Below are positions 1-64,000 of a stretch of DNA of 64,000 nucleotides, piece by piece; position 1 is the first letter of the stretch; each line of letters starts with the position of its first letter. The position numbers were made by a program, and so were the translations under genes. Below the pieces are notes generated by a model that worked only from the letters and a program-made list of their open reading frames with translations, was not told the DNA's origin and made no database searches. Origin of the DNA: Hericium rajendrae. Taxonomy: Eukaryota > Basidiomycota > Agaricomycetes > Russulales > Hericiaceae. The stretch covers positions 1,240,001 through 1,304,000 of the forward strand of contig CM065889.1 of the NCBI GenBank assembly GCA_033439255.1, read 5' to 3'.

Positions 1-375
1 TGCCCAGACCGTTGGCCATGTCTTCTTCATCGACATTGGCACACAAGGCCATAAGTTCACACATCTCGGGGGCTAGCAAAGGGGTGATGATCAGACCAGA
101 CAATGACATGGTAACAAAAGAAAACTCACAAAAGCAACTGCCGAGGAACTCCATCCACGGTCCCTCGATTCCTTCCTTGAACTTTTTCATAGCTTTATCC
201 CATTCCTTGTCATCAACAAGTGTCTTTCCGTTATGTATACTGAGTACAATTATCAGCGCCACTTGTAATGGTATGTGAGGCGAGATACTTACATGTATGA
301 CGTTATCTGACCAGCGAGCTTGGGCATGGGGCCGCCGGCGAAAATAGCGGCCTTCCAACCTGTCAGCCATTCAAT
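1..375 (-). pseudogene. Gene Z, downstream exons (unidentified fungal protein, continues off the window start)
   Basis: Minus-strand exons with good splice signals: 375-293, then an intron with a GTAAGT donor (292-287), exon 239-130, a second intron with a GTGAGT donor, and an exon from about 72 running off the window. The peptide includes WLTGWKAAIFAGGPMPK, GKTLVDDKEWDKAMKKF and EGIEGPWMEFLGSCF. Its reading frame continues exactly from the exon at 6299-6386 once the Y1 insertion is removed (residues SHSK-TI-EWLTGW). It resembles a multicopy agaricomycete protein family I cannot name with certainty; no catalytic motif is visible. It is broken by Y1 and by a stop in the upstream part. Confidence 0.55.
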
Positions 376-445
376 TACGATTCCTTAGAATCGTTTACTC
401 TATACCGGGTTTTCCTATCGAAAACGACACCAAAATGACCACTAC

Positions 446-540
446 CCCCATTTGGCAGTCAGCTTATCTAATTGCAAGATCACTGATCTGATGAGTTTGC
501 AGGTTCAACTCCAGGTCTGGCCGAACTTTTAATTACATTT
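446..540 (+). other. tRNA-like (SINE-like) module 1
   Basis: A segment starting near TGGCAGTCAGCTTATC, with a perfect Pol III B-box (GGTTCAACTCC, 502-512), followed by CCAGGTCTGGCC and T-rich sequence. The A-box is weak and no full cloverleaf folds, so this is not a functional tRNA. Four more modules with the same B-box core lie at about 1265, 2470, 10594 and 11220. Confidence 0.4.
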
Positions 541-559
541 GATTTAATGTAACTTGATC

Positions 560-1080
560 AGTTCTCAACCAATTCACCTGTTCTCAAATGCATCTGGATC
601 TACTCATTTATCGCTTTCTGGTAGTATTTTTTGCATCCTGATCTGTGCAGAACTCACAGAGTGCAATGAGTTCCTACATTTCCCCCTGCAATATTTGAAC
701 TTAAGCTACCTTGGTCAATTCTCAGCCGATTTACTCGTTCTCAAGTGCGTCTAAATCTACTCATTTATAGCTTTCCAGCCATTCTTTGTGCATCTGGATC
801 GGTTAAGAACTTGCAGAATGCGAAGCATTTCTTTGGTTTCCCCTCTAAAATGTTTGAATCTTAGCTAACTTGGCCAATTCTCCACCGATTTACTCGTTCT
901 CAACTGCATCTAAATCTACTTATTTATCGCTTTCTAGCCATACCTCATGCGTCTAGAGTGGTCAAGAACTCGCAGAATGCGAAGCATTTCTTTGTTTTCC
1001 CCTCTAAAATGTTTGAATCCTAGCTAACTTGGTCAATTCTCCACCGATTTACTCGTTCTCAAGTGCATCTGGATCTATTA
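560..1080. repeat. Diverged tandem repeat, unit about 130-150 bp
   Basis: About four copies of a unit built around TTCTCCACCGATTTACTCG, then CTCAAGTGCATCT, then TCTACTCATTTATCGC, then a GCAGAACTCGCAGAATGC segment. The same unit recurs at 1310-1700, 10640-11080 and 11728-12364, so Y1 and Y2 share one satellite-like family. Confidence 0.75.
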
Positions 1081-1190
1081 GGAAGCCTGTCTTTAAAACA
1101 ATTTACTATTTACAAAACGATAGAGCCAGTAAAAAGATATACAGCAAACAAAGTTAGATAATTATGTGATCTACCTGTTAACAGCCATTA

Positions 1191-1254
1191 AGAGGTAGGT
1201 CACATGGTGTGCGCCTTAATGGCCGTTAAGGCGCACACCATGTGACCTATCTCT
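1191..1254. repeat. Long near-perfect palindrome (29-bp arms, 6-base loop)
   Basis: The left arm 1191-1219 and right arm 1226-1254 are reverse complements with one mismatch, separated by TGGCCG. The core is GTGTGCGCCTTAA. The arm ends about 20 bases before the B-box of module 2. Confidence 0.9.
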
Positions 1255-1261
1255 TAACACT

Positions 1262-1310
1262 CATTAGAGGTTGCAGGTTCAACTCCAGGTCTGGCCGGAC
1301 TTTTATTTAC
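1262..1310 (+). other. tRNA-like (SINE-like) module 2
   Basis: B-box GGTTCAACTCC at 1276-1286, followed by CAGGTCTGGCCGGAC and a T-run. It sits directly after the 1191-1254 palindrome and directly before another run of the 130-150-bp repeat. Confidence 0.4.
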
Positions 1311-1700
1311 ACTTAATTTAATGTAACTTGATCAGTTCTCAATCAATTCACATGTTCTCAAATGTGTCTGAATCTCCTCATTTATCGCTTTCTGATTGTA
1401 TTTTTTGCATCCTGATCCATGCAGAACTCACAGAGTGAAATGAATTCCTACATTTTCCCCCTACAATATTTGAACTTGAGCTAACTTAGTCAATTCTCCT
1501 CCAATTTACTCGTTCTCAAGTGCATATAGATCCACTTATTTATAGCTTTCCAGCCATATTTTATGCATCTGGATTGGTTAAGAACTCGCAGAATGCAAAG
1601 CATTTCTTTGTTTCTCTCCCTAAAATGTTTGAATTCTAGCTAAACTGGTCAGTTCTCTGCCGATTCACTTGTTCTCAAGTTTGTCTGGATCTATCAGAAA
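1310..1700. repeat. Tandem repeat, same 130-150-bp unit
   Basis: Three diverged copies of the unit described at 560-1080. The following sequence to 2440 is AT-rich and single copy; I see no gene in it. Confidence 0.7.
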
Positions 1701-2440
1701 ACCTGTCTCCAATACAGTTTACTGCTTATGGAAAGACAAAGCTAGTAAAGAGATATACAGCAAACAAAGTTAGATACTGTTTATTACTTAAATGAGCCAA
1801 AAATGCAATTTATCAGTAGCACTGGGTTCTGAGACTCTCAGTGATGTGATCCCACAGGACCTTATGTAGCTGAATGAAGTATTAGCATCTGCTTACATAA
1901 GCAAAACATGCATCCAAGAGTTAGCCTACTGTAAACAATGACTGTCTCATAACTCTGCAACAAATGAATCAATCAACAAGCAGTAATCTGGGTTGAAACA
2001 TACTATATAGCAGCTTTGCAAAACAATTTAGAATGCAAAAATCAGATCACAGGAAGTGAAGATATGATCCAGTATATCTGCCACATCATCAATCAGTCAT
2101 ACCCCTATATCTTGATTACTAGTGGTGCTATTATGACTCACAAGATATTATCTAAAAGCAGCTACAAATCTGCTTTCAATGAGCTCTTATCCACCTTCAT
2201 TGGTGCAGTATTGATAGAGCTAAAATGAAATTAGTCTGCCACATCAGCAAGTGAGATACATACAGGATGACCACTACAGCCATCGAGTAGACATCCTCTC
2301 CACCCACCCACATCGAGGGGAGGAGAAGTAGTCTGAAAGTGTTACAGCCACTGGTAGAGGGACCACTGGCTTCAACAACTGTCTGAAGAAAAGGCTAGCA
2401 GGGAGATGTTGCACTTCAAAACCGAGTTTTGCTTATGTAA

Positions 2441-2510
2441 GCAATGCCTTAACGGCTGTTAAGGTGTTTGCTCAAGTTCAATTCCACCTCTGACCATTTT
2501 GTTTTTTCTT
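2441..2510 (+). other. tRNA-like (SINE-like) module 3 with small palindrome
   Basis: The palindrome CCTTAACGGCTGTTAAGG precedes a B-box AGTTCAATTCC (2475-2485) and T-rich sequence. This is the same order, palindrome then B-box then T-run, as module 2. Confidence 0.35.
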
Positions 2511-2939
2511 GTGTTTTAATTTATAATAAATGTGTTTAATGCTTGACAAGTAAAACTTATGTGTATTGACATCTGAGAAATTAAAATTTTATATAGTCTA
2601 GTGTTCATTTATATGTCCTATCATAATGCTATTAGATCTGTCATCATCTATGTAGCTATCTTTCTCAACTATATAAGGCTATGAGGCCTATCATAGCTTA
2701 TATAGCAGTAGTTAGACACTATATAGTGCTATATATTTCTAAGGGGCAGCTATAGCTGCTATATAAATTCACTGGCTTGCTATGGTCCCTATGGTCCTTA
2801 TGATCCCTACAGTAAGTGAGATATGAATACTATTATTACTACCTTAGAAGTCAATTAAGTACAAAAAAAATCAATTATATTTAATGTGGCTAGTAGTACA
2901 ATCAATTACACTACTAATATGAACAACACATGCAACACA

Positions 2940-4020
2940 GACAAGCGCGCTCAAGTGCACCAGGCGCGGCGGGTGTGCGGAGCACAGGAGTTGTGTGTGC
3001 AGCACAGCAGGCCTATCCGCGAGGTGCTGGGCCTGTGCGTGAGGCACTGGCCTATCCGCGAGGTGCTAGGTCTGTGCGTGAGGCACGAGAAGCGCCGGGG
3101 CTGTGCGCACTGGCGTCGGGCTGTGGCGGGCTCATATGCGAGACGTGGGGTATGCGCGAGGCGCAGCGGGGCACGACGGTGGGTGTGCTCAAGTCGCCGG
3201 GGTGTGGTAGGCCTGTGCGTAAAGCGCAGCAGGCATGGGTGACACGTCGGGGTTCGGTGGCCATGCACAAGGCACGCCGGATGTTGCACAGGGCGTGAGG
3301 CTCCTGCTGGCTCATGCACGAGATATTGCGGGCACGGTGGCATTGTCCGCGAGGTGCAGCGGGTGTCCGCAGGATATGGTGGGTGTCTGCGGGATACGAC
3401 AGGCATCGCGGGCCCGGGGGATGCCGTGGGAGGTGTGAGCGAGGCGTGGAGGATGTGAGCGAGACGTGGGGGATGTGAGCAAGGCGCAGAGGATGTGAGT
3501 GAGGCACGGGGGGCATGAGTGAGGCACGAGGGGCATGAGTGGGGCACGGGGGGCATAGGCGAGAGTGTAGAGGATGTGAGCGAGGCGTGGGAGCGTGGAC
3601 AAGGCATGGGGAGCATGCACGGGGTGCTGGACTGCTGCGGGCCCATACGTGAGGTACGGCGGGCATCCTCTGGGTGCTGGCTCGTATGCGGGGTGTGGCA
3701 GGTGCAGCGGAGCATGGTGGGCATGTGCGAGGCATCAGGCTCATGCGTTACGCAGAGGCCTGCGTAGAGGCTCCGGGGCCTGCATGCGAGCATGCCTTGC
3801 ATGGCCACGCATGACGTGCATGCGTGCATGTGCTGGCTGATGTGCCCGTGCATGACCATGGCCATCCGCCAGCCGTGTGTGTACTGGCACGCCTGGCCCG
3901 TGTGCAAAGGGGCGTGCATTGTCCGGTGATTTGTGGAGGCGATGTTGGGAGACGAGGAGTCGATGAGGGAGGGGTGGCAGCGAGGAATGGCAGTGAGGGA
4001 GGCCTGCAAGGGCAAAAGGT
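2940..4020. repeat. GC-rich minisatellite of X1
   Basis: Degenerate 18-22-bp units such as GTGCGTGAGGCACTGG and GTGAGCGAGGCGTGG. Long open frames on both strands (up to 354 codons) result from high GC and the repeats, not from conserved coding. The corresponding parts of X2, X3 and X4 have different unit sequences but the same style. Confidence 0.8.
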
Positions 4021-4023
4021 GGC

Positions 4024-4053
4024 GAGAGTATCGCTCAAATGAGCGATACTCTC
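4024..4053. repeat. X1 hairpin next to the mini-intron
   Basis: Perfect 13-bp arms GAGAGTATCGCTC (4024-4036) and GAGCGATACTCTC (4041-4053) with an AAAT loop. Related hairpins occur at the same place in X2 (13917-13949) and X3 (61650-61680). Confidence 0.85.
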
Positions 4054-4096
4054 TGAGTTAGTACAAAAAAAACATATAGAGGTTTTTTTTACTCAC
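4053..4096 (-). other. Conserved 44-nt intron-like segment on the minus strand (X1)
   Basis: On the minus strand this reads donor GTGAGTAAAAAAAA, a T-run, the branch point TACTAAC and the acceptor CTCAG, running straight into the hairpin. Equivalents are 13949-13994 in X2, about 61675-61722 and 62147-62192 in X3. The donor, A-run and TACTAAY are kept while neighbouring sequence drifts, which points to a spliced minus-strand transcript. Confidence 0.6.
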
Positions 4097-4139
4097 CTGC
4101 AGGGCCCTTGGCATCCCGCTACCCTCTTTCGGTGTTCGG

Positions 4140-4560
4140 TTTGATGGGAGAGGACAGACAGAAGGGAGGAGGAGAGGGAGAGGTAAGTAGTGGTGGTCGA
4201 AGCTCGAGTTGAACATTCGAACTTCGATACGCATTCAGCCACCGAACGCATGTGAGTTCGAATGTCTTGAGCTTAGCAAATAAAATAAAATAGCCACAAA
4301 TCCAAGAAAAAGACGTTGTGTACAATTTACCAATATAATTTGATTGCATGAGCTAACTACCTAGCTACTATACTACAGGCTACCAGGCAGCAACACGAAC
4401 TTAATGATGTCTGCCACCTTAGTCTCTGATGCAGCATTCCGGCAGCACCCGGGCCAAGTCACGTCACTCACATTTGGCGCTCGCTATGTCTATATAAGGC
4501 GTGCACGACGCGCTTGCTCTCTCTCTTCCCTACCACCACCATCTCTCGTCTCTCGTTACT
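4140..4560. promoter_or_regulatory. Putative divergent promoter of X1
   Basis: On the plus strand TATATAAGG lies at 4491-4499, followed about 20-60 bases later by a CT-rich tract typical of fungal start sites. On the minus strand a CT-rich tract (4145-4190) precedes the mini-intron. The distance from mini-intron donor to TATA box is 395 bp here, 411 in X2 and 404 in X3. Confidence 0.55.
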
Positions 4561-4644
4561 CTCTTCCCTTTTGCTTTAATCTTCTTATGTTTGATATGTT
4601 GTATTCTTGTTTTATTGTATCTAACCTTATGTTTTTTTCTATAG

Positions 4645-4836
4645 CCTTTGCATTTTTGCATTTTTATTTTCTTTGGTATGTTGTTATTTTGTTTGATTGT
4701 TTTTAACCCTAATGTTCTTCATAGACTTCATTTTCGCTTTTATTTCCTTAGGTAAGCCTTATGTTTTTATTTTATTTTGTGATACTGATTTGTTGACTTC
4801 TTTTGTAGATCATTTTCGCTTTTTCTTATCTTGACA
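4645..4836 (+). other. Series of T-rich microexons in X1
   Basis: Candidate exons 4645-4675, 4725-4751 (27 nt) and 4809-4836 (28 nt), each bounded by a TAG acceptor and a GTATGT or GTAAG donor. The last two share the core ATTTTCGCTTTT. X3 repeats this at 62761-62790 and 62851-62878. They contain no useful reading frame, so a non-coding spliced RNA is the simplest reading. Confidence 0.45.
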
Positions 4837-5458
4837 GTAAGTTTTATCTTTATCTTATCTTTTATCTTATCTTGTCTTTATCTTACAGTCTTACCATATC
4901 TTATAGTGTATCATATTGAATATCTGAGATGTCTTATAATTAGCATCTTTTGAGTAACATTGTTGGTAAAGATGATATAGAGTCAATAATAGTCTAACTA
5001 GCTGCATATAATATGATACTAAGGATATACCATATAGCTAATATAGCTATAATAATCATCATATGTTATGACAGTTATAATAGTTATCATCTTATAACAG
5101 ATAACTATGATGACTATGATAGTTACTACCTTACCCCATGATAGCTATGATAGCCCTGTATAGATTGTCTTACTGCTATAGAGTGCTATGATAGCTCTAT
5201 ATAGATTGTCTTGCTGCTATAGAGTGCTATGTAGAAAAGGAGACTGCTATGGCCCTATCAGAGCTATATAGGCTACATAGTGCTATATACCACTGTTAAA
5301 TTTCTCAGATGGATATATTACATGTAGAATCAACTTTTACACTCAAAAACATTGAATTAAATGTTTAAAAAAGTCAATTTTGTATGTCCAAAAAATGAGT
5401 TTTCTTTGTACTAAACTTTCAACCAATGATGCTATGACTCTGATAATAGTGTTATATA

Positions 5459-5607
5459 CTGTACCAATACAGTCAAAGGCTCAGGTCACAGGTCACAAGG
5501 ACCTGTGAGCCTATTTTTTATGTGCCCAGAATATTCTTTCAGATTTTTGGGATTTTCAAAATCTTGTCACAGCCAAAGTTTATGAGCCTACGACTGTATT
5601 GGTACAG
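5459..5607. mobile_element. Mariner-type MITE (149 bp)
   Basis: Inverted ends CTGTACCAATACAGTC and its complement, flanked by TA at 5457-5458 and 5608-5609. It has no coding capacity. TA duplication and short TIRs fit a Tc1/mariner-derived (Stowaway-like) MITE. Confidence 0.8.
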
Positions 5608-5609
5608 TA

Positions 5610-6019
5610 CATCAGGAACCTTGACAATTTTCTGATTGATCTGTAGTGTCTAACAGTGTCTGACAGTATCTGATAGAGCTCATAGAGTCTGATCTGTCTG
5701 CAGCCACTTTTCAAATGATCACATCTGATTTAGCTTATACATTTAAGAGTGGACACCTATTGTTCACTATAGGAGTTATCCATCTCTAATTATATATCAT
5801 AATAGAATTTCTAATATTTGCTATTTTCACAAATCTGAGAGCATTCTGAGCAATCTCTACAGTGTCTGCATGTCCATTTAGCTGATAGTGTCTGATAGAG
5901 TCTGATGCTGTCTGATTTAACTAACAGCTATCTGATACTGTCTGATGCATCTGATTTGACTTGCACGAGTACTGTCAGACACTGTCAGACCCATCAGAAA
6001 ATTGTCAAGGTTCCTGATG
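5610..6019. mobile_element. Plavaka-derived MITE (410 bp)
   Basis: The ends are identical inverted repeats of at least 27 bp starting CATCAGGAACCTTGAC, flanked by TA (5608-5609 and 6020-6021). The interior is full of TCTGATA-type motifs. The ends match those of the 14.6-kb Plavaka element at 15845-30457, so this is a deletion derivative or relative that it could mobilise. Confidence 0.85.
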
Positions 6020-6298
6020 TAGTATATATAACTCAACAGTGTAGCAGCATAGATGAGCATAGATGTGCAGCCATCTCAAAAATGTAAAATCTACATAGCT
6101 GCTAGCCAATGCTATGTCTAGTTTTATAGTGCTATAGCTGCTATGTAGTTGAGCCACAATTTATAATCAATCTGACCAGTAAGACTTTACTCATTTATGC
6201 ACTATTTAAAATATAACTAACAATTGAAAAAAATCATCTTGTTATATGAAGCATCACCCCTCTTCTTCCAAGTTAAATGTAACTAATAAAAAAAAAAG

Positions 6299-7092
6299 AA
6301 TCGTCTTGCTGTGTGAAGCATCGGCCCACTTTCCCCAAGTGGCCAGCAGGATTGCTAGTAGAGTGGCGGGCAAACTGTCGATGGCACTATCATGGACACG
6401 TGTCAGTAAGGCGCTGAGAGAAAAGTGAGGCCACTTACGCTTGAACAGCTTGCTTCTGCGCTTCGTCAAGATTGGCAGAAAGCGTCGGGGGAAGATTGAA
6501 GTTCTTGATGTACTCCTCGATGGTGGCAAAAACCTCTGGTGGTTCTTCACTCAACATGGACTTCGCAACTTGCTTGTTGAAGACGACCGTGGTGTGAGTG
6601 GTAGGGATGGGAACAAGACGGTTCCAGCACCTATCACGCTCGTCGAGAATCTTCTCCTTCTAGAACATCTTCATGTAAGCCTCATGTGACTGAAGCTTAC
6701 GTGTTGCACGAGTCAATAGATTGATTGCTTTGTGCTGGCCTGTCCCCGCTGTGGATGCGTGCGTGTGGTTGTGACACCACCAGTAGATCTGCTGATGATG
6801 TCAAAAAGAGCCAGTCAGCAAAGCGCACAAGAAAGGCAGGTAAGGACCAACTCACACCACGTCGCATTGAGCACTTCTTGGCCCGTGCTACGTTGATATC
6901 ACCCTTCACAGCCTCCAACTCCTGGGGTGTCGGATCGGCGAGAGGGAAGGACTGGAACCACTCGCCGAGGAAACCCTCCCACCACAGGCCCCTCGCTTTC
7001 TTATCCTCGATGCTACGAGACTTCTGGAACCTAGGCAGGTTCTTGTTCAGCCATACGAGTTCCAGATCAGAAGCCCAAGGTTTATGGCCCAT
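6299..7092 (-). pseudogene. Gene Z, upstream exons (unidentified, N-terminal part)
   Basis: The ATG at 7090-7092 opens exon 1 (7092-6856). A GTGAGT intron leads to exon 2 (6791-6439). A 52-nt intron ending ATGATAG leads to exon 3, starting at 6386. Exon 1 contains KKARGLWWEGFLGEWFQSFP and exon 2 contains WWCHNHTHASTAGTG, features of a repetitive agaricomycete family of unknown function. An in-frame TAG at 6660-6662 (after residues YMKMF) breaks exon 2, so the gene was decaying even apart from the Y1 insertion that cuts exon 3. The phases of all three exons agree, which supports the model. Divergent from the plus-strand gene at 7497, with about 400 bp between them. Confidence 0.6.
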
Positions 7093-7496
7093 AGCTCGAA
7101 GACACCGCGATGATGAAGTAACAGTGCAAGAGGCTGTGTGCGGCAGGTAGGGAACACGCTGGTGGACGAGGCAGAAGCCAAGTCATGAGGACCAGAAGCC
7201 ATGTATTTATGCATCGGTATCCTTTACCTAAATGTTGTCCTAAGTGCAAACTAACACCGGCCTTGTCCTGGCCCTCGCTAAACAGCTAAACACCCACGAT
7301 CAGCGCCTGAACATCGGCATCTCTGCAGGCATTTGGGTTCCCCCTCTCTCATACTCACCACTCTGGTACTCTCCTCATTGTCCATCCTCCACGGTATCTC
7401 AAGTCAACTCAATACTCGGCAAATATAAAGCTAGACGGTGAGTTGTCCGTTTCCACCCTTTGTTTTACTCACAAAATTGCAGCAGGCGGACACACG
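7093..7496. promoter_or_regulatory. Intergenic region between divergent gene Z and the RNase H1 N-like gene
   Basis: About 400 bp with no coding signal. A possible 45-nt 5'-UTR intron for the plus-strand gene lies at 7438-7482 (GTGAGT to TTGCAG), just ahead of the ATG at 7497. Confidence 0.4.
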
Positions 7497-8496
7497 ATGT
7501 CCCCCCCCAATCCGCCTGACCCTCCTCCGCCATGTTTTTCTGACGATGATCTCCCCAATGTCAGTTTTATCGAGCTCGTCGACTCATCGGACGAAGAGGA
7601 CAGCCACAATGTCTCAATTCCCACCTCCCATGACCGGCGCGAGGCTCCTTCTCACGGCAAGACAGTCCATAGAATATCCCGCCCCATCTCTATGGCGCAA
7701 AACGCCTCTCAGACTCTTCCTAGAGTCGCACAGAGTCTGCGTTCAGCAATGGCCACCAGCACACTGACTAGTACCCCATCGTCCCAACCCTGGCACCCCC
7801 TTCACGCCCGTCGGTATCCACGGGTTGATACGGTGATCGATGAAGAATGTTCTCGCAGGTCTACACCACCTTCTACCCCAATCCAATTGGAAACGCCTCG
7901 TGTTGCCTCACCTCGATCCCCCAGCTCTCGTGCATCTCACACCTCTCGCAGCCATGCGACACATGCGCCCCCCCCTACGCCGCTGCCCGATTATCGCAGC
8001 CACCAGTCTACCCCACGCACCGATCGTGCGAGGTCGCCCATGTCGTCTGCGCGTTCCACTATGGCATACTCGAGCGCAAGTGGCTACACGGCATACTCGA
8101 GCACAAGTCGATATAGCAGATCAACTGCATCTGAATCGAGCACACACGACAGCGTGAGCGCAAGTGGCCACTCGACAACCACCGGCTCGACAACTACCGG
8201 CACCGGCACATCGTATGACGGACTTGAGCCTCCTGTCTTCCATACCATGGTACCCGAACAAAATCATTTCTATGTAGTTACGAGAGGCCGCGAGATAGGT
8301 ATATGGGCAAACTGGTAAGTTGCGAGGTCTGCATAATGAAACAAATATACTCAGCGTGGTGATTAGGGTGGAAATGTCGCATTTTGTAACTAAGTGTCTG
8401 GGTGCAGCGCACAAGTGCTATAAGACGAGAGCTGAGGCATTGGAGGCATGGTACCAGGCGGCTGAGAGGGGCGGCATCAAAGTCATTCCATTCTAG
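7497..8496 (+). CDS. RNase H1 N-terminal (hybrid-binding)-like domain protein
   Basis: Two exons, 7497-8314 and 8355-8496, joined by a 41-nt-class intron (8315-8354, GTAAGT to CTCAG), give a 319-residue protein with no stop. Residues 1-250 are Ser/Thr/Pro-rich and probably disordered. The C-terminus carries the domain: FYVVTRGREIGIWANC, then SHFVTKCLGAAHKCYKTRAEAL. The pattern (aromatic-V-V-x-x-G-R, G-I-W, then G-A-x-H-K-x-[YF]-K-T-x-x-E-A) matches the RNase H1 N-terminal / viroplasmin fold that binds RNA-DNA hybrids. No RNase H catalytic domain follows. It lies 800 bp upstream of a KDZ transposase on the same strand, as does the degenerate relative at 46740-47371. Confidence 0.75.
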
Positions 8497-9298
8497 TACA
8501 TAGATAAATACAACAGTTGTGAACATGTTTCTGCATATATGCATTATGCTAAGGCTTTCGTATTAGAGGGAATCTCGCAGTGCATGCTCCGAAATGCCAA
8601 ATTGGAATGATCTGGCGGCATCAGTTACTGCAACAAAGGCCTAGGGTTGGATTGGGTTGGCTCTGTTGCCCATTTTTAATGGTCCTAATTCACATTATAC
8701 TTGATATTCTTCTATCTGACAATGTCCCTTTGAGTTAGACCATGTCAGACTACTAGTTTCATGAAAGATTTCTTCAATTGTGCTTCGTACAGCATGTCCA
8801 GACTGTTTCGAGCAGCAGCGCTGCGCGAGATATTGGCATGCAGATGCTGTGCATCATTCACTCTAGCTGGGTCCATTGTGAACTTTTTTTGTTCGTATCG
8901 TCCTCTGCAATCACAGCCTAAGGCAAAAATGAGATTCGAATTTAGCATTGTTTCTAAATATAATGCCCACTTTCTTGAATAGACAGTGGGCTTCTCGTTG
9001 TCTTACAAGGCTCGATTTCTGTTAGTAGCAGCCAACATTGTCACGCTGTTGAATCTAAATATCTGGCCCTTTATCAAATTATTTGACTTCCGCCTAAGAC
9101 TACGAGCTCCATTCGGTTTAACAGCACATCACTGCCATTAAGCTAGCATATTATTGAGCCTATTCGAAAGCAAAGCCCTTTGTCTTACTCGTGTAGTTAA
9201 GCTCGTACGTACATCCCAGAGCGTGACGAAGGTCATGGAGTGACAACGTGCCCTTCAGCCACAGCGCCAGCTCACACCTCTATTCTCTTCCACCCACC
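8497..9298. other. Intergenic region
   Basis: About 800 bp with no coding signal on either strand. It presumably holds the 3' end of the upstream gene and the promoter of the KDZ gene. CT-rich sequence just before 9299 may be the start region. Confidence 0.4.
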
Positions 9299-10412
9299 AT
9301 GTCCCAACGCAAGAAACCTCGTTTAATTGTGGCAGCCTCCGTTCCAGTTCCGTCGACCTCTTCATCATCTCTCTCGTCGCCTTCGTCACCAACCACACCT
9401 CTTGTTTTCTCCACTTCCAACAACAACCGCAATTTTCTTGCCCGGTCTTTTACAATTCGATGGCTCGCTAGTGGACGGTGTGGACAGCAAGCCAACACGA
9501 ATGTAATCTCCCTAGCTCCCAATGCAACCAGTATTGCAGTGCCATCCGGGTTGGAGTCCATGGTTGACATGCCAGTCGTGTCCAGTGACGTGTCAGTACC
9601 TTCCGACAACGTGTCAGTACTTTCCGACAACATGTCAGTCTCTCCTTCGGAGGCTGGGATGACAGCGACACCTGTCGGGAAGGTTATTAAAGAGCCAAGT
9701 CGAAATTCGAACTTGGTATGTATCGTTTGCATTACTTGTTCGTCTGATTGCATGGCTAACGCGCCCAGATAGAAAAAATTGCTGGTATGGCTGCCATTCT
9801 GCAATCAGTATCTCGATGAACTCCTACGGCACGACGGGTTGCGTTCTCAGGTATTGCCTAGCACTTGTAGCTCATGCAATGTCGATGACGCGGCGTACCG
9901 TTGCCTCGATTGCATCTCATCTACATGTATTTGCCAAGCGTGTATCGTCCGCGATCACGCCCGAACTCCGCTTCATCGCATAGAGGTACATCCACTAGTT
10001 GACGTTCAGGAACAATGTCTGACTCTTATTTTGCTAGAAATGGAATGGCTCTTTCTTTGAGAGAGCATGGTTGAGCACCCTCGGGTTGATCGTGCACCTC
10101 GGACATGAGGGCTTGTGTTGTCCATTACCTGCCGGCACTGTTCAGAGTCTACTTGTCATGCACACGAATGGCTTCCACGTCGTGTCCTGCAGCTTCTGTC
10201 GATGTTTCGAAGACACCAGTGGCACTCAGAACTTTGTTCAACTGCTTCATGCCGGGTGGTTCCCGGCGATGCCATCAACGCCATCGACTGCTTTTACCTT
10301 CGATGCTTTAGACCTCTTTCATGAGATGTCGCTCCAGGGCAAGACCAACATGTATGACTTCTACCTCAGCATTGAGCATTTGACAGATAACACTGGCTTA
10401 AACAAACCGGGC
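9299..10412 (+). pseudogene. KDZ transposase, part 1: N-terminus and CxC2 cysteine cluster
   Basis: Exons 9299-9715, 9773-9985 and 10038-10412, with introns of 57 and 52 nt. The N-terminus is Ser/Pro-rich and disordered. Exon 2 has WLPFCNQYLDELLRHDG, then the cysteine cluster (CSSC, YRCLDC, CICQACIVRDH) typical of the CxC2 region of Kyakuja-Dileera-Zisupton transposases. Exon 3 has ERAWLSTLGLIVHLGH and the conserved LQGKTNMYDFY and LTDNTGL motifs. It ends at a GTGAGT donor at 10413; the intron now contains the Y2 insertion, and the frame continues at 15447. Cut-and-paste DDE transposase by family. Confidence 0.85.
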
Positions 10413-10534
10413 GTGAGTGCAATTCCTTATTACGATTCCTTAGAATCGTTTACTCTATACCGCCTTTTTACGATTCCTTAGAATCGTTTACTCTATACCG
10501 CCTTTTCATAGTGAAAACGACACCAAAACGATGA

Positions 10535-10630
10535 CTATGCCCATTAGGCAGTTGGCTTATATAATCACACATCTTCAATCTAACGAGTTTGCAGGTTCAA
10601 TTCCAGCTCTGGCCAGACTTTTTCTTTTAC
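10535..10630 (+). other. tRNA-like (SINE-like) module 4
   Basis: AGGCAGTTGGCTTATATAAT (A-box-like), B-box GGTTCAATTCC at 10594-10604, then CAGCTCTGGCCAGAC and a T-run. This is the best preserved of the five modules. Confidence 0.45.
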
Positions 10631-10639
10631 ACTTTGTTT

Positions 10640-11080
10640 ACTGTAACTTGGTCAGTTCTTGACCAATTCACACATTCTCAAATGCACCAGAATCTACTCA
10701 TTTATCGCTTTCTAACCATATATTATGCATCTTGATCCATGCAGATCTTGCAGAATGCAAAGCATTCCTGTATTTTTTCCCCTAGTATGCTTGATCCTCA
10801 GCTAGCTCAGTCAGTTCTTGACTGATTCACCCATTCTTAGATGTATCAGAATTTACTCATTCATTGCTTTCTAGCCATATTTTATGCATTTTGATCTGTG
10901 CAGAACTCGTAGAACACGAAGTACTTCTGTATTTTTCCTCCTAGTATGCTTGATCCTTAGTTATCTCAATCAATTCTCCACCAATTCACTCGTTCTCAAG
11001 TGGATCGAATACTACTCATTTATAGCTTTTGAACCATATTTTTTGCATTTTGATCCATGCAGAACTCATAGAATGTGAAG
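10640..11080. repeat. Tandem repeat, same unit family as 560-1080
   Basis: Three to four diverged units containing TCTACTCATTTATCGC-like and GATCCATGCAGAACTC-like segments. Confidence 0.7.
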
Positions 11081-11088
11081 CACTTCAT

Positions 11089-11155
11089 CATGGTACAGCT
11101 GTACCATGGTTGTGATCACATAAGCACTTCACCATGGTACGGCCGTACCATGGTG
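11089..11155. repeat. Pair of perfect palindromes
   Basis: CATGGTACAGCTGTACCATG (11089-11108, 20 bp, perfect) and a related 26-bp perfect palindrome (11130-11155) centred on GGCC. They precede the B-box of module 5 (AGTTCAATTCC, 11220-11230), as palindromes also do in modules 2 and 3. Confidence 0.9.
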
Positions 11156-11159
11156 GTGA

Positions 11160-11250
11160 TCATGTGATGATTACATAATCAAAACTCGGTGGTGAAGTGT
11201 GAGTTCTCTTGAGTTTGCAAGTTCAATTCCAGTTCATGCCAGACTTTTTT
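11160..11250 (+). other. tRNA-like (SINE-like) module 5
   Basis: B-box AGTTCAATTCC at 11220-11230 followed by CAGTTCATGCCAGAC and a T-run. The sequence from 11250 to 11727 is AT-rich with no gene seen. Confidence 0.35.
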
Positions 11251-11727
11251 AATATTTTTTAATACTAAGAATAATATAATCAATGAGCAATTAGCATTAG
11301 TACAATGTCTACTCTTATAGTATATTATAAGTACAGAAATGCCTAGAAATCTATGATTTTGAAGACTGATTATATAATCAAAATTTCAGTTTTGAAGCAC
11401 CAGCAGTAAAGTCTTGCTTTCTCATGAGCTTTACATCCTGCATGCTTGTCATGTTGGCTGCAAAGCTCAACGGGTATCTCCAAGTCATCCGCTGAGTGGT
11501 TGACAGTTTGGAACCAGGAGGTACTTGACCCGGCGGCTCACCTTGGTCGTCTTGTATGTATCTAACTTGCTGAGCTGGCAGACTAATTTACTTATAGGTC
11601 TCTAAATCTGATACCAACTAAGGTATATTGAAGCTTATCAAAATGATATTGATAGCTGCTTCCAGATGAGGCCTTCTGAGCTATGCTAGCCTATCTGCCT
11701 AGTTGAAAATCAACCAATTATCATTAT

Positions 11728-12364
11728 TCTAATGATCTTGAGGTAAGTCCATCAATTCTCTGCCAATTCTCTTGTTCTAAAATGTGTTCAACTCTACTGA
11801 TTAATCGCTTTCCAGCCATGCTACATAGCCCCCAAACCATCCAGAACTCGAAAATCAAGACTCGAAATTGAGATTACCCCCTCAAGATCTTGACCTTGAG
11901 GTAAGTCCTTCAATTCTTCACCAATTCTCTTGTTCTAAAATGCGTTCAACTCTACTGATTAATCTCTTTCCAGCCATGCTACATAGCCCCCAAACCATCC
12001 AGAACTCGAAAATCAAAACTCGAAACTGAGATCTCCCCCTAAGATTTTGACCTTGAGGTAAGTTTGGCAGTTCTTCACCGATTTAATTGTTCTAAATTGC
12101 ATTGAAATGTACTGATTAATCGCTTTCCAGATATGCTACATAGACTCCATGCCATCCAGAACTCAAAAATCAAAACTCAAAACTGAGATCTCCCCCCCAA
12201 GATCTTGACCTTAAGGTAAGTCTGGCAGTTCCCCACCGATTTAATTGTTCTAAAATGTGCTGGAATGTACTGATTAATCACATTCCAGACATGCTACATA
12301 GACCCCAATCTGCCCAGAACTCAAAAATCAAAACTCGAAACTGAGATCTTCCTTTCAAGATCTT
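11728..12364. repeat. Four tandem units of about 156 bp
   Basis: Units begin GATCTTGACCTTGAGGTAAG and contain TACTGATTAATCGCTTTCC and GCTACATAG. Element X2 inserted in the last unit, splitting AGATCTTGACC, and the unit resumes at 15266. Confidence 0.85.
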
Positions 12365-15265
12365 CATCTGAGAAATTTAAATTTGACATAGCTGCAGGTT
12401 ACATTATAGGTGCTATCATTGAGCTATCAGAGCTATGAAGTTTGCTTATCCAGCTATGTAGAGCTATGAGAGCTATCATAGCCTACATAGCAGACAGTGT
12501 GACATTCATAGGGTTATCATAGCCTCCATAGCTTGTAGTCTGATATACATAGGGCTATCATGATTAACAAGGTGTGCTATGGCTACTATGATGCCTATGA
12601 TTACTACCACAAGTCAGATAAGCACCAGATATTACAAGTCAGAATTTATCATAATAAATTGTAATAAATCTACTACCATACATATATAAGCTAGTCGAGC
12701 TACTGCATAGGGCACAGGATGCGGAGGGCATGCAAGTCACTGTGGAGGGTGCAGGCACAGGTGCAAAGACAGCGCAGGCACACAAAAGACAGCATGTGCA
12801 TACAAAAGGTGGTGCGGCATGCACGAATGCCAGCACAGAGAGCACAGAGGTAGGCGTGGGCCGCACACAGCATACATGGTCCATGCACGGCAAGCTGGAC
12901 CATGTGTAGCTGCATGCGGGTGGCCATGCCCACAAATGGGGTCAGGGCTGCCGTGCATGCATGCAGGTTGTGTACATGCATGTGGGATGTTGCGCATGTA
13001 CGCAGAGCATCTGGAGGGTGCGGGGTGTTGAGCGGGCACGCGGGAGCATGCGCGCATGCAGGGCGTTGTAGGCAAGTGGCATTGAGTGTGAATGCTGGGT
13101 GTCGTGCATGCATTGTTGTGGGATGGGGTCTTGCAGTGCCGCCATGCACTGGCATCTGTGCACATGTGGAGGTGGAGCTGGACACGTGCGGGGGATGTCG
13201 GGCACGTGCAGGTGTCGAGCATGTGCAGGAGGCCTGAAGCAGGCCTGCAGAACATTCTGCATGCACGAAGAGGCACTGTATGGCACGTCACGCATGTGTG
13301 ATTGTTGTGCACCTGTGCAGATTGATGTGCACACACGCAGGGCATGTTGAGTTGAGCAGGTGCAGGAGCATACATGCAACCGGGCATGGCATGCATGTCC
13401 GAGGCATTGTGAGCAGGTGCAGGGTGTTGTGAGTGGGTGTGGGGGCTTGAGTGCATGGACAGGACATTGCAAGCGTGCACGGTGTTGAACATGAGCATGA
13501 GGCCTTGCAGGGATTGAGGCGAGCATGTGGGGTCGTGGCCGATAGGCATGAATGACGTCCGAGTCCCATTGCCATGGCAACGGGACTATGGTGCATGCAC
13601 ATGCACGAATGTGGGGCATGGGCGATGACGTGGCCTGTGTGCACATGTTGTTGACGTCGTGCAGATGACGTCACATGGTACACACATGCACGCATGCTGT
13701 AGCCTTGTGCATGCTGGTGCACGTGGAAGGAGATGGTGGTCGGAGGCATGCGCAGGGGTCGCAGCCTGTTGGAGTCAGGCATGGGGTGTACGAGCTGTGT
13801 GCAGGGCGTGGATGTGGCGTAGACAGGCCAAGGAAGGGGCGATGAGAGTGCAAAAAAGGCAGCAGGATCGTAGGATGGTAGCGCGAGGATGTGGGATCAA
13901 CAGAATAAAAGATATCGAGAGTGTCGCTTGAAAAATGATTGACACTCTCTTGATTAGTACGAAAAAATGATAAGAGGCTTTTTTTTTTACTCACCTAAGG
14001 CCCTCTAAGTATCTGCTAAAAAAACCATCCCAGCCGTATTGAAAACCAATAGAGAATGAAAGAAATGGAAGGAAGGAGGCTGGAGGAGGAAACACGAAGG
14101 AGGGGAAGGGAGACTGGTAAAAAGGAGTGAAGTCTCGACATGTTAAACTCGGTGCTTCAGCCACTGAATGAGCAAAGCTTTGTTGCTCGAGCCTCAGCAA
14201 ATCAAATAAACTTGTATAAATTCAACGAAAAAAGGGACAGTGATAGATTATACATTTAATTAGAATGTATGAGAACACTGTGTATCTACTGAACTGTGAA
14301 TCTGTGAGCAGCAGCATCAACGTAGTAAAGTCTGGCATCCAGTCTCTGCCACAACACTCGGCAAGCACCCAGCAACCACAAATTCCGATTCCATCTGGGA
14401 TTCCTATATAAGGCTGGCACGATGCACTTTACCTCTTGCTCTTTAACCCCCACCATCCCTTGCCACGTCAACACATTTGTTGTCATCATTTGCTCACTTG
14501 TCATCGTTTGCTCACTCATCATCATCATTTGCTCACTCGTCGTTGTCGTTTGCTCATTTTATTAATCATTGTTCTCTTCGTTGTTAAAGGTACGCTGTTA
14601 TTCTTAATTATCTTATAACTTATACTAATGTCTTCATACTTATTACACTACCATGTAGTCCTACTAGATAAGCTTGATTGTTTCTTATACTGATGTCTTC
14701 AAATTGTCTTGTAGATTTTCACTTTTTTGTTAATCTGGTAAGTCTTCATATATTATCTTTGTTATCTTCTAATACTCATGTCTTTTTTTATTTGTATCTT
14801 TTGCTTTTTGTAGTCATTGTAAGTTTGTTACCTTTTATAGTTCTGTAGTAGTCTCTGTAGCTATAGTAATGTTTTGTAATGAAATTGTTTGAGTAATATA
14901 ATTTATCCAATTTTCGATGTTTGTGACTGTAAGACATCAGACTATTGAATCTATAATATATTTATTTTATATGCTATTTTAGCATATTTGATAGAAGTAA
15001 TATAGAGTAGATAGAAATCTTACTAGCTAGATATAATATAATGATAGAGATATATTATATAGTTAATATAGCTTCTATAGTTATCTTATACTAGAATAAC
15101 TATGACAGCTATGATAGCTTATGCCCTATGCTATGACAGCTATGACAAGCTATGATAGCTTTGCATTGTTTACTTGACTGCTATGTATAAAAGAGGACAG
15201 CTATGGACCTAGAAAAGCTATGTAGCTAATATAGTGTTATATACCAGTAACATATTTCTCAGATG
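12365..15265 (+). mobile_element. X-family TIR element, copy X2 (2.9 kb)
   Basis: Ends CATCTGAGAAAT and its complement. The flanking TT (12363-12364 and 15266-15267) is a true 2-bp target duplication, because the target sequence is known from the neighbouring repeat units. It holds the GC-rich minisatellite (12690-13880, rich in GCATGC), hairpin 13917-13949, minus-strand mini-intron 13949-13994, TATATAAGG at 14405-14413, microexon 14715-14737 and AT-rich subterminal repeats. No transposase. Confidence 0.8.
14340..14480 (+). promoter_or_regulatory. Putative promoter of X2
   Basis: TATATAAGG at 14405-14413, followed by pyrimidine-rich sequence. Aligned in position and spacing with 4491 in X1 and 62596 in X3. 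Confidence 0.5.
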
Positions 15266-15446
15266 TTGACCTTGAGGTAGCTATAGATTTTATAGAGATT
15301 TATAATCAATCTGACAAGTGAGACTTTACATCATTTATGCACTGTTTCTAAATATAACTAACAATGAAAAAGGAATCGTATTGCCGTGCGAAGCATCGGC
15401 CCTCTTCCACCAAGTTATCTGTTCCCAGTTTCTGACATGCCCGTAG

Positions 15447-15844
15447 TCACGGTATAAGCAGTTTGCCCTTGTCGTGCGCCAATGGCGCCACCTTTTCATG
15501 TTGAAACGCGTAGGGTGTGGCCATGATCCCAGGGGTGCTCATGCTACCACGCCGGGTTCTCTTGCCATAGAGTGTCCTGCTTGTCCGCGGCCGGGCCACA
15601 ACCTTCCAGAGAACTGGGAAGAGGTCCCCAAAGATCAACAGTGAGTTTTTCTCCTTCTTTCCATTATTGTAACTGATCTTGGTGCAGGTGGTTGTACGAG
15701 GACATTGTGTCACTCGACGGAAACTTCAAAATGAAGCTTAAAGATCACGGGATTCAAGATATCGAACTGGCGCCGGGATGGGCATACTTCGTCGAAGAGA
15801 ATGCATATCAGGAAGTTCTTGCGTCGCACAATGAGCAACATGAG
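15447..15844 (+). pseudogene. KDZ transposase, part 2: metal-binding and first catalytic region
   Basis: Exon 15447-15640 begins SRYKQFALVVRQWRHL and carries the KDZ hallmark ECPACPRPGHNLPENW. Exon 15688-15844 carries LDGNFKMKLK, where the D corresponds to the first catalytic aspartate of KDZ enzymes (usually DxNFxLK), and GWAYFVEENAYQEVL. The phase agrees with part 1 (ends in GGC) and part 3 (starts ACT). The exon ends at GAG, which is also the site where the Plavaka element inserted; the AG is its 2-bp duplication. Confidence 0.85.
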
Positions 15845-15864
15845 CATCAGGAACCTTCAAAACT

Positions 15865-16560
15865 TTCTGATTTACCCTGCAGGCATCTGACTGTATCTGA
15901 CTGTATCTGCATGATCTGCAGCAGTTGCATCAGACACATCAGATACTCTCAGCTAGCATCAGCTACTCTCAGCTAGCTGCAGAATATTTAACCTAAAAAA
16001 AGTTACAGTAAGACTCAGATTTGATCATCTGCAGTCAGAAATGCTTTCTGATCACAGATTCAACATCTGATCTCAGATGATGCAGAAATTTTGTTATTAG
16101 CAGATATATAAGATTTTTATCAGAATTGTCATATTTTATCAGAATTTATCAGAATTGTCTCAGCATTTGTTCAGATTTGACTTTCAAAATCAGAGTCAAA
16201 GCAGATGCAAAAAGAAAAGGTTAAAAGTTCAGAAATTTTTATTCAAATTAGACTAATCAGCAAAGTTCACTTAGCTCAGATATTATCAGCAAAGTTTACT
16301 CAGCTCAGATACTATCAGCACAGTTCATTCAGATCAGATTAATCAGCAAAGTTTCATTTATATCAGACTAATCAGCAAAGTTCACTCAACTCAGATACTA
16401 TCAGCAAAGTTCATTCAGATCAGATTAATTAGCAAAGTTTACTCAGAAAAGAGTAATCAAGTAAGTAATTTAAGATCAGACTCATCAGAAAAGATTACTC
16501 AGATCAGCTCTTAGATTCAGACCAAGATCAGAAATGACTGCAGCTCTAGATTTTGCAGAT
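15865..16560. repeat. Left subterminal repeats of Plavaka
   Basis: Many copies of ATCAGCAAAGTTCA and CAGATACTATCAGC-type units, mixed with TCTGACTG motifs. Likely transposase binding sites, by analogy with CACTA subterminal repeats. 16560-16710 shows nothing else. Confidence 0.7.
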
Positions 16561-17847
16561 TAGAAGATGGTAAAATAAGTCAACTAAATGCCCATAGGGC
16601 TCAAAGTCCTGAAAGACAAGCATAGCAAGAAAAAGCATATAAGAGTGGTGAAAAGTGTGTAAAAGTCAAGAGTGAAGTGCCAAAAATGATAAAGTATAAC
16701 TTGCAGTAACCTACTCGCTCAAATTTCCCTGCAATGCAAGACGACGCTCAGAAGCAACCGATTGACGAGTTGGACCCGAAGATTGGCGATACTTAGGATT
16801 AAGATAGGGGGTCGCACTGGCAATAATCTTCTCCCACTTGACATCTGAGACTTGCCTAGTGCTGGCCACCCACTCTTGCGTGGTGGTGATCCACAACCCA
16901 GAATTGAACTGGCCACCTGCCTTGGCCCGATCGTCGAGTGAATCTCCACTGGTAAACTTGACAAGCCGCAAATATGCGCGCTCAACCTATCATGTGATCA
17001 GAGTTGAGCAGATATTTTTGAGACAACAAATACATACCGCACTCGTGGTCAGAGCTAGTGCTCCAATTGCTGGGGCAGACTGCCGAATCTCTGCCGGGAC
17101 TTGCTTAACATAGGTGAGATGAGCTTGAGCGAAGACCCTCAAAATTGCCTCAGCAAGAAAAGAGCCAGAGTATACCTGTACGAAAATAAGCCAACATTGC
17201 CTAATAAATCAGAAAAACTTACTGCTCCATCTACACCTTCCTGCTTCTCTGCATGGCTATAGATGAAGGGCACTCGGAGGTCCTCAGGACTGTTCTCCAT
17301 GCCTAACATCCAGCGCCCGAGCAAATCTTCATCTTCCACACCCTCGAGCTCTGAATGGAAAGCGATAGCACGTTGCGCATAAGACCCGAACTTGCTGCGC
17401 CAGTCATATGATCTCTGTTTCAGCTATAGGAATGTGAGCATTAAGAATTACAACAAGAAAAAGCATAAGAATTACGCACCAAACCAAGTACTACACCATT
17501 TTCCTCAACAACGTGAGGAATGTCCGGATAGACTGCATTCCACAGGCCCTGAGCTTCTGGGATGAAATCGGAGATGTTTGCCCAGGGCTGGTCGAGGGTT
17601 CCTAAGAAATCCTGCCACCTCGGGACATACTCCTTGCTGAACCGATCCTGAGTGCCCGGAGGCAGATCGCGAGTACTGAACTTGATGGCCATAGGATTTT
17701 TGCTGGCCAGACGTGGCTCATTCGGAACTTGCTCTTGATCACTGTTGTTGTCTTCGATATCAGCATCATCAGCTGCGAAATGTACCTGATAGTAGATAGC
17801 ATCTGTTAGCATTCGAGCAAATAACTAGATTAAGAAATAAAACTTAC

Positions 17848-17880
17848 CGCACGAGAGCTCGAAACGTTCGTATCATAAGT
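17848..17880 (-). other. 33-nt microexon, copy 1
   Basis: Minus-strand exon coding TYDTNVSSSRA, between a CTATGAG-type acceptor region and a GTAAGT donor. Two further copies: one split by the P-like element (17942-17949 plus 23281-23305) and one at 23365-23397. Exon and intron together form a tandem unit of about 93 bp. Confidence 0.75.
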
Positions 17881-17949
17881 CTATGAGAGTTAGCAATTGT
17901 TAGCATTCGAGCAAATAACTAGATTAAGAAATAAAACTTACAGCGCGAG

Positions 17950-20900
17950 CAAGAGGCCCCAGGGATTTTATTTCCCGACACGAGGCCCTGTTATCCAGGA
18001 TGTCCGAAATCCGTGACCACCCCCCTCCCTGTGTATTTTTTTTTTCTCAAACCTGCCGATTTTCCTTAGGGACCACCCCCCCTCCCCCTATATTTCATAG
18101 AATTCGAGAAATACATGAATTATCTAGGAAATTGTACCGCGTGCTCCTAAAGCGACACCTTCGCCTTTTTCGAACCACTCGGCCCCGCTGTACCACTCGA
18201 GTCAGCCTCGCAGCCAGATGGTCGTGCTCGCTTTGTGTTCACTTGCTTTGCACATGCCCGACTCTTTCCTTTTGACCCTTGGGTAAGTCCTAGATTGGTT
18301 AGTTCCTGTGGGGTAATTTGGCACCTCTCGAGGGCATGCGTGATCTCGTGTTCACTCGCATGTGGATGCTTATCCTTGATGTGAAGCTCTAAGTTGTAAG
18401 TCCATATGATCTGGCTTGAATCGAAGCCGTTACCGGGCTGGGGAATACAAAGAGGGCATTGAATAGGACGGTTTGTGCTGGGCCCACTCTTCGTGGTCTT
18501 CCCAGCGGCTTTCATCGAGAATTTGTAATAGCGTGGACAGTCGAGCGCTACGGGCACGAGAGTCTTTCGACTCGTCTTCAGTGTCACGGTACATGTCCCA
18601 AGACGACTGCAGAAGCCGCAATACTGTGCGTCTTTGCTAAGCTGTAAAGACGTGCTTGTAAATACGGTTAGTTATAACGACAGATTAAAACTCACAGATG
18701 CCTTCGCTTTTCCATCCTCAAACCCGAAGCGCACTGCCAAAAGGTGGGCTGCAACGTGGTCCCGCATCTTGCTGAGCTGAACAAGATCATCGCAAACGAA
18801 ACACTCCACCTCACCCTGGCTCGGTAGTCGCTCGATCACCTGCGCCGCCTCGTTGTTGACGAACGCGAACGACCCTAAAGACCCTAGGTAAGCATGCACT
18901 GCTAAGGTTCGTAGCGATGTTAACTTACCATCATGCCGTCTATATGGGAAACCTGTAGATACCGGTCGCGTTGGGATTGCATTCGCGTGAGGTGCGATAT
19001 CCAACCAGAGGCATTCCGTGAGAGCATCCAGCACTGACGTCTCGAAGTCAGGTGTTATGGGAGTCGACTCCGTCAAAGGCGGATTGACCGGACGAGTAAG
19101 GAATGCTGGCACATCAACAAGAAGAACCTTTTTTGACAGCTTCGTCCCAGGCTGAGGTACGAGGTTCTTCCCTGCGACTTTTTTTGACGTTGTGCCCTCA
19201 AATGCCTCCCACATACCGGTCCAGTGCCAATGTCCATTGCCATGAGGTTTGAGGGACAAGACTTGTCCTCGGAAATTGATCTTCGGGTTGGTGAGTTCAG
19301 CTAATGGGATTGCGGTAACAGTTCTGTCACCGTCCTTAATTATCGCCGTTATTCTTAGTATTGCCAAGGCCGCCTTATCGTCACAGCGCAGGAACGTCGC
19401 AACCATCTGTCCGATCATGAAGAGATCACCGGCAACATCATCGTTGTTGACCGAACCCTTAATGCCACCCCGCGTATACCCTCGAACACGGAGCAATCGC
19501 TCTGTCGACTTCAGCCCTTCATCGGCACCTAGAAGAAGACGGACAGCCGATGCTTTGTGAACCTGGCTGCCATCAATATCGAGCCACATCCCATCCTTGG
19601 CAAAGACCGTATCTGGGTCTTCTCCGATCTCTTCAGGTATGAAGTCCTCGAGCATCACCGTGTCGATTTCTGAGTCTGATTTTGGTTTGGCAGCTGTCAC
19701 GGTTGGCGTGTCTGTGTCCGATTCATCACCCATCTGTACGTCCAAGTCTGCTGTGGTCGTATTCGCATTGCTGTCTTCTGAATCCACCCGCAGTCCGACG
19801 TAGTGTCCTTCAGGACGGAGCATGTCGATCACAGGGTTGTCCGCCCCAATATCAAACTTGTATGTCTCTGCAGCACCCACTACACCGGCTTTGGATAAGA
19901 TGCTGACAGCTTCGCTGCGACCAGCATTCCATGTGGTAAGGAGGCTGACATTGCCGACAATCACGTCTCCCGTCCATGATGCGGGATTTGTATGGTCGAC
20001 TCCCTCTGACCCCTCCAGGCGCAAACGCCTATGGCCGCGATCCAACTCTGGATTGTCCGCAAAGATACGGCTCAGATCAGCAGATGCACCAGCACGGTCT
20101 GCCAGCTGCTGAATATCGACGTTTTGCTGATGTGTCATTGTTCGATAGTTTCCGAATTCTGATTCCAGCCTGTCGGAGCCTCTCTGACCAATGTAAAGCC
20201 CGACTTCAGGCGCAAGGATCTTCTGCTTCGCTACATCCCAGTACATGTTCTTGATAAGGGATTGTATATCGTAGTAAAGTTGACCAGGGCAGAACGAGCC
20301 TCCATTAGTACGCCATAGCTTGAACAGCAGATGCGCGCAAGTAGATAGCGATGTAAGTTGCTCCGATAATGACATTGATGGACTGATATACGGCTGGACA
20401 AGACTGCCAAGTAGTCTTCCGAGGACATACAGCGCAGGATGATTTGAATCCATTGAATCTAAAGTACTCAGTTGAGCAAGCGACATGAGTAGACGGACAG
20501 CCTTTGAAACATTTTGATGATCGCGCAAATCAAAGAGCGCCGATATCGTGTTCGCATCCATCTTTAGATCTCTAGAAAACACAGACCGAAGCAACGCAGG
20601 TTGTACATGAGTATTCATGATTAGAAATCCATCTGGCGCGCGAAGATGGCCTGCAAAGTCTGACAAGTATGGTGTTTATATCAGCGCTTCTCGATTACAT
20701 GTGAGAAAATGAACTTACTCTTAACTTTGTGCTTCAGATCCTTATCAGCGAGAATGTCCCTCTCTCCGCATTCGAGATTCATCAGACGCAGCGGCGCAAG
20801 GTATCTATGGATTGGTGACGATGCACCGAGTGTTCGAGACATCAAGATGAAGTGGAGAGCTGCTCGGTATGTCGCATCTCCATCTGTCGCAACATTCCAA

Positions 20901-23272
20901 ATGTCACCGTACTGAATTGCAAAGCTACCCTCCGGCTTTGTCTCGTACCAAGCATCGATCAAGGCCATGAACATAGTACGTTGCTCAATCGCCGTCTCCT
21001 GCTTACACGTCCCTGACACCAGCACAGGAGCCAACGAGTAGTTTGTGCTCGCAAAGGGCGCTACTGCAGCAACAGTCGCCTCCTTCGCACGGTGAATATC
21101 GCCAGTCTCGAGTGCCCCCTGGATGACGCGCAGCGTGTCAATGGACGTGACTTCAAGATCACAGCAAGCCGAATGTTCTCGGCACATGCCCACCACAGTG
21201 TTTCGCCCAGCATCATAGCGAGGCCGCTCATCCAATGCGATGTTATCGACCATCACAGACCATCCGCGCTTGGGTGAAAGGGTCCCAGTTTCGCTTCGCC
21301 AAAAGAAGCCGGCCTTTGCAAGGACGTCCATGTTCTGCCCGATCTCGAGTACTGTAGGCTTCGCCAACGATGGGAGAATCTTGGGAGATGGTGCGTGTTC
21401 GTATACTGAATTAATGTTCGGGAGATCTAATGACTTGTGTATCGCATAGAGCAGCTTCGGTCCACCCAGTGTAAGAACCATTTTCGCCACCTCAAAGTTC
21501 CTCTTCTACGAATCAAAGGTGAGCCAAGTATACCTCCCACGATGCGCAATAACTTACATTGAAGCTTTTCACATGATAAAGGGACTTGCTGGCACGTTCG
21601 ATCCGCGACAATATCTCTTTCGGACCACGATTACTCCTCAACGCTACGGCAACCAGACGAGCGACAGATGGAAGGTCGCTCATTGCGATCGCTGTAACGA
21701 TTCGCTTGTGATCGCTGATGCGAGTTGACAGCGTGGCGATCTTCCGGTCCATGTTTAAAGCCTACGAAACTCATGTGAGTAATGGCCTACATCTGTCCCT
21801 TGCGTTGAGACTCACCTTGAGCTTCATTTCATTCTGTTGCTCTACCTTCCTCGCTAATAGCTGACAGAGCTGATCGAAGGTATAGAAACGGTAGTTTGTT
21901 GACTTCGGGACTGTCTGCGCTGCACGTTCACGAAGCTCTTGCAGTTCTGCCCCATCATGCAGATTACTGCAGATAGTGCAAGCCTCTCGCGGCGCCCTGG
22001 GAACGTGAGTACAGTTCTTGCTGCGGATACGGAATGTTGATCCATTCTGACCAATACTGACAAAGATATAGGACAGATTCTTGAACTGGTGTAAGTGCCA
22101 CGGGTACTTCGTCCATATGCTTCCTGACCAGACTAACACTACTCCTGGGCAGGGATTATCATCGAAAACTGCGAGATCAGCACGCGAAGCCTTTGGGCTG
22201 TCATCAGGTGTCGTCAGATCAACCAGTTCGGCACCCAGTAACAACGACCGAGGACTATCGGGAGCGGGCGATAGGGACGCATGTGGCGTGATCTTCGCTG
22301 TCAACGAGCGTGCGGTTCTGAGCGCATGGTCATTGGACTGTGCTGCGAACATGTCCGTGAGCTTGAGTTGCTTCTTGTCTGCAAGCTCATGCTTCTTCGC
22401 ATCTTCAGCCTGTTTTGCGAGCTTCTTGCACGCGCGCCCGCCAACGTGTGCAATGACAGCATGCATGGATGTTCCCTCGCCAAGATCAATCACTTTTCCG
22501 CAGGTAGGGCAAGCTTTGCAGCGAATGGAGACCGTTTTATTAGCGCCGCGTTGACGAATCTGCCAGAAGACACCGTCCGCGTCTGCATCTTGTTCTCCAA
22601 GGAGGACAAGGCCTGACTCGGAGTCCTGCGAGCTCGGCCCATCTGCATCCACATCATTTGCTGGATAGACTGAACTGTGAGTGTATTCGTCAACGTCAAT
22701 GTCAGATGTGCTCATCGCATCAGCGCCAGGTATGCTCATCGCATCGTCATCGCTCGCGCTCGACGATCCTTGCTCGTCTCCTTCATAATGCCCCCATTCG
22801 GCATATTCGTCCCAGTCGTGGGCTTGACTGAATGTGTCGTACACGTTGTCCGACTGTTCGGTATCCAAGAAGCCATTGTTCGGCATTGCGTGGGCTGGCT
22901 AGGTGTAGTCGTTCGTACACGGTGTTGGCAACGACGATGACTTAGGTACTCAGTATTGTCTCGAAATGGGACATCTCGGCTATGGGGGCAGTGAAGTACT
23001 AGTGACGGCTTACACTCCAGCGCGCATGCCCAGAACAACAATAAACGTGCAAATGAACCTCAATCCAGACTGACTTCACCGAATTTCGGCCACAAAATTT
23101 TCGTCATATTTTCCCCAGATTGAGCACAATTACATGAAAATTCAGCCCCAAGCCATAGTTACACTTTTTTGTTTAGTTGTGTACAAAATATGAAATCTGG
23201 CCATCGGGGGGGGACCACCCCCCCCACCCCCCCGGGCCTCGTGTTTGTAAAATATTAATTTGGGGCCTCTTG
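17950..23272 (-). mobile_element. P-element-like DNA transposon, 5.3 kb, apparently complete
   Basis: Inverted ends: both start CAAGAGGCCCCA and carry ACACGAGGCCC about 28 bases in, with C-rich GACCACCCCCC tracts just inside. The 8-bp direct repeat AGCGCGAG at 17942-17949 and 23273-23280 is perfect. It encodes one five-exon transposase with no stop or frameshift. 8-bp duplications fit P, hAT and KDZ elements; the transposase motifs favour a P-like type. Confidence 0.9.
18147..22886 (-). CDS. P-element-like (DDE) transposase, about 1,506 residues
   Basis: Exons 22886-21816, 21761-21558, 21505-20719, 20659-18696 and 18641-18147 total 4,521 nt, exactly 1,507 codons, all in phase. A further 45-nt in-frame intron near 18885-18930 is possible. 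Domains: acidic N-terminus; a zinc-finger-like cluster (CPTCGKV with H and C about 30 residues later) near residue 145; a catalytic core with LDERPRY near 517, VATDGDATYRAALHF near 631, DLKHKVK near 681 and GSDRLESEFGNYRT near 848; and a C-terminal zinc finger (YCGFC, CPLC, HIKDKHPH). The D, D and E spacing and the D-x-LE-x-x-FG-x-x-R motif resemble P/THAP9-like transposases; exact superfamily needs a profile search. It is the only intact large transposase in the window. Confidence 0.8.
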
Positions 23273-23280
23273 AGCGCGAG

Positions 23281-23488
23281 AGCTCGAAACGTTCGTATCA
23301 TAAGTCTATAGAGTTAACAATTATTAGCACTCGAGCAATAGACGGATTAAGAGATAAAACTTACCGCGCGAGAGCTCGAAACGTTCGTATCATAAGTCTA
23401 CGAGAGTTAGCAATTATTAGCACTCGAGCAAGTAGATGGATTAAGAGATACTTACCATGCGAGAGCTTGAATTATCCATGCTATGACT
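23281..23488 (-). other. Further tandem microexons of the accessory gene
   Basis: The remaining 25 nt of the split microexon (23281-23305), an intact 33-nt copy (23365-23397), and a related longer exon starting at 23456 (minus-strand reading SHSMDNSSSRM at its end). Introns between them are near-identical to each other. Confidence 0.7.
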
Positions 23489-25393
23489 CTGCTGGGGCCC
23501 TTGAATGTTGGCCCCGGCAGCTGTTGCTCTCTATAGTCAAAGAATCAATGTAGTATATTAGTTAGTGCAGATAACGCGGTGATAATAAAACGTACTGTAC
23601 AAATGGAACATTGACATACCGTTGCATTCTCGAATGGCGTGGCATTCCCCGACTGCCTTACGGATGCGTGACCTTAAGAAGAGATATCAGTATTGCATGG
23701 CACAGCTACAAAGACATATAACGTACCTGGCGCGACGAGATTGTGATCGGACGCAACGAGATCGGGATTTGAGGAAAGACGTGGTGTATTCTGCTTGTGG
23801 AACACCAATAACGGCATTGACACAGCACGAGAGCGTTTAGTAGTGTCCCGCACGGCTTCGGGTGCACGGGACGTGGACGCGGAGAGAGACTTGCCGGGGG
23901 GGCAAACTGAGGGCTTACTTGGCGTGAAAGCTGAGCGTGGCCCCGCAGGAGCCACGCGAGGATTGGATATTGCATATGAAGAAGCCAATTGCGGCTTTGA
24001 ATTGGAGAGACACGATGTCGAACGGGAGGTGCTGGCCAGGTTGGACGAGGGGGGAACGATTTTCAAAGCAGGCTTGAGGGTGCTTGTGGGTGGGGCCAGC
24101 CCAAAGCGGACACCTGGCTGAGGATTGCTGCGGGAGTGGGGAGTAGGTGTGATGGGGCCGAGATTCGTGGACGAGAACGAGCCGATCGTCGAGGAACGAT
24201 AGACGGCCGCAAGGCTGGACACCTGCACACGATAACGAACGTAAGTCAGCTATGAGACAAGTCACGATGGAAAAAACGACGCACCTTTGCTGATTTACCA
24301 CTCAGCGCACCCACACCACCATCTGCGCCGACCTCCGAGTCCTCTTCGTCATCGAAAACGTCGGTGGGCTGCTGCTGTTGCACGACGTCGTCATCGAGCA
24401 CCCGAACGTGTCGCGGGATCTTGGATTTGTCGACTTTGTCGCGCCAGTCCGATAGTAACCCGGCCTTGACACCCTTGGAGGCGAGATTTTGAGACCTATG
24501 GACATGCCGGGGGATCATAGGGAGGGAGAGGACAAAGGAACGAGGAAAAACGAGTAATAAACATGAGAGTGAGTACATAGGCGCTGTGTTACGAGTTAGG
24601 AAACAAAAACTTACCCATCAGACTGCCCGAATAAGGCATCCTTGCCTTCAACACATTCCCTGCTCGCCTTTATCGTCTCCCTCCATTTCACCTTGCCTTT
24701 GCCCCCCTTTGCTCTCCCTTTTCCTTTATTCTTCGTTGTTCCCTGCTTTCGCCCGATCTCTTTCGTGCTCGCTCGGACATCTTCAATGTCCATCTCAACG
24801 TCTTCAGGGGGCTGTCGGCTGTTATCGCATCCATCAGTATCCATCGGGTCGTACGTGGAGTCTCGGTCGTCACCCGTGTTGTCTGGTAGAAGGGTCAGCG
24901 AGGTACGTCGCATACCATCTCAATTGTTGCGAAAGGACTTACCTTCGGCTTCGGCTTCTCTCCTCCATCTAGCTTCCCTCTCCCTGTCATTGGCCATTAT
25001 CTCATCTATATCCATACTTATCTTCTCCAACTCCAACTCCCACTTCGTTGTCTGCGCGCGCGAGAGCCTCAAATTCCTGTCGCACTCGTCCTCGTCCTCG
25101 TTCACCTCTTCCGACTCTTCCTCTTCTTCGCGCCGCATAAGAGCTTCCTGCGAGCGAGTCAAATTCGACTCTGCAGGAGGCATCTCCTCGTCGCTATTGT
25201 CCGTCTCCGTCACGCTATCGTCCTTGTCTAGTTGAGCTGGAACGTTGTCGCGACCTTCCGGCTGCTCCTCGCTCGCAGCCTTGTCTGGCTGGCTCGTTTG
25301 GTCCGCGAGGTTTGCTGAGGTCGTGTGAAGGTCTGTTAGAGTTTGTAGGTGAGTAAAGTCAAGTCGTAGATAATTATTCGTGCGTAAACTGAC

Positions 25394-25626
25394 TGTTGTT
25401 GTTACTTCCAGTGCCTTCTTCCCTGCTCGACTTCAAGTTTCTTGTTCCGCTGCGTCCGGAGCCCTTCTTCTCGACGCCATCTGTCGAGACAATCAACGGT
25501 GAGTAACTGTAGGCTCGAGATATGAACACGACTAACCATTATTGATACTTGCAGTGTTCTCGCCTGCCTTGCTGGTACTCCTTGTGTTCGTAGCCCCCTT
25601 TCGCACCATCTTCTGTTCGACAACAT
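25394..25626 (-). other. Second pair of duplicated in-phase exons
   Basis: Exons 25626-25537 (90 nt, DVVEQKMVRKGATNTRST then SKAGENTASINN) and 25480-25394 (87 nt, DGVEKKGSGRSGTRNLKSS then REEGTGSNNN) share phase, start and end motifs, and similar introns. Exon duplication is therefore a general habit of this gene. Confidence 0.65.
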
Positions 25627-26151
25627 CTGTCGAGCAAGTAAAGGTAAGTTGTTAGAGTCAAAAAGTGCGAAGTATTGACTTCACTAACCGTTGTTGGCCT
25701 TTGCAGCCCTTCCCTTCCCCTTCCTCGAGCTTCCCGCTTCCGTCGCCTCGGATTCGTGAACTTGACTACGCTGTTGCGCGCGCGTGGTCTCGATAACAAC
25801 TTGAACCCGCGGCACTTTGGTTTGAACACGCCGTGGGGGTCTGGCTGCTTCCTGAGCAGATTGAGCATCGGCGGCGAGCATAGTCTGCTCGAAACGGCCA
25901 ATCCGTTCAGCTGCCTCAGCCGTGTGCTGTTGAGCGGCGAGTTCTGCTTCTTGTCGAGCCTGGCGCTGGGCCTGCGTGTTGCGTGCAGGTGCCTTCCTCT
26001 TGGGTGCTGTCGAGCCACGTCGCTTCGCGCTCGTGTTTGACACGGGAGGGGGATCCGGTTTCGATCTCTTTGGCTTCTTCTTGGGTGGTGGAGGAGGTAG
26101 ATCCTCATCAGAGGTAGGTGGGTCATTAGCTCAAGACCGTGTGCGCCTCAT

Positions 26152-26571
26152 GCTGACTGGAGAGTGTGTTGTTGGTAGGTGTCGAAGTCACGTCACGTCT
26201 TAGCGAGTCGTGCTGTGGTCAGAGTCGCGCCGTGCCCAGAGTCGCACCGTGCCCAGAACTAAACTGATTTGGCTTCGGCTTGTTGCGGCAACGGCACAAC
26301 TTGAAGTCCCTTCAAGCTCACTTCTCCCTCTGGTTGCTTTGCGGGCTTGTTCATTGCTATTTGACACTGCTGGCCTATCTTTGAACAATTTTGCCTGTTG
26401 ATTGACTTTGACTGTGTGCTATTGATATAATTGCTTTGTGATTGACTCGGTGATTGGACTTGTTAATTGTGATTGAATCTGCGGGTGGGCTTGCCTTCGA
26501 ACAATATTGCAGCCTGATTGACTTTGCGAGTTCAGCTCTGAACATCTAGGCTTATTGACTATTGAACTATT
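26152..26571. promoter_or_regulatory. Shared divergent promoter of the Plavaka genes
   Basis: The 420 bp between the ATG of the accessory gene (minus, 26151) and that of the transposase (plus, 26572). It contains a GTGCCCAGAGTCGCACC-type short repeat and the alternating TTGATTGACTTTG segments near the transposase start. No TATA box is obvious. Confidence 0.5.
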
Positions 26572-29566
26572 ATGGCTAGAGGTCAAGGCTCTCGCAGAAT
26601 CTATAAGCCTCGCTCTGTGGCATGTCCATGTCCAGATTCATGGAGATGTCGAAGAGGCTTTGTCTCTTATCGTGGCTTACAACAGCATATGCTTGCTATC
26701 CATCCAACAGATATGCAGCCTAATCAAAATATTCCTTCTGCACATGTGACTCCTGCTGTGACTCCGCTAGCTGCAATGCTTGATCTACCAACTTCATCTC
26801 GTAATGCCAGTGTTGAGGATGCTGATGATGATGATGATAATGATGATGCATTTTCAAGAGCTAGCACTCCAAAGTCTATGCATAGACTTGATGATGGATC
26901 TCAGACACTATTGCATCCAATTCTTGATGGCACACCATGTGATGAGCTTGGAAATGATTTACCACCTGGTGCTCCTCCTGCAGATCTACCTGAGCCAAAA
27001 TCAGCAGATGATTGGTTTCCATTTCGAGATCGTGTGGAATATATGGTTGCAGATTTGCTTTTTTGTCGTGGACAAACATCTGCAGACTTTAATGATGACT
27101 TGATGCATCTCTGGGCTGCACATAATAATGTTGATCCACCTTTTGCAAACAATGATGATCTATTAGAAACTATTGATGCTATACCATTGGCAAATGCACC
27201 TTGGCTATCTTTTATAGTAAAATATAAAGGGCCTATCCCAGAACATAACCCACCTGAATGGATGCTTACTGAATATGAGGTGTGGTATCGTAATCCAAAA
27301 TCAGTGATTAAAAGTCAACTTGCAAATCCTGACTTTAAGAATGAGTTTGATTATGCTCCACGGCAGGATTTTAAGGCCAATGGCAAAAGAAAATGGACAG
27401 ATTTTATGTCTGGAAATTGGGCATGGCATCAGGCAGACAAAATTGCTGAAGATCCAGAAACTCATGGGGCTATGTTTGTGCCTATCATCTTAGGCAGTGA
27501 TAAAACAACTGTGTCTGTTGGTACAGGAAATAATGAATATTGGCCACTTTATGCATCTGTTGGCAATATTCATAATAATGTTCGTCGTGCTCATCGTGAT
27601 GGAGTTAGCATTGTTGGATTTTTATCAGTTGGAAAAACAGATAGAGAATGGCCAAAGAATATTGAATTTCAACGATTCAGAAGACATATGATGCATGAAT
27701 CTTTGAAAATAATTCTAGAGCATCTGCAGCCTGGATTGACTGTACCAGATATTGTTCGTTGTCCTGATGGGCATTTACGTCGAGTCATTTATGGTATTGG
27801 TCCATTTATTGGTGACTATCCTGAGCAAGTACTTATGGCATGCATTGTTAAAACTTGGTGTCCAAAATGCACATGCCATCCAAAAAATCTTGATGGTGGT
27901 GATGGTATAAGGCGTAGCCATGAATATACAGATTTGCTTATGGAAGAGGTAGACATTAAAGCACTTTGAAAAGAGTTTGGTATTGTGCCAGATATTATGG
28001 TATGTTACTACAAATTATATATAATTTTACAATATCACTAACTTTGAATCATAGCCATTTACACATTATTTTGAACGAGCAGATATTCATGAACTTTTAG
28101 CACCAGATCTTCTTCATCAAGTAATCAAAGGCTCATTCTATGATCATGTGGTTCTTTGGATAGAAAAATATCTTATTAAAGTGCATGGGCCAACTGCTGC
28201 AGATAAAATCTTAGCAGATATTGATCGTAGAGTTGCTGCTGTTCCATCATTTCCTGAGCTACGTCGATTTCCTGATGGACGTGGATTTGGACAATGGACT
28301 GGAGATGACTCCAAAGCTTTGATGAAAGTTTTTCTCCCTGCTATTGCTGGCCATGTTCCACCACAAATAATGCGAGCTACTCGTGCAATTATAGATTTTG
28401 CCTATATGGTACGAAGACCTATGATTGATGAAGAAACATTGGATACTATAGATAATGTTCTCAATATATTTTATGAGGAACGTGAGATTTTTGTGGATAG
28501 TGGTGTTTGTCCCAATGGCATTTCACTTCCTCAACAGCATTCAATAAAACATTACAGACCTTTAATTGAGAACTTTGCTGTGCCTGGTGGTCTTGATTCT
28601 TCTATCACAGAGTCTAAACATATAAAAGCTGTAAAAGAACCATGGAGACGTTCTAGTAGATTTGAGGCTTTAAGTCAAATGCTACTCACCAATCAGAGAC
28701 TTGACAAACTTAATGCTTGTACTGTGGACTTTATTGAACGTGGAATGCTAGACAAGCCTTTAGGTTACATACCACCAACACAGTCAGAAGATCTAAGAAA
28801 TGAGGAGCCTGATGAGATTAATGATGAAAATATAGAGCTTCCAAATTATGGAGTAGCTGAAGGCCATAATATTGTTGCTCAAGTAAAGTTTTCCAAATGT
28901 CGCATAATTGGATATCCTCGAAGATTGGACAAACTAGCACAAACACAAAATCTTCCAAAATTTTCTACACTTATTCGTCGCTTCTTATTTGATCAGCTTT
29001 ATGGAACACCAGAGCTCACTTCTATGAATGTTGATCTAAATGCTTGTCCACCAGCACCTTATAAAATTGATGTATTTCACTCTGCTATGGCAACATATTA
29101 TGCTTCCAGTGATATATCAGGAACAACAGGCATGCATCGTCATCGTATTTATTCATTACCTCACTGGCGTAGTGGACCTGCTCGACGTGATTGTGTCTTT
29201 ATTCAACATGATCCAGATTTATCAGGAATGCAGGGAATTTATGTTGCACAAGTTAGAATGTTTTTCACCTTTACATACAACCAAATAGTCTATCCTTGTG
29301 CACTGGTGAAATGGTTTGTACCTATTGGAGATACTCCTGATTCAGACACAGGAATGTGGATTGTAGAGCGAGAGATAGATGAACAGGGTCAGGATGTAAT
29401 GGCTGTAGTTCATCTTAACACAATCTATCGAGGAGCACATCTTATTGGTGTATATGGGACTGAATTTCTTCCTACAGATTTTAAACATACTTACTCATTA
29501 GATGCATTTTCTTGCTTCTATGTAAACAAATATTCTGATCATCATGCTTATGATTTTGCCTTTTAA
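26572..29566 (+). pseudogene. Plavaka transposase (one premature stop)
   Basis: Exons 26572-27999 and 28055-29566 (55-nt intron, GTATGT to CATAG) give about 979 codons. The N-terminus has a C2H2-like finger (CPCPDSWRCRR, LQQHMLAIHP). Family hallmarks follow: MFVPIILGSDKTTVSVGTGN, YWPLYASVGNIHNNVRRAHR, IVKTWCPKCTCHP, ADIHELLAPDLLHQVIKGSF, FPDGRGFGQWTGDDSKALMK and SSITESKHIKAVKEPWRRS. These define the Plavaka branch of CACTA-type DDE transposases. A TGA at 27967-27969 replaces an expected tryptophan (IKAL-stop-KEFGIV), a single G to A change from TGG. Otherwise the frame is complete. AT-rich codon use differs clearly from the neighbouring KDZ and P-like genes. Confidence 0.9.
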
Positions 29567-30457
29567 ATATTTTGTTCTTTTGTTCTTTTGTTTGCCTTTA
29601 ACTCTATTGTACCTTTAGAAATAGTATTTGTATTTTGTATCCATCTATATATATTGGTTGGTGATTCTGTATATATTAGTTAATGATTGTAAGATAGTTG
29701 ATAAAAGACTGAGAGTTTTTGTAGAAACTTTTTCAATTCTGGTGATTGCTGACATCCTACTGAGATCATCTGCAAATAATGTAAATGTCTGATCAGCTTT
29801 CACATTTTCTAAGAGAATACTGAGAGTTTTTGCAGAAACTTTTTAATGCTGATGATAGCTAATATCTTATTGAGATCATCTACAAGTAATATAAATTTCT
29901 GATTGGCTTTCATTTTATCTGCAAGGATGTTGAGAGTTACTGCAAAAACTTTTTCAATTCTGACATTAACTGATGCTTTGCTGATAAATATGTATAAATC
30001 TGCAGTAATCTTATTATATAATGTATCAGCTTCTGATGTATCTGATTACTATCTGAAATTTTCTAAAATTCTGAACTATTGCTGAGACATTTCTTATCTA
30101 ACTTTGAGTACTTATTTGAACTAACTTTTATCTGATGTTAACTGATAAATTTCTGTGACAAACTAATAGTAATCTGATTGCTAAAGGTATTTCTGATATA
30201 TTTGTTTTGAAACTGTATACTTCTGATATTGTCTGATAATATCTAATATATCTCTGATAAATTGACCTATTTCTGACTCTATCTGAGCAGATCTGATTAT
30301 ACTCTGCATATATCTGACATTATCTGATTGTTACTGCATAAAATGTGTCAGATTGAAAAAATGATCAGCTGATGCAGACAAATCAGAAGCTAACAGATAT
30401 CATCAGATATATGCAGCAACATCAGGTCACTGCAGAAAGTTTTGAAGGTTCCTGATG
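29567..30457. repeat. Right subterminal region of Plavaka
   Basis: AT-rich, no gene. Dense TCTGATA/TATCTGA motifs and two longer repeats around GAGAGTTTTTGCAGAAAC (about 29710-29950), ending in the right TIR. Confidence 0.75.
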
Positions 30458-30514
30458 AGGTTTGTTCGATTCACTATGCATATATGGTCGTCTACTAACA
30501 TAACCGTATCACAG

Positions 30515-32712
30515 ACTAGCATCTGTAACTCCCAATTTGCTGCGCTCCTCAAAGCAAATACATTGAAGACTGCTGGGTACATCACGTCTGGTGTTGGTGC
30601 TGCTGTGTGTGGGCGCCATTCGTTTGTGCGCAAGCTTGGTGTCGCTGACCTTCAAAAAGGTGAGAAGTGAGTGCTTACCTTACTTTATATGAGTATGATG
30701 CTGATGCATATGTTAGGTATGTCACGATGGACTACATTGCCCTCTCTTCTACAGCTGGCTTGGAGCACAGGCGTCACGGCTTCATTTATGATATTGTGTG
30801 TCAGTGGTCGAAGTGATTGATCCCTCGCATGCTTCAATTTCCACAAAGCATGCAGTTCGACCCACAGGAAATCCAAATTCGAACAGCAATTCCTAAGTTT
30901 CATCTCCCGGCCCATGGTGACTCCTGTCAATCGGTGTACTCGCTCAACTACATGCATGGTGCAGGTCGTTCATATGGCGAAGGTGTCGAATTGGAATGGG
31001 CCCATATCAATGGTGTCACTGTGAGCACTAGGGAGATGGGTCCAGGTGCACGTCATGAGGTCCTGAATGACCACTGGAATACGTGGAACTGGAAAAAAGT
31101 GGTGAATTTTGGTACGTTGCATTATCTTCAGCTCATGTTGTTCTTGTTAACACTGTTTATAGGTACTCTCTTCGAGAGGAACTTGCGCGAAGCTATTATG
31201 TGGAGTGTGAAGACTGCGCGGACATTTAACGACTACCATAAGACCTTCCCGGCGGAGGTGACCGACGGCTGGTTAGCGATGGTGCTGGCTTGGGAGAAGA
31301 ACAAAAAGAAACCCGATCCCTACGCAGAGCCTAAGTCCAGTAAGTCTCTCGCTTATGTGATGCCTCATGTGTACTGATGACGCACTACAGGCCTTACATA
31401 CAACGCCGTGAAGGCTCAGTTGCAGAAAGAAGACGAGGAGGCCACTGCGCTGGGTCGGTTATCAGTGCACAAGCTGACGCCTGCTGTGTTTCTGCAGACT
31501 GGTCTGGAGCTCGAAGATCTACAGTAAGTTTTGCTTATCTGTCTTGTGAGAAGGTTGTGCTCATAGTCTCGAAGGCGATCCTTGAAGCATTGAGTGGAGT
31601 ACATCAAGTCGTCGTCTGCAATGTTCGAAATGTCGGAGATCAGGAAGAAGCATGTCGCGCTGATGCATCGCATTATCTTGTGGCGATCGGCCCAAGATAT
31701 TTATATGCCCACTGTCGCCGCACTACGCACCTGGTCTCCGACGATCTCTGGCTTGCATGAAGAGATCAATGACGACGAGGACAACACAATCGACGATGCT
31801 TCGAAAGACGTATACAGCCCCGTGCAGGATGCTGAGAACATGGAATTGTTCCTCCCTTCTTCATTATCATCCCCCCACCATATCGGCGACAGCATGCAAG
31901 TGTTGTGTCAGATAGAGCTCCACCTTCACGAAGCGCAAGCGGACGACGCTCTGGATGATATCCGTCGCCTTAGGCGGACGATGCAGTCTGTCTATGACTT
32001 CAAGTTCCTCAACGTTTCTGGGACTGGGAACAAACCAAACACGTGCGTTCACACTGTGTTTGATCAACTAAATGCTCGCATTCGTCGGACTCATGCACGG
32101 TACAACTCCGCCTACGGAGCTCTGCTCGCACTGGAACCAGGTGGCCGCTGGAGTGTGCGCCTGCGCAAGTCGAAGACGGATGACATTCGAGGCCCGGGTC
32201 GTGAAGAGGACGAGCGCAGCGAAGGGCAGTGTGAGCCGTCGTGGATCTGGCTCACCCCCAAGGTGCCATCCAGTGAGGATGAGGATGGGTGTGAGGAAGT
32301 CTTCAATGCCAGCTCTCAGGTTGAATGGGCGAAAATGCGTGCTTGGTCGCTTCGGTGGGCAGAGGAAGTCGCTGCGATCCAAGAGGAGATGGGTCGTGTT
32401 CTGTTATCTTTCGAGTCGGATGCAAGTAACTGGCGCCGATGTGCGACGAATCGCATCCAGGCCGATATCGGGCTGAGGAGTGGGCTCATGGCATACACAG
32501 TGAAGAAAGCTGCTATGAAGGAGGCTCTAGCTGTTTTGTTTGCACACCAATGGCTCCCGCTCCTCGACAGCTTCAACTTGGAGCCACCATGGACCCCGCG
32601 CTATCGTTCTCCACTGCCATCCTCGACATCGACGATATTCTCATCTGCATTTCCTACATCTCTGTTTGTCATTTCGAGAGATGGGGACGCTGCTCAAGAC
32701 GATCTTGGTTAG
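30515..32712 (+). pseudogene. KDZ transposase, part 3: catalytic C-terminal half
   Basis: Exons 30515-30666, 30717-31111, 31163-31339, 31391-31523 and about 31575-32712, all phase-compatible. The intron before 30515 begins right after the Plavaka duplication. Motifs: GAAVCGRHSFVR, LQKGEKYVTMDY, IYDIVCQWSK, PKFHLPAHGDSC, YSLNYMHGAGRSYGEGVELE, then WAHINGVTVSTREMGPGARH, the last two including the family's catalytic glutamate block. The C-terminus has DALDDIRRLRR and EEVAAIQEEMGRVLLSFES. Breaks: TGA at 30814-30816 (after CQWSK) and an apparent TGA at 31591-31593. Parts 1-3 together are one KDZ transposase of the usual length for the family. Confidence 0.85.
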
Positions 32713-33744
32713 CTCTTACCTATGATATCATCTTATGCAACATGCTATGAGACCGCTCGGACATTATATGATTTTTTTTCCTCATCTGCTTCCACTGACT
32801 GACTTGGCAGATTTTTGAAGACTGAAGTCTCGTGATGTGCAGCAACGCACGTGATCTGACACGAGGCTGCATCTCAGCTCAGCCCGGTTTGCACGATGCA
32901 TTCCTGACCATGCCCAGAAGTGTCCGCCTTCGACTGGCCCACGTCCGCCATGTGCGTACAGACCTACCCTGCCTAATTTGTGCACGGGCACTGTTGTCAC
33001 CCACTCGCTATGTGCGCAGTGCTAGCTGGTGGTGTGCGAATGCTGCCGGTGTGCCCTGTGGGCTTGCGGCATGCTTAGCCTCTGAGCTTTTATGCCCCGT
33101 TATGGGCCGCCGGAGCGTGCACCATGCTGTGGCCTGCGGGTGCCCACCATGCACCATGCTCGGTCTGCACGCACCTGCTGCACATGTATTCGTGGTGTGC
33201 TGCATGCCAATGCTAGGCGTGCTCGCTATTTTCAGCATGCTGCGCCTGCCGCCCTGCCCAACCCCATGCGGCTGCACCGTGCCCCCAGCCCCGCACGTCC
33301 CCAGCCCTGCACACCCCAAGCCCTGTCCACCCACACCACCGCCCCCCAGCAGCATCCCGTGCACCTGCCCTGCCCCGCGCACCTGCCCTGCCCTGCGCAC
33401 CCCTAGCGCCATGTGCCCCCAGCACTGCGTGCCCCTAGCCCAATGCTGTGCCGCCCCCCCAGCGCCGCCGGCAGACGTGGGCCATCCGGCGGCCGGCACG
33501 TGTGGGGCGCCATATGCGGTTTCCTCCAGCACCCCCGGTAAGCTCCCGCGCTGCTCTGTTATAAGTTACAAGACTGCCTGTAATTGAGTAGTAGACAGTC
33601 TGTTAACGAAAATTGACAGCCTGTCAATGCGAGAATAAACAGGCTGTCAATCGAAAGTTGACAGGGTGTGAAATTGTGTGTGATAATATACACTAAGGTT
33701 GTACGATAACTATCACTGGTTTGTGAAAAAAAGTGGAACTACAA
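32713..33744. other. GC-rich non-coding stretch with inverted repeat
   Basis: 33020-33540 is rich in CCCCAGC and GCATGC motifs; long open frames here are compositional. At 33612-33651, arms ATTGACAGCCTGT and ACAGGCTGTCAAT form an inverted repeat, and TTGACAG recurs at about 33658. These may be the terminal part of a decayed LTR. No gene supported. Confidence 0.5.
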
Positions 33745-36092
33745 CTCCATTTCGGCTACCGAGTTCGTGGCGATCGCTAGATCATCGACAGAAACGACGA
33801 CGATCACAAGTTCGCTGTTTGGCCCGTGCCAAAAGAAGATGGAATGATCCACGGATGAGTGCATGAAGCTCATGTTGAGGAAAGCTGCACTGAGCTTCTT
33901 GTACCAGCATCACCCAGCCTGCTTCGGTCCATATATCGGTTTGAATAGGTGACATACTTTGGTTTCTTCACCAGGGACAGCAAAGCCAGGGGGCTGCTTC
34001 ATGTAGATTTCTTCATTGAGGTCTCCGTTGAGGTAAGCATTTTTGACATCCATCTGATGTAGCTCCCAATTGAAGCGCGCTGCGAGGGCGGCAATAATGC
34101 GGAGGGACAACAGTTTGGTGACGGGGGCAAACGTTTCCGTAAAGTCAATCCCGGGGATCTGTGAGAAGCCCTGCACCACAAGGCAGGCCTTTACTTGCTG
34201 ATCGCACTGGAGGCATTGCACTTTATCTTGAACACCCATTTGCTTCCAACCAAGTTTGTGTTGGACGGTCGTTTGGTAATTCACCAAGTCCCCATCTTTT
34301 CCATTCACCCGAGCTCATCGTGTATAGCGGCCTCCCATTGGGGCCACTCTGCGCATGCCTGCGCTTCACTCACAGTCTGCAGTTCACCCCCTTCACCTCC
34401 TTCAGCCACCATCGCCATCGCCACACCTTCCTCTGATATCTCCACCAGCACCCCATCCGCCTCATCGGCCTCGGTCCAGACGGCGTCGCTGAAGAGTGCT
34501 GTATCATCGCCCTCGCCTTCACTGCCTGGGGCATTGAAATCGAGCGGGTGATGTATGTGCTGCATCCCGCGTGAGATCATAGGTGCGCGTGGCAGCCCCA
34601 TGGTTGATCCAGCGCCGGCGTCGAGCATGCGTAAGTAGCATGACAGCTGGAGGTTGCAGCACGCACGAGGTGCATTCGGCAGTTCGACAGGCATGCACTG
34701 CATGCGAGGCAGTGTGGTGGGTGCTTGGGGTGCAGCAGCACGTGCACTCATGTTCGTGTCTGGTGCGGCAGGCACGCTCACATTCGTGTCTGGCGCAGCG
34801 GGTGCTGCCGGGGCAGACGCATGCACGGTGCCATGCTGTGCGACGGTGAGCACTGGGTCGATGGGCTGGTGGCCCTCGTAGGTGTGATCAGCAGGCATTG
34901 AGCCTTGGCTCGGCACTGTGGCACCTACGTCCAAGGCAGCCAGCTTGTCCTCAGTGCTGCCAGAAAATAAGTCAAGCAGCCGGTCCGGCGGCTCGTCGGC
35001 AGTAGGTTCAAGCACGGACGTGTCCCAGACGATGTTCCGCTCAACCATGGTGGTCCGGTGTTGGGGCCAGTACACAATGAGGCCCTTGCTCTCAGTGCTG
35101 TAGCTGACAAAGCATCCTTTGTCAGCATGCGGCTCGAGTTTACGGCGGTTTTCCACTCTCACCCACACTCTGCAGCCCCATTCTCTCAGGTCTGCCAAAT
35201 CAGGCTTCTCCCCAGTGACATGCTTGAAGGGTGTTTTATCGCTGGTGATACGGCCACCTGTGCGGTTCCACAACCATATGGCATGATGCATTGCATAGGT
35301 CCAAAGGTAGATCGGCAGGCCAGATCCAATTAACATTGCAAGGGTGCATGTGATGCTCGTGCGGAAGAAGCGCTCAGCTGTGCCATTCTGCGTGGACGAG
35401 TCATGCACAGTGAGTTCGTGATGCATTCCTTGCTCTGCGAGGAATCACTGGAAGTTGGTACCCATGTATTCGCCTCCGTGGTCAGAGCCAAACGTTTTGA
35501 TTACTTTTGCATCATGCTGCATGGCAATGAATTTCATGTAGTTGATGTATTTCTGCAAGGCTTCCGACTTGTGCTTGAGGAACGTAATGATGACCTCATA
35601 CATCGCATCGTTGAGAAGTGTCATTGCGTAATGTTCCCCTTTGATTGATGCAACGTGGGATGGGCCAAATAGATCGGATGACACAAGTTCACTGTATGCC
35701 GTAGCACGGGGTCGAGTGCATTCCTTTGGGAATGGCATGCATGTGATCTTGGACCGAATGCATGGCTTGCATTGCTCCATGTCGGCTGATGCATCAGCTA
35801 GGTCAATGCCGATGATCGTGCCTTTGCGGACAAGGGTCTTTGCAGTGTCGATGGACATGTGGCCAAGCCTGCGGTGGAGTTCTCCTAAGGTGATAGCAGA
35901 ATTGGCTGACGCTGCATCAGTAGCCTGCTTCGCTATGGCGAAAGCGGTGCATGCATCGGTGGGGCTCGCAAACTTGTATAGATTGTCCGTTCGCAGCACG
36001 CAGGTGATGATTTGTCCCACTGGGCTGTGTACTTGGCATTTACCATTGCGGAAAGTAGTCCAGTATCTGTGGGAATCAATCTGGCTTCAGTC
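33745..36092 (-). pseudogene. Ty1/copia retrotransposon remnant (integrase and part of reverse transcriptase)
   Basis: Minus strand, reading right to left. Gag-pre-integrase (LGELHRRLGHMS, 35.9 kb) comes first. The integrase core follows (SDLFGPSHV, GSDHGGEYMGTNF, HDSSTQNGTAERFFRTS), then the start of reverse transcriptase ([50 protein letters not shown]). A stop at 33910-33912 is followed by WYKKLSAAFL and VVSVDDLAIATN, where the usual YVDD reads SVDD. The RT is then cut off near 33745, with RNase H, gag and both LTRs missing. Confidence 0.9.
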
Positions 36093-36099
36093 GACCTTG

Positions 36100-36275
36100 T
36101 AGCCATTTAGCTAAATGCACAGTAGTAGCCATCCAACACATACCTAAATGCACAGCAAGTAGCCAGTGGCAACTTGCTAGGCATTTAGCTAAAGCATTGT
36201 TTAGCTAAAGCATCATTTAGCTAAATCGATGATGGTGTGCCACTGGTAGCTTACCAGTGATTTAGCTAAATGTCT
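36100..36275. repeat. Cluster of TTTAGCTAAA palindromes
   Basis: At least five copies of CATTTAGCTAAATG or its shorter core within 170 bp, plus inverted GCCAGTGGCAA and GTGCCACTGGTAG segments. It borders the truncated copia remnant and looks like a small palindromic MITE. 36276-36567 shows nothing further. Confidence 0.6.
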
Positions 36276-36567
36276 AACACTTCACACAAAAATAGCTTTT
36301 CAGCAAAATCATGACACAAAAATAGATTGATGCAAGACTACACAAAAATCACAAACATAGCATATACTGCTTCTGGAGCATGCAACACAGCTGGCTTGGG
36401 GGAGGAGATACAAAGGAGGGCACAGGGCATAAAAGAGCAACAAGAGAGCAATAAACAGCAAGTCAACATGGTAGCAAAATGAGTGGACAGAAAAGCACAG
36501 GGAAGTAGCATCTAACGGAGCATGAGCCATGGCCAAGACGAGCAGGAATCCACTCACCTGAGACCAC

Positions 36568-39073
36568 CTAGTCATCATCCTCATGCTCTATCACCTCCAC
36601 CTCTATCCAAATAATGGCAGAAGCCACCTGCTCACTGTCGTATTCATTGTCCTTATCCCAGTTGAGATATGCGCTCCTGTCGAGGACGGGCATAGCCCTG
36701 CTCCACACAGCTGCCCATTGCAAGGCAAACTTTGTAGCAAGGCTGCGGTACATGGCTGCATGCTCAGCAGCATAGGCGTGAATGCCTTCGATTAGTGCAT
36801 GGTCACGGTCAAGAACTGCATCGCACCTGGCCGACTTGTCCTCCCAATTGTTTGTTCTGTGGCAAACGTCTCGAGGACCCGACACATCTCTTCCTCAACA
36901 TACATGACCTCCTTGTGCCACTGTGCTGTGCATACTTTCAACTTTGCCCACTCGACACGAAGTGCTTTGTGGAAATAGTCAAGTCAGCAGGTGAGACCAC
37001 GGATAGGTAAGCACTCACCTTCGTGTAGATCCTTATCATTCTCATCATCCCCGTTGGGAACCAAGAACCATATCCATGAAACCTTGTTGCGGCCATTCCC
37101 CTTCTGCACCTGGCTTCGCTGCGAAGGGCCCTGCATTTTTTGCGAAGAACCCTGCATACGAGCCAGGGCACAAGCCTCCCCATCCTCAGCATCAGCTTCC
37201 GGCAGCCCAATAACATCGATGAGGTCTACGTTGAGAGAGATGACATGCTCATCATGTAGCTCATGAAGCATCTTTGTCCAATCCCCACCGCCAGTAAGGC
37301 ACATCAAGGCAGAGCGAGCGTGTCGATACCGCAGCTTGCTTGTCTTGATGCGCTCGTCGATGCGGGACTGAGTATGCTGGGCGCGTGTGAGCCTGCATTG
37401 TCCTTGGACTTGGGCATGTTTGAACATGTTCACGAAGGACTGTAGGTGGAGGTGGCATCGCAGGTCATTGAGTGCATCTTCGGCCTCAGCTAGGTGCAGC
37501 TTTGCCTCCATGTCAGTGATGCCAGCTGCACACCAAGCCTGCCGGGCCTCTGAGGTTAAGTCCGACGGCATATTGAGCACCGTCTCCTCCAGCTTCAGCA
37601 GTTGTATGCCCTCAGAGACCTCAGCTGAAGCACCCTCGTTGGAAGCTTGAGAAAGGCCAGGCATATGAATGTGTTGCTGGTGCCGGAGCCTGCAAAGCTT
37701 CTGCCTCAAAGCACAGTGACGGTCTTCGAAGTTGGATAGATCCATCGTCGTTGGGAGCCTGGCCGCCCGAACGTCCTCAATAAGCAGATGCCTGCTTCAA
37801 TCAGCACTACGAATGACGAGCCACAAAGGAGGGTGTACTCACTGCTGTTGTTCAATCTCAAACCCAAGCAACAGGAAGGATAGCCCGCTTGCATCGCCTG
37901 CTTCATCAGCCGCTTGCCCCAGTGCTGCCTGTTCCTCTTCCTTGAGCTCAATCTTCAGCTGAGCCATGGATTTTTATATGCCACAACAATCAGCACCAGG
38001 CAGCTTGGCCTGACAGGGTGTACGCACTTGCTTGGGGCATGGCAAAGGGGCTCGGCATGTGCTCCTTATCTGCATCCCAGGCCGCAAACATGTCCTCCCA
38101 TTCCTTCAGCTGCAGTGGTCATTTCTCCTGCAGGCTGGCCTCAAACTCCTTGAAGGTGCGGTGCTGGATGATAGCATTCAGGATGGCATCAAGCATCTTC
38201 TTGAGCAGAAAGGTGCCTGGGACACAGTCAGCCAGTCAGCAGCTTCAACGGAGAAGGGACGCACCCATGCCGATGACACGCCTCCAGTTCGCAAACCCAC
38301 AGAAATTGTCCAGCGTGTCCCATCGTGAGCCCGGCCCCATCTCCTTTGTGCTCAATGCAGCGCCGTTGAGCCAGGACCAGTTTCTGTCTGGGCCTTCGAG
38401 CTCGGATCGCCCCATGCCAACTGTTTTTCTTGAGGAGTGCTTGCTGTGACAAGGGTCTTTATGTGCCTGGAGGTGGAACTCCGGAACCAGGAACTTCATA
38501 TTCAAGTGCAGAATGTTAAGCTGAAGGTCATCAGGGAACATCTCCACCCACTGCCAGAACTTCTTCTTCCACTGGCAAGCAAGGTTGTATGATGCGACGA
38601 GGATGCAGATGACTTTGTCTGCGAGTGTCGAGAGAAACACATAATCCATGTTCACGTAGCTAGGGAATGTCAGCACAAGCAGTGTAGGGAGAGTGTTGAG
38701 CACTTACCGCTCGCCTTTCTGCAGGTCACTGATGCCATTTGGCCTCCAAAATTGGTGCTGGCCACAGGTCACAGCCCCCACTCCCGTGGAAGCTAGGCCT
38801 GTCGTTCTCTTGAGGTTCGCTGTCACTAGTGCCACGAAGGCGATGCATGAGCTGATCTAAGATCAAGCTCGGGTGTCAGAACATGATGTGCAGCAGAGCA
38901 GGGAGGGCAGAGAGCATACACACCTCGTCGTCGTTTGTATGCTCCAGTACAAACTGTCCATATCTCTTGCCCTCCACGAAGTATGCTAGCTCGCTTTCCA
39001 GTGGTGGATCCTTCTCCTCGCTTGAGCGCAGGCAGCTTTTGAGGTGAAAGTTCACGTCCATGGCAAGGACTAG
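36568..39073 (-). pseudogene. Second KDZ transposase, C-terminal half
   Basis: Minus strand. It resumes after element A with FLYWLVLAMDVNFHLKS (first catalytic D, split at YW by the insertion), ELAYFVEGKRYGQFV, YVNMDYVFLSTL, SYNLACQWKKKF, PEFHLQAHKDPCHS and RNWSWLNGAALSTKEMGPGS. The C-terminal region is DALNDLRCHLHLQ, SWIWFLVPNGDD, VEWAKLKVCTAQW. The conserved YSLNYxxGVGRxxGEG block reads KHSSRKTVGMGRSELEG, so it is altered. A one-base frameshift lies near 36870 (ETF/CHRTNNWED). The last residues end at 36570. Confidence 0.8.
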
Positions 39074-39080
39074 CCAGTAC

Positions 39081-42000
39081 CTACTGTAGTTACCTACCTA
39101 GTAGTACTAAACCCTTATTAAATAGCTACAGTATAGTTACCAGATTAACTGTAAAGTGAGTACTTTAGTTAACACTCTATAGGCTACTGTAGTTAGCTAT
39201 TACTTAGATGCTACTACACTGCTAGCCAGCAGGCTTGCTGGGGCTGATTACTAAGCATTGATACCTTTAGGGTCCCTTCGGCTATTTTTGCACTTTATTA
39301 CTTAAGCTGGCCCACGATATACAGCCACTTTTATTAAGGCACGGAAACTGTATGTTATTATATGAAAAACATATCAGCCGAGATCGTAAGGATCTCAGCC
39401 ATCAATGCATCGTCGCTACTGCCGAAGCGCAGGTCGGCTCACCTGCTGTCCGTGCCCACCATTGATCCCATCCCGCGTGCCTGCCGATCCCGACTGCATG
39501 CTTACGGATCCCGCCCGCTGCGCATTTACCTCCTGCCATTTGTGCCATGCGTGCCTGCCACTCCGGCTCCCAACATGACTGCAGCATCCCGCTCCCAGCA
39601 CACCCGCCACTCCCAGTCCGCGCTCCCTGCAGGCTCCACGCGATGTGCATTCACCGCAGCTCTGCAGGCATGGCACACAGGCTGTGCATGCACCTCTTTG
39701 CGTGCCACACGCATGTCATGGAGCCTGATGCATGCAGTGAAAGGGGCTGGGGCGTGAGTAAGATGTGGGCACGGCATGCGGCACACGGGCATGGGATGGA
39801 ATAGGGTCGGCGGGCAGCCCGGCGAAGGAAATACAGTCGGGCAACGTGCACATGCAGGATGTTGAGCAGGAATGTGTGGCGTTGATCCCGCACGCATGCT
39901 GCTGGTGTGTGGACATGCGGGTGTTGCTTTGCTTGCACCAAGATGATGTCCGAGCAGCCGCCAAGGCCGCTGGTCGTCCATGTACTGCTGCGCATGCAGC
40001 GTGCCAATATACACGTTCGGGAGCTGGACATACTAAGGGAGCGGGTGGAATGGGCATACGACCATGCTGCGGGGGTGGCGATGCTTGGCGCGAATGCGCA
40101 TTGCTGGCGGGGTCCTAGCATTCGTGCACGGGGCTACTGGCGTATGGACACCGGGGAGTCGTTCTGCAAGTGTGTAGCACATAGGCATGAGGGCGTGAGG
40201 ATGTGAGTGCGATCTTGCATCCGTGCGGGCATGCAGGCGATGTCGGGAGTGCATTTGCAAGCATGGAGGTGTGTAGACGGGCGTGCGGCTCGTTTTGCAG
40301 CCTTGTTGTGCCGTGTCAACATGGCTGAGATAAGAAAGATTTAGTCAGTTCACCAAACGAATGAGAGTGAGAATGGAAAACTTACGAATTTGTGGGCTGT
40401 AGAATCCTACATAATCCCTGCTTGATGAGAGGAGACTGAGGAGGACGAAGGGGATGGGCTCAGCCACGAGCACCAAACGGCAATTGCCGAACATGTTGAC
40501 GAAGTTTGTCAAACACGGCATTCAAGCAGTAATAAATTCGATCAAATGCTATCAATAATAACGTATGTATAGATGCAGCTCCGAAAGGTATATACGATTT
40601 TTCGTTTGAAATGAAGGAAGTACAGGAGAAAGACGGGTGAAACACGATGCATCACATACTAAATGCACGGTGCTTACATATACTGTCCAACGCGTCGAGC
40701 TCAAATCGAGGCATCTGCCATGACCAAACACAAGATTCGAGTTGCATTTCTTTAACACATCCGTCTCTTACTATATATCGGTACATAACATTGTATTGGG
40801 GCATCTTATAGCAATGTGAAACGACTTTATTATATTTCTTGGTGGCCCCGATCTTTGGGATCTGGGCCAGGTACATGGTTTTGTGCAGTTTAAGGTCAGA
40901 CTTTCGAGATAGTTCGAGTCTTCAGCTCTCAAAGCCCTATCAAAATATATGATGCCTTGGTAATACATTGCTGATATCTCTTAAAAACATCTCGTCCTAC
41001 TGATTTGGCAAATCTCGAGGGAATGAAGCATGCAATACGCAACCTATCAACTGGGATTGTTTATGGTTACAGTATTCTCTTTACTGTGACTTGTCGTTTG
41101 CATGGAATCATCTGATGTTTTGTCCACGAAGTTCATTCTATTCTATGTACATGCTCGCCATTGAAGTTGGAACTAACGTCCCTTCCACATCATAGGTGCA
41201 TGTTCCTCTCCTTGAACATCGGGCTTCTCGGGCTTCAGCCACCACCGTTCAGCTTTCTCCGAGCTGTGCCACTGCTCGTGGCCTCTCTCCCTGCACCTAC
41301 ACACTCTCCTGCCCACTCTCCTTTCTCTTCTTGCACATGCGCTCCTACGTGCTCTTTGTGTGTCTTGTGTACTTCTTCTCATGCCCTCCCTTTTCCCATT
41401 CCCATGCATCTGGTGCCATTCGCGCTCGACCGTACCTCTCACGTGCCCCAGCAGCCCCCGGCCGTCCATGCCCACGGGGGCCTCCACACACTCAACATGT
41501 CTGCTCATGCACCAAACATGCCGGGACACACGCCGACACTCGCAGGATATGCCCAAACACGCGATGGACAGGCGCGCACGGGCCAGTGTGTCCAGTGCGC
41601 ACTTGCGGGCATGCAACATCCCTGGGCATAGCCCAAGGTCGCCGCCTGTCTCTCAGCACACACGCGACAAATGCAGTGTCCACACGTCCCCCAGCACTCG
41701 CACCCCACGCCCAGCACCCACGCATGATGCACCAACAATGGTGCACGAACCCAGCGGCGTCACACCGGCACCCGTGCTTGCGCCTCGTGCCAGCGCAGCA
41801 GCGACGATGTCGACGGCATGTGCGAAGAGCGCGCACAGCCCATGTGTAGCGTGCACGTAGCCGCAGAGCAGGAGGGACGGATGGGTACAGCAGCAGCGCA
41901 GGCAGGGAGCAGCAAGCCGCGCAGGCAGGGGGGCAGCGCAGGCGGTGCGAGCAGGAAGTGGACAGCAATGAGCGTAAGCGAGTAGTAGTGACAAATGCCG

Positions 42001-42319
42001 AGATCCTTAAGATCTCAGCCAATTTGCTTGGAATATAATACGTTTTCGTGCCACTGATGGCACGGTGATCTATTGATCAAACGTGCATGGCTGATGGCTG
42101 CCGAAATTAAGCTAATAATAGGTTATTGAACCGGAGCATACATTAATTGCTTACTAGCTAATAAAGATATTGATAGCCATTCCTAATCAAGCTATTAGTT
42201 TGGAGCTTAATTAAAGGGGGTATAGTAGTACTTCAATTCACATGTCTAATAGTTAATCTGATAACCACACTGGGCCTATTGTAATAGTAGTTTACTTAGG
42301 ATATGGATTACTATGGCTC
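39081..42319 (-). mobile_element. Element A: 3.24-kb TIR element of unknown family (in KDZ exon)
   Basis: A perfect 7-bp duplication CCAGTAC lies at 39074-39080 and 42320-42326, and removing the element restores the KDZ residues FLYWLVLAMD. Ends are weakly inverted (CTACTGTAGTTACC versus GAGCCATAGTAATCC on the other strand), with the longer inverted match GTTAYCAGATTAACT about 60 bases inside. Inner palindromes of GCCGAGATC..GATCTC type lie at 39377-39403 and 41997-42022. The interior is GC-rich at both sides with an AT-rich middle. It is near-identical to element B in inverted orientation. No recognisable transposase. Confidence 0.8.
40134..40385 (-). other. Candidate small gene in element A (62 codons after a leader intron)
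   Basis: On the minus strand a 61-nt intron (40385-40325, GTAAGTT to ATCTCAG) is followed two bases later by ATG and a 62-codon frame (MLTRHNKAAKRAARPSTHLH...). The same arrangement is conserved in element B (intron 58204-58264, frame 58267-58455). Unrecognised; Cys- and His-rich by composition. It could be a chance frame behind a real transcript leader. Confidence 0.35.
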
Positions 42320-42326
42320 CCAGTAC

Positions 42327-43600
42327 AGGAAGCTACGGGTTAAGGTAAGCCCAGAATACTTCAGTAGGAGGAAGAAAGACGCACACAGTTTCTGGTGGGG
42401 CGTCCATCCAGTTAGAAGGCAAGTTTACTCCTGGGCGAGGGCAAGCCGGATAGCGAACAGCTAGCTCCCCCTCCTTGGTGCCTGCGATGCCAGTGGGATC
42501 CAGGCCCTGTTTTTTGCATTTGAGAAGCAGCGTGAAGCACCATTCATGTACCATGAGCCTGAACATAGGCAGCCGATCCTGCGGCATAAGGTCAGCATCA
42601 AGGCCGCAGAGAGAATGCGTGTGGAGCCACTCACTGGCAAATCAAGGATGCCTGTGCCATTGGTCTGTATCTCCAAGGCCTTGTAGAAGTCATACATTGA
42701 CATTTTCCCCTGCAAATTTAGGGCATGGAACTGGCAGAGGACTGCCATTGTCACACAGGTCTGTGGGTGGAGGGGGGTTGCAGGCCACCGCGTGGCATGC
42801 AGCAGTTGGAGCCAATGTTCAGAGCTGCCAGCGCAGCTGCAGAAATCGACTTTGACCTGGTGGATGCCGTTCATGTGAAGGATGACAAAGTTCTTATGGC
42901 CAGGGATTTGCGCAGGGCACAGGCCCAGAAGCATGTGTCCTACCTGGACCCTAAGGCCCAGGCTACGCAGAGGGACAGGGTGAAATCGGGCCTCTCTCCA
43001 CTCCTGTTAACAAAGTGTCATTAGTGGTTTCAGCGGCAGGCAGGCAGACAAGATCTTACCTCCACAACGTGCAGGGGAAGGTGGCAATGAGCATCTTTGA
43101 GGCAGCCAGCACAAAGCAGCTGCCGCCCATGACATTCTTTACAGTGAAACATCGGCTTGTTAGAGGCGCAGCTGTGACAAACTCTGCCCTCTGGTCCCGC
43201 CCCACCATCATCTCCTCTGCCCTCGAGCCTCATCATCTCGTCGAGATAATCAGACATGTATGTCCGCCATGTTGACAATGGGATGTCCTTCAGAAAGGTG
43301 AGCCAACGTCCATGCAGACAAAGGTAGAACACAACGCACTGAGTTTTTGTACCGCTTCGCTGGCACCACCTCTAAGCCCTCCAGCCCTGCCTCTGGCACT
43401 GATGAAAATGCCTGATCCTCCATGAAAGCTGACTCGTCACTAGGTGGAATGATGACATTGGGAGCGGGAGGGAGTAGTGTCACTTTGGAGGCCTTGGCAT
43501 GGACGCGCCGATGATTGTCAAGGGTCAGAACCTCTGCGATCACAATAGGCTGCACAGAGTCGACGACCTCATAGACTCATTTTTTAGACCACCTCATGTC
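42327..43600 (-). pseudogene. Second KDZ transposase, N-terminal half with CxC2 cluster
   Basis: Minus strand. VQPIVIAEVLTLDNHRRVHA and KRYKNS lead through an intron into DIPLSTWRTYMSDYLDEMM, then the cysteine cluster (CHSCASN, FHCKECHGRQLLCAGC). FVILHMNGIHQVKVDFCSC, LNLQGKMSMYDFYKAL, GELAVRYPACPRPGVNLPSN and WMDAPPET follow. The usual CPACP reads YPACP, a cysteine to tyrosine change. An intron ending CCCGTAG precedes the exon hit by element A. The start codon is uncertain; the gene lies 3' of the TET/JBP-like gene on the same strand. Confidence 0.8.
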
Positions 43601-43985
43601 AAAGCTGGAAGTAGAGATGAAGACAGCAGAGTTAGGGGGAGGACACAAGAGCAGGAGTGGGATAAGCAGGAGCATGCAGGAGTGACAAGACGGTGGGAGG
43701 AAGGAGGTCAGGAGCAAGACGTGGTGCATGACTGCCAAGCATCAGCCGCTCAGAAGCACCGTACGCCATCATTTATGTAATTTACTTTTAGCACTCAGGC
43801 TTCAGCCTGGCTAGCCTTCAAGACCGATCTTTCCTTGCCTTCGAAAAAAAAATTCTACTGTCTTTGAAAAGCCTTCATATGTTGGTGCTGCAGCCAAGAA
43901 AAAAAAATCATTCTAAATCAAATACACTAAGCCTGTCCTTCACCACACTGGCTGCCGTCAAAAACAAGGACAGAGTCCAGTGCCA
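43601..43985. other. Intergenic region between KDZ and TET/JBP-like genes
   Basis: No coding signal. Purine-rich near 43610-43720, then AT-rich with an A-run at 43845. Probably holds the 3' end of the dioxygenase gene and the KDZ promoter. Confidence 0.4.
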
Positions 43986-46061
43986 TCACTGCTCTGGCAT
44001 TCCATCCAGCAATGTTCTCTCCTCCTTTGACATCGTCTTCGCAGGGCAAAAGCCATGATGCGCAAACTGCAGTAAGCCACCCGGACAGTATTGCGTGAAT
44101 GAGAAGCGGGTCTCTCCTTTTCCGATTGGGGTGTTGGCATGTCGCAGGGAGCCTGACGTGATTGCAGCTGTGGAGCCAGCAGGGAAGTCGACAATAAGTC
44201 GGAACTCCCATAAGACTAGGTGTTCTCCCTTCTTGCTGTCAAAATTCCTGAGCACCGTGATGATGCAGAAGCCATGGGGAACATTCATGGGATTGATGTG
44301 GTCACAACAAACAGTTGCCGGGCCAAGGTTGAAGGTGCAAGTAGGATAGATGCTGTGCGAGAAGGGCCAGCGAAGGCCGGGGAAGCAATGGAAGAGGGGG
44401 TACAGGCACTCCTCATAGTACGAGTAAACCTTTGGTGCCCACAGGGCCAAGATGCCTGCAAAAAGGAGTAAGCAGCCAGCATAAGCGTTTAATGCGGGCT
44501 TACTGCTTCTGAACTCAGCAATGCGTTGTATCGCCTCACAGCCCAGGAGTCCATCGACAATGCATTGCATAAGCCCGCTGTTCTTGAGGTTTCCGGGAAG
44601 CTACGGGAAACACATGGTGAGGCCTCGTTCCCCACTGACGACAAAGGAGGCTACTGACCTTTGGGCCCCCTCCATAAGATACCCCCGTGTTTAAGGCCAG
44701 AAACCTGCCTCTTCATCGATTGATGAGGCCACAGCATGAGTACTTGCAGCTCTCCTTCTCGGCGCCTGCAAATGCAAGCATAGCAGACTGGATGACAGCC
44801 ACCCATGCAGGGCCTGCTGGCCTGCCGGGGAACATGCCAATGAGGTGGCCTTCCCTGTCACAGAGGGCAAATGGCACACTGTCCAAAGAAGCATCAGGGG
44901 AGGCAGAGCGAAGACACCAGCACGTGCTTACCATCCATCCCAGTGCTTTCGGCTGAAACCCATCTTCAGCAGCTCCTTGACCATCCACGGTTGGTCGTGG
45001 AGCCTTCTCATACGCATGCCGGTGTAGGACCACCTCGCAGACCTCAGGATGGCGGCGTCGAAGTCAACGGCAATAAAAGCAGGCATCATGGCACGTCGGG
45101 ACAGGGATGACCTTGGCTTTGGCCTTTCTGCTGCGCTTTGGATGGCAGCGCTTGTGTGCTGTCATTTCCTCCTCCTGCATTTTGTCTTTGACAGCTGTTT
45201 GTGGAGAGCTGCCCCAGATTTGCTAGGAGAGGATGCTACCGGAGGAGCAACTGATGGCATCGACGATAGCAGTGCAGGGCAGGACCCAGGCTTATGACGA
45301 TGACGGATAGGCGATGGGGACAGAGGGTCTTCTTGCTGACTGCAAGTTGTGGGCTGAGGTGCCAGCAGCGACGAGGGTGAAGAGGAAGGGGAAGGGGAGG
45401 GGGTAGAGCCTGCACTCATGGGGGTTAAGGGCGAAGAAAATACCCTCTGGCCTCAATGAAGCGGTGTGACCGGGCCTGAGGCTGCCTGCTCCTTTCCTGT
45501 GTCTAGCTCCATGTCCTCATGGTCACCCACACCTTCCTCGTCACGGTGATCCTCCTCCTGAAAAGCTTCTACAAGGCCAGGGCCCAGGTCAACGGTGCTG
45601 GGCACCATCACCACGGCCTGCAGGCTGCCAGCGAAAATGAACGGGTTGTAGGTGCGGCCGGAGCGCGTGCTGCCCCCTGCATGCAGCGATCGAGGCAGCC
45701 GGAGGCCAGTGGTCTGAAAAGGAGCATCATCAGGACTGCATAAAGAGTGAGGACGATGAAGGCGGGGCTCATGGCCAAAACTGCCCCTGTCTGGCAGCCT
45801 TGCGACTGGCCTGAGCTCGCGGCCGAGAGGACTGAGACGGAGGGGGGGTAGGACAAGATGCACACCATTCCCTGCACGTTCTATGCACTGGACCATGAAA
45901 GCAAACAACCCTAGGAGGAGAATGTAAAAAAAAAACACGTCAGCTGAGCTGAAAGGGATGCAACTTGCCAGCAGGGCCTCCGCTCGTGATGCAAAGCCAT
46001 CTGCTGGGCCTTGGCGAGACCCAACTGGAGGCACGCATTGCAAGCAGAGGCTGACCAGCAC
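43986..46061 (-). pseudogene. TET/JBP-like 2-oxoglutarate/iron dioxygenase (degenerate)
   Basis: Minus strand, several exons. The N-terminal part is Ser/Pro-rich. WMVKELLKMGFSRKHWDG and REGHLIGMFPGRPAGPAW follow, then NTGVSYGGGPK, LPGNLKNSGLM, CTFNLGPATVCCDHINPMN, HLVLWEFRLIVDFPAGST, SLRHANTPIGKGETRFSFTQ and YCPGGLLQF. This is the fungal TET/JBP-type fold, whose members oxidise 5-methylcytosine. The first iron-binding motif, H-x-D in active members, reads H-I-N here; the distal H (LRH) and 2-oxoglutarate Arg (GETR) remain. A stop or frameshift near 45165 (CRRRK then TGA) also breaks it. It sits between a KDZ and an RNase H1 N-like gene, a linkage known for agaricomycete KDZ elements. Confidence 0.75.
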
Positions 46062-46739
46062 GAAATAAACTCACCAGTGCAGAGCTAGGGAGCTCAACGT
46101 CGGAGAGGGAGAAGGACGAGGAAAGGGACGAGGAAAGGGTGCTGAAGCCAGCGAAGACACGAGAAGTGGTGTTGGCTTTGATTCATGCTCCGACTATGCA
46201 GAGTTCAAATTTGCAGAGGTAGCTGCAGCACACCACATGAAGCCGGACAGCCGAGGCGAGTGCTGTCTACATGGCAAAGAGCTGGGATGTTGTGCTCTCC
46301 ATCTTTTGAATGCGTGCCATTGATAATTACAAAATATGCAAAGTATTATGAATTGGACTACGAAACAATTGGACAACAGCATGCGTGTAGGATGCGATAG
46401 CAGTGTTGAGAGGGACAGCAAGGGTCGACATGCAATTGGGGGTGAGAAAAGGAGAGAATGAGCAGTGCGAAGCCCATATACACTACTTCTGGATGCAAAC
46501 CAACCCCGCCTCCAAGGCCTGGCAAAAGGCTTTTCGCCCGAAGCGAATCAATTTGTACTTGACAAAATTATTTAGTGAGACCTTGTTTACCTGCACCTTC
46601 ACCTCCTAGGGGCCTTCCCCTGAAATACTACGTAGACTTGGCCTTCGTGCATGCTGGGGAGCATATGGTACACCTCCCATGAATGGCTACAAGGCCTCGT
46701 GCCCCGTGGTTCATGAGGTGAACGATGGCCTCACTCACC
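46062..46739. other. Intergenic region, no gene recognised
   Basis: May include upstream coding or leader sequence of the dioxygenase gene (Pro-rich frame near 46090-46200, minus strand), but no conserved motif supports it. Confidence 0.3.
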
Positions 46740-47371
46740 AGAAGTAGTGCCGGCATCTGGGTCGTGGCCTGTCCTGTCACCTTTATGGCCACAGCCTGCT
46801 ATCAAAGGGGTCCGCCATGGCATGACAGCAGGACAGCATTCGTGTGAGTCATTGTCGCACTGATGCTGGTCACCAAGCTTTCGATAGAGATGACTGGCGG
46901 CCCACGCATCGCGTCGGGTGTGAAATCCCGTGTACAGGCCATAATGGCAGCCTACAACTTGCTCCTGTGCATTGAAGCTATTAAAAAAAAAAAGTCAAGC
47001 CTCTGAGAGCTACCTGCGAGCGAGAAATACATATGGGTTGTAATACACACCGGGGCAAAACCTGCGGAACACCACCCACGCCGCGAGCCAAGTGTCCTCA
47101 CCCTCAGAGTCGGTGTCTATCTCTACGCCTTCACCTTCATTACCACAGGCTTCTGGAGATCAAGACTTTCCACTGCCTTGTGAGGCCTGGCTGGAACGCT
47201 TTTTTCTGATGAATGCAAAGACTCTCCCTCCGGGCACACCCTGACTCGCCGGCCCCCCTTGCCATCTGCATGGCATACACATGAAGGCTCATATACTACG
47301 TACGGTAACAACTCACCAGTTATGAAATATTCCCTTCGGTTGTCCCGCCTTGACATTGTAGTTGTGGCCAT
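46740..47371 (-). pseudogene. RNase H1 N-terminal-like domain gene (degenerate)
   Basis: Minus strand. ATG at about 47371 (MATTTMSRRDNRREYFIT), an intron GTGAGT to CATGCAG, then a Lys/Arg-rich exon, a frame change near 47135, and DTDSEGEDTWLAAWVVFRRF followed by CPGVYYNPYVFLA. An intron leads to FNAQEQVVGCHYGLYTGFHT and RRDAWAASHLY. The W-x-V-x-x-x-x-x-P-G-V-Y ... Q-V-x-G ... G-F-x-x-R-x-x-A pattern matches the RNase H1 hybrid-binding domain. Same neighbourhood logic as 7497-8496: it lies beside a KDZ transposase gene cluster. Confidence 0.5.
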
Positions 47372-48116
47372 TCACCGCCCCATCATCTACAGGCCATCAG
47401 CAGTGCACCGCTGCATGAGGGATGTGCCTACTGCTGCTGTCATGATGGCTGGGACGAGAGCCATAGTAATCCATATCCTAAGTAAACTACTATTACAATA
47501 GGCCCAGTGTGGTTACCAGATTAACTATTAGACATGTGAATTGAAGTACTACTATACCCCCTTTAATTAAGCTCTAAACTAATAGCTTGATTAGGAATGG
47601 CTATCAATATCTTTATTAGCTAGTAAGCAATTAATGTATGCTCCGGTTCAATAACCTATTATTAGCTTAATTTCGGCAGCCATCAGCCATGCACATTTGA
47701 TCAATAGATCACCGTGCCATCAGTGGCACGAAAACGTATTATATTCCAAGCAAATCGGCCGAGATCTTAAGGATCTCGGCATTTGTCACTACTACTCGCT
47801 TACGCTCATTGCTGTCCACTTCCTGCTCGCACCGCCTGCGCTGCCCCCCCTGCCTGCATGGCTTGCTGCTCCCTGCCTGCGCCGCTGCTGTACCCATCCG
47901 TCCCTCCTGCTCTGCGGCTACATGCACGCTACACATGGGCTGCGCGCGCTCTTCGCACATGCCGTCGACATCGTCGCTGCTGCGCTGGCACGAGGCGCAA
48001 GCACGGGTGCCGGTGTGACGCCGCTGGGTTCGTGCACCATTGTTGGTGCATCATGCGTGGGTGCTGGGCGTGGGGTGCGAGTGCTGGGGGACGTGTGGAC
48101 ACTGCATTTGTCGCAT

Positions 48117-48283
48117 TGGAGTGGGGAGCTGAGGCTCCCACCCTCCAGAGGTTGGGTCAGCAGCAGTGGTTAGCCGAGAGCTTAGTCAGCATAGCCCATG
48201 TCCATAGCATGTCCAGTAGCTAGTCTTAGCATCAGCAGTCATCTGCGTAGCCTTCGGGCATAGAGTCAGTGTAGCCCACTCCA
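48117..48283 (+). repeat. 5' LTR of the outer retrotransposon
   Basis: 167 bp, TGGAGTGGGG to GTGTAGCCCACTCCA, identical to the 3' LTR by eye. A TGG at 48286 (TGGTGATGAGAG) is the candidate primer-binding site; the tRNA was not identified. Confidence 0.9.
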
Positions 48284-48560
48284 CCTGGTGATGAGAGTGT
48301 GAGTTCGACATACGCAGCTCTGTGCTTGTTGTCCTGTCCTTTTCCGTGTCTTTTCGCGCTCTCGTCGTCTCGTCGTGTCTTGTGTTTCCTCGCGCGCTCG
48401 TGTCGTGCTTCCCCAGTGATCCTCAGTGCTCTAGGTGTCCACCGTTACTATCCTGCTCTAACCGCGTTATTCCAGTGCTCTCTAGTGATCTACGGTGCTC
48501 ATCTCTCGTGCCCTACGCCGACATGCGAACTTTTGATTCGAACCACGTCGATTACTCGAT

Positions 48561-51027
48561 ATGGGCAAGAAGAAGCGCGCTGCCACAGCTGCTTGGAGAG
48601 CAGCAGCAGCAGCACCACTCCCCTGGCACATCATCACAAGCCCCGCGACCCAGCTCGTCGCCACCATCGCACCCGCCGACCAGTCAGGCACAGTCGCCGA
48701 GAACGAGCCATCGCCGGCGCTTACACAGCAGCCAACCGACTCGCACGCGCGATCTGCGTGTCCCGCACCTCCTACCTCGTTTATCGCGCCGCATACGACC
48801 AGCGGGAGCTTGGATCCCACATCCGTACCGCCCAGCAATAGCACGGCGTCATTCGCGACCAACTGCGAGCCCGTCGGACGGCCAACGCCCACCACAGCCG
48901 AGCCGCACGATCCGTGCAGCCCACATACGCAGTCCGCACCCTCTACCACCTCGCGCACATCGAGCGTGCTTATCGCGACCTCATATGAGTCGTATCCGCC
49001 GACCCGCCGTGCTACACGTCCCCAAACAGTTGAGAATGGGTCGCAGGAAGGTTGTGGACTTGCCGAGGACAATACGAGCACCGTGAGTGATGCGTACAAC
49101 GGACGGACGCACCTGGTACGCACCCATGCCTCTCCCGCATCGCATATGCCTCCGGAGACACCATACAATGCACCCACATCGCACCACAGCACCAGCCGCA
49201 CACGCATTGCTGCGAATGCGCCAGCAGATCACTGTGAAGATCACACACGCGACACGCACATCGCCATCGCGCGCACCACAACCCGTCTCGCCCTACACTC
49301 GCATAATGCACATGCACACGACGTGCCTCGACCGGCAGATACCACCGCCATACCGCACAGCCGCGGCCCAGCACCATTCGAGACCAAACACGAGCCAGAC
49401 CGACCGCACGCAGACACCACTCGCGAAGAACGCGAAGAACGCAGCCCCAGCGAGCAGCCCGTACCTCGCGCCGCCCTTACTGTACCACACAAGTGTCTCG
49501 TGAGCCTACAGGACATCCCAGCGGATCCCAGCAGCACCGCACGCCCACACGCCGCAGACAACGTGTCCAGGGGCCTCCCTGGAGCCTGCGAAGTCGGCGA
49601 ACACACCACGCACACACGCGCCATACCCCACGAGCAGCACGCTCCCCTAGCCGTATCTCGCGACGTCCGCGCATCCCTGCACAACGACTCGAAATTGCCG
49701 ATGCCCGGACTCGAACCAGGAGTGCACCGTGCGGCCGCCGAGGCCGAACCACGCGAGGCATCCGCGTCCCCGTGTAGCACGACACCCCACACCCCGTCTA
49801 CATCTACGCCAACGTTGTCATTTCCCGCCGACGCCGAATCCGCAGTATTCGACCCCTTGCACCTCGACGAGATCGCGGCAACCGCGATCAGAAAAGGATT
49901 CGACGCGGGCTTGAAGGTGGGGCGAAGTGACGGGTTTCGCGAAGGAGTAGAGCAGGGTGCGAAGATGGGCCGAAGGCAGGGCCGCGAGGAGGGTTTGCAA
50001 GAGGAACGAGCAGCATGGTTGGGCGAGGGCCGCGAGCGGCACGAACTCGAAATATGCCAGAACACCTGCATCACGTCCGCCGTCCAAATGGATGACGTAT
50101 GCTCGACATTCCACACCCTCGACGCACCCCGGTACTGAGCTACATCGATCGAGCAGATCAACCCAGATCTCCTCACGCGCATACGCAAGAAGGCATTGGA
50201 TGAAGGCTGGGAGGAAGGGTGCGATGCGGGAACGATAGTCGGACGAGCAAGCGGGTATTGGGAGGGCTATGAAGCCGCAAAGCGTGAGGCGAGCACCACG
50301 GACAGTGTCCCCAACGGCGTCCCTGCAGTCGACATGGCCTTGCCCCCCACGATGTCCTCGATATACCGTACCGCCTCCACGTTCGGCGTTCCACATGCTG
50401 CATCGCCCAAACAACTGCCTGCCCCCAGATTCGAACCGAGGCAGCCCCTCGCCGCTCCCGCGGACGAACCGCACAAAGCGCATGGCGCAAACGTGATTAC
50501 TGCATCACCACCGACCACCACTGCACGTAACTGCCCCCGTTCACGTTCAGAGCTCCACCCAAATTACTTGCATGAGAGGAAGGCGGGGAGAGTAGAAGGT
50601 CGAGATGATGGCTACCGGGAAGGTCTGGAAGCAGGACGAACAGTGGGCACAATAGAGGGTCGGGAGCGCGGATTTGAGGAGGGGAAGTCCGCTGGGATTC
50701 AAATAGAATGTGAGCGTGCTCGCAACGAAGTAAGTCGCCTATCAATCGCATCGGTCGCTGTCCAAACAGACGAGTTCCTCGTACCCAATGGCGTGAAACC
50801 CCTGATCCAAACGGACGAGTTCCTCGCACCGAACTGCATCAAAGCTCCGGTCCGAATGGACAGCCCACATTGTCCCAGCTCTATCAGTCCTGCCGGGCGA
50901 TTCAATTATGGCCCCGACACCACCAGTGGTAGAACACCTATGTGCGACATGGACGAAGCAGCTAAGCGTGCTCACCACCTTCGTACTCAAGCATACATGT
51001 TGCTCTATGGCCCTGTTGTCGATGCGG
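48561..51027 (+). CDS. GX3-repeat protein of the outer LTR element, main part
   Basis: ATG at 48561. Residues 1-440 are Ala/Pro/Thr/His-rich and disordered. Then comes a glycine-every-fourth-residue block: DAGLKVGRSDGFREGVEQG, continuing AKMGRRQGREEG. An in-frame TGA at 50136-50138 is followed without frame change by INPDLLTRIRKKALDEGWEE and a second block (GCDAGTIVGRASGYWEG), then a third (KAGRVEGRDDGYREGLEAG, RTVGTIEGRERGFEEGKSAG). A VQTDEFL motif is repeated near 50760 and 50810. The GX3 pattern recalls the deca-GX3 region of Yae1-like proteins and glycine-zipper helices. It is split by the inner retrotransposon at GTCGATGCGG and continues at 56237. Function unknown; the position suggests a gag-like role. 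Confidence 0.6.
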
Positions 51028-51848
51028 TGATATGCCTCAAGCTGTGTTCAGCAACGTTAGACCTCATCTCACCATCTTCCATGCAGTTCCCCTTCACTTC
51101 CATCCAGCTTCCAGCTCCTCACCCACCAACCTCGCTCAGAGCGGTGATGTCCCTCATCTCAGGAGTTGTCAGCTACTGCAGGCCTCACCGAGGTTTCCTC
51201 AAGTTCGCTCCAGGTCGTCCTCAGCGGTTTTGGTGAGCCAATCAGGTTGCTGGCATTATGGTACCGGGTCTGTGTTGTACAGGATGCCTGGATGCCGCCT
51301 TTTGATGGTTTCGGACCATAGATGTACCATAGAGCAGCCGAGTCCGAGATCGCCCGAGACCGCCAAGGGCGAGTTTCTTACTTGTATGGTAGACAGAGTC
51401 CCAGCTTCGAATAGAACCCCCCAGTGCACCGTTCCCCCTCAGAGCTCAGACCTCAGAAGTCCCTCTCACTGTTGTTCTCATCGTTCTCTGGACTTTAGAC
51501 AAGTCCGCCCTCTTTAGGCCAGTCCGCCCGCAGCGTCGTTCGTCAGATTCAGTCATATCAGCCGCTTTTCAGTCCTTTTCTCTAGGATTTGTCCGTCGTA
51601 TCGGAGACCCGTGTGTCTCGTCGTTCTCCTTATCATTCTACAGCCGTTCCTCATCCTTCCCAGCCGCTTATCACCAGGTCGCCTCAGACTCGCCCTTAGC
51701 GAACCAGTCGTTCCATCGTTCCTACTGCAGTGACCCTCAGCTGCCCTCACCTCACTCCTCACTTGAGATACTTGGTCCCCTCGCACCCCCCGGTACTCTG
51801 TTGGTTTTGGTTTTGGCTGCCGCCTCCATTCCCAGGGTCCACACATCA
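51028..51848 (+). repeat. 5' LTR of the inner retrotransposon
   Basis: 821 bp. It contains a 157-codon open frame (MFSNVRPHLTIFHAVPLHF...) also present in the 3' LTR; conserved only because the LTRs are near-identical, with no sign of being coding. Confidence 0.9.
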
Positions 51849-51851
51849 TTT

Positions 51852-51872
51852 TGGAGCCCACCGCGAGGGTTC
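51852..51872 (+). promoter_or_regulatory. Primer-binding site of the inner retrotransposon
   Basis: Starts TGGAGCCCACCGCGAGGG three bases after the LTR. The reverse complement ends GTGGGCTCCA and reads like a CCA-ended tRNA 3' end with a T-arm (GGAACCC). tRNA identity not assigned. Confidence 0.6.
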
Positions 51873-53410
51873 CATACTCAAAACAGTGAGGGGTGTACCC
51901 AGGCGTAGCCTCTATCAGGTCAAGACTGCCATCGAGGTCAGGACATCGCATTTTTGCTCTCTATCACATTCTCGCTTGCTATCGCCTTAGGCGGCCTTGG
52001 TGCATTCTTCGAGATCGCCATTGGCTGCAGAGCTTTCCAACCGGTTCTCAGCACCATTCATCGCACCTGATTGCCTCCTGTCGCTTTCCACCATCCTGCC
52101 CCTCCCAGAGTCGCTTTTTGTCGCCCAGGACCATCCTCCATCTCTCCTCAGTGCCCTGTACTGGCTCAGATCATTCTGAGTCATCTCCTATCACCTCTCG
52201 TCACCTCCAGCCTTTCTTCGTCGTCTTTAAGTCACTCCAATCGTCTTTAATCATCCCTTGATCACCTCAGATCGTCTCAGCTCGCCTCAAGGTTGCCTTA
52301 GGCAGACTCAGTCCCTAGCATCTCTTACTGCCTAGCATCACTGCTCACTTCGTTTGGTTGTCCCAGATCGCATTTTGACGGCATTAGTTGGTCTTCAATC
52401 GCTCTTGTTTGCCTTTTTAGCACCCAGGATCATCGCCTAGCACTGTCGCCACAGAGTCGCCGGTAGCGTACTAGGTCGCCGCCAGCTTTCAGCATCTTAG
52501 GTCGTCCAGGATTGCCCTTATATCCCCTTCAGCGACCTCTTCACACCATTGAGTCATCCCAGCTTCCTTCTGTTGCTCAGACTCGCCTTGGAGGTGCCTC
52601 TGTACCCCATAGCTTGCATCAGCTCCTCCTCCTATCACCTTCCAGTGCTTTGAGTCACTTTTCTTTGCCCCAGGGTTCCTATCGATCACTCCTATCACTG
52701 TCTTTCATTCAGAAGCCGTCTCCCATCGACTTATTGCATCTTGTCTTAGGGAAGGTCACCCCAGCATCCCTAGCACTCTCCATTGGTTGCAGAGGAGTCT
52801 TGTTTCTTTCAGGTTGAGCCAGTTGTGTCCAGACTGCTTACAGTCCATCCCAAAGTCACCATCGACGTTCAGGAGCCTCTCGAGTCACTCTCAGGTCATT
52901 TTCTTGGCCCCTACTTGCTTTCTTTTGTTTTAGATTTCCGCTGGCGATCTTGACCCGCCGTCGGCGACATTGGTTGCTTTTAGCAGTTTCTCATTGCTTT
53001 TCCAGGTCATATCACCCCAGGAGCACCCCTGGCCCCTTTGGATCATCTCTCCCTATCGCTCGTCATTCTGGTTGCCCCAGAATCGCCTTCTATTGCTTTT
53101 GAGCATTTGTCATCACTTTTGAGCACCTTTCATCGCTTTCAAGCATTCCAGATCATCGGTTATCATTGCAGGTCATTGTCCACCACCTTGGCTCTTCACT
53201 CGTCCCTTCCAATTGTCTCGCATTGCCCTAGTCATAGCAAGATCGCCTCAAAGTCGCTCCTCATCGCCCCTGATCGCCCCTAGTCCATCTCAGGCTCACT
53301 TTCCTCGCATCAGAGTCACCTCCATCGTTCCTGATCGCTCTAGCGTGCCCCCGATAACTACTGCTCACTTTCATCCTCGACATTACCCCTGTTCCGCTGC
53401 TTCTGTTACA
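51873..53410 (+). repeat. Long quasi-repetitive leader of the inner retrotransposon
   Basis: About 1.5 kb without a real gene, built of degenerate TCGCCTCAG, CAGATCG and ATCGCTTTT words every 15-25 bases. It may serve packaging or translation control; nothing in it is recognisable. Confidence 0.5.
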
Positions 53411-55273
53411 ATGATGCCATCAGCGTTCATGCCAATGCGTGGAGAGAGCGGTGCTCCCAGCTTTGTCGGAGACGATCCCCGTGAACTTGGACCATATTTT
53501 GCAGATCTTGAGTTTTGTTTTCAGCGCTTTCAGGTCCAGGACGATCTGGAGAAGAAGGCTCATGCAGTCCGGCTTTTGTCTGAGTTAGATGCCCAGGATC
53601 TCTGGCAGTCTGAACCGAGTTTTGGCACAGGCACTTGGAACGAGTTCAAGGCTGCGATCCAGAAGTTGTATCCAGGTTCCGAAGCAGGAGGCCTTTGGTC
53701 CAGGCAGGATTTGGTGGCTCTCGCTCGAAGGACGCTTCAGGCAAACTTGTCCTCCTTAGGTGAACTTGGTGCATTTCTTCGCCGATTTTTGGTCATTTCA
53801 CGTTGCCTGAAGCACCAGGGACGTCTCTCTGCTTTCGAGGAGCAGCATTTCTTCCTCTCAGCGCTTCCAGATCGACTCTGCCACCAGATTGAGGCCTATC
53901 TCACCCAGAGGCACCCAGACCACCATCCAGACGAGTCCTACCCCATTATTGACATCTATCACGCTGCTAAGCGCATTCTGCATGGTACCAGCATCACATT
54001 TGACCCTCATACAAGCTGTAATGACCCAGTTGCCGACGTTTTGGCGAGTTCGCCACCAGCGGTCTTGGGTTCTGCCACCACAATCACCATCGAGAGTGAG
54101 CATGTACCCTCATTAGCGAATCTCCTGCTTAGGACGGTTCAGCCGCCAACATTTTCACCTCCTGTCCAGCCAGCGACCTCCTGTATGCCTTCGACGACCT
54201 TCAGACAGCCTCGGCATATTTGGACTGCCCCTGGGCATTGCAGCTTCTGTGGGGCTCATGGTCACTTTCTTCGTCAGTGCGCAGCAGTTCAGACGTACCT
54301 GAAGGCTGGCAAGTGCAAGTTCAACACCAGAGGCGAGATCATTTTACCTTCTGGGGCCTGGCTACCTCGAGGCATCCCAGGTGATCCCATTGCAGTTCGT
54401 CTTGACCAGTTCTATCAGCGCACCCCATCCTGGCATGCCCCAGACCAGTCTTCACCAAGCACCATCGCTCAAACTGCTCCCTTTGTCCACCAAATGCCTG
54501 CTCCGCACAAGTCCGCCCACAGCGACCTTCCTTCGACCACAGATCAAGTGTCCTTTGATGATCGAGTCTATCTTCTAAGGCGTGGCCTCTCCATTTCGAT
54601 GCCGATCCAGTCTTGCAGACATCAGCTTGCTCAGCTCTATCAGATGCAACTCGACTTCACCACCTACCACGCTCGAGGCGAACTTGCTCAGCTCCGTGAG
54701 CCAGCAGTGATGCCAGCCCATATGTCGAGGCCATCCTTCGTCGATCGTCATGTGTCATCATCTAGGAGGCCTCTCCTGTCATCCAGAGACCAATGCGAGC
54801 AGTTAGAGACTCAAGTTCGCTCTGCGCTCAACGTCGCCCAAAGCGAACCACCAGTGAACTTGTTTCTATTGGACTTAGAGAAGCACCAAGTCTCGAGCAG
54901 CTCATCTACCCTTCCTTCCACCATCTCTACCGATGCAGGGTTCCTTTCTCAATGTGCAGACCTGCAGGTGGATCACCAGGGTGTCTCAGAACCTGATCTT
55001 AGCCCAGGAGTCCTTGTTGGTAGCTCTGAACCCACTCCAAGCTCGCCTACAACGTCCAAGCCTATACCTGCCGACTGTCGACCTCCGTTTTCCATCACTC
55101 CACTGCTTTCAGTGTCATTTCTCCAGTCGCTTTTCAGATCTGCATCAAGTTCGCTCAGGGCACCCTTAGTCGACGACAGCGATATCATCTTCCTTGACCA
55201 TCTCACTTTCCATCAGAACCCACCAGCAGTGATCCCAGATCGTCCTCCTCTACCACGATGCATTCCCGCTTGA
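53411..55273 (+). CDS. Gag polyprotein with CCHC zinc knuckle
   Basis: 620 residues from ATGATGCCATCAG at 53411. Residues 10-200 resemble a Ty3-type retrotransposon gag (GDDPRELGPYFADLEFCFQ, LLSELDAQDLWQSE, GTWNEFKAAIQKLYPGSEA). A zinc knuckle CSFCGAHGHFLRQC lies near residue 277. The C-terminal half is Ser/Pro-rich without protease motif. The frame is intact, so the element may provide gag while borrowing pol. Confidence 0.8.
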   Translation: MMPSAFMPMRGESGAPSFVGDDPRELGPYFADLEFCFQRFQVQDDLEKKAHAVRLLSELDAQDLWQSEPSFGTGTWNEFKAAIQKLYPGSEAGGLWSRQDLVALARRTLQANLSSLGELGAFLRRFLVISRCLKHQGRLSAFEEQHFFLSALPDRLCHQIEAYLTQRHPDHHPDESYPIIDIYHAAKRILHGTSITFDPHTSCNDPVADVLASSPPAVLGSATTITIESEHVPSLANLLLRTVQPPTFSPPVQPATSCMPSTTFRQPRHIWTAPGHCSFCGAHGHFLRQCAAVQTYLKAGKCKFNTRGEIILPSGAWLPRGIPGDPIAVRLDQFYQRTPSWHAPDQSSPSTIAQTAPFVHQMPAPHKSAHSDLPSTTDQVSFDDRVYLLRRGLSISMPIQSCRHQLAQLYQMQLDFTTYHARGELAQLREPAVMPAHMSRPSFVDRHVSSSRRPLLSSRDQCEQLETQVRSALNVAQSEPPVNLFLLDLEKHQVSSSSSTLPSTISTDAGFLSQCADLQVDHQGVSEPDLSPGVLVGSSEPTPSSPTTSKPIPADCRPPFSITPLLSVSFLQSLFRSASSSLRAPLVDDSDIIFLDHLTFHQNPPAVIPDRPPLPRCIPA

Positions 55274-55399
55274 TCGTTGTCACCACCTCCACTCTCCTTC
55301 TCAGCTATAGTGAGAACACCGCTCGAAGCGTATTTGGTGTCTAGCGTCCGAATCCCTCGTGGGGCTCATTGGTTAGACTGAGGACAGTCTATTTTTCAG

Positions 55400-55411
55400 T
55401 TGGGGGGAGAA
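55400..55411 (+). other. Polypurine tract of the inner retrotransposon
   Basis: TTGGGGGGAGAA directly before the 3' LTR (TGATACG), the plus-strand primer site expected for LTR elements. Confidence 0.8.
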
Positions 55412-56232
55412 TGATACGCCTCAAGCTGTGTTCAGCAACGTTAGACCTCATCTCACCATCTTCCATGCAGTTCCCCTTCACTTCCATCCAGCTTCCAGCT
55501 CCTCACCCACCAACCTCGCTCAGAGCGGTGATGTCCCTCATCTCAGGAGTTGTCAGCTACTGCAGGCCTCACCGAGGTTTCCTCAAGTTCGCTCCAGGTC
55601 GTCCTCAGCGGTTTTGGTGAGCCAATCAGGTTGCTGGCATTATGGTACCGGGTCTGTGTTGTACAGGATGCCTGGATGCCGCCTTTTGATGGTTTCGGAC
55701 CATAGATGTACCATAGAGCAGCCGAGTCCGAGATCGCCCGAGACCGCCAAGGGCGAGTTTCTTACTTGTATGGTAGACAGAGTCCCAGCTTCGAATAGAA
55801 CCCCCCAGTGCACCGTTCCCCCTCAGAGCTCAGACCTCAGAAGTCCCTCTCACTGTTGTTCTCATCGTTCTCTGGACTTTAGACAAGTCCGCCCTCTTTA
55901 GGCCAGTCCGCCCGCAGCGTCGTTCGTCAGATTCAGTCATATCAGCCGCTTTTCAGTCCTTTTCTCTAGGATTTGTCCGTCGTATCGGAGACCCGTGTGT
56001 CTCGTCGTTCTCCTTATCATTCTACAGCCGTTCCTCATCCTTCCCAGCCGCTTATCACCAGGTCGCCTCAGACTCGCCCTTAGCGAACCAGTCGTTCCAT
56101 CGTTCCTACTGCAGTGACCCTCAGCTGCCCTCACCTCACTCCTCACTTGAGATACTTGGTCCCCTCGCACCCCCCGGTACTCTGTTGGTTTTGGTTTTGG
56201 CTGCCGCCTCCATTCCCAGGGTCCACACATCA
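55412..56232 (+). repeat. 3' LTR of the inner retrotransposon
   Basis: 821 bp, almost identical to 51028-51848, followed by the GCGG duplication. Confidence 0.9.
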
Positions 56233-56631
56233 GCGGCACCCCAAACGGAGCCGATTAATCCCAACTTAGATGCACAGTCCTCTCAACAAGACCCTATCCA
56301 TCACGGTCCTAATACTGTCACTCCTACCGATATTTCTTCACCCTCTGCACCATTCTCGTGGGCTGACGAGGCAGAGTCTCTTCCGATTTTGCTCACCCCA
56401 CCTCTCTGTTCAGTGCCACGCCGAGATTTCTCAGCTTTGCATTCCCATTCCACAGCCCAGCCATTTGGATCCATACAGCGACGAATACATCGTTCTCAAC
56501 GTCACCGTGTTCAAGTCCCACCAGTTTGTCGATATCGGACACCGCCATCTACCTTATCATCTTGGCGCTCATTAATACAGCCCGCACGTTCTGCTCATTC
56601 AGTGCAACATAATGTTTCGAACCTCGATTGA
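56233..56631 (+). CDS. GX3-repeat protein of the outer element, C-terminal part
   Basis: After removal of the inner element and one GCGG, the frame of 48561-51027 continues (VVDA then APQTEPINPNLDAQ) to a TGA at 56629-56631. This tail is Ser/Pro/Arg-rich (RRIHRSQRHRVQVPP) and could bind nucleic acid. Confidence 0.65.
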   Translation, partial: AAPQTEPINPNLDAQSSQQDPIHHGPNTVTPTDISSPSAPFSWADEAESLPILLTPPLCSVPRRDFSALHSHSTAQPFGSIQRRIHRSQRHRVQVPPVCRYRTPPSTLSSWRSLIQPARSAHSVQHNVSNLD

Positions 56632-56756
56632 AACTCGGACCCTCGACTTTCAGAGCTCTCTCGTGTCTTGCGTGGACTTGGGTGGGTTCATTCATTGTTT
56701 TCTTCGGGTCAGGGTTTAGAGGCAACGCGGACGTTGCCATGTCGGAGGGGGGCACA

Positions 56757-56923
56757 TGGAGTGGGGAGCTGAGGCTCCCACCCTCCAGAGGTTGGGTCAG
56801 CAGCAGTGGTTAGCCGAGAGCTTAGTCAGCATAGCCCATGTCCATAGCATGTCCAGTAGCTAGTCTTAGCATCAGCAGTCATCTGCGTAGCCTTCGGGCA
56901 TAGAGTCAGTGTAGCCCACTCCA
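56757..56923 (+). repeat. 3' LTR of the outer retrotransposon
   Basis: 167 bp, identical by eye to 48117-48283. Confidence 0.9.
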
Positions 56924-58203
56924 GCGTGTGTGCTGAGAGACAGGCGGCGACCTTGGGCTATGCCCGGGGATGTTGCATGCCCGCAAGTGCGCACTGGACA
57001 CACTGGCCCGTGCGCGCCTGTCCATCGCGTGTTTGGGCATATCCTGCGAGTGTCGGCGTGTGTCCCGGCATGTTTGGTGCATGAGCAGACATGTTGAGTG
57101 TGTGGAGGCCCCCGTGGGCATGGACGGCCGGGGGCTGCTGGGGCACGTGAGAGGTACGGTCGAGCGCGAATGGCACCAGATGCATGGGAATGGGAAAAGG
57201 GAGGGCATGAGAAGAAGTACACAAGACACACAAAGAGCACGTAGGAGCGCATGTGCAAGAAGAGAAAGGAGAGTGGGCAGGAGAGTGTGTAGGTGCAGGG
57301 AGAGAGGCCACGAGCAGTGGCACAGCTCGGAGAAAGCTGAACGGTGGTGGCTGAAGCCCGAGAAGCCCGATGTTCAAGGAGAGGAACATGCACCTATGAT
57401 GTGGAAGGGACGTTAGTTCCAACTTCAATGGCGAGCATGTACATAGAATAGAATGAACTTCGTGGACAAAACATCAGATGATTCCATGCAAACGACAAGT
57501 CACAGTAAAGAGAATACTGTAACCATAAACAATCCCAGTTGATAGGTTGCGTATTGCATGCTTCATTCCCTCGAGATTTGCCAAATCAGTAGGACGAGAT
57601 GTTTTTAAGAGATATCAGCAATGTATTACCAAGGCATCATATATTTTGATAGGGCTTTGAGAGCTGAAGACTCGAACTATCTCGAAAGTCTGACCTTAAA
57701 CTGCACAAAACCATGTACCTGGCCCAGATCCCAAAGATCGGGGCCACCAAGAAATATAATAAAGTCGTTTCACATTGCTATAAGATGCCCCAATACAATG
57801 TTATGTACCGATATATAGTAAGAGACGGATGTGTTAAAGAAATGCAACTCGAATCTTGTGTTTGGTCATGGCAGATGCCTCGATTTGAGCTCGACGCGTT
57901 GGACAGTATATGTAAGCACCGTGCATTTAGTATGTGATGCATCGTGTTTCACCCGTCTTTCTCCTGTACTTCCTTCATTTCAAACGAAAAATCGTATATA
58001 CCTTTCGGAGCTGCATCTATACATACGTTATTATTGATAGCATTTGATCGAATTTATTACTGCTTGAATGCCGTGTTTGACAAACTTCGTCAACATGTTC
58101 GGCAATTGCCGTTTGGTGCTCGTGGCTGAGCCCATCCCCTTCGTCCTCCTCAGTCTCCTCTCATCAAGCAGGGATTATGTAGGATTCTACAGCCCACAAA
58201 TTC

Positions 58204-58455
58204 GTAAGTTTTCCATTCTCACTCTCATTCGTTTGGTGAACTGACTAAATCTTTCTTATCTCAGCCATGTTGACACGGCACAACAAGGCTGCAAAACGAG
58301 CCGCACGCCCGTCTACACACCTCCATGCTTGCAAATGCACTCCCGACATCGCCTGCATGCCCGCACGGATGCAAGATCGCACTCACATCCTCACGCCCTC
58401 ATGCCTATGTGCTACACACTTGCAGAACGACTCCCCGGTGTCCATACGCCAGTAG
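58204..58455 (+). other. Leader intron and 62-codon frame in element B
   Basis: Same arrangement as 40385-40134 in element A: 61-nt intron (58204-58264), then ATG at 58267 and a frame to 58455, identical in sequence. The following GC-rich sequence has long overlapping frames in both copies; none is recognisable. Confidence 0.35.
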
Positions 58456-59507
58456 CCCCGTGCACGAATGCTAGGACCCCGCCAGCAATGCGCATTCGCG
58501 CCAAGCATCGCCACCCCCGCAGCATGGTCGTATGCCCATTCCACCTGCTCCCTTAGTATGTCCAGCTCCCGAACGTGTATATTGGCACGCTGCATGCGCA
58601 GCAGTACATGGACGACCAGCGGCCTTGGCGGCTGCTCGGACATCATCTTGGTGCAAGCAAAGCAACACCCGCATGTCCACACACCAGCAGCATGCGTGCG
58701 GGATCAACGCCACACATTCCTACTCAACATCCTGCATGTGCACGTTGCCCGACTGTATTTCCTTCGCCGGGCTGCCCGCCGACCCTATTCCATCCCATGC
58801 CCATGTGCCGCATGCCGTGCCCACATCTTACTCACGCCCCGGCCCCTTTCACCGCATGCATCAGGCTCCATGACATGCGTGCGGCACGCAAAGAGGTGCA
58901 TGCACAGCCTGCGTGCCATGCCTGCAGAGCTGCGGTGAATGCACATCGCGTGGAGCTTGCAGGGAGCGCGGACTGGGAGTGGCGGGCGTGCTGGGAGCGG
59001 GATGCTGCAGTCATGTTGGGAGCCGGAGTGGCAGGCATACATGGCGCAGATGGCAGGAGGTAAATGCGCAGCGGGCGGGATCCGTAAGCATGCAGTCGGG
59101 ATCGGCAGGCACGCGGGATGGGATCAATGGTGGGCACGGACAGCAGGTGAGCCGACCTGCGCTTCGGCAGTAGCGACGATGCATTGATGGCTGAGATCCT
59201 TACGATCTCGGCTGATATGTTTTTCATATAATAACATACAGTTTCCGTGCCTTAATAAAAGTGGCTGTATATCGTGGGCCAGCTTAAGTAATAAAGTGCA
59301 AAAATAGCCGAAGGGACCCTAAAGGTATCAATGCTTAGTAATCAGCCCCAGCAAGCCTGCTGGCTAGCAGTGTAGTAGCATCTAAGTAATAGCTAACTAC
59401 AGTAGCCTATAGAGTGTTAACTAAAGTACTCACTTTACAGTTAATCTGGTAACTATACTGTAGCTATTTAATAAGGGTTTAGTACTACTAGGTAGGTAAC
59501 TACAGTA

Positions 59508-59618
59508 CAAAAGGCAAGCAAGCTACTAGGATAGAATGTCCACAATTATGCAAACCAACACAAAAGAAGATAATTCTAAATCAGGCTGCACTGGCAGCTT
59601 CCTTCTCTAGAATGTCTA
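59508..59618. other. Short unassigned spacer
   Basis: About 110 bp between element B and X4; nothing recognisable. Confidence 0.4.
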
Positions 59619-60523
59619 CATCTGAAAAATCTGAAATCTACATAGCTGCCAGCCAATGCTATGTCTGATTTTATAGTGCTATGGCTGCTATGTAGTTAGG
59701 CCACACAGCTATACAGGACTATGGTAGCTATGGTAGCTATCATAGTCATTGGTGACGGGTATATAGTATTACATAGTAATAAGACATTACTATGCCTGCT
59801 ATGTAACTTATGTATTTTTAGTCTCCCTCTATGTATCCTATAGATGCTATGTTCCATACAGAGCTTCAGTCTGCTATAATATCTACAGTTGGTGTAGAGT
59901 CTATGATTTTGATATTACACTCAAAACAGGTCAAACTTGATTATATTAAACTACTACTACAATCAAGTATACTAAGTTACACGCATGCCCGTGAGGTGTG
60001 ACAAGACATGCACACGCCAGGGCACGACTGGTGTGCGCGACACTGCATGCGAGGTGCAATGGTGCATGCGAAGGTACGCAGGAGTGCACGTGCTGTGGCA
60101 CCCATGCACGATAGGGCGGGCCTGCACTATGCAGCAGGCCTGCGCGTGGGAGATGCAGAGTGTGGAGTCCATGTGCCTGGCATGGGGTCTGTGTGTCTGG
60201 TGCGGAGACGTGCGCGAGGTGCAGAGACTGTGCGTGAGGCACGGGGGACCATGTGCAAGGCGCGGGGGATGTGCATGAGGCGTCAGTGGCGGCAGGCCCG
60301 TGCGCGAGGCACTGGGCTGCCGCAGGCCCATGTGCGATGTTGAAACCTGCACGTGAGAGATGCGAGGTGCACCGAGGGCATGCACGAAGCATCGGGGGCA
60401 GCGGGCCTGTGCATGAGGCATGCACAAGGCATTGGGCTGCAGCGGTCCATGCGCGAGGCGCTGGCTTGTCCCGGGCTGGTGGGTGACATGGCAGCCTGCA
60501 CGCAGGAGATGCGAGGTGCACGA

Positions 60524-63484
60524 CATCTGAGAAAATAGAAATTTATATAGCAACAAGTCCTCTTATGAGTCCTATGGGTAAGCTATAGAGGCTATGTGGC
60601 TAACCTATCTAGCTATGGAGGGCTAGGAGGGCTATGATAGTCCCCATAGCATGAAGTCTCAAAGCCATAAGGTGACATAGCCTTTATAGCCAGGAGTGCC
60701 ACATACATAGGACTATCATACTTAGTAAGGGAAGCTACATGCACTATAGCTACTATACCCACTATCATAAATCATGTAGGCACACAAGACATGGAATCAA
60801 AATTATATTATATGCAGAGCTAGACTATGACACAGGGACCACAAAATCGAGCAGACTAGCAAGGACAGGCTCCAAATGGACCTCGCATCCTCATGCACCT
60901 TGTGCTCACCGGTTATTGCATATGCGCGAGTTGCCGCGGTCATATATCGCCGTGCGCAGGGTGAGGCAGTCGTGTGCGGGGTGGAGCGTCGGCACACGAT
61001 CATGGACGGGACGGGGCAGGGTGCGCCGACCGTGCATGGCCGCGCGTGAGCTAGCGTGGCCATGCGCAGACTCTTGTGGGCTGCGTAGTCGTGAGCTTGC
61101 ATACGAGAGCTGGCACAGACATGCCCGTGCCCTAGGTCCTCCCGCGTGCCGTTGTGGGGGCAAGCGCACATCTGCGAGGCCAGGCACGGTCACATACTCG
61201 CATGCAAGAGTTCACGCATGATGCTGAAGGGCGTTCGCGGTGTGCGCGTGCAGCGAAGACCTCCCGCAGGCTTGCGACTGTGCATGGCTGCACATTGGCA
61301 TGGACATGTGTGGTCACGTGCTGGTGAGGCCGTCTGCGGGCATGCATGGCCATGCGCGCTCAGCCATGTGTCGTGGTCGCGAGGTGTCGTCGATGCCGCA
61401 GGTTGGCCATGTGATGTAATGAGCCGCACGGACCGGTTGCAGTCGTGTGGGGGCTGTTGATGGCATGAGGATGCAGGAACCGGGTGAACGGCGTACGATT
61501 GCACCTCGTTGCCACAGCAATGAGGCACGACAATGTGGACACAGATGGCATTGTCGTGGAGGTGGGGCTGTGGTGGGCTCGTGGATGTGGGGGTGTCGTG
61601 TCAAAGGCGATGGGCTGTGGTATGCAGGATTGAGGGGAAGCAAGCACAAGTATCGCTCGTTGAACAAGCGATACTCGCATTGTTAGTACGAGAAGGGAAT
61701 GAAAGAGCCTTTTTTTACTTACCTAATGGTTGGCCGCAAGCGTGTCATCGTCGCAGCGGGGTCAGGCAGACAATGTGCTGGGCCCGCATGAACCTGTTGA
61801 CGTGCGGGCATGCAGAGGTGCGAGGTCGGGCAGAGGACGTCGCGCCCCATTGCCACGGCAACGAGGCATGATGACGCAAACACCAACGCCGTGGTCGGTG
61901 AACAGGAGGTTCGTGGGTGTGGGCGTGGGCATGGAGGGTCGACGCGTGAGCTACCGAGCTTGCGTGCATGCGGCCGGGTCTATGTGCAGCTGTTAGTGAT
62001 GCGCAGGGCATCAAGGCTGCCACTGGCGTGTTCGAGAAGGGTGCGGGGTACTGGCGACATGGCGGAAAGAAGGCGATACGGGAGAGGAGGGCAAGGGCAA
62101 GGGAGAGGTGTGTCGCGGGAGTCGAAGAACAAGAGAGCAATACTCTCTGTATTAGTACGAACAATGTACAAGGATACTTAATTTTTACTTACCTTTCACC
62201 CTCTATGTCCCACCAAGACCTTCCTGTGTTTGATCGGACGAGATAGAGAGAGAGAAGAGGGAGGGATAAGGGACGAGGAGAGAGGAGGGTGGTGGAGTGG
62301 TGGTGGTAAGTTGAACTTTGACACGCCTTCGGTGCTTCAGCTACCGAACGCACGTCAGTTCAGATGTTTTAAGCTTCGTAAATCAAATAAAACACTCTAA
62401 ATTCTGAGAAAAAGACTACGAACAGTGTTCTTTTGATTAATCAAATCGTATGAGATGAGTATCTAGTTAAGCTACTCTAAACTACTAGGCAATGGAGTGC
62501 ACTTAGAGAAATCTGGCACTTAACCTCTGACACGAGCGCTTGGCACCGTCCGGCCCGGTCTCAGCAGCCACATTTGGTGCTCCGCTGGCCACGTCTATAT
62601 AAGGCATGCGCGACGTGCTTTCTCTCTCTCTTCCCTACCACTATCATCTCTCGTCTTTTGTCGCTCTCTATTCTCCTACCTTAACTTTCTGATGTTTGGT
62701 AAGTTATTATGATGTTGCTATATTGTTTCATTGTTCACTAACCCTACTGTTCTTTGTAGACTTCTACATTTTTGCTTTTATTATCTTAAGTAAGTCTTAT
62801 GTTTTTTTATATCTGTTTTTTGTATACTAATTTGTTGACTTTGTCTTAAGATTATTTTCGCTTTTTCTTATCTATGATGTAAGTCTTATCTTATATTTTT
62901 TGATCTTTTATCTTTAATTTCTGTCTTATCTTATGTTCTATTTCTATCTTATCTTATCTTTGAATCTTATCTCATTTTACATTTATGTATGTTGTTATTT
63001 TATTTGAAGTGTTGGTCTTTGTATTATATTATAAATGTATAGTGATGCTTGTAGCTTTTGTACTAAATGTGTTGTAATTTAATATTGTTTGAAATATAAT
63101 GCTTTTAAATTTTTGATGTTTTGAATGACAACAAGTCTGAAATTTATAATATATATAAATATTTGAATACATTTTTAGCACTCTGAAGCAGCATACAAGA
63201 CAGAGGTGTCATAGAGTAGATAGCAGCCTTACTAGCTAGGCATAATATAATAATAGAGATATACCACATAGTTAACATAGCTATGATAGTCATTATACAC
63301 TATAGCAGCTATGATAACTATGATAGCTTATACTCTATACTATGATAGCTATGATAGCTATGATAGCTCTATATAGATTACCTCATTACTATGGAGTAGC
63401 TATGTAGAAAAGAGGACTCCTATGGCCCTATCAGAGCTATATAAGCTACATAGTGCCATATACCAGTGGTCCTTTTCTCAGATG
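60524..63484 (+). mobile_element. X-family TIR element, copy X3 (3.0 kb)
   Basis: Ends CATCTGAGAAAA and its complement; GA at 60522-60523 and 63485-63486 is the 2-bp target duplication. Same internal order as X1 and X2. The hairpin plus mini-intron module is present twice (61650-61722 and 62120-62192), suggesting an internal duplication. TATATAAGG at 62596-62604; microexons 62761-62790 and 62851-62878. Confidence 0.8.
62210..62680. promoter_or_regulatory. Putative divergent promoter of X3
   Basis: CT-rich tract on the minus strand (62240-62300), TATATAAGG on the plus strand at 62596, followed by CTTTCTCTCTCTCTTCCC. The block CAGCTACCGAACGCACGT (62338-62356) is shared with X1 (CAGCCACCGAACGCATG). 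Confidence 0.5.
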
Positions 63485-63570
63485 GAGGGGTATGCAAAGT
63501 GTCGGGGGCAGCAGGCCTGTGCACGAGGTGTGCATGAGATGTCGGTGACAGCAGGCCCATGCGTGAGGCA

Positions 63571-63792
63571 CATCAGGAACCCTACAAACTGTCTTATAAA
63601 ATCTTATAAAATCTGATTGAAATCTGGAGAAACTGGTAGCAACATTCAGATTCATCAGGTAGTCAGACACCTAAGACAGGTGTCATCTGTCAGAAATAAT
63701 CAGAAATAACTTATAAGATTTCAGATTTATAAAAACAATCAGATACAATCAGATACATCAGACACAGCAGAAAGTTTGTAGGGTTCCTGATG
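63571..63792. mobile_element. Plavaka-derived MITE (222 bp)
   Basis: Inverted ends CATCAGGAACCCTACAAAC and its complement, with CA at 63569-63570 and 63793-63794. The interior has AATCAGATAC repeats. Third set of Plavaka-type ends in the window. Confidence 0.85.
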
Positions 63793-64000
63793 CACTGGGC
63801 AACATGCGCGGGGCATTGGGCAATGTGTGTGAGGCACGATGGGCGGCTCATCAGGAAAATGTAGAGGTACTATATAGTCCTATCAGAGTTATATAGAGTT
63901 TCTAGAGTTATAGCATTGCCCTTTACTCCATAGCCTATATAGCTAAGGAGAGATGCTATATAGTGCTATAGAGCTCAAGAGAGATGCTATGAAGTGCTAT

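Follow-up and report, generated by a model that had tools for sequence, protein, structure and literature searches.

The window, a 64,000-nucleotide stretch of the Hericium rajendrae genome, holds three complete copies of an element with terminal inverted repeats (TIRs), here called X, together with part of an older copy that X3 has split and, at the right edge, one end of a relative with different termini, arranged internally like X between the core and the right end (Table 1). The sequence-only reading had described X1, X2 and X3 as sharing their ends and as flanked by target-site duplications (TSDs) GA, TT and GA; exact CATCTGAGAAA pairs bound all three copies, and the same TSDs were obtained on re-reading. 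The window also contains a Plavaka element (15845-30457) whose CATCAGGAACC ends are 25 bp long and whose TSD is 2 bp. Two short Plavaka-type elements (5610-6019 and 63571-63792) have CATC-type ends and 2-bp TSDs. A search of the window against Rfam 15 gave no match at the gathering score. No description of X appeared in search listings of the accessible literature.

Table 1. Coordinates of X copies, their parts and a relative in the window
Feature	Position	Strand	Remarks
X1, complete element	2570..5311	+	exact ends, TSD GA, in 25-copy alignment, shared flanks
X1 core, G-skewed, ~1 kb	2970..3990	.	GC 0.66, skew 0.34, CpG o/e 0.87, low conservation
X1 hairpin, 13-bp stem	4024..4053	-	conserved, with two-sided changes
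X1 TACTAAC branch-point-like site	4057..4063	-
X1 5' splice-site-like AGGTGAGT	4091..4098	-
X1 TATATAA of plus promoter	4491..4497	+
X1 T-rich leader	4500..4920	+	predicted micro-exons with TTTYGCTTT
X2, complete element	12365..15265	+	exact ends, TSD TT, shared flanks
X2 core, CpG-poor	12765..13890	.	GC 0.58, CpG o/e 0.64
X2 donor-like site	13989..13996	-
X2 TATATAA	14405..14411	+
Older X, left part, split by X3	59619..60523	+	end CATCTGAAAAA, one mismatch
X3, complete element, inside older X	60524..63484	+	exact ends, TSD GA
X3 core	60924..62100	.	extra donor/branch-point/hairpin module near 61650-61724
X3 donor-like site	62187..62194	-
X3 TATATAA	62596..62602	+
Class-2 relative, right end (CATCAGGAAAA end)	63849..64000	-	continues beyond window

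Copy number and insertion of X

The sequence-only reading had set beforehand the check that genome copies should share these ends. The exact 11-mer CATCTGAGAAA occurs 547 times in the 46.8-Mb genome, compared with 4 times for the reversed control, and 25 copies could be aligned; right-type ends number 178 (control 0). Within the 64-kb window, 8 matches with at most one mismatch were found against 1.97 expected, a number reached by none of 100 shuffles. Most paired copies that were read (25 of 31) are 2.6-3.2 kb long, and 29 of the 31 are flanked by a 2-bp TSD, or 25 of 27 insertion events once copies with common flanks are merged. For one copy (L016), an exact empty site exists: its flanks are contiguous in a paralogue, 99.5% identical across 8 kb, and overlap by the 2-bp GC. 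Two further candidates, L018 and L044, were rejected as chance end motifs within another repeat.

The flanks of X1 are shared with L014 (on C1) and those of X2 with L006, L009 and L032, which implies in each case one insertion duplicated later, with four copies of the X2 insertion. Such duplicated insertions make CpG-type decay measurable in a fungus.

A fast-evolving core and a conserved inner module

From left to right, X consists of an inverted end, AT-rich GCTAT-type subterminal repeats, a G-skewed core, a hairpin with minus-strand intron signals, a divergent promoter, a T-rich leader with splice donors and again AT-rich repeats before the other inverted end. This order, already proposed from the window, is seen in the 25-copy alignment and also base by base.

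The constant properties of the core are its GC content (0.58-0.73) and positive GC skew (0.19-0.34), found in all 23 copies compared. CpG o/e is more variable, at 1.16-1.36 in 16 copies and 0.64-1.02 in the remaining 7, which include X1-X3. The core had been described as a minisatellite, which is correct only in part: tandem arrays are clear in X1, where units of about 20 bp are repeated up to 4 times and 39-40-bp pairs occur, but in X2 and X3 the repeat finder detects no more than short runs (2-4 copies). Mean pairwise identity of the core in the 25-copy alignment falls to 0.18-0.39 per 50-bp block, and the core turns over fast with no codon periodicity. Substitutions showed no 3-base periodicity in any of 11 pairs (p 0.30-0.99), of which only 5 are fully informative, 3 being post-duplication copies of one insertion and 3 having poorly alignable cores; of 134 indels, 32 have a length divisible by three, which does not exceed chance expectation.

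A protein-coding core was rejected on periodicity, and the earlier claim of a TIR element without a protein stands, inasmuch as X1-X3 contain no recognised protein and the frames of X1 and X2 match no Pfam family. A hidden protein, made if the minus transcript were spliced into the core and yielding a fast-evolving, low-complexity product such as that of the 354-aa X1 frame, is very improbable. The longest minus-strand open stretch is indeed unusual (p<=0.03 in 16 of 25 copies, compared with 6 of 25 for the plus strand; 60 dinucleotide shuffles), but the substitution and indel patterns and the Pfam results speak against such a product, and no conserved ATG was seen in the X alignments.

In the inner module, 50-bp blocks of the promoter region average 0.37-0.72 in pairwise identity, yet the distance from TATATAA to the minus donor stays within 20 bp, at 396-416 bp in all 23 copies measured; the spacings reported previously for X1, X2 and X3 (395, 411 and 404 bp) become 400, 416 and 409 bp here, owing solely to a 5-bp landmark offset. 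In the leader, donors are found 67 times in sense and 6 times in antisense orientation (shuffles 17.0, maximum 27, and 5.4), TTTYGCTTT 41 times in sense and never in antisense (shuffles 1.4, maximum 7), and ACTAAY 26 times in sense (shuffles 5.9). Predicted acceptor-like sites in the leader are not enriched (52 in sense, 47 in shuffles), so that exon ends are uncertain. The donor-to-branch-point spacing is 38-43 nt in 23 modules, within the set range to which the search was limited, and X3 carries two donor/branch-point/hairpin modules. Hairpin pairing reaches 96.1% across 26 sequences, with 17 two-sided cells versus 5.4 in shuffles, while two of the five measures in this test are unremarkable, at 54 and 207 of 500 shuffles.

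These patterns could, in principle, reflect DNA-level sites at which the palindrome and promoter bind a transposase or chromatin factor, the RNA being irrelevant. Palindrome pairing is kept in DNA too, the hairpin test fits DNA and RNA alike, and the acceptor result is in line with such sites, but the strand asymmetry of donors and TTTYGCTTT and the donor-to-branch-point spacing point to RNA, making this explanation rather improbable. Judged from sequence conservation, selection on a putative transcription unit would be the best reading of the promoter and donor/branch-point signals. The earlier proposal of selection for transcription and splicing is partly supported, by these signals and not by the acceptor-like sites of the leader.

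The module in elements with other ends, and the search for a partner

The inner module was located at 161 places genome-wide (reversed control 0), including elements that end in CATCAGGAAAA or CATCAGAWAAAT. Its association with no fewer than three types of ends goes beyond the sequence-only reading. There are 18 CATCAGGAAAA ends and 122 CATCAGAWAAAT ends in the genome (controls 0), and among 100 CATCAGAWAAAT ends listed, 21 adjacent convergent pairs lie 2.6-3.6 kb apart. The CATCAGGAAAA relative L051, read from the right end only, has a CATCA..TGATG-type end; the CATCAGAWAAAT relative L053, read at both ends, has CATCA..TGATG termini and, by eye, the TSD AT.

We compared genome matches to three transposase families (132 exon-level matches for Plavaka, 172 for KDZ and 31 for Transposase_21) with the listed X ends by eye and with 100 listed module sites (C1-C8) by script, KDZ being represented by the matches listed. 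Among these matches, none proved to belong to an autonomous element that combines X ends with a transposase. Within 4 kb of the 100 sites, Plavaka matches occur at none, Transposase_21 at 2 and KDZ at at least 2. The best Plavaka candidate (L050) was rejected as a Plavaka nested within an X fragment, another high-scoring Plavaka (L052) has no clear TIR, and a KDZ element with a 13-bp TIR and 3-bp TSD (L034) was dropped because paralogy extends past the TIR. The largest frames of the longer copies L012, L013, L025, L032 and L039 match no Pfam family; since that of L013 spans 613 aa, X may possibly have a cargo or partner gene.

Non-autonomous elements usually derive from internal deletion, and the module could accordingly be a remnant: promoter, leader introns and hairpin inherited from an ancestor that was autonomous until it lost its gene, and conserved only through young copies or sequence exchange. 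A leader with introns but no gene behind it would resemble a 5' UTR. We nevertheless consider a remnant unlikely, given the contrast between the promoter region and the core that lies between the same ends, the retention of the module across three kinds of ends and the lack of Plavaka matches near the listed module sites.

A putative RNA-making element among known transposons

We interpret X, with a probability of roughly three in four, as a large, PlavakaB-like DNA transposon that is non-autonomous. A Plavaka-group transposase acting in trans would recognise the CATCWGA-type ends and subterminal repeats. The interior would hold a conserved, apparently non-coding transcription unit. Its promoter region, divergent and about 400 bp long, would give rise to a plus leader in which several donors of mini-introns lie and to a minus transcript that has a single mini-intron beside the hairpin and would run into the GC-rich core. 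The core, meanwhile, may decay through CpG-type transitions, a weaker part of the scheme.

Non-autonomous DNA transposons are expected to require their ends only, whereas the X interior combines fixed-spacing promoter and donor signals with no detectable codon constraint in the copies compared. The same promoter and splice-like signals where ends and middles differ suggest that making RNA aids the survival of X. Tentatively, transcription and splicing could be under selection because an element that is open and transcribed would withstand silencing by methylation and remain within reach of the transposase. A broader and more doubtful proposal is a transposon class in which the cargo under selection is an RNA unit that is divergent, spliced and non-coding: ends, core and promoter would be swapped as modules between lineages differing in transposase specificity, and the RNA unit kept because it is needed for spread (anti-silencing or licensing). 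If RNA work confirms the unit, one could test whether DNA parasites in methylated genomes remain open and mobile through their own transcription.

With a 2-bp TSD, X is neither a KDZ element (Kyakuja/Zisupton; 7-8-bp TSD) nor a hAT element (5-8-bp TSD and hAT transposase); a hAT dimerisation domain in L017 is nested, because the insert is flanked by a 7-bp repeat (by eye). MITEs are short, under about 800 bp, with no promoter of their own, whereas X is mostly 2.6-3.2 kb with a conserved putative promoter module. The short Plavaka-type elements of the window likewise have CATC-type ends and 2-bp TSDs, but, at 222-410 bp, could not accommodate the promoter module and the core. LARD-type elements also possess a kilobase-long conserved non-coding interior, but are LTR retroelements with an RNA intermediate, whereas X has TIRs and a 2-bp TSD. 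Non-autonomous CACTA/EnSpm elements, with CA..TG ends, subterminal repeats and no transposase, resemble X in all three respects.

In Kojima 2025 (PMC12730594), fungal EnSpm elements have CAC..GTG ends and a 3-bp TSD, and PlavakaB elements CATCA..TGATG ends and a 2-3-bp TSD. X, with its CATCT ends and 2-bp TSD, was rejected as CACTA/EnSpm and approaches PlavakaB in its CATC-type ends, its TSD length and its relative L053; a Plavaka element with a 2-bp TSD also shares the window. The suggested link to CACTA/Plavaka gains support from the relatives, whose ends are of CATCA..TGATG type and, in the one read at both ends, are flanked by a 2-bp TSD. It gains none from X itself: among the matches compared, no Plavaka gene belonged to an X element, and X1-X3 differ from PlavakaB in their CATCT..AGATG ends. 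X further differs from PlavakaB in carrying, in place of a recognised transposase, a conserved putative non-coding transcription unit and a GC-rich core.

Ends, copies and insertion

The sequence-only reading had taken X, a TIR element family without a recognised protein, to be a repeat bounded by CATCTGAGAAA, and a search of the source genome (46.8 Mb in 19 contigs, the window being C12:1240001-1304000) bore this out: CATCTGAGAAA occurs 547 times versus 4 for the reversed pattern, and the copies could be aligned. Extended end patterns gave 237 left-type matches, which include some right-type ends, and 178 right-type matches genome-wide, with 0 in controls. Paired copies were sought from 100 of the 547 sites, located on C1, C2 and the first part of C3, by taking neighbouring convergent ends, mostly 2.6-10 kb apart. 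A scan of the fetched sequence yielded 28 distinct copies besides the window's X1-X3; 25 of the total of 31 measure 2.6-3.2 kb and six are longer, the choice by spacing favouring short copies.

A 2-bp target duplication (TSD) flanks 29 of the 31, the exceptions being L022, without TSD, and L039, with a 3-bp match. Because X2, L006, L009 and L032 have common flanks, as do, separately, X1 and L014, the copies represent 27 insertion events, 25 of them with TSD. The copy at L016 sits within a large KDZ-bearing repeat, and the C8 paralogue of that locus, 99.5% identical over 8 kb, is an empty site whose two flanks overlap by exactly the 2 bp, which shows insertion of X; this insertion would be recent if the C8 paralogue never carried the element. 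A KDZ-bearing repeat at L034 and L046, of 8 kb or more, has C1 and C8 copies that are 99.5% identical, and a KDZ score of 95.1 bits recurs at 12 places among the matches listed.

Promoter-side module and GC-rich core

The minus-strand order of a AGGTAAGT-like donor, a TACTAAY-like branch point and a hairpin stem is discernible in nearly all alignment rows. Under a stricter script, 28 of 29 copies examined (all except L025) have the donor at the prescribed distance from their TATA box; TATATAA and donor are 396-416 bp apart in 23 of 23 copies, a set that counts both X1 and L014 and leaves out L006 and L009 as X2 duplicates. The stem is 96.1% paired across 26 aligned segments and holds 17 two-sided cells versus 5.4 in shuffles; two-sided changes affect 5 of 14 pairs, a count reached by 54 of 500 shuffles. 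An Rfam search of the window gave no match.

In the 500-bp T-rich leaders following TATATAA, donor-like hexamers number 67 sense and 6 antisense (shuffled means 17.0 and 5.4), TTTYGCTTT occurs 41 times in sense and 0 in antisense (in 21 of the 23 copies, with a mean of 1.4 in shuffles) and ACTAAY 26 times in sense versus 5.9 shuffled; acceptor-like sites show no enrichment (52 versus 47 shuffled). Predicted micro-exons (n = 29) fall 12, 13 and 4 into three length classes, free of a multiple-of-three constraint, so that a coding micro-exon chain in the leader is unlikely.

Insertion with a 2-bp TSD, the number of ends, the anatomy and the conservation, measured as mean pairwise identity per 50-bp block (table), are established for X. 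A divergent promoter would drive its transcription, with splicing on both strands; more tentatively, we propose that this may benefit X by keeping the element open. Rival explanations for the conserved module are that it is a remnant 5' region or a DNA-level binding site. That X instead encodes a fast-evolving protein is unlikely, since 3-base periodicity of core substitutions is absent in 11 of 11 pairs; five of these count most, three others being copies of a single duplicated insertion and another three having cores that differ by 42-52%; 32 of 134 indels in 11 copy pairs have a multiple-of-three length.

The core has a GC content of 0.58-0.73, a positive GC skew throughout (0.19-0.34) and a CpG o/e from 0.64 (X2) up to 1.36 in 23 copies. 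X1 and L014 stem from a single insertion that was later duplicated, their 100-bp flanks being 99% identical; their cores diverge by 15.3% and the remainder by 3.9%, transitions making up 98% of core differences; X2 and its duplicates repeat the pattern. Mutation in these pairs reaches 0.29-0.40 per site at CpG positions versus 0.02-0.10 elsewhere, which is consistent with methylation-type decay; DNA methylase-like exons have 5 matches in the genome (best E 8e-10). Promoter-side modules of L015/L024, L028/L023 and L028/L020 are 83-85% identical, yet their cores are mostly unalignable, and L020 has its best core match in L029 and its best flank match in L028. These mixed matches and unalignable cores indicate that X cores are replaced over time or exchanged between copies.

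Conservation along X (25-copy alignment) and coordinates of other features (window unless a locus is named)
Feature	Position	Identity	Remarks
First 250 bp of X		0.56-0.76	
Core		0.18-0.39	
Hairpin		0.71	
Hairpin to TATA box		0.37-0.72	
Just past TATA box		0.70	
Leader		0.05-0.73	
Last 92 bp of X		0.79-0.80	
Plavaka element	15845-30457 (14.6 kb)		identical 25-bp CATCAGGAACC TIRs, 2-bp TSD
Short Plavaka-type element	5610-6019		CATCAGGAACC ends, TSD TA (by eye)
Short Plavaka-type element	63571-63792		CATCAGGAACC ends, TSD CA (by eye)
Dispersed long frame	L013:1745-3583		within X copy; no Pfam family
Dispersed long frame	L018:1925-4216		weak Yae1_N match
Dispersed long frame	48561-50138		no Pfam family

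Relatives, transposases and classification

Genome-wide, 161 places fit a strict pattern that combines the donor, the branch point and the 5' arm of the stem, versus 0 in the control; at 30 of the 100 listed a CATCTGAGAAA right-type end lies within 2.2 kb, and the others have different or decayed ends. The class-2 relative L051 lies on the minus strand, with its CATCAGGAAAA end at window position 63849, and keeps the X-like order between core and right end; another X masks the left end, leaving the right end alone readable and the TSD illegible. Eighteen sites match the L051 end pattern, and 12 of these are identical across 26 bp. L053, with a third kind of ends (CATCAGATAAAT and CATCAGAAAAAT; TSD AT, by eye), has an X-like inner order; ends of this type match at 122 sites versus 0 in the control, and among the 100 listed, 21 convergent pairs of neighbours span 2.6-3.6 kb. 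In a promoter-region tree with one representative per relative class, L051 being on a long branch, the 28 CATCTGAGAAA copies are not monophyletic with respect to L051 and L053 (AU p 4e-6), and ends and promoter thus seem to differ in history.

Nesting is seen at several loci: at 59619-63792 an older X holds X3 in its core, adjoined by a short Plavaka-type element; L051 is itself split by another X; and the X copy at L017 contains an insert with a hAT dimerisation domain and a flanking 7-bp repeat. X or class-3 ends beside or inside Transposase_21 and Plavaka matches (C2:4510962-4510991, C3:1368993-1372372) suggest insertion into other mobile elements.

Profile searches found at least 132 Plavaka and at least 172 KDZ exon-level transposase matches genome-wide, an abundance that would suit an Agaricomycete; among the matches listed, with C9-C19 compared by eye with right-type ends, none belongs to an X element. 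The 14.6-kb Plavaka element has a transposase frame at 26572-27969, its gene confirmed by Pfam; three further long frames on its minus strand (18672-22886) match no Pfam family. The 613-aa frame of the long X copy L013, which is 58% identical to the L018 frame over 131 aa, may be a partner or cargo gene of X; the L013, L018 and window frames have an MGK(K/N/R)(K/R)-type start in common.

X would be mobilised in trans by a Plavaka-group enzyme. PlavakaB, according to Kojima 2025 (PMC12730594), has CATCA..TGATG termini and a TSD of 2-3 bp. L053 carries this full terminal signature and L051 has it at the single end read, whereas the termini of X1-X3 are one base off; X is therefore best named a PlavakaB-like, non-autonomous family rather than a member of PlavakaB.
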